In this document: positions 1-45,089 of the stretch, piece by piece
How the letters are laid out: each line of letters begins with the position of its first letter
Position numbering within the stretch: position 1 is the stretch's first letter
IMG/VR virus record: IMGVR_UViG_3300043449_001526
Coordinates: 1-45,089 of that record
Reading direction: 5' to 3' (one strand)
Length of the DNA: 45,089 nt
Source: a virus
Position numbers and translations under genes: made by a program
Notes under the pieces: generated by a model
The model's database searches: none
Seen by the model: the letters and a program-made list of their open reading frames with translations, nothing else
Told to the model about the DNA's origin: nothing

Positions 1-86
1 AACATCTGGTAGTTTAAACTCCTTTATACGAGACAAGCCTGTGAGTCCTTGAGAAAGATAGCAGGTCTCTCGAAAACCTACACTGG
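1..86. other. Left edge without a recognisable gene
   Basis: No open frame with a start and ribosome-binding site is visible. Frame 2 is open from base 2 to a TGA at about base 50, so it could be the last 16 codons of a gene entering from the left, but nothing else supports that. No tRNA cloverleaf could be folded here. Confidence 0.3.
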
Positions 87-115
87 TTGACATTGTTCGA
101 CTCTTGTGCTATAAT
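87..115 (+). promoter_or_regulatory. sigma70-type promoter
   Basis: TTGACA at 87-92 and TATAAT at 110-115 with exactly 17 bp between them, preceded by GG. Transcription should start near 122, just ahead of AGGAG at 127-131 and the ATG at 137. Confidence 0.85.
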
Positions 116-136
116 ACAACATAAATAGGAGCAAGT

Positions 137-604
137 ATGCCTTGGATTGAAAACGTAGCAGCCGCAGATATCCCAACCCGCTTTCATCATGAAGCAGGTC
201 CAAACTCAATGCTGATCAGCATTGTTGATCCGGGTAGCTGGCGACCAGAAGCCGCCCATGAATTCAAAGAGCGTCATAACTTTGAGTTTTTAGATATTGA
301 AAAGAATGACTTTGCGCTTGACGAAGCCATGCGATGCAGCCAAGCTCAAGCAGACGAGCTGGTCCGTTTGTTGCAACATGCATTGGCGAATAAAATGAAC
401 GTGGTGGTTCATTGCTTTGCAGGCATTTGCCGCTCAGGTGCAGTATGCGAAGTTGGTGTAATGATGGGATTCGAAGACACAGGTCGATTCCGTAGTCCTA
501 ACCTGCTGGTCAAGCATCGCATGATGAAGGCCCTGGGTTGGACTTACGATGAGGACGAAAAGCCCAACATTGATGACTGGCGCACTTTTAGAAGCATTGA
601 CTAA
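137..604 (+). CDS. Tyrosine/dual-specificity phosphatase-like protein
   Basis: A 155-residue protein with the cysteine phosphatase signature HCFAGICRS at residues 92-100: Cys93 is the expected nucleophile and Arg99 the phosphate-binding arginine (CX5R). The small single-domain size fits phage and bacterial DSP-like phosphatases. The family hydrolyses phosphotyrosine, phosphoserine/threonine or other phosphoesters; the substrate here cannot be read from sequence. It is the first gene after a consensus promoter with a good AGGAG site. The last base of its TAA stop is the first base of the next ATG, so it probably heads an operon running into the release-factor and RNA-repair genes. Confidence 0.75.
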   Translation: MPWIENVAAADIPTRFHHEAGPNSMLISIVDPGSWRPEAAHEFKERHNFEFLDIEKNDFALDEAMRCSQAQADELVRLLQHALANKMNVVVHCFAGICRSGAVCEVGVMMGFEDTGRFRSPNLLVKHRMMKALGWTYDEDEKPNIDDWRTFRSID

Positions 605-810
605 TGCAAATATCAAGGGCCGAACAAAGTATTAATCGATACAATGCTGAACAATATCGTATTCAGCAGTATCGGTTAGAATCTAATCGAGCCCAAGATT
701 ACAGAGAGCTAGTCGAAAGACGAAATCGAGAACGTGAGAATGCCGAGCGTGTAGCTCGTAACATTCGATTAGATAATGACAAAGGTAGAAATATAGATAG
801 AGAATGTTAA
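604..810 (+). CDS. Small charged, probably helical protein
   Basis: 68 residues very rich in Arg, Glu, Asn and Gln, with repeated RxxxYRxxE-like spacing, so probably a single long helix or coiled coil. The ATG overlaps the stop of the phosphatase gene (TAATG), implying translational coupling. No family recognised. The biased composition means it could be a chance open frame, but position and coupling favour a real gene. Confidence 0.5.
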   Translation: MQISRAEQSINRYNAEQYRIQQYRLESNRAQDYRELVERRNRERENAERVARNIRLDNDKGRNIDREC

Positions 811-819
811 AAGGAATAG

Positions 820-1050
820 ATGTATAAAGTAATAGGAAAAGAAGAAACACTTAAAGTTCTTACATTGGCTGAAGCAATGAATGTTGCCAAGCACTTAAAC
901 GAGTTTGTGACTATAAGCGGTCCAGACTTTGAAATAGTAGGAATGTTTGGAGTAGATAGTATCAAAGACGGCTTATGCCCAGATGGTGTTAAATACGATT
1001 GGAACAAGGCCAGCAGAATTGGTCGTGTTAAAAAGGAGAGAGTAGCATGA
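820..1050 (+). CDS. Hypothetical protein, 76 aa
   Basis: Starts at ATG 820 behind an AAAGGAAT site, nine bases after the preceding stop, and ends in a TGA that overlaps the ATG of the release-factor-like gene (ATGA). Mixed alpha/beta composition, no signal peptide, no motif recognised. It is probably co-transcribed from the promoter at 87. Confidence 0.55.
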   Translation: MYKVIGKEETLKVLTLAEAMNVAKHLNEFVTISGPDFEIVGMFGVDSIKDGLCPDGVKYDWNKASRIGRVKKERVA

Positions 1051-1715
1051 AACGTGTTATTGAAGTCCGTGCCGCAGAAGGCGGCGAAGACAGTAAACTA
1101 TTTGCAAAAGATCTTGCACAAGCCTACATTAAGTTTGCCCACAGCAAAGGCTGAGCTACCCGCCTAATAGGTGAGTATCTTGGTGAACTTCACATTGAAG
1201 TAAAGGGTACTGATTTATCAGGCTTGTACAATGAAAGCGGTGGACACCGAATACAACGTGTTCCACCAACAGAGCGTAAGGGCAGGGTCCACACTAGCAC
1301 CGTAACAGTTGCTATCACAGATCCAGCTGAAGTTACCGCAAAGGTAGCTAACAGTGATTTACGCATTGAATGGTATAGTGGGACAGGCGCAGGCGGACAA
1401 CACCGCAACAAGCACCAAAACTCGTGCCGCATAACCCATATTCCCACCGGCACAGTTGCAACAGCACAATGCCGTAGCCGTCAGAATAGCTTAGACCAAG
1501 CATTAAGTACTATTCACAAAACGGTTGACGAAATGGTAAAGAACCAGTATAATAACAGCATAGCAAGTGATAGAAAGCAACAAGTTGGATCAGGTATGCG
1601 TGGCGATAAGATTCGCACATACCGTTTCCAAGATGATGTTGTCAAGGATCACGTAACAAATAAATCAAACAGCGTTAAGAAAGTGCTTGGTGGCAACTTT
1701 GATCTGCTGTGGTAA
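1047..1715 (+). CDS. RF1-like peptide chain release factor interrupted by in-frame UGA
   Basis: From ATG 1047 (ribosome site AAAAGGAGAG) the frame encodes 35 residues of release-factor domain 2 (IEVRAAEGGEDSKLF, like RF1 EIRAGTGGDEAALF), meets TGA at 1152-1154, and stays open in the same frame to TAA at 1713-1715. The downstream part carries GGHRIQRVPPTERKGRVHTS with the PxT motif that reads UAA/UAG in RF1, and the catalytic GAGGQH loop, so it is release-factor-like and lacks the N-terminal domain 1 of full-length RFs. The UGA falls where RF1 has Trp or another bulky residue (AEARRW; RF2 AESRGF). No good restart codon follows; TTG 1224 lies inside domain 2. It may be a pseudogene, an assembly error (TGG to TGA), or a readthrough-regulated gene. 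Codon termination or ribosome rescue is the inferred role. Confidence 0.7.
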
Positions 1716-1728
1716 TTGAAAGAATAAA

Positions 1729-2277
1729 ATGAAAACATGGATTACAAGTGACTTACACTTTGGGCACAAGAACATTATGAAGTTTTGCCCCCAAACTCGC
1801 GCAAGATTTAGAGACGATGTTGCATATATGAATAACGCAATGGCGGAAGAATGGAACCACAAGGTTCAACCAGAAGATTTGGTTTACATCTTAGGTGATG
1901 TAGCATTTATGTCGGGCAGTGAAGCTGGACGTACAATGAACCGATTGAACGGCAACAAGATTTTGATCGAAGGCAATCACGATCGCAAGACATTGCAGGA
2001 CGCAACTTTCCGAAGTGCATTTGTAGAGGTACACAAGTATTTGGACATCACTTATGATGGACACAAGTGCGTGATGTTTCACTATCCTATTGCAGAATGG
2101 GATCAGATGCACCGCGGAGCATTGCACTTTCATGGTCACTTGCACGGTGGTGTAAGCGGCTTGGAGCAATATCGTGCATTGGACGTGGGCATGGACTCAA
2201 CCGGTGAAATTGTAGTTTCTATGGAATATGCAATCAACCGAATCAGGAACAATGTAATTAAGGGTCATCATGTTTAA
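1729..2277 (+). CDS. Calcineurin-like metallophosphoesterase
   Basis: 182 residues with the full metal-binding set of the metallophosphoesterase superfamily: SDLHFGH (Asp8, His10), GDVAF (56-60), GNHD (82-85) and HGHLHG near residues 134-139. Single-domain proteins of this size hydrolyse phosphomonoesters, cyclic phosphodiesters or nucleic-acid ends. It overlaps the start of an RNA ligase gene by eight bases, so the pair is probably co-translated. An end-healing role (removing 3' phosphate or 2',3'-cyclic phosphate before ligation) is a reasonable inference from context, not shown by the motifs. Confidence 0.85.
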   Translation: MKTWITSDLHFGHKNIMKFCPQTRARFRDDVAYMNNAMAEEWNHKVQPEDLVYILGDVAFMSGSEAGRTMNRLNGNKILIEGNHDRKTLQDATFRSAFVEVHKYLDITYDGHKCVMFHYPIAEWDQMHRGALHFHGHLHGGVSGLEQYRALDVGMDSTGEIVVSMEYAINRIRNNVIKGHHV

Positions 2278-3172
2278 GGACAAGTTGAAAGAGTATGTAG
2301 AATCGTCTAAGTTGGTTGGCATGCGCGAAGCCGGCGAAGGCATCTATGTACTCAAATATAAGAAGCGTGTGTTTTACGACAACCTGTGGAACGAATACAT
2401 TGCTGAATGTCGTGGGTCTATTGTGGACAAGGATTTCAACTTAGTTGCATATCCATTCACAAAGATCTACAACTACGGTATTGAAAAGGAAGCACCTGTA
2501 TTAGATGCAAGCACTGAGGTTACCGCGTTTCGTAAAGTTAACGGCTTTATGGTTGCAATGACTTGGTACAACGGCGACATTTTAGTGTCTACTACAGGTT
2601 CAACTGACAGCCCATACGTTGCTATGGCAAAGGAAATGATGTTAACTCATCAATCTTGGGCAGACTGGCAGTTGGCATTCAACCGTTCTGACATGGACGG
2701 AATGACATTTATGTTTGAATGTGTGCATCCTAATGATCCTCACATTGTGGTCGAAAAGCCAGGTATGTATATCTTAGGTTATCGTGAAAATACTTGGTGT
2801 AGCAAAGTTGGATACAACAACGAAGTCTTAACAGACTTGGCTGGTGCGTTTAACTGCTACAAGCCAGAAGTGTACACAACCACTGTTGGTAATTTGATCG
2901 AACAAACTAAAAATGTTCGCCACGAAGGATTTGTATTTTATACTGCTGATGGTGTTAGTGCCAAGATCAAGTCACCATACTACTTGACTTCAAAGTGGGT
3001 TGCTCGCAATCCACGTACAGACAAGTTAGTAGACTTGAACAAGGACATTAAGCACAACCTAGACGAAGAATACTATCCACTAGTGGATGCTATTCGTGCT
3101 AACATTGCAGAATACACTGCTATGGACGAGCAAGCTCGATTAGAGTGGGTTCGCAACTTTGTAGGAGCATGA
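2270..3172 (+). CDS. T4 Rnl1-type RNA ligase
   Basis: 300 residues with the nucleotidyltransferase motifs of ATP-dependent RNA ligases: motif I KVNG with Lys89 as predicted AMP acceptor, the upstream RGSIVDKDFNLVAYPFTK segment typical of the T4 RNA ligase 1 family, FMFECV (motif III-like), EGFVFY (motif IV) and AKIKSP (motif V). Such enzymes seal 5'-phosphate and 3'-OH RNA ends; in T4 they repair tRNAs cut by host anticodon nucleases. The gene is coupled to a metallophosphoesterase and lies just upstream of two phage tRNA genes, fitting an RNA-repair module. Confidence 0.87.
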   Translation: MFKDKLKEYVESSKLVGMREAGEGIYVLKYKKRVFYDNLWNEYIAECRGSIVDKDFNLVAYPFTKIYNYGIEKEAPVLDASTEVTAFRKVNGFMVAMTWYNGDILVSTTGSTDSPYVAMAKEMMLTHQSWADWQLAFNRSDMDGMTFMFECVHPNDPHIVVEKPGMYILGYRENTWCSKVGYNNEVLTDLAGAFNCYKPEVYTTTVGNLIEQTKNVRHEGFVFYTADGVSAKIKSPYYLTSKWVARNPRTDKLVDLNKDIKHNLDEEYYPLVDAIRANIAEYTAMDEQARLEWVRNFVGA

Positions 3173-3173
3173 C

Positions 3174-3368
3174 ATGGATGAAAGCCATTTACCAGTAAGT
3201 GAGCAAAGCCTAGTCTTTCGTTTGCGAAAACGAGCAGAGATTAGGCGTCAGATTCCCAGCAGGTTATCAGTGCAAGAAGGAAAGCCCGATCGCATCGCTG
3301 ACTTGTTAGAAGAAGCCGCAAACGAAATAGTTCGTCTGCAAATTGAAATGTCCAAGTACGATGAATAA
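3174..3368 (+). CDS. Small phage protein, 64 aa
   Basis: ATG 3174 starts directly after the ligase stop. The sequence has a central RLRKRAEIRRQIPSR basic stretch and a C-terminal helix (DRIADLLEEAANEIVRLQ). Small proteins with this pattern are common in tailed phages but have no known function. No Cys or His cluster and no signal peptide are seen. Confidence 0.6.
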   Translation: MDESHLPVSEQSLVFRLRKRAEIRRQIPSRLSVQEGKPDRIADLLEEAANEIVRLQIEMSKYDE

Positions 3369-3386
3369 AATTTATTTGATAATGTC

Positions 3387-3415
3387 TTGACATTGTTAGA
3401 TAAGTATCGTATAAT
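3387..3415 (+). promoter_or_regulatory. sigma70-type promoter for the tRNA genes
   Basis: TTGACA 3387-3392 and TATAAT 3410-3415, 17-bp spacer. The predicted start near 3422 is a few bases ahead of the tRNA-Ser 5' end at 3429, so it should drive the tRNAs and following genes. Confidence 0.87.
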
Positions 3416-3428
3416 AAATGTATAGCAC

Positions 3429-3516
3429 GGAGCGTTGGCCGACCGGTTAAGGCAACAGATTGCTAATCTGTCACTCAGCAATGGGTGAGTAGGTTCGATT
3501 CCTACACGCTCCGCCA
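3429..3516 (+). tRNA. tRNA-Ser(GCU)
   Basis: Complete cloverleaf: acceptor GGAGCGT/ACGCTCC, anticodon stem ACAGA/TCTGT with loop TTGCTAA (anticodon GCU, reads AGC and AGU), the long class II variable arm expected for Ser, T-arm with loop TTCGATT, discriminator G, and an encoded CCA at 3514-3516. It follows a consensus promoter by 13 bases. Confidence 0.96.
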
Positions 3517-3541
3517 AATTTTTAAACCAAAGAAAGAAACT

Positions 3542-3706
3542 ATGATCAAGCCAGGAAAAACATTTAAGTTGAGCAAGCAAACAAAACGTCTGATGTGCTC
3601 TATTGTTGACGCACACGCACGTAACGCATTTAAACGAGCAATGATTCAAGCAGAACTTGCAGCCGCTGTGATCATCAAACGCGAGCCACGTGAAGCTCGT
3701 AAGTAA
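3542..3706 (+). CDS. Small basic protein, 54 aa
   Basis: The frame is open from inside the tRNA, but the natural start is ATG 3542, preceded by the purine-rich AAAGAAAGAA. The product is Lys/Arg-rich (GKTFKLSKQTKRLM at the N-terminus, IIKREPREARK at the C-terminus) and probably binds nucleic acid or is simply a helical basic protein. It sits between the two tRNA genes and ends nine bases before tRNA-Arg. No family recognised. Confidence 0.5.
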   Translation: MIKPGKTFKLSKQTKRLMCSIVDAHARNAFKRAMIQAELAAAVIIKREPREARK

Positions 3707-3715
3707 TTGTCTTTT

Positions 3716-3790
3716 CTGGCGTTAGTACAATGGATAGTACAGCGAGCTTCTACCTCGCGAATGTGGGTTCGATTCCTGCACGCCGGACCA
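3716..3790 (+). tRNA. tRNA-Arg(UCU)
   Basis: Cloverleaf: acceptor CTGGCGT/ACGCCGG (one T-G pair), D-stem GTAC/GTAC, anticodon stem GCGAG/CTCGC with loop CTTCTAC (anticodon UCU, reads AGA and AGG), T-stem GTGGG/CCTGC with two wobble pairs and loop TTCGATT, discriminator A and encoded CCA at 3788-3790. Phage tRNAs for rare AGA/AGG codons are common. Confidence 0.94.
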
Positions 3791-4630
3791 TTAGCATTGG
3801 CACTTGCATTACCTGTTAGTGCTAAAACAAAACCTGTCGCACCGCCTGCTCCTGAAGCACGAGCGGTGCTTCTTTTTGACCAAAAAACCAAGACTGTAGT
3901 AGAGGGAATTAACATTCATGAACGCTTGCCCATTGCAAGTGTTTCAAAGTTGGTTACCGCATACGTAGTGTTGGAAAGTCACGCCGACTTAGATGAAAAG
4001 GTAAAAGTTCTTCCTTCATCTATTGAGCGTAGCAAAATACTTCGCGTTGGATCAATGGTCACCCGCCGTGAATTATTGTACATGGCATTAATCGCTTCAG
4101 ATAACTTGGCCGCACGAACACTAGCAACTGCCCACCCAGGCGGATACGATAACTTTATTTCTACAATGAATACCACCGTAAAGTTATTGGGTATGGAAAA
4201 TACTGGCTTCTCTGATGCTTCTGGTCTAAGTGTATTCAATACAAGTACAGCATGGGACTTGCATATACTAAACACAGCCATTGTCAAGTACAGCATCTTT
4301 AATGACACAGCAATGAGCAAAACCGCAACGCAACAAGTCGAAGGTGCTCGCGGCAAGATTAAGCAATTTATAATGCGTAACACTTCTGCACTCGCTGGAG
4401 AATTTGATCTACAACTTGGTAAAACTGGATTTACCAATGCAGCCAAATGGTGTATTGACATGCAAGTGCGTCATGCTGGTAAGTCATTTGATGTTATTGT
4501 ACTTGGGTCACCTTCCAAAGAAGTACGAAACAAGTTGGCAAAGAAGCTGATCCAAAAATACACAAATGGATTCATTGGCATAACAGTAATTGATAAGATC
4601 GAGCAAATTGACATTGGCACAGCGTACTAA
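3761..4630 (+). CDS. Serine D,D-peptidase, S11 (PBP5/7-like) family
   Basis: The protein has the three penicillin-binding motifs: SVSK (60-63, Ser60 nucleophile), SDN (113-115) and KTG (221-223), in the order of D-alanyl-D-alanine carboxypeptidases/endopeptidases, about the size of the short PBP7 type. These cleave peptidoglycan stem peptides in the periplasm. A signal-peptide core (PLALALALPVSA) precedes the domain, but the only ATG giving a full signal peptide is 3761, inside the variable loop of tRNA-Arg; the frame is open further upstream to TTG 3707, before the tRNA. No Shine-Dalgarno is visible for ATG 3761. The start is uncertain, the enzyme family is not. Likely role: cell-wall remodelling or helping lysis. 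Confidence 0.82.
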   Translation: MWVRFLHAGPLALALALPVSAKTKPVAPPAPEARAVLLFDQKTKTVVEGINIHERLPIASVSKLVTAYVVLESHADLDEKVKVLPSSIERSKILRVGSMVTRRELLYMALIASDNLAARTLATAHPGGYDNFISTMNTTVKLLGMENTGFSDASGLSVFNTSTAWDLHILNTAIVKYSIFNDTAMSKTATQQVEGARGKIKQFIMRNTSALAGEFDLQLGKTGFTNAAKWCIDMQVRHAGKSFDVIVLGSPSKEVRNKLAKKLIQKYTNGFIGITVIDKIEQIDIGTAY

Positions 4631-4637
4631 GTATCGC

Positions 4638-5162
4638 ATGTCAGTTTATTCCTTTCAATCATATTCGCCAGTTATTGAGCCAACAGCATACATCCAAGAT
4701 GCCGCAACTGTAATTGGCAACTGCACAATTGGATCAGGTTGCAGTATTTGGCCAGGCGCAGTTCTTCGTGGCGATAATGATAACATTACATTGAAGTCTA
4801 ATGTAAATGTCCAAGATGGCGCAGTAATTCACGTTGACACAGGTCACCCCGCAGTGTTACATGATGGTGTAAGCATTGGTCATTTGGCAATGGTGCATGG
4901 TGCCACCATTGGTGAGAACACACTGATTGGAATGCAAGCAATCATATTAAACGATGCAGTCATTGGTAAGAATTGCATCATTGGGGCTAACACAGTAATA
5001 GCCGCAGGAAAAGTTATACCTGACAATTCTCTTGTTGTAGGAACACCAGGAAAGATTGTTAGAGAAGTAACCGCAGAAGAAATCGCAGGCAATAAACAAA
5101 ACGCACTGAACTATTCTGCAAAAGCAAACATGTATAAAACAGGGTTGGTAAAAATAAAATGA
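4638..5162 (+). CDS. Gamma-carbonic anhydrase-like hexapeptide-repeat protein
   Basis: 174 residues of left-handed beta-helix repeats (IGNCTIGSGCSIWPGAVLRGD and onward), ending in VVGTPGKIVREVT. The gamma-class metal ligands appear as His65 (AVIHVD), His82 and His87 (GHLAMVHG), with RGDND and NVQDG also conserved as in the YrdA/CaiE/Cam group. Start ATG 4638 is chosen because the upstream extension lies in the preceding gene. The family includes true carbonic anhydrases and proteins of unknown activity; bicarbonate/CO2 chemistry is an inference. The gene overlaps the next ATG by four bases. Such a metabolic gene is unusual in a phage. Confidence 0.85.
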   Translation: MSVYSFQSYSPVIEPTAYIQDAATVIGNCTIGSGCSIWPGAVLRGDNDNITLKSNVNVQDGAVIHVDTGHPAVLHDGVSIGHLAMVHGATIGENTLIGMQAIILNDAVIGKNCIIGANTVIAAGKVIPDNSLVVGTPGKIVREVTAEEIAGNKQNALNYSAKANMYKTGLVKIK

Positions 5163-5443
5163 ATAAGAAATATCCGTTTTGGGCAAGAGCACGACATCAT
5201 TTAGAACACAGTAACATGGGTTATTGGTATCATTGTGGGCATAGCTTTTACAATGGCGGACGACTATTAGTGTTAGCATTGAGTAGTTTCGTCCATGGCT
5301 TATTCCCGTGGTTGTTTAAGTTCCATGCCGCACATGGTGTAATGAGAATTTACGAAGAACTAAAGCGCATGCCGCATTTGCGCGAAGCACAAATTCGTAT
5401 TGCAAAAGAAGTTGAAGAAGAATTGTTAAAGAAGGAAAACTAA
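5159..5443 (+). CDS. DUF6356-like small membrane protein
   Basis: 94 residues: a polar N-terminus with HHLEHSNMGYWYH, one or two hydrophobic segments (RLLVLALSSFVHGLFPWLF) and a charged C-terminal helix. The pattern HLExxxMxYWxHxxxS...VHxxxPxLF...IYEELKRMPH resembles, from memory, the DUF6356 family of short bacterial membrane proteins of unknown function. It overlaps the carbonic-anhydrase-like gene by ATGA and is probably made with it. Confidence 0.6.
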   Translation: MNKKYPFWARARHHLEHSNMGYWYHCGHSFYNGGRLLVLALSSFVHGLFPWLFKFHAAHGVMRIYEELKRMPHLREAQIRIAKEVEEELLKKEN

Positions 5444-5444
5444 C

Positions 5445-6215
5445 ATGTGGGAAAAAACGTTCGAAGCAAGAACAGCTAACTTTCATATGAACGCATTCAA
5501 AAAGCGTTCAAACTCAAACTGCTATTACTCTCCAGGAGTTGATAGATTTTTTGCAGTAGATACACTTGACCCATATACGGCTCTTGAAGTTGCACAACTT
5601 CTTAGCGGAAAAATGCCTGGCATTGCAGTTTGTATTTTAAGCATTGATGATGCATTTATGACAAACGACAACTGCCACGAATATACTTTGTCTGAAAAGC
5701 AAGTGTTTGCAACTGGTGCAAGCATTTTGTTTAGTAGACAAATTCCTGCTATTCGACGTTTCCCGCCACAGTCGGTTGTTAAAACAAATTCAATGCCACT
5801 TGACTACAAAGACAATGAGCACTTTGAAATCTTCTTACAATTTAAACAATACGCACGTTTTGTTATTCAAGCCTGGCATGCCGCAAAACAATGCGATTGC
5901 GTTTTTAACTTTATGCCAATGGAAGAATATGCAAGCAAGTATTTTAAAGATTTGAATCCTGGATTTGAAACACCGTCAGACAATGTCAATGGTGAATTGA
6001 AAACTGGAATCACAAATGAGATTAGAAAAATTCTTTACTTCAGCAATACACATACCGAAGCACTTGAACAAATTGCACAAATGTGGCGCACAAATAACAC
6101 ACCATTGAGCCAGGCCTGGCGCACTCAATTTTACAACCTCCTAGAAATTGACCCGCCTGCAGATTTACTAAACGCAGAGATTGACATTGAACGCTACTCT
6201 GGCTACTTGCTATAA
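5445..6215 (+). CDS. Hypothetical protein, 256 aa
   Basis: Starts at ATG 5445 behind AAGGAAAAC. A soluble mixed alpha/beta protein without a signal peptide or a motif I recognise; several aromatic and Cys residues but no CxxC pair. It ends nine bases before the PP-loop ATPase gene and probably belongs to the same transcript, so a joint function is plausible. It does not show the motifs of the four-member family described for 13491-14417. Confidence 0.6.
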   Translation: MWEKTFEARTANFHMNAFKKRSNSNCYYSPGVDRFFAVDTLDPYTALEVAQLLSGKMPGIAVCILSIDDAFMTNDNCHEYTLSEKQVFATGASILFSRQIPAIRRFPPQSVVKTNSMPLDYKDNEHFEIFLQFKQYARFVIQAWHAAKQCDCVFNFMPMEEYASKYFKDLNPGFETPSDNVNGELKTGITNEIRKILYFSNTHTEALEQIAQMWRTNNTPLSQAWRTQFYNLLEIDPPADLLNAEIDIERYSGYLL

Positions 6216-6223
6216 GGAACAAC

Positions 6224-7534
6224 ATGGAACAGAAACCTTTATCACTTGACGACTCGCTATACTTTAGCTCTATTAACTTCAATGGCTACCAAAATGATTT
6301 CTGGTCAGGGGTATATGACGAGACTGGGCCCGGCGGCAAGTTTGCAATTGACTTAGCACGTAGATTAAATCCAAATCGTTATGTAAGCAGAAACAGTAGC
6401 GTCTGGACTAATCCTTGGCCACAGGAAATTATCCCCAAGTATGCAATGATTGATTATGATCCAACGTTTAACTTGTCGTTCTCTGAGGTAAGTGATTTAA
6501 AAGCATTGGATTTCAAACAACGCATTAACTCCAAAAACGAACGTTTTGCAATGATGTACTCTGGTGGCATTGACAGCACCATTATGGTTGTTGCATTGTT
6601 AAAGAACTTGACTACAGAAGAACTAAAAAATATTAGCATCTGTACAAGTATCCCTGCATTAGTAGAGAATCCAAACTTCTGGAGAAAGTACATCTACGGC
6701 AAGTTTGAAATCATTGATTCAATGACAAACAAATATCACGACTTAATCTTGCGCGGCTATACACCGGTGACTGCTGATGACGGTGATTGTATTTTTGGTA
6801 CTGTCTTTGGCATTGGATTATACCACAACTGGTTACCAGTGGCCAATCGTGCAGGATTCTCTGAAGAACGTAAGGCACAGATTGCACAACGCATTACACG
6901 ATTTAATGATCCTGAAGTACATTACTCAGAGTTTAAAGATTTGTTGAGTGCGTACTTTGCAGTGCCACCTAACCAAAAATTCCCGCTAGTAGGTCAAGCC
7001 AATCCAGATCCAAATTTTGGTCGTCGCTTGTATGATAAATTTGCATTAAATTGCCAAACGGCCGATGTGCCAATCAACAGCTTGCACGACTTTTTCTGGT
7101 GGTTAATCTTTAACGTCAAGATGCTCAACTGCGGAGTTCGCGGAGCATTGTACTATAACGATTTGGTTGAACCAAATACTGCAATTCATGCAGTTGAAAA
7201 TTGGTACATGTTCCCAGGCTACCAGCAATGGTCAATGAACAATAACAACAACGGGCAGAAAATCTTAGGCAGTGCGGCTACATATAAAAAAGCAGGACGT
7301 GATTACATTTATGATTTTGATCGCAATCCTTGGTACAAGACTTTCAAACTAAAACTTGAAAGCATGGCACTTAATGTGGTACGCCAAGAGATCAACGTTG
7401 ATTTACCAAACGGCCGACCATCTGCTAGATTTGGTATTACAAACGATTACAGACTGCTTGATATCGACAAGCCAGATGTGCAAGAGTACATTAGGCACCA
7501 TTTAAATAATTTTCAGATTACATGGAGTGAATAA
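6224..7534 (+). CDS. PP-loop (N-type) ATP pyrophosphatase, asparagine-synthase-like
   Basis: 436 residues with the PP-loop SGGIDST at 113-119, followed by a helix, as in asparagine synthetase C-domains, QueC, TilS and related enzymes that adenylate a substrate before amide or sulfur transfer. It lacks an N-terminal glutamine amidotransferase domain (no Cys2), so ammonia or another amine would have to come from elsewhere. The roughly 110 residues before the loop and 310 after it are unlike QueC or TilS in length. It starts nine bases after an unknown gene with AAGGAACAAC as ribosome site, and its TAA shares a base with the start of the GNAT-like gene. Substrate unknown; peptide or small-molecule modification is an inference. 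Confidence 0.72.
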   Translation: MEQKPLSLDDSLYFSSINFNGYQNDFWSGVYDETGPGGKFAIDLARRLNPNRYVSRNSSVWTNPWPQEIIPKYAMIDYDPTFNLSFSEVSDLKALDFKQRINSKNERFAMMYSGGIDSTIMVVALLKNLTTEELKNISICTSIPALVENPNFWRKYIYGKFEIIDSMTNKYHDLILRGYTPVTADDGDCIFGTVFGIGLYHNWLPVANRAGFSEERKAQIAQRITRFNDPEVHYSEFKDLLSAYFAVPPNQKFPLVGQANPDPNFGRRLYDKFALNCQTADVPINSLHDFFWWLIFNVKMLNCGVRGALYYNDLVEPNTAIHAVENWYMFPGYQQWSMNNNNNGQKILGSAATYKKAGRDYIYDFDRNPWYKTFKLKLESMALNVVRQEINVDLPNGRPSARFGITNDYRLLDIDKPDVQEYIRHHLNNFQITWSE

Positions 7535-8091
7535 TGAAATTACTATTAGAAGAAACATTTGACGGGAAGGGTGACCCAGTTAAAGTTTGGCACAGTGATT
7601 ATGTTGGCCAGAATTTAGCAGTCAGTGCTATGTACCTACGTGCGACTTCATTTCTAGTAGATAAAGGGTGGGCAATGGCACCTTTCAATTTAGTTAATAA
7701 TGCACACAAGGTAATTTGGGTAGAGTCTGCTGACGGAACTCCAATGGGCGGCGTAATTTATGAATACCATGCACATAACAAGCAAGGCTGGATTGTACTA
7801 ATTTTTACAGACGAACAGTTTAGAGGACGCCGTGTGTATTCTATTCTTCAACGTAATTTAGAAGATGTAACGATTCAATCAGGTGGAACTTCGATTGCAA
7901 GTTTAGCGCACAAAGACAATGAGTCAAGACTCAAAGCTGGAACTCGCGAAGGCATGAATCCTCAATTCCTTCGTTTGTACAAAGATTTAACACCAGAATT
8001 AGTAGAACGCAAATCTGCAATGTCAAAGGCAAAGAACAAGCCTTGGAGCGAGCTTAATAATGAAAAATGGGCGCCACCTGGCGCACGTTAA
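7534..8091 (+). CDS. GNAT-fold acetyltransferase-like protein
   Basis: 185 residues. The central part (MGGVIYEYH, then GWIVLIFTDEQFRGRRVYSIL) matches the beta4-beta5 and motif A region of GNAT N-acetyltransferases, with QFRGRRV in place of the acetyl-CoA pyrophosphate loop (Q/RxxGxG/A), so the match is moderate. It is coupled to the PP-loop gene (TAATG) and converges on the minus-strand oxygenase-like gene, with the two stop codons overlapping. Acyl transfer in a shared pathway with the PP-loop enzyme is inferred. Confidence 0.55.
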   Translation: MKLLLEETFDGKGDPVKVWHSDYVGQNLAVSAMYLRATSFLVDKGWAMAPFNLVNNAHKVIWVESADGTPMGGVIYEYHAHNKQGWIVLIFTDEQFRGRRVYSILQRNLEDVTIQSGGTSIASLAHKDNESRLKAGTREGMNPQFLRLYKDLTPELVERKSAMSKAKNKPWSELNNEKWAPPGAR

Positions 8092-8732
8092 AAAGGCCAA
8101 GGCTGACTTGATCTAACGCTTAATATAAGTCTAGGATTAGCACCAGTCCAGTTTAGTGCATGGAGTATATCAGTTCTAACAAAACTGGCATACTCCTGTT
8201 TTCTTGACAGCGCATTAGATTTAACCGTAGGCTTGCCTAATGCTTGCCATCGTTCAGTTGTAGTGGCACCAACTACTTGAAGACGTCCAACTGCCTGCCC
8301 ACGTGGGCTAGTGAATTTTTCATTTGTTATTCGAGGATCTGTACGATCAACATTCCACCAAACCATTTCAGTATTCTCATCACCGTTCATTAGAATGTTA
8401 AAGCGAACGGGAATGTTAATTTCTGTACCATCCCCGCCTGTAGTATCAATGTGTGGATTTCCAAGTATAGTGGTTCGAGCTTGAGGTAATTGCTTGTAGA
8501 TGAATAGCTGAGGATATGGATCTGTTATGGCGTAGGTTTGTAAGAATTCAGTAAGTTCTGTCCACGCAGTACTAGAAATAAACTGCTGGTAATCCTGGTC
8601 CTTAAACTTAACCAATGCACTTGGTGCTGGTGCATTTTGTTGATAGTCCTCTACAATTGGATCAAAAAATGCTTGCAACCAGATCCAGGATTGGTCCGAA
8701 AACTTAAAGGGCACAGTGTGATAGCAATTCAT
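8088..8732 (-). CDS. 2-oxoglutarate/Fe(II) oxygenase-like cupin protein
   Basis: 214 residues on the minus strand. It has an HxD pair (His94-Ile-Asp96 in GNPHIDTTGG), a following cupin strand (INIPVRFNILMNG), and a distal His191 followed ten residues later by Arg201 (HALNWTGANPRLILSVR), the order expected of the iron facial triad and the 2-oxoglutarate-binding Arg. The family usually hydroxylates protein side chains or small molecules. Its stop overlaps that of the GNAT-like gene, and it is divergent from the gene at 8800 with only 67 bases between. It is one of two minus-strand genes in the window. Confidence 0.55.
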   Translation of the reverse strand: MNCYHTVPFKFSDQSWIWLQAFFDPIVEDYQQNAPAPSALVKFKDQDYQQFISSTAWTELTEFLQTYAITDPYPQLFIYKQLPQARTTILGNPHIDTTGGDGTEINIPVRFNILMNGDENTEMVWWNVDRTDPRITNEKFTSPRGQAVGRLQVVGATTTERWQALGKPTVKSNALSRKQEYASFVRTDILHALNWTGANPRLILSVRSSQPWPF

Positions 8733-8736
8733 ACGA

Positions 8737-8748
8737 TATTTATAAATA
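8737..8748. promoter_or_regulatory. TATAAATA box on both strands (possible T4-type late promoter)
   Basis: TATAAATA occurs on the + strand at 8741-8748 and on the minus strand at 8737-8744. The minus-strand copy ends four bases before the ATG of the oxygenase-like gene, matching the T4 late-promoter core; it would give an almost leaderless message. Only a short match, so tentative. Confidence 0.3.
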
Positions 8749-8750
8749 GG

Positions 8751-8779
8751 TTGACAGCGTAGTTAAGTTAGTATATAAT
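8751..8779 (+). promoter_or_regulatory. sigma70-type promoter
   Basis: TTGACA 8751-8756, TATAAT 8774-8779, 17-bp spacer, GG before the -35 box. It drives the gene at 8800, with AAAGGAG between. Confidence 0.86.
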
Positions 8780-8799
8780 AATCAAACAAAGGAGTCACT

Positions 8800-9033
8800 A
8801 TGATTGTTCATATTAAAGTTGGTGTAAAGAAAGAAAATGGCAAATGGGTTGGACGTTGGCAGTCGACTAGTTGCGTAGCAGATGGGTTTACATGCAATGA
8901 ATGTACAGATTTCCCAAGTGAAATTTTAGCTAATCGTCGTGAAGAACTTGAGCGTAAAATGGATAAGGCATTGCGACTAGCGTTTCCCAAGGCCAGCTAT
9001 ATTGTACAGCACCGCGAGGCAATCGATGCGTGA
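8800..9033 (+). CDS. Hypothetical protein, 77 aa
   Basis: ATG 8800 follows a clear AAAGGAGT site and a consensus promoter. The product is soluble, with a strand-rich N-terminus and a charged helix. A CxxC pair (FTCNECTD) together with an earlier Cys (TSCVADG) could bind metal, but this is weak. The last codons overlap the ATG of the membrane-protein gene at 9026. Confidence 0.6.
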   Translation: MIVHIKVGVKKENGKWVGRWQSTSCVADGFTCNECTDFPSEILANRREELERKMDKALRLAFPKASYIVQHREAIDA

Positions 9034-9247
9034 TTTGCAATCAGAGGCAAAGTCCACCCAAAGACTATTCGCATTGGGTGGGTTAATGTTTTTGCTTGGG
9101 CTAATCTCATTAGCCATTGGCACTGAAATGTTGGTGCTTGAATATTGGTCTACAGATCCAACTGCTTTTTGGATCTGGCAAGGACTTTGGTTTATTGTAG
9201 TTTCTTTCGTCCTAGGTATAATCGTTAATCTTTCTCAAAGGAAGTGA
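9026..9247 (+). CDS. Small two-helix membrane protein, 73 aa
   Basis: Start ATG 9026 overlaps the end of the upstream gene. Two hydrophobic segments (FALGGLMFLLGLISLAIGT and FWIWQGLWFIVVSFVLGIIV) joined by a short acidic loop predict an inner-membrane hairpin. No family recognised. It sits immediately before a secreted hydrolase, so an envelope role is plausible. Confidence 0.6.
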   Translation: MRDLQSEAKSTQRLFALGGLMFLLGLISLAIGTEMLVLEYWSTDPTAFWIWQGLWFIVVSFVLGIIVNLSQRK

Positions 9248-9249
9248 AC

Positions 9250-10338
9250 ATGAAAAGAGTTTTGCTAGTGGCACTATTGGCCACCTGCTTTGGCGCATCA
9301 TATGCCGCTATACCCGAAGTTAACCCAGACCGCCACAGTGGTGGTATTGCAAGCGACAAGAACAATCGAGTCTTTGCTCCTGCTAGAAATGTTGTAGCAC
9401 TACCTCAAAAAGAAAACTTGTCTTGGACAGAGAAACGTATTGTCAGCGAAGCAGAACGCTTAATTGACAACAACAAGACAACAGCTATCATTCTCATTGA
9501 GAAGGGTAAGATTATATTTGAAAAGTATAAAGCGCCTGCACATCAAAACTCGCCGTTGTTTTCGCAGTCGATGAGTAAGAGTCTATCTGCATACACAATT
9601 GGTAATATGTTTTGCGATGGTAAAATTCAATCGTTAAATGATCCTGCAAAGAAATATGTGCCAGAGTTAGCAGGCACAGCGCCCGGCGATACCTCACTAA
9701 AGCATGTACTATCAATGAGCAGTGGCACAGTAGATGCAAAGTATGCAGGCGAGCATGAAGACAACCAATGGAATAAAGTTCGAACAGGAACGTTATCAAC
9801 TAAAGAAGTTATTGTTAAACATGGTGCAAAAGACATCGCCCCTGGTAAAGAATTAAGATACAGTGCATTAGACACATATACACTATCGCTAGTTGCTAAT
9901 GCAAACGGTGGGTTCTTTGAAAGTTTTGAAAAATATATCTGGCAAGCCGCTGGCACTGAAGCACCAGGATACTGGCTATATGACAAGAATGGTGATCCGA
10001 TGTCAGCGTCTGGATTTAGTGCTACAGGTCGCGATTGGGCACGTTTAGCAATGTTCTCTATCAAGCAAGCTAAGGCTAATGGATGCATTGGCGATTTTAT
10101 GCGTGATGCAACACGAGCACAAGTACCTAACAATTCACGCCGCATCGGAGCTGCCTTTCCTAGCTATGGTTATCAAACTTGGATCGGAAACTTTCGTGGC
10201 AAGGCAAGCTACTGGTGGGTTGGTTATGGTGGCCAACGTGTAGGTGTTGATCTTGAGAACGAACGTATTATTGTGCTGACCAGCTATCGCGAAGATTACA
10301 TGGCTGATGTGTATAAGCTATGGGGTAGTTGGAACTAA
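9250..10338 (+). CDS. Secreted SxxK serine hydrolase (beta-lactamase class C-related)
   Basis: 362 residues from ATG 9250, chosen over GTG 9244 because AAAGGAAG is well spaced for it. A classical signal peptide (MKRVLLVALLATCFGASYA) precedes a mature domain with the nucleophile motif SMSK at 107-110, YSA as the YxN/YxS equivalent, and a C-terminal GYGGQRVGVD strand where the family has HxG. This is the beta-lactamase/EstB/aminohexanoate-hydrolase branch, not a resistance enzyme by sequence. It would act in the periplasm on peptidoglycan, D-amino-acid peptides or esters. With the D,D-peptidase at 3761 the phage has two different SxxK enzymes. Confidence 0.8.
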   Translation: MKRVLLVALLATCFGASYAAIPEVNPDRHSGGIASDKNNRVFAPARNVVALPQKENLSWTEKRIVSEAERLIDNNKTTAIILIEKGKIIFEKYKAPAHQNSPLFSQSMSKSLSAYTIGNMFCDGKIQSLNDPAKKYVPELAGTAPGDTSLKHVLSMSSGTVDAKYAGEHEDNQWNKVRTGTLSTKEVIVKHGAKDIAPGKELRYSALDTYTLSLVANANGGFFESFEKYIWQAAGTEAPGYWLYDKNGDPMSASGFSATGRDWARLAMFSIKQAKANGCIGDFMRDATRAQVPNNSRRIGAAFPSYGYQTWIGNFRGKASYWWVGYGGQRVGVDLENERIIVLTSYREDYMADVYKLWGSWN

Positions 10339-10676
10339 TGGCAAAAATATTAAACAGCAATGGCCTACCTGATGGCAAGTGGCTAGATGCGCCACATACA
10401 CACCATTGGTTAGTATATAGACGGCTCGGGTACTTTGAAGATGCCACAGGTGCCGAGATGATTCGATTACGTCAATGTGTTCGAGATACAATAACTGAAG
10501 TTCGAACAAAATTAGAAGAGCACGATATTGATATCATTAACGTAGCAACACAAGAGATATACGACCACTTGAGCTATGGTAAAACTATAGGGATTGCAGT
10601 TGCGTTCAAATCCTTAGAAGATAAAGCAATGGCCAAAATGCTACTGGACTGGGACGAACAGCCTAGGATGATATGA
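10338..10676 (+). CDS. Hypothetical protein, 112 aa
   Basis: Start ATG 10338 overlaps the upstream stop (TAATG). Soluble, helical in the middle, with an HTHHW cluster near residue 20 that could bind metal but no complete known motif. Coupled at both ends (ATGA with the next gene), so part of the operon leading to iscU. Confidence 0.55.
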   Translation: MAKILNSNGLPDGKWLDAPHTHHWLVYRRLGYFEDATGAEMIRLRQCVRDTITEVRTKLEEHDIDIINVATQEIYDHLSYGKTIGIAVAFKSLEDKAMAKMLLDWDEQPRMI

Positions 10677-10927
10677 AACGAGTACGATTAAAGAATATTG
10701 CATTAGGTGACCCAGACGATGTAGAAATTTACGCTGGTGCCGCGATTTGGGATTGGATGCAAAAGCCCGAGTTTGAACGACTAAAAGAGTTTAACATTAC
10801 AGCAGACCAAATGTCCTGGACTCGCGGTGTTATGTTGCCGCACAGCATTACAGTTGACGTTTGGACCGAAGTAGAAGATGAAGTTGCGACTTTGCTCTTG
10901 TTGTCCGGATTGTGTCAACTCAACTGA
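10673..10927 (+). CDS. Hypothetical protein, 84 aa
   Basis: Overlaps its neighbour by ATGA and ends 23 bases before the iscU start. An acidic small soluble protein with the segment AAIWDWMQKPEFERL and a hydrophobic C-terminus. No motif recognised. Confidence 0.5.
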   Translation: MKRVRLKNIALGDPDDVEIYAGAAIWDWMQKPEFERLKEFNITADQMSWTRGVMLPHSITVDVWTEVEDEVATLLLLSGLCQLN

Positions 10928-10950
10928 TAAGTACGCAACAGGAGAATTAT

Positions 10951-11334
10951 ATGGCATACAGCAACAAAGTTATTGATCATTATGAAAACCCACGCAATGT
11001 TGGCTCTTTTGACAAGGGTGACGAGTCAGTGGGCACAGGCATGGTCGGAGCACCTGCTTGCGGCGATGTAATGAAACTACAAATCAAAGTTGAAGATGGT
11101 ATTATCACTGACGCTAAGTTTAAAACTTATGGATGCGGATCTGCCATTGCAAGCAGTTCATTGATTACAGAAATGGTCAAAGGCATGACTCTTGATCAAG
11201 CTGGTGCAATCAAGAACAGTGAAATTGCAGAAGAACTAGCACTACCACCAGTTAAGATTCACTGCTCTATTTTAGCAGAAGATGCGATCAAGGCCGCAGT
11301 TGCTGATTACAAAACAAAGCACAGTGGCTCATGA
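10951..11334 (+). CDS. iscU: Fe-S cluster scaffold protein IscU
   Basis: 127 residues with all scaffold signatures: Cys37 and Asp39 (PACGD), Cys62 (YGCGSAIASSS), and His104-Cys105 (KIHCS) preceded by LPPVK at 98-102, the loop recognised by the HscA chaperone in host Isc systems. Length equals bacterial IscU. Start ATG 10951 has AGGAG seven bases upstream; an ATG at 10912 would add an unrelated extension. It overlaps iscA by four bases. IscU receives sulfur from IscS and assembles [2Fe-2S] and [4Fe-4S] clusters. No IscS, HscA or ferredoxin is encoded here, so it must plug into the host machinery. Four radical SAM enzymes in the window are obvious clients. Confidence 0.94.
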   Translation: MAYSNKVIDHYENPRNVGSFDKGDESVGTGMVGAPACGDVMKLQIKVEDGIITDAKFKTYGCGSAIASSSLITEMVKGMTLDQAGAIKNSEIAEELALPPVKIHCSILAEDAIKAAVADYKTKHSGS

Positions 11335-11657
11335 TTACTATTACTGAACTTGCCGCACAGAAGATTAAAAGAAACTTGTCCAAGCGCGGTAAAGGTGTAG
11401 GCATTCGTATTGGAGTTAGAACAACTGGATGCTCAGGGCTTGCTTATGTTTTAGAATACGTTGATCGACTCGACCCCGAAGTTGGTGTAACAAATTATGC
11501 CCAGCCAGACTTTGCAGTGTTGGTTAGTGCAAAAGACGAACCATACCTAAACGGTTTGACAATGGATTGGGTCCGCAATGGACTCAATGAAGGGTTTGAA
11601 TTTCGCAACCCAAACGAACGTGACCGTTGTGGTTGCGGTGAAAGTTTTAGAGTCTAA
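11331..11657 (+). CDS. iscA: A-type Fe-S carrier protein IscA
   Basis: 108 residues with the A-type carrier pattern: Cys34 in TTGCSGLAY and the C-terminal Cys100-Gly-Cys102 in RCGCGESF. Length and motif spacing match IscA. It starts inside the iscU stop (ATGA), so the two are made together. IscA-type proteins bind iron or [4Fe-4S] clusters and pass them to apo-enzymes such as radical SAM proteins. Confidence 0.94.
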   Translation: MITITELAAQKIKRNLSKRGKGVGIRIGVRTTGCSGLAYVLEYVDRLDPEVGVTNYAQPDFAVLVSAKDEPYLNGLTMDWVRNGLNEGFEFRNPNERDRCGCGESFRV

Positions 11658-11675
11658 TAAAGGCTAAGAACACAG

Positions 11676-11704
11676 TTGTAATTAAATTTTAGTTGTGCTA
11701 AAAT
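11676..11704 (+). promoter_or_regulatory. Weaker sigma70-type promoter
   Basis: TTGTAA 11676-11681 and TAAAAT 11699-11704 with a 17-bp spacer; the start codon of the next gene is at 11711. If used, the transcript would begin at or beside that ATG. Confidence 0.5.
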
Positions 11705-11710
11705 TCAGTT

Positions 11711-11986
11711 ATGAAAATGAATGAACTTACCCAAATTGATAGACTGCTCAAACATGTTGATCCTATATACGCAGATGACTTTTGTCAAACTTGGTATGTA
11801 GATCTTGACCAATACAAAAATCATCCGCATAGCCTACTGCTAATGGCCAATGCTATACTAAACCATTGGGACATTCCATTGTACGCCACAGATGTTTCTT
11901 GGCATGACAAAGACGAATGTTTCATTTGGCACTTTGGTAAAAATACTTCTCCAGAATATAATAACTACAAGCAACAGGAGAACTAA
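11711..11986 (+). CDS. Hypothetical protein, 91 aa
   Basis: ATG 11711 follows the promoter-like element at 11676 with almost no leader. Soluble, acidic and rich in aromatics and His (DVSWHDKDECFIWHFG); no family recognised. Ends one base before the next gene. Confidence 0.55.
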   Translation: MKMNELTQIDRLLKHVDPIYADDFCQTWYVDLDQYKNHPHSLLLMANAILNHWDIPLYATDVSWHDKDECFIWHFGKNTSPEYNNYKQQEN

Positions 11987-12625
11987 ATGAGTTTAAATTT
12001 TAACGGTACATTTTCTGCCATTGCAGATCCACAATGGACACTACCCGACGGCGAACAACTACCGCCTTTGGTCATTCCCGATAAGCAGGGCCCGTGGGCA
12101 GTACGTTATATCTGGGTCAAGCATCGCGATCGTAACGATGACTTTGTTGCCAACTATTTTAACAAAGGCAACAACGCTACAGGCACTGGCCTAAACTTGC
12201 GTAAGCAAACAGCATACATGCAAACTGCATGGAACCCACACAATCAAATTTTTGAAACAAGTCGTGACAACGGCAATTTGATTTGGCGTGTAAAAGTACA
12301 CAATCCTATTGCCAACTCTATTGATTATGTGGAAGTATGGCGTAGCCCTGAAATTATCAGCTCTATGTTCCGCTACATCAAAGAAGGCGAAGCAGTTAAA
12401 GTAACTGACGGAGTAGTTCGTACTTCCGAAGATCAAAAAACACTTCGCAATGGTTTGTATGATGCAGGCTTTGAAGTTCGTCGTTGGAGAGATTCAGAAA
12501 CAAACTGGCCTACTGTTAGTCCCCAAGTCGCAATGATGTGGTACCGTCACTTTGTTAAGAAGCATTTGGCACAGGACAATTGCATCATTAATACCAAGTA
12601 CAACGCAGACCTAAACCCAATTTAA
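11987..12625 (+). CDS. Hypothetical protein, 212 aa
   Basis: ATG 11987 follows a CAGGAGAACTAA ribosome site. A soluble protein with many Trp and Asn residues and no signal peptide or recognised motif. It is followed after two bases by the Smr-like gene. Size and codon use match neighbouring genuine genes. Confidence 0.6.
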   Translation: MSLNFNGTFSAIADPQWTLPDGEQLPPLVIPDKQGPWAVRYIWVKHRDRNDDFVANYFNKGNNATGTGLNLRKQTAYMQTAWNPHNQIFETSRDNGNLIWRVKVHNPIANSIDYVEVWRSPEIISSMFRYIKEGEAVKVTDGVVRTSEDQKTLRNGLYDAGFEVRRWRDSETNWPTVSPQVAMMWYRHFVKKHLAQDNCIINTKYNADLNPI

Positions 12626-12627
12626 TC

Positions 12628-12837
12628 ATGGATTTGGACCTACACGGCGTACGGCATTCTGAAGTGGATCGTTTGGTAGAGAACTTTATCTACCTAAACC
12701 AATACAGCATGCCTCTTAAAATCATTTGCGGCAACAGCAACACAATGATCCGGCTGGTCCAAGAAGTAGTTGATCGCATTGGATGTGAAACATCATCCCT
12801 ACAATATGGCACTGTAGTAGTTGACAAATTTCGTTGA
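12628..12837 (+). CDS. Stand-alone Smr-like domain
   Basis: 69 residues. MDLDLHG at the N-terminus is the LDLHG motif of Smr (MutS2 C-terminal) domains, followed by the expected helix and IICGNSNTM where the family has a GxG(K) strand-turn. Smr domains bind or nick nucleic acids; in MutS2 and SmrB they cleave mRNA at collided ribosomes. The Gly-rich motif is altered here, so activity is uncertain. Its 3' end contains the -35 box of the clpP promoter. Confidence 0.6.
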   Translation: MDLDLHGVRHSEVDRLVENFIYLNQYSMPLKIICGNSNTMIRLVQEVVDRIGCETSSLQYGTVVVDKFR

Positions 12838-12849
12838 CTACTGTATAAT
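12821..12849 (+). promoter_or_regulatory. sigma70-type promoter for clpP
   Basis: TTGACA 12821-12826 (inside the end of the Smr-like gene) and TATAAT 12844-12849, 17-bp spacer; AAAGGAAT then precedes ATG 12874. Confidence 0.85.
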
Positions 12850-12873
12850 TTAATTTTACACAAAGGAATCGGA

Positions 12874-13494
12874 ATGAGTTTAGTCCCAATGGTTATTGAA
12901 AAGACTGGTACAGGTGAACGTGCCTATGACATTTACAGTCGCTTGCTCAAAGAGCGCATTGTTATGTTGGAAGGTGAAGTACATGACCAAATGAGTAACT
13001 TAATCGTTGCACAGTTACTTTTCCTTGAAGCAGAAAATCCTGAACGCGACATTACACTGTTTATCAACAGCCCCGGTGGTAGCGTAACAGCAGGCCTTGC
13101 AATTTACGATACAATGCAATTTATCAAATGTGATGTTGCAACATACGTTATGGGTCAAGCCGCAAGCATGGGTTCATTCTTAGCACAAGCCGGCGCACCT
13201 GGCAAGCGTTTTGTTCTGCCAGAAAGCCGTACAATGATTCACCGTGTTAGTTCTGGCACACGTGGTACAAGTGGATCCGTACACGTACAAGACTTGCAGT
13301 TTGAAGATGCCAAGCGCAGTTTCGAAGAATCAGTGCGTATCAACAAACGCTTAACTGAATTGTATGTGCGCCACAACACAGCAGGCAAGACATACGACGA
13401 ATTGTTTAGCACAATGAAGTTTGATACCTTCCTAAGCTCTGATGAAGCAGTTGCATATGGACTTGCTGACAAGGTAGTTAGCAAGCGTCAATGA
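12874..13494 (+). CDS. clpP: ATP-dependent Clp protease proteolytic subunit ClpP
   Basis: 206 residues with the serine catalytic triad in place: Ser98 (GQAASMGSF), His123 (MIHRVSSG) and Asp184 ([11 protein letters not shown]), plus [18 protein letters not shown]. Length matches host ClpP. It forms a double-heptamer chamber fed by an unfoldase; the phage also encodes ClpX, with its ClpP-docking IGF loop, 30 kb away. Driven by its own consensus promoter; its stop overlaps the next gene. Targets could be host defence factors or phage proteins needing turnover. The handle region differs from E. coli (no LGG after His), so pairing with host ClpP or ClpX is an open question. Confidence 0.95.
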
Positions 13495-14417
13495 CACAGA
13501 TACAGTTTAGTTTTGACACAGGCTTAGAACTAAAGTATCAACTAATGGCGACAGAGTCTGCGAAGTTTTTTGCAGACTCTGTTCAGCTTCTTACTCCTGC
13601 AGACATAAACCCAACTTCTTTTATAAACGGATTCAGCTCTGAATCGTTTATCCCTGAACGTATTGATAAACTGTACGCAGTAGCTAATGCAATCAATACA
13701 CTGTATCCGGGACAAGTCAATATTGTGCCGCTCGAGCCAGACTGGAGAAGCGCCTTACAGCAGATGCACACGCACTTTCCAGAGCTGACAAATAATCTTC
13801 CTGGGGAAGAATTACAACGTGCAACACCATTACTTGGTGAGTTTAATGACCTAATACATTGGTTAGAAAAAGAACTTAACAGAAAATATAATGGCTCACT
13901 ATTGGATAAGTCATGGGCTACATTGTGCCTGGATTTTAATCGAGCTCCTGCATGCCGTCATGTGCCGCTGCCTGAAGCTGACTACAGGCACTTTACGCAT
14001 GAACTTTACTTTGGAAACTTACATTTACATTATGACAACGTAGGTCGACACCCATGGGAATTGTTTGGCAGTCGTGATTACATTTGTCCACCAGATCAAG
14101 TTATAAGCCAAAACCAAATCAGCCCCAGTTGCAATATGTACTTCAATGACTGGGATATACTTCGTCAAACACGTCAAGCACTGTCACTAGATAAGTACAA
14201 TGCTAGCTTTGATAAGTTTTATCAAGATCGCGGCGGGCAAGACTTTTTTAAATATGCATGCAATGATCCTCGCCTTGCTGTTGGATATTTGAAAATTGGA
14301 CAGTTGACAAATATCAAAGACTTTATAACCATCTCGGCACGTGATCAATTGCGAAATCAAATTGCCACTGGCACACTAACAGGATGGACAGTAATTGAAA
14401 AAAATATCGCAAATTAG
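13491..14417 (+). CDS. Novel radical-SAM-associated family, member A
   Basis: 308 residues without a recognised domain. By eye it aligns along its length with the proteins at complement(30010-30864), 33802-34578 and residues about 412-700 of 34575-36875. Shared features in order: an N-terminal strand then [27 protein letters not shown] (89-99); LIHWLEKEL (121-129); [19 protein letters not shown] followed by [14 protein letters not shown] (164-196); and a late AVGYLKIG strand. It overlaps clpP (ATGA) and the first radical SAM gene (14395), so it is co-translated with that enzyme. All four members sit beside radical SAM genes, suggesting a partner, substrate-binding or substrate protein. No signal peptide. 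Confidence 0.7.
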
Positions 14418-15411
14418 ACAGCACGACAATGTGCTACAGTTAACATGGTTTATAAACAATATTTGCACCAACCATTGCGATTATTGTCCGCCTGTATTAC
14501 ACAATGGGACCAACCATCATTATGATTGGGCACATGCACGTAGTTTTTTAACAAGACTTATGGATCGCCACGAGAAAATCAACTGCATTTTGTTAGGCGG
14601 TGAGCCAACTGTAAGCCCATTTTTAAATGAGGCAATTGACATGTTGCACTCTCGCGGCCATACAGTGTCGTTAACCAGCAACGGAGTACGTTCGGTAGAG
14701 TACTGGAAAAACATTGCCCCTAAAGTAAATAACGTTTCCTTTAGCTATCACCCTGCTTACGGCATCGAAGACTTTTTTGAAAAGGTAGAAGCAATTAGTA
14801 GGTACACGCAGGTTGGTGTACGAGTTATGTTTGATTCAAGACACTGGGACAAAACAATGGAGTTTTATAACAAGTGTCTTGAAGTGCCGTATCTTCGTGT
14901 CGAGGCAATTCGTGTGTTATCTGAAATTGCAGGTGGCCATACCATTGGTTCAGATTACACTCCTGAACAATTAACTTGGCTCAGTAACACTCCTTCGAGG
15001 CGAAACTTATGGTTAACTGTTGAACTAAATGATTTAAAAAATAGAAACCCATTATGGAAACCATTGTACACTGGCGCAGTCTTTTCTTACAATGATGGAT
15101 CAATTGATCGTTATGGTGACGCCAATCATTTAATTTCGTCAGAGCAAAGTTTCTTTAATGGCTGGGCATGCAGTATTGGTCTTGAAAGTTTATACATTAA
15201 CTATGACGGCCAGGTTAGAAAAGGTAACTGTAGACAAGGTGGCAACTTGTTTCACGTTGACAATCACGTGAATCATCAGTTGCCGGTTGAAGGGGAAATT
15301 TGTGTCATGGACCGCTGTACTTGCCCAACTGATATTATTGTTTCAAAGTTTCCAGTGAACCCCAATGGAAAAGCCAAGCCTTACCCAGTAATAGGATTGG
15401 TACAACAGTAA
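14395..15411 (+). CDS. Radical SAM enzyme with C-terminal Cys-rich (SPASM/twitch-like) region
   Basis: 338 residues. The CX3CX2C cluster motif is Cys24, Cys28, Cys31 (NNICTNHCDYC) and GGEP follows at 68-71, so the [4Fe-4S]/SAM site is intact. The C-terminal third has further cysteines (GWACSIGLE, GNCRQGG, CVMDRCTC), resembling the auxiliary-cluster SPASM/twitch regions of peptide-modifying enzymes. Start TTG 14395 lies within the end of gene A with AGGA upstream; no better start is visible, so it is moderately uncertain. It overlaps the next radical SAM gene by one base. The substrate is unknown; SPASM relatives usually act on ribosomal peptides or proteins. Confidence 0.85.
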   Translation: MKKISQIRQHDNVLQLTWFINNICTNHCDYCPPVLHNGTNHHYDWAHARSFLTRLMDRHEKINCILLGGEPTVSPFLNEAIDMLHSRGHTVSLTSNGVRSVEYWKNIAPKVNNVSFSYHPAYGIEDFFEKVEAISRYTQVGVRVMFDSRHWDKTMEFYNKCLEVPYLRVEAIRVLSEIAGGHTIGSDYTPEQLTWLSNTPSRRNLWLTVELNDLKNRNPLWKPLYTGAVFSYNDGSIDRYGDANHLISSEQSFFNGWACSIGLESLYINYDGQVRKGNCRQGGNLFHVDNHVNHQLPVEGEICVMDRCTCPTDIIVSKFPVNPNGKAKPYPVIGLVQQ

Positions 15412-16511
15412 TGCGCTGGAACAACGTTAAAAGTCTACACTTAGAAATAACTGCATTGTGCAATGCGGCATGTCCGGCTTGCAGTAGATATCCAACATCT
15501 AGTTACTTTGTTCATCCTTATATTTCTACCAGCGATACATGGACCATTGAACAAGTTAAGAAACGTTTGCCACCAGGTGACATCGCTGGTATTGAACGTT
15601 TCTTTATAAACGGAACACTTGGCGACTTTATTGCCAACTACCATGCACTTGAAATTGTTGAATACTTCCGAGAATGTGCGCCCCGGGCCGAAATACGCAT
15701 CAACACCAACGGTTCGGCTAGAACAACTGAATGGTGGGCAAGACTAGGCACTATTCCAAACGTGCATGTTGCCTTTGCAATTGATGGTCTTGAGTACACA
15801 CATGAACTGTATAGAAGAAACACAGACTGGAATACTATCATAAGAAATGCTCAGGCATTTATACAAGCCGGTGGCACAGCTGAATGGGTAATGACAGTAT
15901 TCAAACATAACGAACATCAAGTTGACGACTGTAGCGCACTGGCAATACATTATGGGTTCAAACATTTTACCAGCCGCTTTAACAATAGACCTCATGTACC
16001 AGTCAGGGATCGCGAAGGTAAAACAATTTATAAATTAGAATCAGCAACCAACACGCCGTTGACAATGTTGCAAGATGTTGATGAAAAGTGGATGGTACTT
16101 AAAGAAGCCAAATTTCAACAAGATAAAATAATCTTAATGAAGCAGGAGCGGCGCGGTTTGCCGTTGAATGGTGGCCAAAGTGACTGCGGTAGTCTGACAC
16201 GTAATGAAATTTATATCAGCGCACAATGGGCAGTTGTGCCCTGTTGTTTTCTTGGCAACGCTATGTTTTACAAAGAGTCTGATCGATATTACGATGACAT
16301 GGTCAATTTAGCAAAACAACATGGCGTAGACATCGCAAATTTAGTTGCCACTGATGACAGAACAGTTGCAAGTATAGTAGATGCTGGGTTTGACTGGGTA
16401 TACGAAAGTTTACATACTACAGATGCACTATCAACCTGCTACCAAAATTGTAACTCTAAAACCGCACCTTTTGCAGTTGGCCAAACGCACAGAACCATAA
16501 AAAAATTGTAA
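15411..16511 (+). CDS. Radical SAM/SPASM enzyme
   Basis: 366 residues with CX3CX2C at Cys17, Cys21 and Cys24 (ALCNAACPACSR). The C-terminal part has SDCGSLTRNEIYIS, VVPCCFLGN and CYQNCNS, a typical SPASM-type cluster-ligand layout. FFINGTLGD stands where GGEP usually lies, so the SAM-binding motif is divergent. Coupled to the upstream radical SAM gene (TAATG), it is the last gene of the clpP-A-rSAM-rSAM string; no terminator follows. A two-enzyme radical SAM cascade acting on one substrate is inferred from the coupling. Confidence 0.84.
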   Translation: MRWNNVKSLHLEITALCNAACPACSRYPTSSYFVHPYISTSDTWTIEQVKKRLPPGDIAGIERFFINGTLGDFIANYHALEIVEYFRECAPRAEIRINTNGSARTTEWWARLGTIPNVHVAFAIDGLEYTHELYRRNTDWNTIIRNAQAFIQAGGTAEWVMTVFKHNEHQVDDCSALAIHYGFKHFTSRFNNRPHVPVRDREGKTIYKLESATNTPLTMLQDVDEKWMVLKEAKFQQDKIILMKQERRGLPLNGGQSDCGSLTRNEIYISAQWAVVPCCFLGNAMFYKESDRYYDDMVNLAKQHGVDIANLVATDDRTVASIVDAGFDWVYESLHTTDALSTCYQNCNSKTAPFAVGQTHRTIKKL

Positions 16512-16538
16512 AAACGGCTAAATTTCTTCAAAAAACAC

Positions 16539-16567
16539 TTGACAAACGGGCTACACGAGCGCATAAT
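16539..16567 (+). promoter_or_regulatory. sigma70-type promoter of the NAD salvage genes
   Basis: TTGACA 16539-16544 and CATAAT 16562-16567, 17-bp spacer. The predicted leader of about 55 bases contains the hairpin at 16611-16629. Confidence 0.75.
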
Positions 16568-16610
16568 AGAACTAAGTAAACAAGCAAAGGGATAGACCCA
16601 GAGCACATTT

Positions 16611-16629
16611 ATTGTAAGGATTTTACAAT
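16611..16629 (+). promoter_or_regulatory. Hairpin with ribosome site in loop, overlapping the start codon
   Basis: ATTGTAA (16611-16617), loop GGATT, TTACAAT (16623-16629): a perfect 7-bp stem whose 3' arm contains the first two bases of ATG 16628 and whose loop exposes the GGA of the ribosome site. A similar arrangement precedes the NAMPT gene. Confidence 0.5.
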
Positions 16630-16954
16630 GTCAAAATTAACACTCTTCGCAATCGAAGAAAAAATCAAACAACACGAGCAAGGTCTCAAAGACTTGCAAG
16701 CCCAACTGATTGAGGCTAAACTCGAATCCCCTGATCACCAACTTGCTAAAGAATTGCATAGTCTGCTTTGCACTCATAACCATACTGATGGTTGCGGTTG
16801 GCACTATGAATTTAAAAACAAAAAAGATGACTGGACTGGTCACGCACATACCGAGTACTTGAAAAAAGCACAAAAACTCATTTGTCATTGCGACAAAGAA
16901 GGTATGGACATTGCTACCACACTCACTGCATTCAAATTGATTAGGGGTTACTAA
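16628..16954 (+). CDS. Hypothetical protein, 108 aa, His/Cys-rich
   Basis: An N-terminal coiled coil (IEEKIKQHEQGLKDLQAQLIE) is followed by CTHNHTDGCGWHYE and a later ICHCDK, a possible zinc-binding arrangement. It is the first gene after the promoter at 16539 and lies one base from nadM, so it is co-expressed with the NAD salvage enzymes; whether it takes part is unknown. No family recognised. Confidence 0.55.
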   Translation: MSKLTLFAIEEKIKQHEQGLKDLQAQLIEAKLESPDHQLAKELHSLLCTHNHTDGCGWHYEFKNKKDDWTGHAHTEYLKKAQKLICHCDKEGMDIATTLTAFKLIRGY

Positions 16955-16955
16955 A

Positions 16956-17972
16956 ATGAAAAAATACGACACACTGGTCCTAATCGGACGCTTTCAACCG
17001 TTCCACAATGCTCACCTTGAGATTGTCAAACGTGCCACAGCACTTTGTGACAAGTTGGTCATTGTAGTTGGCAGTTCACGCCAACCACGCACTTATAAGA
17101 ACCCGTTCTCATTCGAAGAACGTGCCCGAATGATTCGCGAAGCTACTATGGGCTTGAGCTTGCAAATCAGCATTGAGCCAAACATTGATACCATTTACAA
17201 CGACCAAGCCTGGGCAGTTCGAGTTCAGCAAATTGTTGCACAGCACACCAAGCCCGGTGACCGTGTAGGCATTATTGGTCACAAAAAAGACGACAGCTCG
17301 TTCTACCTTGACATGTTCCCGCAATGGGGTTATGAGGATGTTGAGTTGGTTGAGTTTTTGAGTGCAGTTGATGTCCGTGACTTGTATTTCAAGTGGACGT
17401 TTAACAGCAACTTTATCAAGAACGTTGTGCCGGACAGCACTTATGAGTCGCTAATGGCCTTTCGTAGGACCGAAGAGTTTGCACAAATTGTCCGAGAGCG
17501 AGAGTTCATTGCCGAACACAATAAACAATATGCAGGCTTGAAGTATCCTCCAATCTTCAGTACAGCAGACGCAGTTGTTATCTGTTCAGGCCATGTGCTG
17601 ATGATTAAACGCCGTGCTGAACCTGGTAAGGGTTTGTGGGCACTGCCCGGCGGCTATGTTAACGCCAACACTGACAAGAGTGTAGAAGATGCAGCCATAC
17701 GTGAGCTTCGCGAAGAAACACAAATCAAAGTACCTGCTCCAGTGCTTCGCGGTAGCATTGTACGCAGTAGGGTCTTTGACGCTATTGGTCGTAGTCCCCG
17801 CGGAAGAATTATTACTCATGCGTTTCACATCCAATTGCCCGACGGCGAACTGCCAAAGGTAAAAGGAAGTGATGATGCTGAAAAGGCACGGTGGGTGCCT
17901 ATTGCAGAAGTTCTCAGTGAACAATGCTTTGAAGACCACTATGAAATCCTACAGCATTTTGTAGGTGCCTAA
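16956..17972 (+). CDS. nadM: Bifunctional NMN adenylyltransferase/Nudix hydrolase (NadM-Nudix)
   Basis: 338 residues. The N-terminal half is a nucleotidyltransferase with GRFQPFHNAHLE (GxFxPxHxxH) and SSRQPRTYKNPFSFEER, as in archaeal-type NadM; the C-terminal half contains a complete Nudix box, GGYVN...AIRELREET. This fusion is known from bacteria (Synechocystis, Francisella) and T4-like phages such as KVP40. It joins NMN and ATP to NAD+; the Nudix part typically hydrolyses ADP-ribose or related nucleotides, clearing products of NADases. With the adjacent NAMPT it forms the two-step nicotinamide-to-NAD+ route, NAD+ reconstitution pathway 2 of phages. Confidence 0.95.
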   Translation: MKKYDTLVLIGRFQPFHNAHLEIVKRATALCDKLVIVVGSSRQPRTYKNPFSFEERARMIREATMGLSLQISIEPNIDTIYNDQAWAVRVQQIVAQHTKPGDRVGIIGHKKDDSSFYLDMFPQWGYEDVELVEFLSAVDVRDLYFKWTFNSNFIKNVVPDSTYESLMAFRRTEEFAQIVREREFIAEHNKQYAGLKYPPIFSTADAVVICSGHVLMIKRRAEPGKGLWALPGGYVNANTDKSVEDAAIRELREETQIKVPAPVLRGSIVRSRVFDAIGRSPRGRIITHAFHIQLPDGELPKVKGSDDAEKARWVPIAEVLSEQCFEDHYEILQHFVGA

Positions 17973-17998
17973 GCGATAGACGCAAAGGTTGATTTAAC

Positions 17999-18015
17999 TT
18001 TAAAGGAACTTTAAA
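17999..18015 (+). promoter_or_regulatory. Hairpin with ribosome site in loop before the NAMPT gene
   Basis: TTTAAA (17999-18004), loop GGAAC, TTTAAA (18010-18015), directly followed by ATG 18016. A six-pair A/T stem shows GGA in its loop, like the element before 16628. ACTTTAAA is also a direct repeat here. Confidence 0.4.
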
Positions 18016-19416
18016 ATGAAACTCGCAAAAAACATTATTCTCAACACTGACAGCTACAAAGTTAGCATGTTCAAACAATATCCTGCAGGCACCACTGGTG
18101 TTTACAGTTACATTGAAAGCCGAGGTGGCCGATACGATCGTACCGTGTTCTTTGGTTTGCAAGCATTTATCAAGGAGTACTTAATTGATCCGATCACGCA
18201 GGCTGACATTGACATTGCAGACGAGATACTCACGGCCCACGGGGAGCCATTCAACCGTGCCGGCTGGGAGTACATTCTCCGGGTCCACGGAGGGAAGCTA
18301 CCGGTCGTTATTCGTGCTGTTCCTGAAGGCACAGTGGTACCTGTTAAAAACGTTCTGGCAACAATCGAAAACACTGACCCAGAATGCTACTGGCTCACAA
18401 CTTGGTTGGAGACTGCTTTGCTTAGGGCTATTTGGTACCCTACTACTGTGGCTACTCAAAGCTACACTATCCGTAAAGTTATTCTAGACGCATTGGAGAA
18501 AACAGGTGACCCTTCCCTTATCGATTTTAAGTTGCACGATTTCGGTGCTCGTGGTGTTTCTAGCTTGGAGTCAGCGGCTATCGGAGGTGCGGCCCACTTG
18601 GTTAACTTCATGGGTAGTGATACTGTTTCTGGTGTTCTGTATGCTCGCGAATACTATGATGCTGGGATTGCAGGTTTTTCTATCCCTGCCGCAGAGCACT
18701 CAACAATTACTAGCTGGGGCCGTGATGGCGAAGTAGATGCTTACAGAAACATGCTCAACCAATTTGCCAAGCCTGGCTCTATTTTGGCTATCGTATCTGA
18801 TTCTTACGATATCTACAATGCCGTCGACAAACTCTGGGGTGAAACGCTTCGTCAACAGGTTATTGATAGCGGGGCTACCGTTGTTATTCGTCCAGACAGT
18901 GGCGATCCTGACGTTGTGTGCCGTCAACTAGTTCAGAAACTTGATGCCAAGTTTGGTAGCACAGTAAACAGCAAAGGATTCCGAGTGCTGAACAATGTGC
19001 GTCTGATCCAAGGCGACGGTGTTAACGAAAACACCATCCGTACAATTCTTGGTTCGTTCCAAGCATACGGATACTCCGCAGACAACATTGCATTTGGTAT
19101 GGGTGGTGCGCTACTGCAACAAGTGGATCGTGACACTCAACGTTTTGCAATGAAGTGCTCTAGTGCCCAGATCAACGGTACTTGGGTCGATGTGCAAAAG
19201 GACCCTATTACTGACAGTGGTAAAAAGTCTAAGGCAGGTCGTGTCACACTGTGGACCAACACAGGTGGTGAGTTTGCTTCTAGCGTAACTGCACCTACTG
19301 GCTGGACTGATCGAGGGATTGGTGGTTGGACTAACGCACTTGAAGAAGTGTACCGCGATGGCAAACTTGTTGGCGAAATTGACTTTGCTACAGTTCGGGC
19401 AAACGCTCGCAAATAA
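18016..19416 (+). CDS. nadV: Nicotinamide phosphoribosyltransferase (NAMPT/NadV)
   Basis: 466 residues, the usual NAMPT length. Diagnostic segments: an N-terminal ILNTDSYKVSMFKQYP, YSYIESRGG, FGARGVSS, AAEHSTITSWG (the catalytic His equivalent), and VVIRPDSGDP carrying the Arg and Asp that bind phosphoribose and nicotinamide. It makes NMN from nicotinamide and PRPP in the cytoplasm. Preceded by nadM after 43 bases and followed by a strong hairpin that probably ends the transcript. Codon use shifts slightly towards CTC/GGG in the first third (18180-18440), which may reflect recent acquisition, but this is a visual impression only. Confidence 0.96.
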   Translation: MKLAKNIILNTDSYKVSMFKQYPAGTTGVYSYIESRGGRYDRTVFFGLQAFIKEYLIDPITQADIDIADEILTAHGEPFNRAGWEYILRVHGGKLPVVIRAVPEGTVVPVKNVLATIENTDPECYWLTTWLETALLRAIWYPTTVATQSYTIRKVILDALEKTGDPSLIDFKLHDFGARGVSSLESAAIGGAAHLVNFMGSDTVSGVLYAREYYDAGIAGFSIPAAEHSTITSWGRDGEVDAYRNMLNQFAKPGSILAIVSDSYDIYNAVDKLWGETLRQQVIDSGATVVIRPDSGDPDVVCRQLVQKLDAKFGSTVNSKGFRVLNNVRLIQGDGVNENTIRTILGSFQAYGYSADNIAFGMGGALLQQVDRDTQRFAMKCSSAQINGTWVDVQKDPITDSGKKSKAGRVTLWTNTGGEFASSVTAPTGWTDRGIGGWTNALEEVYRDGKLVGEIDFATVRANARK

Positions 19417-19422
19417 AGCGTA

Positions 19423-19454
19423 AAGATAGGTAGACAGAAATGTCTACCTATCTT
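19423..19454 (+). terminator. Perfect 14-bp GAAA hairpin, probable terminator overlapping a promoter
   Basis: AAGATAGGTAGACA (19423-19436), loop GAAA, exact complement 19441-19454. It starts six bases after the NAMPT stop. Only TTATAATA follows, so the U-tract is weak. Its left arm supplies the -35 box and its end the first T of the -10 box of the next promoter. Confidence 0.65.
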
Positions 19455-19459
19455 ATAAT
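19431..19459 (+). promoter_or_regulatory. sigma70-type promoter within the hairpin
   Basis: TAGACA 19431-19436 and TATAAT 19454-19459, 17-bp spacer. It drives the AAA ATPase at 19497 (AAAGGAT site). Confidence 0.7.
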
Positions 19460-19496
19460 AGTTGAATACTAACAAAGACATACACAAAGGATTTAC

Positions 19497-20588
19497 ATGT
19501 CTTACTTTTTGAAATCTGGCAACACTTTCCGCGTATCTACCAAAGAAGCAATGGATCTGCATGATGCATTGCCGGCTGGTAACTATGTGGTTAAAGAGAT
19601 GCCAATGGATGGTCCATTGTATTTGGAGCATATCGAGTCTTTTGAGATTAAAGGTAAGCGTTACGGAGACCTTGACAAGAACACCGATCGCATTTTGCGT
19701 ACCTTCATGGATCGTACAGCATCTACTGGTGTAATGCTGGCTGGTGAAAAGGGTTCTGGTAAGTCATTGCTTGCTAAGAACCTGGCCATTGAAGCGGCTG
19801 CTCGTCTCAATATCCCGTGCATTGTTATCAATGCCCCTTGGGTTGGCGACAAGTTTAATGCGTTCATGCAAATGATTGAACAGCCTTGCATGGTTCTGTT
19901 TGATGAGTTTGAGAAGGTGTATGATGAGGGAGATCAGGAAAAGGCATTGACCTTGCTGGATGGTGTATTCCCTTCTAAGAAGTTGTTTGTTCTTACTTGC
20001 AACGACAAGTGGCGTGTGAACCAACACATGCGTAACCGTCCGGGTCGACTGTTCTACATGTTGGACTACAAAGGTCTTGATGCAAATTTTATCACCGAAT
20101 ACTGCAATGACAATCTGAAGCCAGAACTGCAAAAGCACACTGAAAAGTTGTGCCAAATTGCAAGTTTGTTTAGTCAGTTCAACTTTGACATGTTGAAAGC
20201 AACTGTCGAAGAAATGAACCGCTACGATGAAGAACCTCAAGATGCTTTGCGTATGCTGAACGTCAAGCCTGAATTTGACAGTGGCAACAAGTTTACCATC
20301 AAGATCATCCAAGAAGGTGAAGAAGTCAAGATGGAAGACATGGACCAAGCTGAATGGAATGGCAACCCACTGCAAAGCGAAGTTCGCTTGCATGTTAAAA
20401 AGTACAATGGCGAAAAGGACGAAGACGGCGACGAAGAATGGGATTGGAATCGTGTTCGCTTTACAGCTTCTGATCTTAAAAAGATTGACAGCCAAATGGG
20501 CCGCTTTGTTTTTGTCAACAGCGATGGCGTTACACTGACCCTTAATAAGGTCCAAGAAAAGTCATATAGCTACTACGATGCGTTTTAA
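19497..20588 (+). CDS. AAA+ ATPase
   Basis: 363 residues. Walker A is GEKGSGKS at 83-90, Walker B CMVLFDEFEK with Asp136-Glu137, then a sensor-like VLTCNDKW and an RNRPGR arginine finger, all as in classical AAA proteins. The C-terminal 100 residues are acidic (EKDEDGDEEWDW) and unlike known adaptors. Phage proteins of this kind include chaperone-like and replication-associated ATPases; the specific role is not visible. It is a single-gene unit flanked by a promoter and a strong terminator. Confidence 0.85.
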   Translation: MSYFLKSGNTFRVSTKEAMDLHDALPAGNYVVKEMPMDGPLYLEHIESFEIKGKRYGDLDKNTDRILRTFMDRTASTGVMLAGEKGSGKSLLAKNLAIEAAARLNIPCIVINAPWVGDKFNAFMQMIEQPCMVLFDEFEKVYDEGDQEKALTLLDGVFPSKKLFVLTCNDKWRVNQHMRNRPGRLFYMLDYKGLDANFITEYCNDNLKPELQKHTEKLCQIASLFSQFNFDMLKATVEEMNRYDEEPQDALRMLNVKPEFDSGNKFTIKIIQEGEEVKMEDMDQAEWNGNPLQSEVRLHVKKYNGEKDEDGDEEWDWNRVRFTASDLKKIDSQMGRFVFVNSDGVTLTLNKVQEKSYSYYDAF

Positions 20589-20602
20589 AACGTAAGTATT
20601 AC

Positions 20603-20634
20603 AAAAGCGTTGTAGAAATACAACGCTTTTTTTT
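20603..20634 (+). terminator. Intrinsic terminator after the AAA ATPase gene
   Basis: Stem AAAAGCGTTGTA (20603-20614), GAAA tetraloop, TACAACGCTTTT (20619-20630), and eight T in a row. A textbook rho-independent terminator. Confidence 0.93.
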
Positions 20635-20645
20635 GACTAAAATGG

Positions 20646-20674
20646 TTGACTTCTGAACCAAGAACCAGTATAAT
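20646..20674 (+). promoter_or_regulatory. sigma70-type promoter, recurrent cassette
   Basis: GG-TTGACT 20646-20651, TATAAT 20669-20674, 17-bp spacer, followed by AAACACATAAACAGCAAGGAG. The downstream segment recurs at 22233 and 23827. Confidence 0.85.
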
Positions 20675-20701
20675 AAACACATAAACAGCAAGGAGCACTC
20701 T

Positions 20702-20923
20702 ATGTGGAGTCTAGAAGGTCAATATGTTCAAGCTCGTTATTTGGACACCTACACTGTAGTGGGCAAGGTCGAATCGAGTCGTGTAGCATACGGTGGTCGT
20801 GTACACCACACCTTGGTCCTGGACAAACCAATTAACCTGTTTGGTACTGAGCGTGATCGTGTTATCGTCGAGCACCAAACTGTAGAACGCATTGCTAGCC
20901 GTGCTGAAAGTTTTGAAGTATGA
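20702..20923 (+). CDS. Hypothetical beta-rich protein, 73 aa
   Basis: ATG 20702 with AAGGAG upstream, first gene of a promoter unit. The sequence alternates polar and hydrophobic residues (QYVQARYLDTYTVVGKVESS), suggesting a small beta barrel such as an SH3-like fold. No family recognised. Overlaps the next gene by ATGA. Confidence 0.6.
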   Translation: MWSLEGQYVQARYLDTYTVVGKVESSRVAYGGRVHHTLVLDKPINLFGTERDRVIVEHQTVERIASRAESFEV

Positions 20924-21315
20924 AGTTAAGCGAGCACAGCAAGAATCGATTGCTGAAAACCTTTGCAGATTGGTCTGTGCCCAAAGACTATGCTGACCCC
21001 ATGTACAACTATTTGGTGTATGGATTTGAGCCTGGTAGCTTCTTTACAGCAGTTTTGGCTAATGACTTTTGCAGTGCAATACAGCGTAGTCATCCTGCTA
21101 ACACCATTGAAGCATTGAAACACTTGGTGGGATGGATGCGAGATGCCGTGCCTTTACAGGCAATGGGGAGTTACCAAGCAGTAAAAGTTTGGACCAGTTT
21201 AGATCATGAACAGCGTAGAGCACTACTTGAATGGCGTGGTTTGATTTACTCAGCAGAAGATGAAATGATGCTGGTCTTACAAGGCGAGCGAACAATTGAA
21301 CCTATATTATGGTAA
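20920..21315 (+). CDS. Hypothetical phage protein, 131 aa
   Basis: Soluble, mostly helical, starting MKLSEHSKNRLLKTFADW; the segment YNYLVYGFEPGSFFTAVLANDF is of a type seen in many phage small proteins of unknown role. Coupled by ATGA to the preceding gene; the next starts nine bases later. Confidence 0.6.
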   Translation: MKLSEHSKNRLLKTFADWSVPKDYADPMYNYLVYGFEPGSFFTAVLANDFCSAIQRSHPANTIEALKHLVGWMRDAVPLQAMGSYQAVKVWTSLDHEQRRALLEWRGLIYSAEDEMMLVLQGERTIEPILW

Positions 21316-21324
21316 GGATTTAAA

Positions 21325-21711
21325 ATGAGTTATTTGTCAACAGAACGTGCATTACAGCAAATGGTTGGATCAATCTTTCCAATCGTAACTGTATCAGATG
21401 GTGAGATGGTATTTGAAAACGCAACTGACCGGTATGTGTTTTCCCATAGTCAAGATTGTTGCGAATCGGTTTACATTGAAAGCATTGTAGGCGATATCGA
21501 AGACTTGGTTAACACACCAATCTTGATTGCAGAGGAATCTTCAGGCGACACACCTGCAGACTCTACTGCATCACCATCAGAGTCCTATACATGGACTTTC
21601 TACAAGTTTGCAACCTTCAAGGGGTATGTGGACATTCGCTGGTTGGGTGAGTCTAACGGCTACTACTCTGAATCAGTTGATGTAGAGCACACATCAAAGG
21701 TGCCAGCTTGA
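21325..21711 (+). CDS. Hypothetical protein, 128 aa
   Basis: ATG 21325 with AAGGAT upstream. An acidic, Ser- and Glu-rich protein with a Ser/Pro/Thr-rich linker in the middle ([13 protein letters not shown]) separating two strand-rich halves; a CC pair at about residue 36. No family recognised. Overlaps the next gene by ATGA-type coupling (GCTTGAAAC). Confidence 0.55.
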
Positions 21712-21920
21712 AACTGGACTTTTACTTAAAGTGGCTTGCCACCTTTGTGATTGTCCTAGCTACACTTGCAAACGCCTTTGATGTTGTTCCGCTCAACAAG
21801 TTTCTATTCCTAATAGGATGTGGCTTGTGGGCATGGGTTGGTGTGCTGTGGCGCCAACCCTCTCTTTGGAGCCTAAATATATTTTGTGGAGTGGTTTATA
21901 TAGTTGGTTTGTTAAGGTAG
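21708..21920 (+). CDS. Small membrane protein, 70 aa
   Basis: TTG start at 21708 overlapping the stop of the preceding gene. Nearly the whole protein is hydrophobic, with two or three membrane helices ([46 protein letters not shown]). No family recognised; an inner-membrane location is predicted. Confidence 0.55.
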
Positions 21921-21957
21921 TACTTTTGTTTGTAATACTATAGTTAAGTTTCGCGAA

Positions 21958-21975
21958 TGTTGTAAAAATGCAACA
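21958..21975 (+). repeat. A-loop hairpin, copy 1
   Basis: TGTTGTA-AAAA-TGCAACA, seven pairs including one T-G, without a T-tract. Closely related to the 18-base hairpin at 22183 and 23747, and like them followed within 50 bases by a promoter. Confidence 0.5.
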
Positions 21976-21994
21976 AAATAGGCTCAAAAAGTGG

Positions 21995-22023
21995 TTGACC
22001 AAAAGGGCTTGTTTTGCTATAAT
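21995..22023 (+). promoter_or_regulatory. sigma70-type promoter
   Basis: GG-TTGACC 21995-22000, TATAAT 22018-22023, 17-bp spacer; serves the 52-codon gene at 22055. Confidence 0.82.
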
Positions 22024-22054
22024 TATTGCATAGGTTAACAAAACAGGAGTTGAA

Positions 22055-22213
22055 ATGATTCGTTTTGCAATTGGTTTTTTGATGGTGTTTGGTGCAGTTG
22101 GCACCTTAGAAGTTAACCCCGATGCTAGCCTGCTTACCACGGCAGTTTTGGCAATTGCAGGCCTTACAATCATGGCATTTGGTGTTGCAAAAATACAACA
22201 ACAAAACGGTTGA
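22055..22213 (+). CDS. Small membrane protein, 52 aa
   Basis: Start ATG 22055 with CAGGAG upstream. Two hydrophobic helices (FAIGFLMVFGAVGTL and TTAVLAIAGLTIMAFGV) around a short polar turn. The stop codon TGA is part of the TTGACA box of the next promoter, and the 3' end of the gene encodes the A-loop hairpin at 22183. No function known. Confidence 0.65.
   Translation: MIRFAIGFLMVFGAVGTLEVNPDASLLTTAVLAIAGLTIMAFGVAKIQQQNG
22183..22200 (+). repeat. A-loop hairpin, copy 2
   Basis: The 18-mer TGTTGCAAAAATACAACA, identical to 23747-23764, lying in the coding end of the 52-aa gene and 10 bases before a promoter. Stem TGTTG/CAACA. Confidence 0.65.
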
Positions 22214-22238
22214 CAACTGGCCCAAATCGCAGTATAAT
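22210..22238 (+). promoter_or_regulatory. sigma70-type promoter, recurrent cassette
   Basis: GG-TTGACA 22210-22215, TATAAT 22233-22238, 17-bp spacer, then AAACACTTAAACAACAAAAGG, nearly the cassette at 20646. Confidence 0.88.
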
Positions 22239-22264
22239 AAACACTTAAACAACAAAAGGCTCAT

Positions 22265-22396
22265 ATGAAAAACACTTACCAAATCGCAACCGGCACAGTT
22301 ACTATCACTCCTACAGGCCTTGTTCACAAAGCCACCAACGCATATTCGGGTAAAATTGCACAGAAGGAAGCCACACAAAAGCCCGCAAAAAAGTAA
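22265..22396 (+). CDS. Small protein, 43 aa
   Basis: ATG 22265 shortly after AAAAGG, as the only gene between two promoters. The sequence has a strand-rich Thr-heavy middle (GTVTITPTGLVHK) and a basic Lys/Ala tail (EATQKPAKK). No family recognised; the dedicated promoter supports a real gene. Confidence 0.55.
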   Translation: MKNTYQIATGTVTITPTGLVHKATNAYSGKIAQKEATQKPAKK

Positions 22397-22405
22397 GGAT
22401 ATTGA

Positions 22406-22434
22406 TTGACGTTTAGATCAAACGGCGTTATAAT
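22406..22434 (+). promoter_or_regulatory. sigma70-type promoter
   Basis: TTGACG 22406-22411 and TATAAT 22429-22434, 17-bp spacer, then TAACACATAGCAACAAGGAG, again like the cassette. Confidence 0.82.
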
Positions 22435-22460
22435 TAACACATAGCAACAAGGAGTTCAAA

Positions 22461-22907
22461 ATGGGTACACGTAGTCGAATTGGCGTTATGCATGGTGATG
22501 TTTGCAAATCTGTTTACTGCCATTGGGATGGCTACCTTGAGTACAACGGCAAGATGCTTCTGGAAAATTATGACAGCTCTAAGGCCAACTTCCTGGTAGC
22601 ACTTGGTGATATTTCAAGCCTGCGTAAAGGTATTGAAATCCCCGAAGGTGTTGAGCATTCGTTTGATAAGGCCCACGACGACATTACTATTTTTTACGGT
22701 CGTGATCGCGGTGAGACCGGTACTGAGTTTAAGGTAGATCACACCTTCGAAGACTTCATGAAGCGAGTGGATGGTTGCGGTGCAGAGTATTACTACATCA
22801 TGCGCGATGGCGTATGGTACGTTGGCGACAACTACGGCTCTACCCCTATGAGTGGTACTTTGGTGCCCTTGGCAGAAGCAATGGTATCAGTTAAGGAAGC
22901 CGCATAA
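22461..22907 (+). CDS. Conserved phage-type protein, 148 aa
   Basis: The N-terminus GTRSRIGVMHGDVCKSVYCHWDGYLEYNG follows a pattern I recall from many phage and some bacterial proteins of unknown function, with the invariant-looking YCHWDGY. Soluble and acidic; no catalytic set is assigned. ATG 22461 has AAGGAG upstream. It heads a string of five coupled small genes (TAATG junctions). Confidence 0.7.
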   Translation: MGTRSRIGVMHGDVCKSVYCHWDGYLEYNGKMLLENYDSSKANFLVALGDISSLRKGIEIPEGVEHSFDKAHDDITIFYGRDRGETGTEFKVDHTFEDFMKRVDGCGAEYYYIMRDGVWYVGDNYGSTPMSGTLVPLAEAMVSVKEAA

Positions 22908-23017
22908 TGTACGAAGTATGGGACGGCGACTTGTTCTTGTATTCTGTTGATACAGTGTACGAAGCCAACGAACAAGCAGAAGCAGGCTTTACAATTAAAA
23001 GTAAGGAAGTGGCATAA
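22907..23017 (+). CDS. Very small protein, 36 aa
   Basis: Starts in the stop of the preceding gene (TAATG) and ends in the start of the next (TAATG). Acidic (MYEVWDGDLFLYSVD then EANEQAEAGF). Chained start-stop overlaps with neighbours are the main evidence that it is translated. Internal AAGGAAG near its end would serve the next gene. Confidence 0.5.
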   Translation: MYEVWDGDLFLYSVDTVYEANEQAEAGFTIKSKEVA

Positions 23018-23181
23018 TGAAGTCCGTGGCTGACATGCAAGAATACATTAGGTCACGGACTACTCGAGAGCTACGGGCAGAGTTTGAAATTTATAAAGCA
23101 CTGTACAACCAAGGGCTAACAGATGTCTTTACAGAGCTGTTGGCCATTGAACTTGACAGTCGAGCAGAACAGGATGAATAA
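23017..23181 (+). CDS. Small helical protein, 54 aa
   Basis: TAATG coupling at both ends and AAGGAAG seven bases before the ATG. Charged helices (MQEYIRSRTTRELRAEFEIYK) suggest a small helical bundle or dimer. Unknown function. Confidence 0.55.
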   Translation: MKSVADMQEYIRSRTTRELRAEFEIYKALYNQGLTDVFTELLAIELDSRAEQDE

Positions 23182-23384
23182 TGTCATACGCAGAACAGTG
23201 GCCACACCTGGCACGAGTTACCAACAATCTTGAAACGCACCATGTTTCGTATGTTGGAGCTCACTTAGAAGATTATAGCATTGAGGTACAAATTGATTAT
23301 GCAGACTATACCGCATTCATCGTCGAATACAGTGATTGGAGCGAACGCATCGAGGCGGCCCAAGAGCCTGAGTGGGATTGGTAA
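23181..23384 (+). CDS. Small acidic protein, 67 aa
   Basis: TAATG start. Acidic, with many Tyr, Trp and Glu residues and a C-terminal EPEWDW. No motif. It ends 52 bases before the next start. Confidence 0.5.
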   Translation: MSYAEQWPHLARVTNNLETHHVSYVGAHLEDYSIEVQIDYADYTAFIVEYSDWSERIEAAQEPEWDW

Positions 23385-23436
23385 GTTCGCTTATGACGCG
23401 ACTCGAAAACGATTAGCAAGAGAAGAGAAACCCAAA

Positions 23437-23727
23437 ATGAAATTAAACTTACGACAACGACTACGAAACTGGTTGATGGCAGAGCCTGAAGAGGAACTAG
23501 AACTTGAACGATCGTTTAACGACAATGATGACGAAGACTTTCACATTGATCATGATTCGGCAATTCACTTTTCTGTGGTGCCAGCCAATGGTGGGAAGAT
23601 CGTGCAAATTCGATATTACGATAAAGTGAAAGATCGTAACCTTACTAAGTTGCACATTATTACACCAGACGAGAAACTTGAAGAAGCACTTGCACACATC
23701 TTTCAAATTGAAGTCCTAAGCCGGTAA
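23437..23727 (+). CDS. Conserved phage-type protein, 96 aa
   Basis: ATG 23437 is chosen because the longer frame overlaps the preceding gene and GAAGAGAAA lies upstream. A basic N-terminal helix (KLNLRQRLRNWLM), an acidic linker, then a beta-rich domain (IHFSVVPANGGKIVQIRYYD) and a C-terminal helix, a layout I recall in small T4-like phage proteins. Function unknown. Confidence 0.6.
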   Translation: MKLNLRQRLRNWLMAEPEEELELERSFNDNDDEDFHIDHDSAIHFSVVPANGGKIVQIRYYDKVKDRNLTKLHIITPDEKLEEALAHIFQIEVLSR

Positions 23728-23746
23728 TACTCAAGTACTACTTTTT

Positions 23747-23770
23747 TGTTGCAAAAATACAACACTTTTT
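23747..23770 (+). terminator. A-loop hairpin copy 3 with T-tract, possible terminator
   Basis: The 18-mer TGTTGCAAAAATACAACA (identical to 22183-22200) is followed by CTTTTT, so here it could terminate transcription. A second A-loop hairpin, TGGTA-AAAA-TACCA, follows at 23782-23795. Confidence 0.5.
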
Positions 23771-23803
23771 AGCCAAAAATCTGGTAAAAATACCAAAAAA
23801 CGG

Positions 23804-23832
23804 TTGACCATTTGGGTGTGATCCGCTATAAT
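23804..23832 (+). promoter_or_regulatory. sigma70-type promoter, recurrent cassette
   Basis: CGG-TTGACC 23804-23809, TATAAT 23827-23832, 17-bp spacer, then AAACACATAGACAGCAA as at 20669. Confidence 0.86.
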
Positions 23833-23865
23833 AAACACATAGACAGCAACAAACAGGAGTTGAAT

Positions 23866-24105
23866 ATGACAGTTAAGCGTTTCAAACAAGCCCAGCGTTT
23901 TCGTGTTATTGTTGGTGCGGCATGCTTCTATGCTACAGCAAAACAAATCCGCAGTGGCCTTGGCGACTTTACAGTATGCAACGCCGCAGTTCAGAAAGCC
24001 CTGGATTCTCTTGAGTTTTACCGCAGTGGCACTGGTGTTGAATCTGCTTGCACCGGCCATGCTGGTACTTGGGAAGGTTTGGCAGTTCAACTGAACGTGG
24101 CCTAA
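23866..24105 (+). CDS. Hypothetical protein, 79 aa
   Basis: ATG 23866 with CAGGAG upstream; the longer frame begins upstream of the promoter's -10 box and is rejected. Soluble, Ala/Gly-rich, with RFKQAQRFRVIVGAACFYATA near the N-terminus. One base separates it from the SWIM protein. Function unknown. Confidence 0.6.
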   Translation: MTVKRFKQAQRFRVIVGAACFYATAKQIRSGLGDFTVCNAAVQKALDSLEFYRSGTGVESACTGHAGTWEGLAVQLNVA

Positions 24106-24106
24106 T

Positions 24107-24439
24107 ATGATAGCAGTTCGCGAAACTACAGTTTGGAAAGATGTTGCGGTGCAACCAAACCATGTGTATCTCATGGATGGTGACAAGGCAGTTGCATACA
24201 TCAAGTGGGGCGCCGGTGATGCGTTTTATTTCAAGAACCCTTTGCGTCTCGACAAGCGTGGTCGTAAGTTTGAAACACTCAAGTCTAATCCGTTTAAGGC
24301 TAAGGTAGTGTCTAACATGATCCGTGTTGAAGGTAGCAAGGGTGCAGTGTACGAAGTCGACCCCGATGCTAAAACTTGCACTTGCCCTGGTTTTACATTT
24401 CGTGGTAAGTGCAAACACATTGAAGGAATTGCAGTATGA
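24107..24439 (+). CDS. SWIM zinc-finger-like protein
   Basis: 110 residues. The C-terminus has CTCPGFTFRGKCKHIEGI, the CxCxnCxH pattern of SWIM zinc fingers, directly at the end of a strand-rich domain (KGAVYEVDPDAKT precedes it). SWIM domains bind DNA or protein and in prokaryotes often accompany helicases or nucleases. Here it stands alone. ATGA coupling to the next gene. Confidence 0.72.
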   Translation: MIAVRETTVWKDVAVQPNHVYLMDGDKAVAYIKWGAGDAFYFKNPLRLDKRGRKFETLKSNPFKAKVVSNMIRVEGSKGAVYEVDPDAKTCTCPGFTFRGKCKHIEGIAV

Positions 24440-24753
24440 AAGTTTTTTATTTTATTGCTTGGCTGATTCGTAAGTTGACCAAGACTATTTCCCAGTCGCA
24501 GGAAAATCTCAAAGAGCGATTTCGCTATCGGCCAGGCGAGGCAGTGTTTATATGCATTGGTGGTTCGGTGTTGACGTTTATAGCATTGATGTTTCCTGTC
24601 ATTGCATACACAGACACATGGTCAGAACTTACTAACTTTGTCGCTGGTTATTGGGTTGCCGCTGGTTGCTATTTTGTTTATATGGTTCTGGCTACCTTGT
24701 ACGATAAGTTCGTTGAAGAACAAGAAGAATTTATCAATACTCTCAAGCGTTGA
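24436..24753 (+). CDS. Membrane protein, 105 aa
   Basis: An N-terminal amphipathic segment, then two clear membrane helices (AVFICIGGSVLTFIALMFPV and GYWVAAGCYFVYMVLATLY) and a charged C-terminal tail (DKFVEEQEEFINTLKR), predicted to face the cytoplasm. No family recognised. Coupled to the SWIM gene by ATGA. Confidence 0.6.
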   Translation: MKVFYFIAWLIRKLTKTISQSQENLKERFRYRPGEAVFICIGGSVLTFIALMFPVIAYTDTWSELTNFVAGYWVAAGCYFVYMVLATLYDKFVEEQEEFINTLKR

Positions 24754-24760
24754 AGTTACC

Positions 24761-25000
24761 ATGAGTACACTAACTGACATGATTGATCGCGAGATTAAGG
24801 TAGATGATTATGTTGTATTTTACAGCAACATTTACCAAGTCAAGGGATTAGGTAAAGCTCGCGACAATGGTCGCGGTAGTTTGAAAATGATCCTTATGGA
24901 TAAAAGTAATACTACTCGAGCAGTTACCAAATTCTCCAAAGACGTATGTTTGGTTGATAAGGAAGATGTTGTGATGTGGTTGCTAAAGGGACGTCCATGA
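24761..25000 (+). CDS. Small beta-rich protein, 79 aa
   Basis: Start ATG 24761; the open frame extends upstream inside the membrane-protein gene and that part is rejected. The sequence KVDDYVVFYSNIYQVKGLGKARD suggests a KOW/SH3-like small barrel. Overlaps the WGR-like gene by ATGA. Confidence 0.55.
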   Translation: MSTLTDMIDREIKVDDYVVFYSNIYQVKGLGKARDNGRGSLKMILMDKSNTTRAVTKFSKDVCLVDKEDVVMWLLKGRP

Positions 25001-25284
25001 TTACACTTTACCATTTTAAAGACGGTGCTTCAGATAAAATTTGGGGCTGGACCAAAACAGACGAAGGTGCATTATCCTTTTGGGGTAGGACCAAGGGCTC
25101 GCTATCTTTTAAGCATTATGATCGAGTTTGGGATGCAGAAGATCAGGCTCATAAAAAGAATCGCAAAGGATACGAGTTCGTGGGCCACTATAATGGTACC
25201 GACGGGACAAAAGCAGAAGCACTATTGCCCCCGGACTTTAAGGGCCAACTCATGCTAGCTAAATTGGGCCAAACAAAATTTTAA
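24997..25284 (+). CDS. WGR-domain-like protein, 95 aa
   Basis: IWGWTKTDEGALSFWGRTKG followed by SLSFKHYD...DQAHKKNRKGYE reproduces the WGR pattern (WGR-x-G, basic helix, KGYE/V). WGR domains in PARPs and bacterial proteins bind DNA ends or nicks. The ATP-dependent DNA ligase lies 476 bases downstream, so a nick-recognition partner is plausible. Start ATG 24997 overlaps the upstream stop; AAAGGGA is the likely ribosome site. Confidence 0.65.
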   Translation: MITLYHFKDGASDKIWGWTKTDEGALSFWGRTKGSLSFKHYDRVWDAEDQAHKKNRKGYEFVGHYNGTDGTKAEALLPPDFKGQLMLAKLGQTKF

Positions 25285-25302
25285 ATATTTGCCAAAAAAC
25301 GG

Positions 25303-25331
25303 TTGACAACGTGACCGTTTTATGGTATAAT
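25303..25331 (+). promoter_or_regulatory. sigma70-type promoter
   Basis: CGG-TTGACA 25303-25308, TATAAT 25326-25331, 17-bp spacer. The predicted start near 25338 coincides with an ATG and with the first hairpin of a structured leader. Confidence 0.87.
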
Positions 25332-25336
25332 AAGAA

Positions 25337-25379
25337 CATGAACAAGAAGTTCATGCCCGACAGCAAGCGGTTTCTTGCT
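25337..25379 (+). promoter_or_regulatory. Two tandem hairpins in a 5' leader
   Basis: CATGAAC-AAGAA-GTTCATG (25337-25355, seven pairs) and AGCAAG-CGGTTT-CTTGCT (25362-25379, six pairs), both perfect, lie at the very start of the predicted transcript and cover the 16-codon ORF at 25338. Possible 5' stabiliser or attenuator. Confidence 0.55.
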
Positions 25380-25388
25380 AACGTGTAA
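25338..25388 (+). CDS. Possible leaderless 16-codon leader peptide
   Basis: The ATG coincides with the predicted transcription start and the frame runs 16 codons (MNKKFMPDSKRFLANV) to TAA. No ribosome site is possible upstream. It could be a leader peptide or a chance frame within structured RNA. Confidence 0.25.
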   Translation: MNKKFMPDSKRFLANV

Positions 25389-25412
25389 CATACACACACA
25401 GGAGTATTTTAA

Positions 25413-25703
25413 ATGACTGATAAACTTTTTACAGTGGCTGGCTATTCAACTAAAGATGGCAAGACCAAAGCACGTTTTGCAACGGACATGACCCGTATCA
25501 AAACTCTGGTCAAGACTGGTCACACTGACATTCAACTGTATGAGCTGGCCAAGCCTGCTACCAAAGTTGAAGCCCTTGAGTTCTTGCATGCCAAGAATAT
25601 CTCTGGCCACGCAGGTGTTGCTATTGCAGAAGAACTTGCAAAGCGTACCAAGCGCAAAGTTGCCGACCTCATCAAGAACGGTAGCCAAACTAAAGCAGCC
25701 TAA
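25413..25703 (+). CDS. Conserved phage-type protein, 96 aa
   Basis: ATG 25413 with CAGGAG upstream. The pattern RFATDMTRIKTLVKTGHTDI followed by QLYELAKPATKVEALEFL is of a kind I recall in T4-like phages; a basic C-terminus (KRTKRKVADLIKNGSQTK) may bind nucleic acid. Expressed from the promoter at 25303 and followed by the DNA ligase. Unknown function. Confidence 0.65.
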   Translation: MTDKLFTVAGYSTKDGKTKARFATDMTRIKTLVKTGHTDIQLYELAKPATKVEALEFLHAKNISGHAGVAIAEELAKRTKRKVADLIKNGSQTKAA

Positions 25704-25708
25704 TAGGC

Positions 25709-25738
25709 GCTCGCCCTACGGGGGCGGGCAAAGCCCCC
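25709..25738 (+). promoter_or_regulatory. Two mutually exclusive GC-rich hairpins before the ligase gene
   Basis: GCTCGCCC (25709-25716) can pair with GGGCGGGC (25722-25729, two G-T pairs); alternatively GGGGGC (25720-25725) pairs with GCCCCC (25733-25738). The arms overlap, so only one forms. No T-tract follows. It is the most GC-rich spot in the window. Confidence 0.45.
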
Positions 25739-25760
25739 AACAAATTTCTAAAGGACGCAC

Positions 25761-27077
25761 ATGACAGCACAAACTACTTTCGTTATCCATGCACTTGAAA
25801 CACACAACAGTCGTTTGGATAAAGAAGCCATTGTACTGGCCGAAGCACAAGCAGGGAACGATGTGTTCTTTGAAGGTGTGCGTCTTGCACTTGACCCAAT
25901 GGTTACATTTGGCGTTAAGAAGATCCCCAAACACTCTGGCCCCGATGGTCAAGGTTTGCCCTGGGCCGCCTTCCGTGTTCTCGCAGACAACCTTGCACAA
26001 CGTAAGCTGACAGGTGATGCCGCACGTGATGCTATTGAGCTTTGCCTTAAGACTGCAAAGCAAGGCGAGTGGAATGACTGGTACATGCGTATCCTGCAAA
26101 AGGATCTACGTGCTGGCTTTGGTGAGAACACCATCAACAAAGTTGTAGGTAAGAAGTATGCAAAATATAGCATTCCTATTTTTTCTTGTCAGCTTGCACA
26201 CGACAGCGCGAATCATGAGTCTAAAGTGGTTGGTAAAAAGCTCATTGAAGTCAAACTTGATGGTGTCCGAGTTATTACAGTGGTCCGTCCAGATGGTCGC
26301 GTTGATCAGTATAGCCGTAATGGCAAAGAACTGGTAAACTTTCCGCATGTGAAAGAACAGTTTGCACGATGCGTTACAGGAGTTACCGAGCCCGTTGTTT
26401 TTGACGGCGAGATCATGAGCGGTACCTTCCAAGACTTGATGAAGCAGATTCATCGTAAAAGCGATGCCCAAGCACAAGACGCAGTTCTCAACGTGTTTGA
26501 CATTCTGAGTCTCAAAGACTTTGAAGCAGGCAAGAGCAAGCGCACACAAACAGAACGTTCTGCCAAGTTGGTTGCTTGGAAAGACTTGTGGGCAGAAGAA
26601 ACTCCTAACATTCAAGTTGTGGGACAAGAGCTTGTTGATCTTGATACCGCAGAAGGTCAAAAGCGTTACCGAGAAATCAATGCACAAGCCATTGCAGGCG
26701 GATACGAAGGCATCATGCTCAAAGATCCCGAAGCTGGTTATGAGTGCAAGCGTAGTGTGGCGTGGCTGAAGTTGAAGCCTTTTATTGAAGTTTCATTGGA
26801 GGTCACGGATGTTGAAGAAGGCACTGGTAAGAATGTGGGACGACTTGGAGCACTGGTTTGCTCCGGAGTTGACGACGGGAAAACTATCACCGTCAATTGT
26901 GGTAGTGGCTTTAGCGATGAGTTGCGAGATAGCGTTTGGGGCGACCGCGATAGTGTTATTGGTCAAATCGTTGAAGTCCGTGCTGATGCAGTGACACAAA
27001 ACCAAGACGGCTCTTACAGTTTGCGATTCCCTCGCTTTAAAGGCTTCCGTGGCTTTGAACCAGGGGAGAAACTGTGA
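25761..27077 (+). CDS. ATP-dependent DNA ligase
   Basis: 438 residues. Motif I is EVKLDGVR with Lys165 as the AMP acceptor (T4 ligase: Lys159), preceded by the helical N-terminal DNA-binding region; FDGEIM (motif III), EGIMLKDP (motif IV) and AWLKLKPF (motif V) follow, and the C-terminal OB-fold carries RFPRFKGFRG. The length is near T4 and T7 ligases. It seals nicks with 5' phosphate during phage replication and repair. AAAGGACG precedes ATG 25761. Its stop overlaps a small membrane-protein gene. Confidence 0.95.
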   Translation: MTAQTTFVIHALETHNSRLDKEAIVLAEAQAGNDVFFEGVRLALDPMVTFGVKKIPKHSGPDGQGLPWAAFRVLADNLAQRKLTGDAARDAIELCLKTAKQGEWNDWYMRILQKDLRAGFGENTINKVVGKKYAKYSIPIFSCQLAHDSANHESKVVGKKLIEVKLDGVRVITVVRPDGRVDQYSRNGKELVNFPHVKEQFARCVTGVTEPVVFDGEIMSGTFQDLMKQIHRKSDAQAQDAVLNVFDILSLKDFEAGKSKRTQTERSAKLVAWKDLWAEETPNIQVVGQELVDLDTAEGQKRYREINAQAIAGGYEGIMLKDPEAGYECKRSVAWLKLKPFIEVSLEVTDVEEGTGKNVGRLGALVCSGVDDGKTITVNCGSGFSDELRDSVWGDRDSVIGQIVEVRADAVTQNQDGSYSLRFPRFKGFRGFEPGEKL

Positions 27078-27202
27078 AAACAATGTTTGCCATAATTGGC
27101 GGATTTGTATGGTTTCTGGCTGTGCTGGGCATGTTGAATGTGGGTAACTTTGTGCTGATGTACAGCCCCGACAAAATCTCTTGCACAAAGGAATCATCAT
27201 GA
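27074..27202 (+). CDS. Small membrane protein, 42 aa (GTG start)
   Basis: GTG 27074 overlaps the ligase stop, with AGGGGAGAA upstream as ribosome site. One strong membrane helix (FAIIGGFVWFLAVLGMLNVG) then a short polar tail. It ends in an ATGA overlap with the next small membrane protein, supporting translation. Confidence 0.55.
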   Translation: MKTMFAIIGGFVWFLAVLGMLNVGNFVLMYSPDKISCTKESS

Positions 27203-27351
27203 ACGATACCATTGTCAAAGTTGCCATACTGCTATATGACTTTGCCTTGTTAGCAGGCACAGCATATTTGGTAGCAGTTCACAATTGGTCTATGTGGACT
27301 TTTTTGTTGGCTGCTATCTTTTTTATTACTACTAAAAAATCAAATGACTAA
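27199..27351 (+). CDS. Small membrane protein, 50 aa
   Basis: ATG 27199 preceded by AAAGGAATC. Two hydrophobic segments (VAILLYDFALLAGTAYLVAV and TFLLAAIFFITT). Overlaps both neighbours. The pair of tiny membrane proteins after the ligase may act together; function unknown. Confidence 0.55.
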   Translation: MNDTIVKVAILLYDFALLAGTAYLVAVHNWSMWTFLLAAIFFITTKKSND

Positions 27352-27499
27352 ATTTGAATACTCCGCAAGTGGATTGTGGTACACACTGAGCCACAAAGGC
27401 GAACAGGTAAATCACTTGTTCAGGCTTGGTACCACAACTCGCGACGGTGTAAAGATTTACGAAATCATTATTGGCAGATTTAGATTAGCTTGGACTTGA
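27344..27499 (+). CDS. Small protein, 51 aa
   Basis: ATG 27344 lies eight bases inside the preceding gene. Beta-rich (GLWYTLSHKGEQVNHLFRLG), basic C-terminus. One base before the next gene. No ribosome site is obvious, so confidence is moderate. Confidence 0.45.
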   Translation: MTKFEYSASGLWYTLSHKGEQVNHLFRLGTTTRDGVKIYEIIIGRFRLAWT

Positions 27500-27500
27500 T

Positions 27501-27683
27501 ATGACTAACCAACATTACAAACGTTTAGAAGACGGTGCCATGGACGAGATTGATGCCGCAGTATGGTCAGGTGACTTGTTCCACAATCGTGCCAACATTG
27601 CTGCCTTTCGTGAAATGATGGCACGTTGGGAACGTGGCCTAAAAATGTGCGAAGATATTTTAAGCGAGGTACCAGAAGAATGA
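27501..27683 (+). CDS. Small helical protein, 60 aa
   Basis: ATG 27501 one base after the preceding stop. Acidic and amphipathic, with AFREMMARWERGLKMCEDIL forming a long helix. ATGA overlap with the next gene. Phage-type small protein of unknown function. Confidence 0.55.
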   Translation: MTNQHYKRLEDGAMDEIDAAVWSGDLFHNRANIAAFREMMARWERGLKMCEDILSEVPEE

Positions 27684-27841
27684 TCCGACTGTGGGAATTC
27701 TTAAGAGACGGTTGCTGGCATAAATGGCGTGCTCGTAGCTTGAGCAATTTGGTCAAAGGTAACGACCCGATACCTTACGGCACTCGCTACACTTACCAAT
27801 GTGACAAATGCCATAGTATCAAAATACAGGATGTGAAATGA
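27680..27841 (+). CDS. Small putative zinc-ribbon protein, 53 aa
   Basis: Starts in the stop of the preceding gene. GCWHKW near the N-terminus and YQCDKCHSIK near the C-terminus provide a Cys-His plus CxxC set that could bind one zinc ion. Basic overall. ATGA overlap with the next gene. Confidence 0.5.
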   Translation: MIRLWEFLRDGCWHKWRARSLSNLVKGNDPIPYGTRYTYQCDKCHSIKIQDVK

Positions 27842-28086
27842 ACGAACGAATTCGACTACTTGCTGTACGAGCCGGCGGCGACTTTTGGCAACGCTTGGAA
27901 AATGATGTTGTAGTCAAGGATGCTTACATCACATTTGACCCTCCTGAGAAATTGCAAAAGTTTGTAGAGTCAATTGTAGCTGAATGTATCCAAGAGATTG
28001 GCTACAAGAGTGTAGAGTTATTGGATATTGATTTTTATCCACACTATCAAGAACGATTGAAAAACTACTTTGGAGTTGGCAAATGA
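27838..28086 (+). CDS. MNERI-type phage protein, copy 1 (82 aa)
   Basis: Begins MNERIRLLAVRAG and ends ERLKNYFGVGK with a central KFVESIVAECIQEIG. The same start, central helix and FGV end occur in the gene at 28700, so the two are paralogues of a small family I recall as frequent in tailed phages. Function unknown. Coupled at both ends by ATGA. Confidence 0.6.
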   Translation: MNERIRLLAVRAGGDFWQRLENDVVVKDAYITFDPPEKLQKFVESIVAECIQEIGYKSVELLDIDFYPHYQERLKNYFGVGK

Positions 28087-28247
28087 TTATCTTTGATCGA
28101 CACTATTCAGATGAAAGCCTTATTGATCTCGACGAAGATATTCGCTGGGCCCTGGAAAAAGACTTTGCAGAAATTCCCAAGGACGAACACGGTTTTAGTC
28201 AAGGGACATTTCGCGTAACAATTACATGGAGCAATGAAAATGTTTGA
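28083..28247 (+). CDS. Small acidic protein, 54 aa
   Basis: ATGA coupling with the upstream gene, and its last three codons overlap the next start. Sequence MIIFDRHYSDESLIDLDEDI then WALEKDFAEIPK. No motif recognised. Confidence 0.5.
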   Translation: MIIFDRHYSDESLIDLDEDIRWALEKDFAEIPKDEHGFSQGTFRVTITWSNENV

Positions 28248-28587
28248 TTGGTTTAAAAATTTAGGCAAGCCTACTAAAGAAACTTATCCTACATGGGCCG
28301 ACGTTCCGGCGTGGGATGCTGACATGAAAAAAGTTGGGGATGACATGAACAAGGTAATTCCGTTTCCTGAATTGAAATCAGTGCCTCCTATGCCACAAGT
28401 TGAACCTCCTAAGCACGATCCTGTTGCTTACCGCATTGGTAAAACTGAAGAAGGCAAGGTCACACTGTCATTGGGCGACTATCCACAAACCACAGTAACA
28501 ATGAACAACGCAGGCGTTGATCAACTTATTCGCATGCTGGAAGCGGCCAAGAATCTTGACAGTGATGAAGGGAACGATTGCGAATGA
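28240..28587 (+). CDS. Conserved phage-type protein, 115 aa
   Basis: ATG 28240 is preferred over ATG 28234 because GGAG at 28228-28231 is then better spaced. A Pro-rich middle (VPPMPQVEPPKHDPV) precedes a small strand-helix domain (AYRIGKTEEGKVTLSLGD, then VDQLIRMLEAAKNL). I recall similar small phage proteins of unknown function. Confidence 0.6.
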   Translation: MFDWFKNLGKPTKETYPTWADVPAWDADMKKVGDDMNKVIPFPELKSVPPMPQVEPPKHDPVAYRIGKTEEGKVTLSLGDYPQTTVTMNNAGVDQLIRMLEAAKNLDSDEGNDCE

Positions 28588-28703
28588 CACCTAAAGAATA
28601 TTTGCAATCGTTGATTGAGGGAATGGAAATGGGATCAGAGATTCCAGTCCAATTATCAGAGTTAAAGTTCCTTATGGCACTCATTGAGGCTAATCACAAA
28701 TGA
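28584..28703 (+). CDS. Very small protein, 39 aa
   Basis: ATGA coupling at both ends. Helical, Met/Leu/Glu-rich (MTPKEYLQSLIEGMEMG). Supported only by its chained overlaps. Confidence 0.45.
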   Translation: MTPKEYLQSLIEGMEMGSEIPVQLSELKFLMALIEANHK

Positions 28704-28903
28704 ACGAACGAATTAAACAACTTGCTGAGCAGGCTACAAAACAAGTAACGAAACCAGACGGACACTACATTGTCCAAGAATGGCAGAGAGTGTTCGCTGA
28801 GTTGATTGTAGCTGAAACTCTTGACAAGATCAACGCCGGCATGGAATTTACTTGGCCGGAAATGGAAGTAAAGATTAAAGAACACTTTGGAGTTCGAGTA
28901 TGA
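28700..28903 (+). CDS. MNERI-type phage protein, copy 2 (67 aa)
   Basis: Begins MNERIKQLAEQATKQV, has VFAELIVAETLDKI and ends IKEHFGVRV; paralogue of the gene at 27838. Small soluble helical protein, unknown role. ATGA at both ends. Confidence 0.6.
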   Translation: MNERIKQLAEQATKQVTKPDGHYIVQEWQRVFAELIVAETLDKINAGMEFTWPEMEVKIKEHFGVRV

Positions 28904-29043
28904 TTCTAATCTGCGACGATTACAATGAAGTGTATGTTTGGGTCGATGACGATGATCACGACCATGAACTAAGCCCGCACTTTGATTACGAAGAAGATGC
29001 AATTGCATGGCGAGAACGTATCAAGCAAGAAGTTACCAAATGA
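28900..29043 (+). CDS. Small very acidic protein, 47 aa
   Basis: Sequence VYVWVDDDDHDHELSPHFDY, very rich in Asp, Glu and His; could bind divalent metal or mimic nucleic acid. ATGA coupling at both ends. No family recognised. Confidence 0.5.
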   Translation: MILICDDYNEVYVWVDDDDHDHELSPHFDYEEDAIAWRERIKQEVTK

Positions 29044-29246
29044 GCAAGCAATTGCGGCCTGGTCATCCTGATTTTAGTTTTAGAGAGGGGTCGATGGTAA
29101 TCACTCGTGCGGCTTTTGAAATCAGCAATAACTGCCCAGCTGAATACAAAAGTATTTTTGTCACTGCAATCAATGCTGGGTGGCTCAAACCTGTTGCTTA
29201 TATAAGCGACGAAGAATACATGATCATGCAGTTGTCTAAAGAATAG
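29040..29246 (+). CDS. Conserved phage-type protein, 68 aa
   Basis: ATG 29040 overlaps the preceding stop. The order RPGHPDF...MVITRAAFEIS...SIFVTAINAGWLKPVAYISDEEY is of a kind I recall in phage proteins of unknown function. Small, soluble, mixed alpha/beta. Confidence 0.6.
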   Translation: MSKQLRPGHPDFSFREGSMVITRAAFEISNNCPAEYKSIFVTAINAGWLKPVAYISDEEYMIMQLSKE

Positions 29247-29256
29247 AAAGAACAAC

Positions 29257-29484
29257 ATGAAAGACATTCAAGGATTTACATTCACAGTAGGTTGCAAAGT
29301 TGCGCGGGCAGTAATCTGGGGCAACAGTCCGCGACTTGAAATTTGTACAGTAACAAAGATCGTCGACGGCAAGCTATACTTGGATAACAGCAAGCAAGCA
29401 ATACGAGCCCTAGACCGATTAGTAATCATCGAACATGATCCGCTAATTAAGTTAGTAGACGAACACGTAAAGGATACAGTATGA
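29257..29484 (+). CDS. Small beta-barrel-like protein, 75 aa
   Basis: ATG 29257 with a weak AAAGAA ribosome site. FTFTVGCKVARAVIWGNSPR and KIVDGKLYLDNSKQA suggest an SH3-like small barrel, as for the protein at 24761. ATGA coupling to the next gene. Confidence 0.55.
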   Translation: MKDIQGFTFTVGCKVARAVIWGNSPRLEICTVTKIVDGKLYLDNSKQAIRALDRLVIIEHDPLIKLVDEHVKDTV

Positions 29485-29726
29485 CAAAAATTGTAAGCAT
29501 TGACCCAGCAGGTGATGAACGCGAACGCATCAAAGCAGACTTGCTAGAAGTTCTTGACGAAATGCGTGAGCAAATTGAAAGCGGTGACATCATACAGTTT
29601 GTGGCCACCAGCATGCTCGACGATGGCGAAACACAAATTCACAGCATGGTATCAGACCTACCAACAGCAGTGGGTCTGTATGAAATTGGCAAGCACATGA
29701 TTATCCAACAAGAGGCTTACGAATGA
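29481..29726 (+). CDS. Small acidic protein, 81 aa
   Basis: Helix-rich N-terminus (ERIKADLLEVLDEMREQIES) and a strand-containing C-terminal half. Coupled at both ends. No motif recognised. Confidence 0.55.
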   Translation: MTKIVSIDPAGDERERIKADLLEVLDEMREQIESGDIIQFVATSMLDDGETQIHSMVSDLPTAVGLYEIGKHMIIQQEAYE

Positions 29727-30013
29727 TTGAGTTTGGCTTTGACTTTTCGCCGCTGACTCGTGAGTTTAAAAACCACTGGAGTCGGGCCTGGGACACACCA
29801 TTCAAGCACAAGTTTGTTGAGCTTGAGTTGTACTCAACTGAGTCACTCGTTCGCCTTAACTTTTTGTGGACCACAAAGCGCGATCATGCTGGATTAGATC
29901 TTCAGTTATCGTTGTTTGGTTTCTGCTTGCACTTTAACTTTTACGATAACCGACACTGGAACCACGAAGCAGGCCGCTATTACAAATACTCTGAAGAGCT
30001 AGGCCAGTATTAG
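29723..30013 (+). CDS. Conserved phage-type protein, 96 aa
   Basis: The pattern HKFVELELY...RDHAGLDLQLSLFGF...NFYDNRHWNHE is one I recall as widespread in phages; beta-rich, no assigned activity. Last gene of the small-gene array; its TAG stop overlaps the stop of the convergent minus-strand gene. Confidence 0.65.
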   Translation: MIEFGFDFSPLTREFKNHWSRAWDTPFKHKFVELELYSTESLVRLNFLWTTKRDHAGLDLQLSLFGFCLHFNFYDNRHWNHEAGRYYKYSEELGQY

Positions 30014-30864
30014 TCTTCTAACGCCCAATGGCGAACATGCACATCTGTACTGTCTAATAGCCATTGGGTTAGGCTATCAGCGTTCCAGTCAATTGGCGTG
30101 CCAATAACACAGTGACCGCCGGTATGCATTGGGTTACGACAGTCATACCCATATTTGTCAAATATGTTGTTATCGTCGCACCACTTGTAATATTGCACAG
30201 GTTGGTGACTTGCATTGGTTCCTGTGATATAACAATTGACCGCAGGCGTTAGCGTTTCTTTTGGTCTAACCATTCGATTCTGAATCAACTCTAAATCGTT
30301 GTCTATATAACAGTGGTACAAATTTTTCCCTATCGTTGCATAACTTAAAATCAGTGCACCTGGCTCAATTGAATAATTATTAAACTCCAAGAAGTCAGAT
30401 TCTGACAATCCCTCACAGTCAAACACATTGAAGTTTACTACCAAATTGCCAAACTTTTGTTTCCAATACATATTCGACATACACGCCTCTGCATTGTGAA
30501 CAATGTAGTTTAATTGGTCGACATCTTTATCGCTTGGCATATCTTCGGCCATTGAATGAAACTTCAGATGTAGCTGATTCAACGACTCTCGTGTCAAGTT
30601 TTCAAACCAGCTATTTGGAATATCAAATCCCTTTGTTAGATTCAGCTTATTACAAATAGCCGACATGTTGCTTACAATTTTATCAAGATGCTCTTGTGTG
30701 TAGCCAACTGTGTACCAATCAAACGCAGAATGATAGTTTTCATTTTGTCTTGGAGTAGTTTTTAACATGTTGGCCCAGCGTGTTGCCATTGTTGAATCTT
30801 TAATATCCCATCGCAACGTTTTGTCTTGGCATTGCAAGTTGGTTAAAGTAATCGTTAGTTTCAT
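30010..30864 (-). CDS. Novel radical-SAM-associated family, member B
   Basis: 284 residues on the minus strand, divergent from a twitch radical SAM gene. It aligns by eye with member A and its paralogues: an N-terminal strand and LRWDIKDSTMATRWANML; LNQLHLKFHSMAED (95-108); LNYIVHNAE (118-126); PGALILSYATIGKNLYHCYI then DND (168-190); and a late HCVIGTPIDW. Several Cys residues (71, 150, 185, 211, 229, 242, 252) are not shared with the other members, so they are not a conserved cluster site. No signal peptide. The role is unknown; the constant neighbourhood suggests it works with the radical SAM enzymes. Confidence 0.68.
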   Translation of the reverse strand: MKLTITLTNLQCQDKTLRWDIKDSTMATRWANMLKTTPRQNENYHSAFDWYTVGYTQEHLDKIVSNMSAICNKLNLTKGFDIPNSWFENLTRESLNQLHLKFHSMAEDMPSDKDVDQLNYIVHNAEACMSNMYWKQKFGNLVVNFNVFDCEGLSESDFLEFNNYSIEPGALILSYATIGKNLYHCYIDNDLELIQNRMVRPKETLTPAVNCYITGTNASHQPVQYYKWCDDNNIFDKYGYDCRNPMHTGGHCVIGTPIDWNADSLTQWLLDSTDVHVRHWALED

Positions 30865-30915
30865 GCAAATACTTATCTGGGAATGTTACCAAGATTGTGT
30901 CAGCTATATAACAGT
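30865..30915. promoter_or_regulatory. Divergent intergenic spacer between member B and twitch rSAM gene
   Basis: 51 bases separate the two start codons. No TTGACA/TATAAT pair is present in either direction. On the + strand TATATAAC (30905-30912) ends three bases before ATG 30916, a weak match to a late-type box. No convincing ribosome site for either gene. Confidence 0.25.
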
Positions 30916-32217
30916 ATGAATTCATCGAATATTCCAAAAAGTTTTTGCATCCTTCCTTGGATCCATACAGCCATTGATCCTGATGGTACCATCCGCCCTT
31001 GTTGTATGGCTGACTTTGGATATCGCATGGGCGACCTTAATAAGACCCCGTTGCTCAAAGACATTTTTAACAACGACAAATACAAAGCGTTTCGTTTAGA
31101 AATGATCAATGGCCCCGAACTGCCTGCACCGTGTAGAAGTTGTAAAATCCAAGAAGAAGTGGGAACCGAATCATACCGTACTCGAAAAAATCAAATCTAC
31201 GCTGACGTAATCGACAACCTCGATCCCAGCCCCGACGGCACTGCTGAATTTTTACAATTATACATTGACTATCGATTGTCTAACAAGTGTAACTTCAAAT
31301 GTATCACATGCGGCCCACAATTGAGCTCTAGTCATGCACTTGAAGTCATCAAGATACACCAACACAATCCAGATTTTCCAAAAAATGCTTACATTGAAGT
31401 TAGCAACTTTACTGAACAATTTAAGACATTCAGCAAAGATATACGTGAAATTTACTTTGCAGGTGGCGAACCGATGATCATGGATCATCATTATGAAATT
31501 TTAAATTTGTTCATTGAGTCCCAGCAGCCAGTGATTGTCAGCTACAATACAAATCTCAGTGAGCTCAATTACAAGGGAATTGATGTAGTTAAATTGTGGA
31601 GCAAGATCAATGGACCAGTTAGGATAGGTGCCAGCATCGACGGATTTGATACAGCAGGTGAGACTATCAGATTTGGGTTAAGCTCGGAAACATTTAAACA
31701 CAACATAGAAAAAATAGCCAATGGCCCCAGCAACTTGCATTTTGGATTTAACATTACTTTTGGTATTACCAACTACGAGTCTGTAGTAAGCACCACCCGA
31801 GAGTTACTACAATTGGTGCCCAAAGATAAAGAATTCTATATTACATATAACCCAATCTTTGGACCAGAAGAATTTGCAGTACACTTGTTAAGCACCTGGC
31901 AAGCCAATCGCGCAGTTGACCTAATTACTAGTCAAATTGACGAACTTGAACGTGAGTTGCAAACAACTTATCACCAAGGCGGCCCGTATAATGCATACAA
32001 TGCAATAAAACATCTAAGAGAAGATTTTTTAAAAGTTATCAAAGAGTCACCAGCTAACCAGTTGCAAATCAACAGGAAAGATATTATACTAAATGCAATA
32101 AGCAGATTAGATAGTCAAGAGTCAATTAGAAAAACTGATTGGAGGCGAGACCTGCCTTCCATGTATCGAGACTGGCAAGAAATCCTACAAGAAGAAAGCA
32201 CCAAAAATGAGCAATAA
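30916..32217 (+). CDS. Twitch-type radical SAM protein
   Basis: 433 residues from ATG 30916, preferred over ATG 30883 because homology-like sequence starts at SFCILPWIHTAIDPDG. An N-terminal cysteine region (Cys11, Cys29-Cys30, Cys73, Cys76) resembles a half-SPASM (twitch) auxiliary-cluster site placed ahead of the core, as in proteins named twitch-domain radical SAM. The core has CX3CX2C at Cys125, Cys129 and Cys132 (NKCNFKCITC) and GGEP at 183-186. Overlaps the second twitch gene by 11 bases. Substrate unknown; the divergent partner is novel-family member B. Confidence 0.85.
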   Translation: MNSSNIPKSFCILPWIHTAIDPDGTIRPCCMADFGYRMGDLNKTPLLKDIFNNDKYKAFRLEMINGPELPAPCRSCKIQEEVGTESYRTRKNQIYADVIDNLDPSPDGTAEFLQLYIDYRLSNKCNFKCITCGPQLSSSHALEVIKIHQHNPDFPKNAYIEVSNFTEQFKTFSKDIREIYFAGGEPMIMDHHYEILNLFIESQQPVIVSYNTNLSELNYKGIDVVKLWSKINGPVRIGASIDGFDTAGETIRFGLSSETFKHNIEKIANGPSNLHFGFNITFGITNYESVVSTTRELLQLVPKDKEFYITYNPIFGPEEFAVHLLSTWQANRAVDLITSQIDELERELQTTYHQGGPYNAYNAIKHLREDFLKVIKESPANQLQINRKDIILNAISRLDSQESIRKTDWRRDLPSMYRDWQEILQEESTKNEQ

Positions 32218-33805
32218 GCCATCACCGCAGATGAAACAAATGGATCAATTTACAAAAAACATCGTTGAAACAGAACAAAAGCTAAACGACATTAGCCCCT
32301 CCATGTGTATGGCCAAATGGTATCAAGTCACAATCCATTTACAAAACGGTCATACCCACAGTTGCCATCACCCAGGTACACATCAAGTTCCGTTAGAAGA
32401 ACTAGAAGCCAATCCATCTGCTCTGCACAACACACTTCACAAGAAGAAACTACGTGAGGAAATGGTCACTGGCGTGCGTCCCAAAGAATGTGACTACTGC
32501 TGGCGCATTGAAGATGTAGGTGAACGCTCAGACCGTACATATAAAAGTGCTGATTCTTGGGCACGTTCTTATATTCCCATTGTAGAAGAAGCAAAGAAAA
32601 CTGGTACGCTGTTGGACTTTGCCAATGCAGACGTGAACCCAACTTATGTTGAAGTGGTGTTCGATCATACTTGCAACTTCAAGTGCGCTTATTGTGCTCC
32701 TAACATTAGCTCAAGTTGGATGGAAGAAATTGAACAGCATGGCCCTTACTTGACTGCCCCTTACTTTAACGACCTGCGTTGGATTGAAAAGCAAGGGCAA
32801 ATGCCAATTCCCAAGCGTGAAGAAAACCCTTATGTGGAAGCGTTTTGGAAGTGGTGGCCTACCCTGGTTCCGGGCCTGCATACATTCCGTATCACAGGCG
32901 GCGAACCTATTCTAAGCAAGAACACGTTTAGAGTAATGGATGACATTATTGAAAACAATCCTAACCCCAACCTGCATCTTGCCATCAACTCAAACCTGTG
33001 TGTGCCTGATAAGTTGTTCAATGACTTTGTTGTCAAATTGAACCGTGTGCGTAACAACGTGCAAAAGGTCACAATCTATACCTCCATTGACACGTTTATT
33101 CCTGCACACAATGAATACATTCGTACCGGCATGGAACACGACAAGTTCTGTGCGTCAGTGGAAAAGCTACTGGACACAGTTGAGCAAGAGATTACACTCA
33201 GCTTCATGATCACTATCAGTGCCTTAAGCGTATATGGCACTCGCGAGTTGGTAGAGTGGATCTACAAGTTAAAAGAAAAATACAAGGGCAAGCACCGTCT
33301 AATGCCCGACTTCCCTTACTTGCGTCACCCCGAATTCTTGTGCGTGGATATCAATCCTGAAGATGCAGTTGTTGAATTAGAACGTGCCCTGGAGTTTGTT
33401 AAAGCTAAGAGTGTAAGCGAAATGAGCAAGACTTGGGAACAAGAGGAAAAAGACAAGTATGCATTTAACTGGAAGAACTATGCGTTCTTTGATGACTTTG
33501 CAGTACAGCGTTTAGGCCGTGTAATTGAATTTGCTCGTGACAAGATTGCTAACCCAAATCCAAAGTTAAGCACACACATGGAAGACTTTGCATTATATGT
33601 TGATGAATACGATTTCCGTCGTGGTACTAACTTTGTAGAACTATTCCCGCAAATGGAGAAGTTTTACAATCGTGCCAAGACCATGCTGATTGCGTCAGGA
33701 CGCCCACGCAACGCACGTGAAATTGCCAAGGACACAACAGTTGCAGTCATTCCTGTCAGCAGTATCAAACGTCTTAACAAAGCCAAATCTCTATTTGACC
33801 AATGA
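32207..33805 (+). CDS. Twitch-type radical SAM protein
   Basis: 532 residues. The N-terminal cysteines (Cys34, Cys53, Cys95, Cys98 in ECDYCW) form the probable auxiliary-cluster site; the core motif is Cys156, Cys160, Cys163 (HTCNFKCAYCAP) and GGEP is at 231-234. It is related to the upstream gene but about 100 residues longer, with a helical C-terminal extension ending in a basic segment. Coupled to the upstream radical SAM gene (11-bp overlap) and to member C (ATGA), so these are made as a set. Confidence 0.86.
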   Translation: MSNKPSPQMKQMDQFTKNIVETEQKLNDISPSMCMAKWYQVTIHLQNGHTHSCHHPGTHQVPLEELEANPSALHNTLHKKKLREEMVTGVRPKECDYCWRIEDVGERSDRTYKSADSWARSYIPIVEEAKKTGTLLDFANADVNPTYVEVVFDHTCNFKCAYCAPNISSSWMEEIEQHGPYLTAPYFNDLRWIEKQGQMPIPKREENPYVEAFWKWWPTLVPGLHTFRITGGEPILSKNTFRVMDDIIENNPNPNLHLAINSNLCVPDKLFNDFVVKLNRVRNNVQKVTIYTSIDTFIPAHNEYIRTGMEHDKFCASVEKLLDTVEQEITLSFMITISALSVYGTRELVEWIYKLKEKYKGKHRLMPDFPYLRHPEFLCVDINPEDAVVELERALEFVKAKSVSEMSKTWEQEEKDKYAFNWKNYAFFDDFAVQRLGRVIEFARDKIANPNPKLSTHMEDFALYVDEYDFRRGTNFVELFPQMEKFYNRAKTMLIASGRPRNAREIAKDTTVAVIPVSSIKRLNKAKSLFDQ

Positions 33806-34578
33806 CACAGTTTGTAGCGCATTTTGAAAACTCTGACGAAACACCGGCTCCAAGTCATGTGTTTCGTTTAGCAGAGTCTCCGTTAGCAGAAGATTGGTTT
33901 GAAACAGTCAAAGCAGGAGTAACTCACATTGCTTCTGCTGGCGCACCAACTGACACAAGAAAATTACGCCAGTGGCAAATTATCCGCTATCATATTAACC
34001 AAGCCAACGAAGATCATCTATTAGACGAATGGATTCATTTCCCCTTAGAAATAGTCAACGACTTTCAGCCACTATTAAATAGTATCCGACTTCGTGCTCA
34101 CGCATTTGAATTGTATGCGTCTGCTAACAATCAGCAAAGCCAAACACGGTCGAGCCTATTGCGAGTAATACAAGCAATTGATGCATTTGAAGCAACAGTT
34201 GATCCTGCAGGTTATCAATCGTATTTGCGCTTTCAGCATAATCGCGTAGAATTTACACGAGCAGAAAAGACTAACACAGTAACACCAGGCACGATTGTGT
34301 TAGTTCAGCCTCCGCCAAAGCGCACAGCATATCAAATGTATCGTGCAAAGGATACTACCTTACTTGAGAAAAGACTGATGCGGCCTTGGATTAGCACTAT
34401 GTCCGAATATTCAATGATTGTGTTAAATCAGCATAAAGAATTAATTGACCCCGATACAATGCCTTTATGCGCTGATAACTATGTTATGAATAACACGGTT
34501 CCAGTTGCAACATTAGTTGATACTAGCAATATGGAATCTATTTCAACAACAAGAATAGTGAGAATAGAAGCAATATGA
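33802..34578 (+). CDS. Novel radical-SAM-associated family, member C
   Basis: 258 residues, the most diverged paralogue. Matches the family in order: FVAHFEN then HVFRLAESPLAEDWFETV; LLNSIRLRAHAFE (91-103); VIQAIDAFE (122-130); PGTIVLVQPPPKRTAYQMYR then AKDT (162-185); and VPVATLVDTSN. The His residues of the LHxxFH motif in members A and B are replaced (IRLRAH), so if those are functional this copy may be non-catalytic. ATGA overlap with the radical SAM gene before and member D after it. Confidence 0.6.
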   Translation: MTQFVAHFENSDETPAPSHVFRLAESPLAEDWFETVKAGVTHIASAGAPTDTRKLRQWQIIRYHINQANEDHLLDEWIHFPLEIVNDFQPLLNSIRLRAHAFELYASANNQQSQTRSSLLRVIQAIDAFEATVDPAGYQSYLRFQHNRVEFTRAEKTNTVTPGTIVLVQPPPKRTAYQMYRAKDTTLLEKRLMRPWISTMSEYSMIVLNQHKELIDPDTMPLCADNYVMNNTVPVATLVDTSNMESISTTRIVRIEAI

Positions 34579-36875
34579 GCACATTGTACATCGCAACAAC
34601 TAACCATTTGTTGCACCAAAAAACTTATCCCCGAGAGTATGTAGATACGCTATTGCGAACCTTAAAGTTTAAGTTAGCAGGCGACGAAGTAATTGAACTG
34701 GTTGAATTTAATTACCTTGGGGGACTATTAAAGAAATTAGTAGCAGAATCCGATTACGATAACATTGTAATGTTTCCAGCAGATTTGGTCAATTATGAAG
34801 TACTAGACGAACTAAAGGAACGTGCTGGCAGTGCCGCAATGGCTGCAAGCATTAATCTGCCCAATACTGAATTTGATTATCATAGTGTTGGTCTTGATTT
34901 GTTGTACATTGACTTTCAAAAACTAAAAGCACTATCTTTTGTTGATTTTGGCGGCCAAATGACATTTAAAGATGAGTTGTATTTGCACTATCCCCAACTT
35001 GAAGGCACTACATATTCATACCGTTCAACCGAAAACGTTAGCAATGTACGTTTTGGCAGCGGTTGGATCTTAATAAGCCAGATACTTAACAATCGTTATA
35101 CTATCGAAAACGTGTCAGAACTGCAATGCAGGAAACTCAAGCACCATGATTATTTGCTAACAGCGTTGGCATCAAATAAAACACCCGACGGAATTGAGTT
35201 TGGCCAAGATCAAATCAATTGGTTAGAACTTGCCAGACAAGCAGTTGTAGCACAATGGCAAGCCGACTTGGCTAACAATTTAATCTTTTCTGCCCAACTT
35301 ACTTCTCAATTTATTACTAATGATACTCGAGTAGAAAACTACTACACTGTAGTTGACTTTGAATCGTTGAAATACTTTCAGACTTTAAGTCGCGACGATA
35401 GAACTCGTATTGTATTCTTGTCAACAAATAATGCAACATTAGAACAGTTGAAAGTTATTTTAGCTAACTGGAACGGTACAAATGCTGCCACCATTGTCAA
35501 TGACGCAGAACTTGTTTCCAAGTTAGAAACTTTTTATAATAGCTTTACCCCAGAAGAATTTGAGGAATTTTGGACTTATCTGAACAGCATTTATCATGCT
35601 TTTTATCTAACAGATTCTATTGATTTTGTAAACGATATTGAATCACAGCGATATGTTAATAATGTAGTTTGGGCTGGTGCTAGCGGATTTGTTCCGGGAC
35701 TTGTTGGACTAGCATCAAAGACTTTAGATGCAACAGAAGTAGTTTACAAACACGAAGGACGATATGCCGTTAGAAAAATTGGTACTCGTGTCTTTCAACG
35801 CGATCTTTATAAAGAACTTTATATTACATTCAGAGATACAGTTACCAATGAAGAACAGCGTGTACGATACACTATCGACGATCATTTGTTAGGACAAAAA
35901 TGGGCACGATGCTGTCACTATGATTATTTGTTAGCTGAAAAGTCAATTGTTGAAAAGAACTATATGCTACAGCATTGGGAATACAAAGAGGGCAATCCAA
36001 ATGCCCGCGACATTCCAGCATTGTGCAGTGAAATGAATAGATACGTTACAGTTATTAACGAGTACTTTGATGGCAGTGCTGAAGATCGTGTTCCTTACCA
36101 TATTACACAATACTTTGATCCTGCTACATTAGATCAACAAATTCTCAATGAGATTCACCATCACTTTGAATTACTAATTGGTCAAGTATGGAGTGTAAGC
36201 GAATACTACAAAATGGCAAACTGGGCAGTTAAATTTGCCATCAGACAGTTGAATAATTTATGTCACGAAATGGAAAGTCTGCGCCGTCCAGGATTGCGTC
36301 AAACCAATGGTAAATGGAGTGCTGGTATCTATTTCCCTTGGATTCCAACTACACGCTATAAATTCGTAGAAAGCGATTATGATCACTTTACACAGGTACA
36401 GCGTTTTGGTGACTTATGCTTACACTATGCCCAACTTGGAAAGACCCCGCTTGAAGCGTATGCCGGGCGAGATGAGGAAGTGTTTGATGATAATATTACA
36501 GGACTTCGTTATCTAAGCGGTGAATTTGATATTATGTTTATGCCTGACAAAAGCCCCGAATCACAGTTGGCAAACTTGGCTCGTTTCAATGAACAAGCGT
36601 TTCAGTGGATTCGAGAACGCGGACAAGACCCCGAAAGCAAATTTACAGGAATTGGCTTTATACCTGTTGCACGATTTAATCGTGACGATTTCCCGGGCAT
36701 GACTGCTGAACAAGTCATGCTTCGCTTATTTGAATTTGATGACATTTTTAAATTAGAGCTAGTGGATGGTGCAGGTAATGTCATTGTCGATCGAACATTT
36801 GATTACACTTGGCGCGATGTATTAGATAAAACAGACCCAACTCGCGAAGGCAAGTTTGGTTCAATGTTTGATTAA
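34575..36875 (+). CDS. Large protein with C-terminal novel-family domain, member D
   Basis: 766 residues. Residues 412-700 align with members A-C: LYITFRD then RVRYTIDDHLLGQKWARCC; LNEIHHHFE (524-532); LNNLCHEME (559-567); DYDHFTQVQRFGDLCLHYA then QLGKTPLEAYAGRD (601-633); and FTGIGFIPVARF (690-701). The first 400 residues are different; an N-terminal Rossmann-like stretch (MSTLYIATTNHLLHQ, then SDYDNIVMFPADLV) vaguely recalls nucleotide-sugar or sequence-reading domains, but I cannot assign it. Last gene of the B/rSAM/rSAM/C/D cluster; nothing like a terminator follows. Confidence 0.65.
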   Translation: MSTLYIATTNHLLHQKTYPREYVDTLLRTLKFKLAGDEVIELVEFNYLGGLLKKLVAESDYDNIVMFPADLVNYEVLDELKERAGSAAMAASINLPNTEFDYHSVGLDLLYIDFQKLKALSFVDFGGQMTFKDELYLHYPQLEGTTYSYRSTENVSNVRFGSGWILISQILNNRYTIENVSELQCRKLKHHDYLLTALASNKTPDGIEFGQDQINWLELARQAVVAQWQADLANNLIFSAQLTSQFITNDTRVENYYTVVDFESLKYFQTLSRDDRTRIVFLSTNNATLEQLKVILANWNGTNAATIVNDAELVSKLETFYNSFTPEEFEEFWTYLNSIYHAFYLTDSIDFVNDIESQRYVNNVVWAGASGFVPGLVGLASKTLDATEVVYKHEGRYAVRKIGTRVFQRDLYKELYITFRDTVTNEEQRVRYTIDDHLLGQKWARCCHYDYLLAEKSIVEKNYMLQHWEYKEGNPNARDIPALCSEMNRYVTVINEYFDGSAEDRVPYHITQYFDPATLDQQILNEIHHHFELLIGQVWSVSEYYKMANWAVKFAIRQLNNLCHEMESLRRPGLRQTNGKWSAGIYFPWIPTTRYKFVESDYDHFTQVQRFGDLCLHYAQLGKTPLEAYAGRDEEVFDDNITGLRYLSGEFDIMFMPDKSPESQLANLARFNEQAFQWIRERGQDPESKFTGIGFIPVARFNRDDFPGMTAEQVMLRLFEFDDIFKLELVDGAGNVIVDRTFDYTWRDVLDKTDPTREGKFGSMFD

Positions 36876-36888
36876 TAACTACTAAGAT

Positions 36889-36896
36889 AATAAATA
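36889..36896 (+). promoter_or_regulatory. AATAAATA box, possible late-type promoter
   Basis: AATAAATA ends five bases before ATG 36902, the same tight spacing as the minus-strand TATAAATA at 8737. There is no sigma70 pair upstream of this gene. Tentative. Confidence 0.25.
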
Positions 36897-36901
36897 AACT
36901 T

Positions 36902-37348
36902 ATGAAAAAACTACTAATTTTAATCACAGCACTGACCGTGTCTGTAAGTGCCTTAGCACAAAAGAAGCAACCTGAAATGAAGGTATACGATTTTCCTGTA
37001 ACTCGCGTAATTGACGGCGACACAGTTGAATTCGCGGCTCCCTTTCTACCAGCGCCGCTTAAACCAAAATTGGCTGTACGAGTATTTGGAGTTGATACCC
37101 CAGAAAAAGGATTTAGAGCTAAGTGCGAATCTGAAGCTAAACGTGGAGCAGATGCAACAGCCTTTACTAAGAAAGTTATCAGTGAAAGTAAAACAGCTAG
37201 AGTTGCGATCATTGACTGGGACAAATTTGGTGGCCGTGTCCTTGGAGATATTATTTTAGACAATAACGTAAGCCTACGTGGTTTATTGATCCAAAATGGC
37301 TTTGCCCGTGAATATTATGGAGAAGCAAAACAAAGCTGGTGTAACTAA
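36902..37348 (+). CDS. Secreted SNase-like (thermonuclease) protein
   Basis: 148 residues with a signal peptide MKKLLILITALTVSVSALA. The mature domain carries staphylococcal-nuclease motifs: VTRVIDGDTVEF (metal-binding Asp), VRVFGVDTPEKG (Arg and Glu), KFGGRVLGDI (second Arg and Asp-like region) and NGFAREYYG. The catalytic residues look intact. Family members cleave DNA and RNA. Export to the periplasm suggests degradation of nucleic acid entering the cell or released at lysis; exclusion of competing phage DNA is an inference. Ends just before a strong terminator. Confidence 0.88.
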   Translation: MKKLLILITALTVSVSALAQKKQPEMKVYDFPVTRVIDGDTVEFAAPFLPAPLKPKLAVRVFGVDTPEKGFRAKCESEAKRGADATAFTKKVISESKTARVAIIDWDKFGGRVLGDIILDNNVSLRGLLIQNGFAREYYGEAKQSWCN

Positions 37349-37368
37349 AATACAACAGAAAATCACTA

Positions 37369-37395
37369 AAAAAGCCCGCAAAAAGCGGGCTTTTT
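37369..37395 (+). terminator. Intrinsic terminator after the SNase gene
   Basis: AAAAAGCCCGC (37369-37379), loop AAAAA, GCGGGCTTTTT (37385-37395). A clear rho-independent terminator with a GC-rich stem and five T. Confidence 0.94.
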
Positions 37396-37397
37396 GG

Positions 37398-37426
37398 TTG
37401 ACAAGTGGTCCTGAATTTCGTATAAT
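37398..37426 (+). promoter_or_regulatory. sigma70-type promoter
   Basis: GG-TTGACA 37398-37403, TATAAT 37421-37426, 17-bp spacer, two bases after the terminator. Drives the lipoprotein and alpha/beta hydrolase genes. Confidence 0.87.
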
Positions 37427-37456
37427 ATACATATTGTTTAACAATTTGGGTAATTT

Positions 37457-38602
37457 ATGAAACTTCGTAATACATTATCAGCAGTTCTTTTATTGAGCTT
37501 GCTAACAGCATGTGGTGGCGGTGGGGCAAGTACTGCTCCAGTTGAACCTCCCACCGTACCAGTTGCTCCTGCACCTGTTTCACAGTTCTCATACGAAAAT
37601 CGTCACCAAGCGTATTCATATACTGAATCATTGCCAATGATTGGTAATGCGCGAGCAGTGTTCAAATATCCCGACGGCTCCCTGGGCTATGTTTTAGTCA
37701 AGCTGACAAACGGTCCGTGGAACACCACAATTGAAAATGCACTGCCATCAAGTGTGCATTTTTACAAGCAGGTAAATGGACAATGGCTTCCACATACACA
37801 AACCGTATTCGACGCCGCAGGCAGTGTTCCCAGCTGTTTGCATCCACGCAAGGCCATTGCGGCTGACTACAATCAAGACGGCATCATTGACTTTGCTATT
37901 GCATGTCATGGATGGGACGCCAGTCCCTATCCCGGAGAACGTAGCCGTGTGCTATTAAGCACACCCAATGGTCAATATCAAATGGATTATTTGTCTGACA
38001 CAGTGGCATTTCAGCATGGTGGTACGTCAGCTGACATCAATGGTGATGGTTATCCCGATTTAATTATGACCAATAAAGATGGAGTTGACGTTTTTATCAA
38101 TAATCGCTTAGGTCGTTTTACCCGATCAACAGATTTGACTATTCCGCAACAGCGCCGAGCATTTCACGTTGAATTGCTGGACCTAAATGGTGATGGCAAG
38201 GCGGATCTTGTGGCCGGCAGTCATGAATGGGATGATGCAACACGTATTATTATCAACCCCGGCAACAACAATTTTGGTGGCAGTTTGTTTAATCGTCCTG
38301 CAGAAATTACAATTCCCGGTGTGCCCGGCGCAGGTGTTATCACAGACTTTTTGTATGTCAAGTCCATCAATGCATTGTATATCACACGAACCGGTGATGG
38401 ACAGTCAAACGGTACTGTATTTTATGAAGGCTTATGGGTGCAAAAGTTTGATCTTACAACACGCATCAGCACAGTGGTTTATGCCAATGCAGGCTGGGTA
38501 GACCCCGGTCGCCCAAATAACAAGTGGATTGACTGGGTAGTTGAACGAAATGGTAATGTTCAAAGCGACTACGGATCAGTTTTTCAGACGCCAATTCAAT
38601 AA
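37457..38602 (+). CDS. Lipoprotein with FG-GAP/VCBS-like calcium repeats
   Basis: 381 residues. The N-terminus has a lipoprotein signal with lipobox LLTAC (Cys19), followed by a Gly/Pro-rich linker. The body carries three DxNxDGxxD calcium-loop repeats: DYNQDGIIDF, DINGDGYPDL and DLNGDGKADL, as in FG-GAP/VCBS beta propellers. It should be exported, lipidated and anchored in the host envelope, facing the periplasm or the surface. Phage lipoproteins of infected or lysogenic cells often block receptors (superinfection exclusion), but propeller lipoproteins are unusual for that role. The ribosome site is weak (GGGTAA). Its own promoter after a terminator marks a separate expression unit, a common sign of acquired moron genes. 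Confidence 0.82.
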   Translation: MKLRNTLSAVLLLSLLTACGGGGASTAPVEPPTVPVAPAPVSQFSYENRHQAYSYTESLPMIGNARAVFKYPDGSLGYVLVKLTNGPWNTTIENALPSSVHFYKQVNGQWLPHTQTVFDAAGSVPSCLHPRKAIAADYNQDGIIDFAIACHGWDASPYPGERSRVLLSTPNGQYQMDYLSDTVAFQHGGTSADINGDGYPDLIMTNKDGVDVFINNRLGRFTRSTDLTIPQQRRAFHVELLDLNGDGKADLVAGSHEWDDATRIIINPGNNNFGGSLFNRPAEITIPGVPGAGVITDFLYVKSINALYITRTGDGQSNGTVFYEGLWVQKFDLTTRISTVVYANAGWVDPGRPNNKWIDWVVERNGNVQSDYGSVFQTPIQ

Positions 38603-38611
38603 GGAATTACA

Positions 38612-39331
38612 ATGAGTGATGGCTTTTTACTATTGCACGGAAAGGGGGCTGGGCCAGAATATCCAGCCTGTGCAATGCGACCACTGTACAATCAAATGGT
38701 AGGCGACGGAATAATTGTTGATTATGTTGCACACTCTTGGGCAATGGGAAAGCTATATCAGCAACCATTTGAATATTCCCTTCCTGATGTTCGTCAAGGT
38801 ATTAACAGATTGGTCGAAAAAGGGGCTACACGAATACACATTGTAGGACATAGTTTAGGTGCTAATGTTGCTTTCTTTTATGCCACTCATTTTGATAACT
38901 TTAAAAGCATTGTAGCACTAGCGCCAGCACATAATACACACTTAGCAAAGTTTAATCAGTGGTCATTATGGAGTCGTAATAAAGCACGAGCATTAATTGA
39001 TAGTGGTAATAATCAGCCTGCAGACTTTATTGACGTAGCAATGGCCGAAGTATATATTACACAAGGTATTCCTAGTGCATACTTTTCATATTTGAACCCA
39101 GAAGGGAACACAGTTATGACTCGTAATGTGCGAAAGTTTTTACAGCCAGTCAATTTGTTTATTGGCACAGGCACAGCAGACGTCACACAAGTAAATGTCA
39201 AGGCATTGTTATTTGATCCTGCACGTAAAACTCCAGCTAGCCAATTACTACAAACCGCTAACGACCATATTAACGTAGTCGTCAATTCTTACCCAAATTG
39301 GAGGCAATGGTGTGCTGATTTGGCAGGTTAA
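38612..39331 (+). CDS. Alpha/beta hydrolase
   Basis: 239 residues with the nucleophile elbow GHSLG (VGHSLGANVAFFYA), an oxyanion-type LLLHGKGAG near the N-terminus and a terminal NDHINVVV histidine. The fold is that of serine esterases/lipases. No signal peptide, so cytoplasmic. It follows the lipoprotein gene by nine bases with AAGGAATTAC as ribosome site, so they form a two-gene unit bounded by a terminator. Substrate unknown. Confidence 0.82.
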   Translation: MSDGFLLLHGKGAGPEYPACAMRPLYNQMVGDGIIVDYVAHSWAMGKLYQQPFEYSLPDVRQGINRLVEKGATRIHIVGHSLGANVAFFYATHFDNFKSIVALAPAHNTHLAKFNQWSLWSRNKARALIDSGNNQPADFIDVAMAEVYITQGIPSAYFSYLNPEGNTVMTRNVRKFLQPVNLFIGTGTADVTQVNVKALLFDPARKTPASQLLQTANDHINVVVNSYPNWRQWCADLAG

Positions 39332-39397
39332 AACTGTAGTTAAAGCGTAAAAAAACTTTGGCGTTTGGGCAAATCGCCTCATACGGCATCACTAGAC

Positions 39398-39421
39398 AGG
39401 GCACATTGGTTGCCCTATTTT
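39398..39421 (+). terminator. Probable intrinsic terminator
   Basis: AGGGCA (39398-39403), a seven-base loop, TGCCCT (39411-39416), then ATTTTC. It closes the lipoprotein-hydrolase unit. The 66 bases before it contain an imperfect GGCG/CGCC hairpin (39354-39379) and no gene. Confidence 0.65.
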
Positions 39422-39422
39422 C

Positions 39423-39451
39423 TTGACTTACCATAAGTATTTTGCTACAAT
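39423..39451 (+). promoter_or_regulatory. sigma70-type promoter giving a leaderless message
   Basis: TTGACT 39423-39428, TACAAT 39446-39451, 17-bp spacer. The predicted start falls at 39457-39459, on the second of two ATG codons. Confidence 0.72.
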
Positions 39452-39457
39452 AGCATG

Positions 39458-39973
39458 ATGAAAGTTATCAATGTTATTGCCGGCCCCGGAACGGGCAAAA
39501 GCACACTAGCGTCAGGCCTGTATCATGAAGCCAAGCGCCGAGGGTGGAATGTAGAGTTGGTTACGGAAGTGGCCAAGGACCTAGTTTGGGAAGGCAGACA
39601 TTGTGCGCTGAGTAATCAGGCCTATGTGTTTGGACGTCAAGTACAACGAATACACAGGTTAGAGGGACAAGTAGATTATGTCATAACTGACAGTCCCTTT
39701 TTATTGAGTGCTATCTATGCTCCTGAGGATTATCCCCCAGAGTGGGAGCAGGTGGTAGTAGAACTTTGGAAACGTTACAACAATGTTGTGGCATTTCTAG
39801 AGCGCGGCCCGTGGTTTGATGATCGCGGCCGTGTGCATAGTCTCCAACAGAGCGTGGAGATCGATCAGAAGATCGCGGTGCTACTGCAAAAGCACAATAT
39901 AACCTACACCCAGGTTGATTGTGGATACAGTAACCCAGGTGAAGTATTAGACAACGTTTTGTCAAATGCGTAA
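39458..39973 (+). CDS. P-loop ATPase/kinase-like protein (AAA_28-like)
   Basis: 171 residues. Walker A GPGTGKST follows the first strand (KVINVIAGPGTGKST); VITDSPFLLSAIY has the Asp-Ser-Pro typical of AAA_28/NadR-type nucleoside kinases and T4-like P-loop proteins. The C-terminus contains VDCGYSNP. It phosphorylates or hydrolyses an unknown substrate; a link to NAD metabolism through NadR kinase similarity is only a possibility. The start is ATG 39455 or 39458; the promoter suggests leaderless translation from the latter. Confidence 0.7.
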   Translation: MKVINVIAGPGTGKSTLASGLYHEAKRRGWNVELVTEVAKDLVWEGRHCALSNQAYVFGRQVQRIHRLEGQVDYVITDSPFLLSAIYAPEDYPPEWEQVVVELWKRYNNVVAFLERGPWFDDRGRVHSLQQSVEIDQKIAVLLQKHNITYTQVDCGYSNPGEVLDNVLSNA

Positions 39974-40005
39974 CTGGAGGCGGTCTCGATGAAAGGAGGT
40001 GTAGT

Positions 40006-40677
40006 ATGCACATGACCTTGAATTATAACTTGGGCATGTCTGAGCGAATGGGCGACCGTTTGCTTGTAAGGGTAATTGCATTACTCTTAATTTTTACAAT
40101 ATTGTTTTCTTCTGTTACAGAAGCCAGACGAGTTGTTGTAGAAGAAATAACTCACGGATTAGAAACAGTTGATGACTGGGCGTTTGCTAAAGTTACCAAT
40201 TATAGAAAAGAAACGTGGGATCAGCGTATCAATCGCTTGATTAATACAAATATTCAAAATGCCGGTGGCGTATCAGCCGCAGTGGCCGATCGTGAAACAC
40301 GTTGTTTAGCAGAAAACGTTTACTATGAAAGTCGCGGGGAGCCATTAAAAGGTCAATTAGCAGTTGCCAAGGTAACACTTAATAGACTAGAAGAAGGCTA
40401 TGCTAAAACAGTTTGCGGCGTAGTAAAGCAAGGATGTCAATTCTCCTGGGTATGTAACGGCGCAGTCTCTCGCCCGTTTGGATACGCATGGACACAAGCA
40501 GTTGGTATCGCATTGGTTGCGCTAAATGAATCGGGTAAAGTTGAAGATCCGACTAACGGTGCAAGTCACTTTCATGCTACATATATAGAGTGGCAACCAG
40601 GATGGCGTAAAGTGCAAGATTCTGTACGTCAAATTGGTAACCATGTGTTTTATAGAATTAAACCAAAGAGAGATTAA
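40006..40677 (+). CDS. SleB/CwlJ-type cell wall hydrolase, candidate endolysin
   Basis: 223 residues. An N-terminal hydrophobic segment (LLVRVIALLLIFTILFSSV) ending TEA-RR acts as a signal peptide or anchor; the C-terminal domain has LAENVYYESRGEP with the catalytic Glu, AVAKVTLNR, CQFSWVC, GASHFHA and IGNHVFYR, all hallmarks of the SleB (hydrolase_2) family. These cleave peptidoglycan glycan strands (lytic transglycosylase or amidase). Export plus wall hydrolysis suggests a secreted endolysin. The ribosome site AAAGGAGGTG (39992-40001) is the strongest in the window, implying high output. Confidence 0.88.
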   Translation: MHMTLNYNLGMSERMGDRLLVRVIALLLIFTILFSSVTEARRVVVEEITHGLETVDDWAFAKVTNYRKETWDQRINRLINTNIQNAGGVSAAVADRETRCLAENVYYESRGEPLKGQLAVAKVTLNRLEEGYAKTVCGVVKQGCQFSWVCNGAVSRPFGYAWTQAVGIALVALNESGKVEDPTNGASHFHATYIEWQPGWRKVQDSVRQIGNHVFYRIKPKRD

Positions 40678-41016
40678 ATGAGAAGATTATATCCAGCCAG
40701 GCTTCTAGAAGTGCGCGGTACCGATACCTTAGAAGTAGAACTAGACCTTGGCTTTAACGTGTACAGTCGCCAAAAGATTCGTCTATTTGGCGTAGCAAGC
40801 GCCAATAAAGATAATGAAGTAAAAATAGTTTTAACTGAACTATGCAAGGATGGATTCATCGTTGAACCAATCATTACAAAACGTGCAAAGCTAGGACGAG
40901 TACTTGGCTGGGCATATCTTGCAAATGATCTTGGTGATCCTACTCTTAATATCAACGAAGCGTTAGTTGATCAAGAACTAGCAACATCTTTCCAAGTTGA
41001 CGACGAGGAAGAATAA
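40678..41016 (+). CDS. Degenerate SNase-like protein, 112 aa
   Basis: The layout YPARLLEVRGTDTLEVEL, KIRLFGVASAN, KLGRVLGWAYL and NINEALVDQELA tracks the SNase fold, but the DTPE signature has become VASAN, so the catalytic Glu is lost and the enzyme is probably inactive. It may bind nucleic acid or protein. No signal peptide, unlike the secreted homologue at 36902. It starts directly after the SleB stop and overlaps the hydroxylase gene (TAATG). Confidence 0.65.
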   Translation: MRRLYPARLLEVRGTDTLEVELDLGFNVYSRQKIRLFGVASANKDNEVKIVLTELCKDGFIVEPIITKRAKLGRVLGWAYLANDLGDPTLNINEALVDQELATSFQVDDEEE

Positions 41017-41762
41017 TGTATGAGGCGGAACTAACTGCTCGAAAGGTAGCGGTATTTGATACAGCTATCTTTGACCAGTATCGTGCGTGGGAAGCTAAAT
41101 TTGATTGGGATACGCCTAATTGCTTCCTACGTCGAGTCCCGCCAGGCAAACGTCCCGATCATACCTACATAATTTACCTGCCAGTAACGCCCGGCCGTAG
41201 TGCAAGTTTCAGTAGAGAAATGTCAGCGTATCCTCCAGCGATTAACACGCTATGGGACAACATTTTAAAGCCATGTTGCGACCATTTAATGAGTCTAACC
41301 GGAATAGACGATCCTGTACTTGTTCAAGCAGACATTGCACGTATGAAGCCACGCGAAGGCGATACATTACTGCATACTGACACACGTTACAATCAACGCT
41401 ATGCTCGTCGTTACAATATTGCCATCAGCACTAATACTGATTGCTGGCTTTACCACAACAGTTATGATTTAAATAATGGTGGTGTACGTGATCACATTGC
41501 CGAAGGCGAGCTATGGGAATTAAACAACAAGATTCCACATACCGCAGTAAATGGTGGTGATACATGGCGTACCCATTTAATCATTGACGTTATGCCGCAA
41601 AACTATTATAACCGTATGTGTGAACGATACAACCCATACGACAAAGTACCAAACCCACAATCATTAAATACTACCTACGATTATGATATTGCAGGTAATT
41701 TGATACATGAGCCTCTATTTGAGGATCTACCACACTGCTTTCCAGCAAGGACACACATATAA
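41016..41762 (+). CDS. Aspartyl/asparaginyl beta-hydroxylase-like oxygenase
   Basis: 248 residues. The Fe(II)/2-oxoglutarate site is visible: His120-Thr-Asp122 (LLHTDTR), RRYNIAIST, WELNNKIPHTAVNGG with His175, and Arg185 in TWRTHLIID, in the order of the AspH family. Members hydroxylate Asp or Asn side chains of proteins, or amino acids, in the cytoplasm. Coupled to the genes on both sides. The minus-strand gene at 8088 is a second, more distant oxygenase of this kind. Target unknown: a virion protein, a host ribosomal protein or a peptide are all possible. Confidence 0.82.
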   Translation: MYEAELTARKVAVFDTAIFDQYRAWEAKFDWDTPNCFLRRVPPGKRPDHTYIIYLPVTPGRSASFSREMSAYPPAINTLWDNILKPCCDHLMSLTGIDDPVLVQADIARMKPREGDTLLHTDTRYNQRYARRYNIAISTNTDCWLYHNSYDLNNGGVRDHIAEGELWELNNKIPHTAVNGGDTWRTHLIIDVMPQNYYNRMCERYNPYDKVPNPQSLNTTYDYDIAGNLIHEPLFEDLPHCFPARTHI

Positions 41763-42964
41763 TGAAATTTACATTCACAGATAAGCTAATAGCAGTATTG
41801 GCTTTACTAAGCGGACTAAGCATTAGTACCGTTGCCATTTACTATTCCGTAGCTGGCTTGGTTAGCATTTTCTCAGCAGCCGTTATTCCAATTGTAGTGA
41901 TGGGCGTTACGTTAGAAATTAGCAAACTGATTGCCACAATGTGGTTAAAGATCAACTGGACCCGTGCGCCATTCTTTATTAAAGCGTACATGTCTGCCGC
42001 TATCGTAATCTTAATGATTATTACTAGCATGGGTATTTTTGGATTTTTATCTAAGGCACACTCTGACCAAAGTTTAGTATCCGGAGATGTACAAAGCAAG
42101 ATTGCCGTGTACGATGAAAAAATTAAAGTAGCAAAGGATAATATTGATGCAAATCGCAAAGCACTCAAACAAATGGATGAGGCTGTGGACCAAGTTATGG
42201 GTCGAAGTACAACAGAAACGGGTGCGGACAAAGCAGTTGCGATCCGTAGAGGGCAGGCCAAAGAACGCACTCGATTACTTTCTGAAATTGCAGCCGAACA
42301 GAAAACTATTACCAAACTTAGTGAAGAACGGGCACCCATCGCCGCTGAAGTACGTAAGGTGGAAGCAGAAGTTGGTCCGATAAAATACATCGCGGCTTTT
42401 ATCTATGGCGACAATCCAGATGCTAACGTGCTAGAAAAAGCAGTTACATGGGTAATCATTATTATTGTTGCAGTATTTGACCCGCTTGCAGTTATCTTGT
42501 TGCTAGCAAGCCAGTATAGCTTTCAATGGTTTAGAAAGCCAGAAGAAACTGTTGAGCAAGCGGTTGAAAAAGTTGAGGTAGCCGAAAAGCCTGAGTCATA
42601 CGTTAAAGGCGATGACAGCTTTAAATTTCTAGCCGAGTACGAAGACTTGCACAAGTATCCTGCAAGTGACGCTGACATTGACGAACTTGCCACTGCTAAA
42701 CAAGATGCACGTACATCAGTTGTTGGTGATGTTAATATCAAAGACGAACCTGTGTTTAAAGAAGCAGTCGATGCTGGCATTTACAATACAGATGGATCCT
42801 TTGCACCTCCAGGTACACCAGGTGAGCAATGGGCAGTACAATCTGAGCAACCCGCCGAAGATAATTTAGATAAAATATATAAAGCAAGTTCTGAAGAATT
42901 AGCTAAGAAGCATCGTAGCCGTGGATGGTTCCAGGCTGTGTTTCCAAAGAAAGATAACCAATAA
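41762..42964 (+). CDS. T4-like phage integral membrane protein
   Basis: 400 residues. Four predicted membrane helices (LIAVLALLSGLSISTVAIYY, IFSAAVIPIVVMGVTLEISK, AAIVILMIITSMGIFGFL, AVTWVIIIIVAVFDPLAVIL) enclose a roughly 110-residue coiled coil rich in Lys, Glu and Ala, and a long acidic cytoplasmic tail follows. The motif VTLEISKLIATMWL and SMGIFGFLSKAH matches a protein I recall from T4-like marine phages, function unknown. Coupled to the hydroxylase gene. Confidence 0.75.
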   Translation: MKFTFTDKLIAVLALLSGLSISTVAIYYSVAGLVSIFSAAVIPIVVMGVTLEISKLIATMWLKINWTRAPFFIKAYMSAAIVILMIITSMGIFGFLSKAHSDQSLVSGDVQSKIAVYDEKIKVAKDNIDANRKALKQMDEAVDQVMGRSTTETGADKAVAIRRGQAKERTRLLSEIAAEQKTITKLSEERAPIAAEVRKVEAEVGPIKYIAAFIYGDNPDANVLEKAVTWVIIIIVAVFDPLAVILLLASQYSFQWFRKPEETVEQAVEKVEVAEKPESYVKGDDSFKFLAEYEDLHKYPASDADIDELATAKQDARTSVVGDVNIKDEPVFKEAVDAGIYNTDGSFAPPGTPGEQWAVQSEQPAEDNLDKIYKASSEELAKKHRSRGWFQAVFPKKDNQ

Positions 42965-42972
42965 GGCCTAAT

Positions 42973-43395
42973 GTGAGTGATTCAAATGTTTATATCGTAA
43001 GCCCACCAACACTGTACCTTCCAGGGGGTGGACTTTCATTTTGCTTAATCAGCAACGATGAAAAATGGCAAACTAAGATTATTGATCTATTTGAAAAAGA
43101 AATGCAAAATCAACTAACGTTTTTTGCAACCGAAACGTCAATACGTGACCCCAAGGCCTGGGTATGGTATTGGCATGTAGCCGACAGTTGTTCAATGATT
43201 ATTGTTGATACAGCGTCATGCTCTGAACATGAAATCCGTATGGCACTAGGTATGTGCAAGCACGAACTGCCAGTTATCTTTCATGTCAAGCCCGGCAATG
43301 ATGACTTTGCCGCACTGCTACATTCTATTCAAATTCCCAGCTTTGAAGACATTTCACATTTAATGACGCTAATGGAGGCTGCTCTTGGAGGATAA
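42973..43395 (+). CDS. Hypothetical protein, 140 aa (GTG start)
   Basis: GTG 42973 follows AAGGCC weakly. [20 protein letters not shown] at the N-terminus, then [20 protein letters not shown] and [13 protein letters not shown]: an alpha/beta layout reminiscent of nucleoside 2-deoxyribosyltransferase-like folds (Asp in a strand followed by a Ser/Glu helix), but the catalytic set is not clear. It overlaps the TTG-extended frame of clpX. Confidence 0.55.
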
Positions 43396-43399
43396 GAAA

Positions 43400-44617
43400 A
43401 TGAATCTAACTTGTAGCTTTTGCAACAAGCATCGCGACAGTGTCAAAGCACTTATAGCCGGCGACACTGCTTACATTTGTAACGAATGCATTCATTTGTG
43501 TTTAGAAGCATTAGACAAAGATGAACCAAAAGAGTCAGTGGCATTTGACTCTAGCGTTACACCTTTAGAAATCAAATCCTATCTTGATCGTTATGTAATT
43601 GGTCAAGACCATGCCAAGCGTAATCTAAGTGTGGCAGTTCGCAATCACTACAAACGATTAAGCCAAGGTAGTGATATTGATCTTATTAAGAAAAGCAACG
43701 TACTACTAATTGGCCCCACTGGCTCGGGTAAAACGCTGTTGGCTAAGAGACTAGCAGATCGCCTTAATGTACCTTTTGCAATGGCTGACGCTACTACGCT
43801 AACTGAATCCGGTTACGTTGGCGATGATGTTGAAAGTGTTATCCATCGACTATTACAAGCCGCAGACGGTGATATCAAACGTGCCGAAACAGGTATTATC
43901 TACATTGACGAAATTGACAAGAAAGGGCGCAAAAGCGAAAGCTCAAGCATTACCCGTGACGTGTCAGGCGAAGGTGTACAGCAAGCATTGCTTAAACTAA
44001 TCGAAGGTACCGAATGCCGTGTTCCCCGTGACGGTGGCCGTAAACATCCAGGACACGATACTAATACAGTTAATACCAAGAACATACTATTCATCTTAGG
44101 TGGAGCATTTGTAGGCCTTGATGAACAAGTTAAAAAGCGCATGACCGGTGGGACTAAGATTGGCTTTGGTGCTGAAGTAGGTACTGCTGAAATTCGTGCT
44201 GACCATTGGATCGCAAACGTAGAGCCCGAAGACTTTGTTAAGTTTGGTATGATTCCCGAGTTCATGGGCCGTATTCCAGTTATTGCCGCATTAGATACAT
44301 TGGGCGCAGAAGACTTGGTACGTATTATGCGTGACCCCGATGATAGCATTGAACGTGAATACCAAGCTATCTTTAAAATGGACGGAGTTGAACTAGAATT
44401 TACACCCGAAGCCCGTACTGCAATCGCCAACCTAAGCATTGCTAAGAAAACTGGAGCTCGTGGCTTAAGAAACATTATTGAGCAGATTTTATTAAATATA
44501 CAGTTTAATCTACCGGAAATGTCACGTGAAGGATTAAGTAAAGTTATAATTACTGAACTGGCTGTGGAAGACCACAATCCGGTTAAGATGTATAAGAATA
44601 AAGAAGCATCAGTTTAA
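43400..44617 (+). CDS. clpX: ATP-dependent Clp unfoldase ClpX
   Basis: 405 residues from ATG 43400, which has GGAGG well placed; TTG 43385 is rejected. Complete architecture: N-terminal zinc domain (Cys5, Cys8, Cys27, Cys30), Walker A GPTGSGKT, pore loop GYVGDD, Walker [13 protein letters not shown] loop TKIGFGAEV for docking on ClpP, and KTGARGLR sensor 2. All residues needed for a working unfoldase are present. It would feed substrates to the phage ClpP (12874) or to host ClpP. Lies in the unit oxygenase - membrane protein - 42973 - clpX - bS21. Confidence 0.96.
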
Positions 44618-44625
44618 GGAACACA

Positions 44626-44892
44626 ATGAGAGAATCTCAAAGAAAATCAAAAGGTACAACCGTTACGGTCAAAGATGGCAACGTAGAAAAAGCACTTCGT
44701 AAGTTTAAAAAGAAGATCCAAGAAAGCGGCAAGCTAGAAGAACTTCGCGAACGCGAGCAATATGAAAAGCCGACTACAACTCGTCGTTTAGCCAAAAACA
44801 AAGCAGTTCGTCGTTACCAAAAGCAAGTTGAATCGGACGAATTGGCAGGCAAACGTGCGCCACGCGAAGGCAAACTTCGCCGCATGTACTAA
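44626..44892 (+). CDS. rpsU: Ribosomal protein bS21 homologue
   Basis: 88 residues, slightly longer than bacterial bS21. TVTVKDGNVEKALRKFKKKI is the family N-terminal signature, followed by LREREQYEKPTTTRRLAKNK and a basic tail ending RRMY. bS21 sits near the anti-Shine-Dalgarno region of the 30S subunit and helps initiation; phage copies are known from large freshwater phages and are thought to replace the host protein on ribosomes. AAGGAAC precedes ATG 44626. The very strong AAAGGAGGTG of the lysin gene fits translation biased towards phage messages, as an inference. Confidence 0.9.
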   Translation: MRESQRKSKGTTVTVKDGNVEKALRKFKKKIQESGKLEELREREQYEKPTTTRRLAKNKAVRRYQKQVESDELAGKRAPREGKLRRMY

Positions 44893-44900
44893 AATAACTC

Positions 44901-44929
44901 TTGACTTTTTGATAAGAAATAAATATAAT
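44901..44929 (+). promoter_or_regulatory. sigma70-type promoter of hsp20
   Basis: TTGACT 44901-44906, TATAAT 44924-44929, 17-bp spacer. The transcript should start near 44936, leaving a leader of about 79 bases. Confidence 0.85.
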
Positions 44930-44936
44930 TGTGTAT

Positions 44937-45006
44937 GTTAGTGCCATGAGGGCTAACGCACAATGTGATGCCAATAGGATCACAACTTTAGACTCGCTAT
45001 AAGGAG
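44937..45006 (+). promoter_or_regulatory. ROSE-type RNA thermometer candidate
   Basis: Three successive hairpins in the hsp20 leader: GTTAG/CTAAC (44937-44941 with 44953-44957), GTGAT/ATCAC (44965-44969 with 44979-44983), and a last one in which CTCGCT (44993-44998) pairs with AGGAG (45002-45006) around a three-base loop with G44996 bulged. UYGCU pairing to AGGA with a bulged G is the diagnostic core of ROSE elements. Confidence 0.55.
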
Positions 45007-45014
45007 ACTATATT

Positions 45015-45089
45015 ATGTCTAATCATTCAAATCTACAGCCATACCAAAGATTCGGTATTGGGTTCGATCACTTGTTCAATGAACTGGAT
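45015..45089 (+). CDS. Small heat shock protein Hsp20 (IbpA-like), 5' part
   Basis: Only 25 codons lie in the window; the gene runs off the right edge. YQRFGIGFDHLFNELD matches the N-terminus of IbpA-type Hsp20 proteins (RSAIGFDRLFNHLE). Start ATG 45015 follows AAGGAG at 45001-45006. Hsp20 chaperones hold unfolding proteins; they are common in T4-like cyanophages. The alpha-crystallin domain must be confirmed beyond the window. Confidence 0.8.
   Translation, partial: MSNHSNLQPYQRFGIGFDHLFNELD

Follow-up and report, generated by a model that had tools for sequence, protein, structure and literature searches.

Proteins A, B and C and the C-terminal half of protein D, all encoded in a 45-kb IMG/VR virus contig (45,089 nucleotides, analysed at full length and referred to here as the window), are by sequence comparison homologous members of a single family without an earlier name, which we call FAM. 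FAM is often fused to, or placed beside, radical SAM enzymes, a hydroxylase and a protein resembling sugar transferases, which makes it a probable part of a molecule-modifying machine. It could well be one of the core subunits, and probably a catalytic one, of a tailoring complex that occurs in aquatic phages as well as in Bdellovibrionota, a phylum noted for its predatory bacteria.

The FAM copies and their predicted fold

The family is represented in the window by four features:

13491..14417, + strand: FAM copy A, 308 aa, placed by homology, a left-out-clade profile and an AF2 model
30010..30864, - strand: FAM copy B, 284 aa, transcribed divergently from the adjoining radical SAM gene
33802..34578, + strand: FAM copy C, 258 aa, degenerate, placed by a C-clade profile
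35805..36782, + strand: FAM copy D (residues 411-736 of protein D), family profile E 4e-88

The initial annotation had proposed four related copies at positions that proved correct, and their relationship was confirmed by leave-one-clade-out profiles, in which the family profile is built without the clade under test. Such profiles recovered A at 1e-38, B at 4e-42 and D at 6e-77, values that place all three in the family beyond doubt. The most divergent copy in the window, C, gave 0.099 alone against the family profile built without its clade. A three-sequence C-clade profile, by contrast, hit the C-free family at 5.7e-10; for 23 control proteins from elsewhere in the window the best value was 0.011. 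Pairwise comparisons by BLASTP linked A to D (9e-9 to 2e-6, via orthologs), A to B (2e-4) and B to C (~0.01). With independent ortholog profiles, hhalign linked A to D (3e-7), B to C (8e-8), B to D (5e-6) and A to B (1e-4), and gave no significant match for A-C or D-C.

The absence of a known family, also claimed in the initial annotation, was borne out, since Pfam, PHROGs, PADLOC and the PDB contain no family that matches FAM. A scan of a 65-sequence FAM alignment against Pfam, PqqD/RRE included, gave zero credible matches; A-D have no profile match to PF04055 (radical SAM) and none to the anti-phage defence proteins of PADLOC. Sequence searches of the PDB returned chance-like matches only (the best one, a designed helical protein, at 0.007), and a tblastn search of INPHARED with A, D, several FAM relatives and NX (the second domain of D, described below) found nothing.

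An AlphaFold2 model of A, built from the 65-sequence alignment, has a pLDDT of 90.9 and a pTM of 0.86. Foldseek found no relative of this model in the PDB (best E 0.79) and ten uncharacterised phage proteins at E < 1e-5, one of them from the Agrobacterium phage Atu_ph07; TMq values for the six best other phage proteins range from 0.47 to 0.69, with about 0.6-0.7 at the top of the list, where a 768-residue phage protein of D-like length has a TM of 0.69 to the A model. The FAM fold is thus confidently predicted by modelling and absent among solved structures. Of the ordered motifs noticed earlier, the strand motif around A 175-196 and two helix motifs, one with H93 and the other with N119, H123 and E126 (A numbering), make up the conserved core. 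Expressed as fraction of sequence weight, conservation is 0.98 for E126, 0.95 for N119 and D196, and 0.92 for H93 and H123, and position 186 is K or R at 1.00; G185 and N90 are also among the most conserved positions, the latter being N in most members and Q in A. Copy C carries the substitutions H93->R, N119->I, H123->D, Y181->Q and G185->K; it has lost half of the putative pocket residues and is probably a non-catalytic partner.

Radical SAM genes, NX and the hydroxylase

The window contains exactly four radical SAM genes, which are listed here with the other features that bear on FAM:

10912..11657, + strand: IscU-like and IscA-like Fe-S assembly genes (PF01592 E 2e-52, PF01521 E 6e-17)
14395..15411, + strand: radical SAM gene adjoining A (PF04055 E 4e-8; below NCBIfam subfamily cut-offs)
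15411..16511, + strand: second radical SAM gene by A (PF04055 E 2e-10; phrog_21308 E 1e-17)
30883..32217, + strand: SPASM/twitch radical SAM protein (NF033640 278 bits, cut-off 170; PF13186, PF04055)
32207..33805, + strand: twitch-domain radical SAM protein (NF033640 315 bits, cut-off 170)
34575..35802, + strand: NX domain (residues 1-409 of D), homologous to stand-alone proteins (hhalign E 3.9e-9)
41016..41762, + strand: candidate Asp_Arg_Hydrox-like component of hydroxylase type, lying 4 kb from D (PF05118 E 1.8e-4; 21.8 bits, below the cut-off of 22.6)

The products of 30883-32217 and 32207-33805 are full members of the twitch radical SAM proteins (NCBIfam NF033640), whereas FAM neither contains a radical SAM domain nor shows similarity to these proteins. 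Against the same model the 15411-16511 product scores just 37.8 bits and the 14395-15411 product has no match. The latter also fails as a viperin/pVip, with 33.6 bits to NF038283 (cut-off 180) and 41 bits to the PADLOC pVip over residues 16-118 only. In one Bdellovibrionota chromosome, a relative of the 32207..33805 type shares an operon with FAM.

The IscU-like and IscA-like genes are a plausible supply for the radical SAM clusters. Phage-encoded IscU, IscA-like, ClpP and ClpX genes occupy 10912-11657, 12874-13494 and 43385-44617, and the window resembles in this respect the radical-SAM-rich T4-like marine phages, which, in the portions of PMC5332604 covered, have IscU, IscA-like and ClpP genes alongside several radical SAM genes. 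Those portions describe a T4-like genome with 12 radical SAM genes and treat such genes as part of iron-sulfur metabolism. The window further contains an NAD salvage pair at 16956-19416, made of an NMN-adenylyltransferase/NUDIX-like gene (read by eye) and NAMPT (PF04095), and at 6224-7534 a divergent asparagine-synthase/QueC-like ATPase with weak profile matches only.

The claim that every copy abuts a radical SAM gene holds for A, B and C and not for D, which adjoins C and is separated from a radical SAM gene by one gene. In phages, FAM genes outside a lone clade of ~380-aa proteins have a radical SAM gene within five genes in 57/59 cases and adjacent in 46/59, the background for genes of the same loci being 36% and 8%; these 59 informative genes come from loci found through FAM or NX, and related contigs among them do not count as independent. 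In the lone ~380-aa clade, whose 60 members are monophyletic apart from a G044 gene nested among them, linkage is at background, with 18/48 within five genes and 1/48 adjacent. In the loci of this clade (L038-L098) a PTPS/QueD-like gene before FAM and a GT8-like gene after it are both conserved. The radical SAM link of FAM is real but partial: it stands for most phage clades, including a FAM-radical SAM fusion, it is weak in cells, and in the ~380-aa clade it does not rise above background, an outcome that the initial annotation had named as counting against its proposal. As a separate observation, several phage contigs carry 9-14 radical SAM matches, many in tandem (G007 55-75 kb, G042 58-81 kb, G044 234-241 kb, G046, G011 and G031).

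In protein D, FAM is fused to NX, another protein without a name, which also exists as stand-alone proteins of 461-468 aa adjoining FAM in G004, G007 and G042. The model of an NX relative is of moderate quality (pLDDT 77.5) and its fold matches, GT-A-like and methyltransferase-like, are weak (E about 1e-3, best PDB 2e-4, TM about 0.2). On this model NX, a protein of two domains, weakly resembles a GT-A glycosyltransferase joined to a methyltransferase. Another recurrent neighbour, HYD, is Asp/Asn beta-hydroxylase-like (PF05118 at about 1e-11, with scores over the Pfam cut-off in G004, L154 and L159), and a carbamoyltransferase (PF16861/PF02543) is a further partner. Fusions join FAM to radical SAM (G007/G042), NX to radical SAM, NX to FAM (window D and G279) and the hydroxylase to NX (G080), and in G101 FAM, hydroxylase and NX form a single 1072-aa protein, encoded at L378:4756-7974, with an adjoining carbamoyltransferase. 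As separate genes, radical SAM and FAM make up an operonic pair in G067 (L315:8322-10738), and G098 has a HYD-NX-FAM set. The order radical SAM-FAM-(radical SAM)-HYD-NX is repeated in many phage contigs, some of them near-duplicates of each other. These fusions and the repeated gene order define a FAM-hydroxylase-NX-radical SAM module.

Cellular relatives and the age of the copies

A provisional view of FAM as phage-only, based on 27 cellular radical SAM loci without it, was overturned by a whole-genome search, which found it in 39/369 Bdellovibrionota genomes and, weakly, in 1/398 sampled Pseudomonadota genomes. Most of the FAM-bearing cellular genomes are drafts; the genes lie in long contigs with housekeeping genes, some of these contigs exceeding 3 Mb. 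Radical SAM genes are adjacent to cellular FAM in 5/44 cases and within five genes in 13/44 (background 4.6% and 19%), and most cellular FAM genes have no adjoining radical SAM, HYD or NX. NX is present in 13/369 Bdellovibrionota genomes, 10/13 of which also have FAM (hypergeometric 1.3e-8, with relatedness ignored).

Cellular and phage sequences interleave in the FAM tree, which is midpoint-rooted and has long branches, so its details are uncertain. A is placed with L369, B with the NX-FAM fusion of G279 and D with genes of G067 and G229, and the nearest cellular relatives differ among A, B and D. Orthologs of the window copies exist in related phages; compared with those of G002/G003, A has a dN/dS of 0.06-0.10, C one of 0.11 and B, whose dS is near saturation, one of 0.20; for D, dS is saturated. 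On these sequence comparisons the window copies are old lineages under purifying selection, with dN/dS of about 0.06-0.2 where measurable, and for this reason strong selection for variety, suggested by the initial annotation, is unsupported. Identity to G002 is 40% for B and 47% for its adjoining radical SAM gene (both fast), 78% for A and 80% for its radical SAM neighbour (both slow), and 79% for C and 94% for its neighbour. These figures hint at FAM-radical SAM pairing, from three pairs only, and block exchange would look alike.

Possible role of FAM

We infer for FAM the catalysis, pocket, acceptor and order of steps that follow. Radical SAM enzymes and HYD would act on a shared acceptor, either a surface glycan or a surface/virion protein; NX would add a sugar and/or a methyl group, and a carbamoyltransferase may cap the modified acceptor. 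FAM, whose usual partners are HYD (a 2-oxoglutarate enzyme), NX, twitch-type radical SAM enzymes and often the carbamoyltransferase, would bind the acceptor and perform one step in a putative pocket lined by N90, H93, N119, H123, E126, K/R186 and D196. Such an acceptor is suggested by the hydroxylase, the GT-like NX, the carbamoyltransferase and GDSL-like esterases, together with the location of the radical SAM cassettes of related phages in a host-recognition island; the portions of PMC7029224 covered place the cassettes of pelagimyophages within the host recognition cluster. In cells, reading by eye places twitch radical SAM genes close to genes that resemble those for polysaccharide export and for glycosyltransferases, a context that leans towards a glycan. 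Radical SAM, HYD and NX are missing beside FAM in the ~380-aa clade and beside most of its cellular genes, so FAM can work without the module.

A lean towards a protein acceptor comes instead from a Cys/His-tail protein of Atu_ph07, an isolated Agrobacterium jumbo phage. The remote FAM homolog of this phage (hhalign 2e-4, single sequence) is the 300-aa protein matched by fold; the gene lies between radical SAM genes, the protein also gave a weak match to the profile at full sensitivity, and it was not found in the A8 profile genome search. Within the same radical SAM cluster, Atu_ph07 121118-122008 (L122:11119-12009) encodes AUZ94952.1, a protein of 296 aa with the Cys/His tail ...DFCHSSCHASCHNSRSRR, which matches phrog_35144 at E 1e-6 and looks like a radical SAM substrate or precursor. 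A search for precursors with Cys/His tails found none in the window or its relatives, the Atu_ph07 protein being the sole find, and a search for precursor peptides in the window found none. Neither a jumbo-phage review nor the Atu_ph07 paper mentions radical SAM.

Short peptides, mostly of 31-48 aa and ending in ...KxLKKKDPFIY(K/D), are widespread in viral contigs, usually beside a carbamoyltransferase or a GDSL-like esterase and often by radical SAM clusters (G002 after D, L028 ~8640-8740; L036 ~7319; L116 ~19361; L123 ~3076; and 80 loci, L189-L268). The ...KDPFIYK peptide was considered as a FAM substrate and rejected, given that by DNA pattern it is widespread and mostly beside carbamoyltransferase, with FAM in 0/80 loci.

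It is rather unlikely that FAM is a non-catalytic recognition scaffold, comparable to RRE/PqqD chaperones, that presents a peptide or protein to radical SAM enzymes. The multiplicity of copies, of which three adjoin a radical SAM gene each, the FAM-radical SAM fusion and the interleaving of the Atu_ph07 homolog with radical SAM genes and a precursor-like protein would fit such a role, and RiPP radical SAM systems also have small partner proteins beside their enzymes. FAM, however, is no PqqD/RRE by Pfam, and its predicted fold is a different and larger one that matches nothing in the PDB. Its near-invariant polar residues suit an active site better, clades without radical SAM exist, and no Cys/His-tail protein was found in the window or its relatives. 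FAM is more likely an enzyme than a scaffold.

Less probable still is hitch-hiking, that is, that FAM is an independent surface-metabolism enzyme collecting, like the radical SAM genes, in a hypervariable host-recognition island such as the one described in the covered portions of PMC7029224. The lone clade, at background linkage between PTPS-like and glycosyltransferase-like genes, and the mostly solitary cellular genes agree with this explanation, against which stand the several kinds of fusion, the conserved gene order and the co-occurrence of FAM with NX. That FAM proteins are themselves the substrates (structural or precursor) modified by radical SAM enzymes, another proposal of the initial annotation, is very improbable, as it has adjacency in its favour and against it the enzyme-like conservation of N/H/E/K/D residues, its fusion with enzyme domains, the existence of chromosomal copies that have no radical SAM, and alignments that show no variable core or repeat region.

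Among known systems, the collagen-type enzymes LH3, COLGALT1 and mimivirus R699, which the NX model matches weakly, provide a works-like analogy only, in that a hydroxylase is paired with a GT-A enzyme. The module differs from them in having no PDB sequence similarity, a hydroxylase of another family (PF05118) and additional FAM and radical SAM parts. Neither FAM nor the FAM/NX/HYD module is mentioned in the covered portions of PMC5332604 and PMC7029224, within a literature scope of few subscription papers and no preprints.

Tentatively, FAM might represent a new class of enzyme with a novel fold, acting together with NX, the 2-oxoglutarate hydroxylase and the radical SAM enzymes to install a glycan or protein modification not described before, in a system that moved repeatedly between Bdellovibrionota and aquatic phages. 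For radical-SAM-rich aquatic phages, FAM provides a defined family of partner proteins, a module that recurs and a link to Bdellovibrionota chromosomes. The confidently predicted fold without a solved relative, the three-part polypeptide of G101 and the Atu_ph07 homolog make structure, activity and substrate directly testable.
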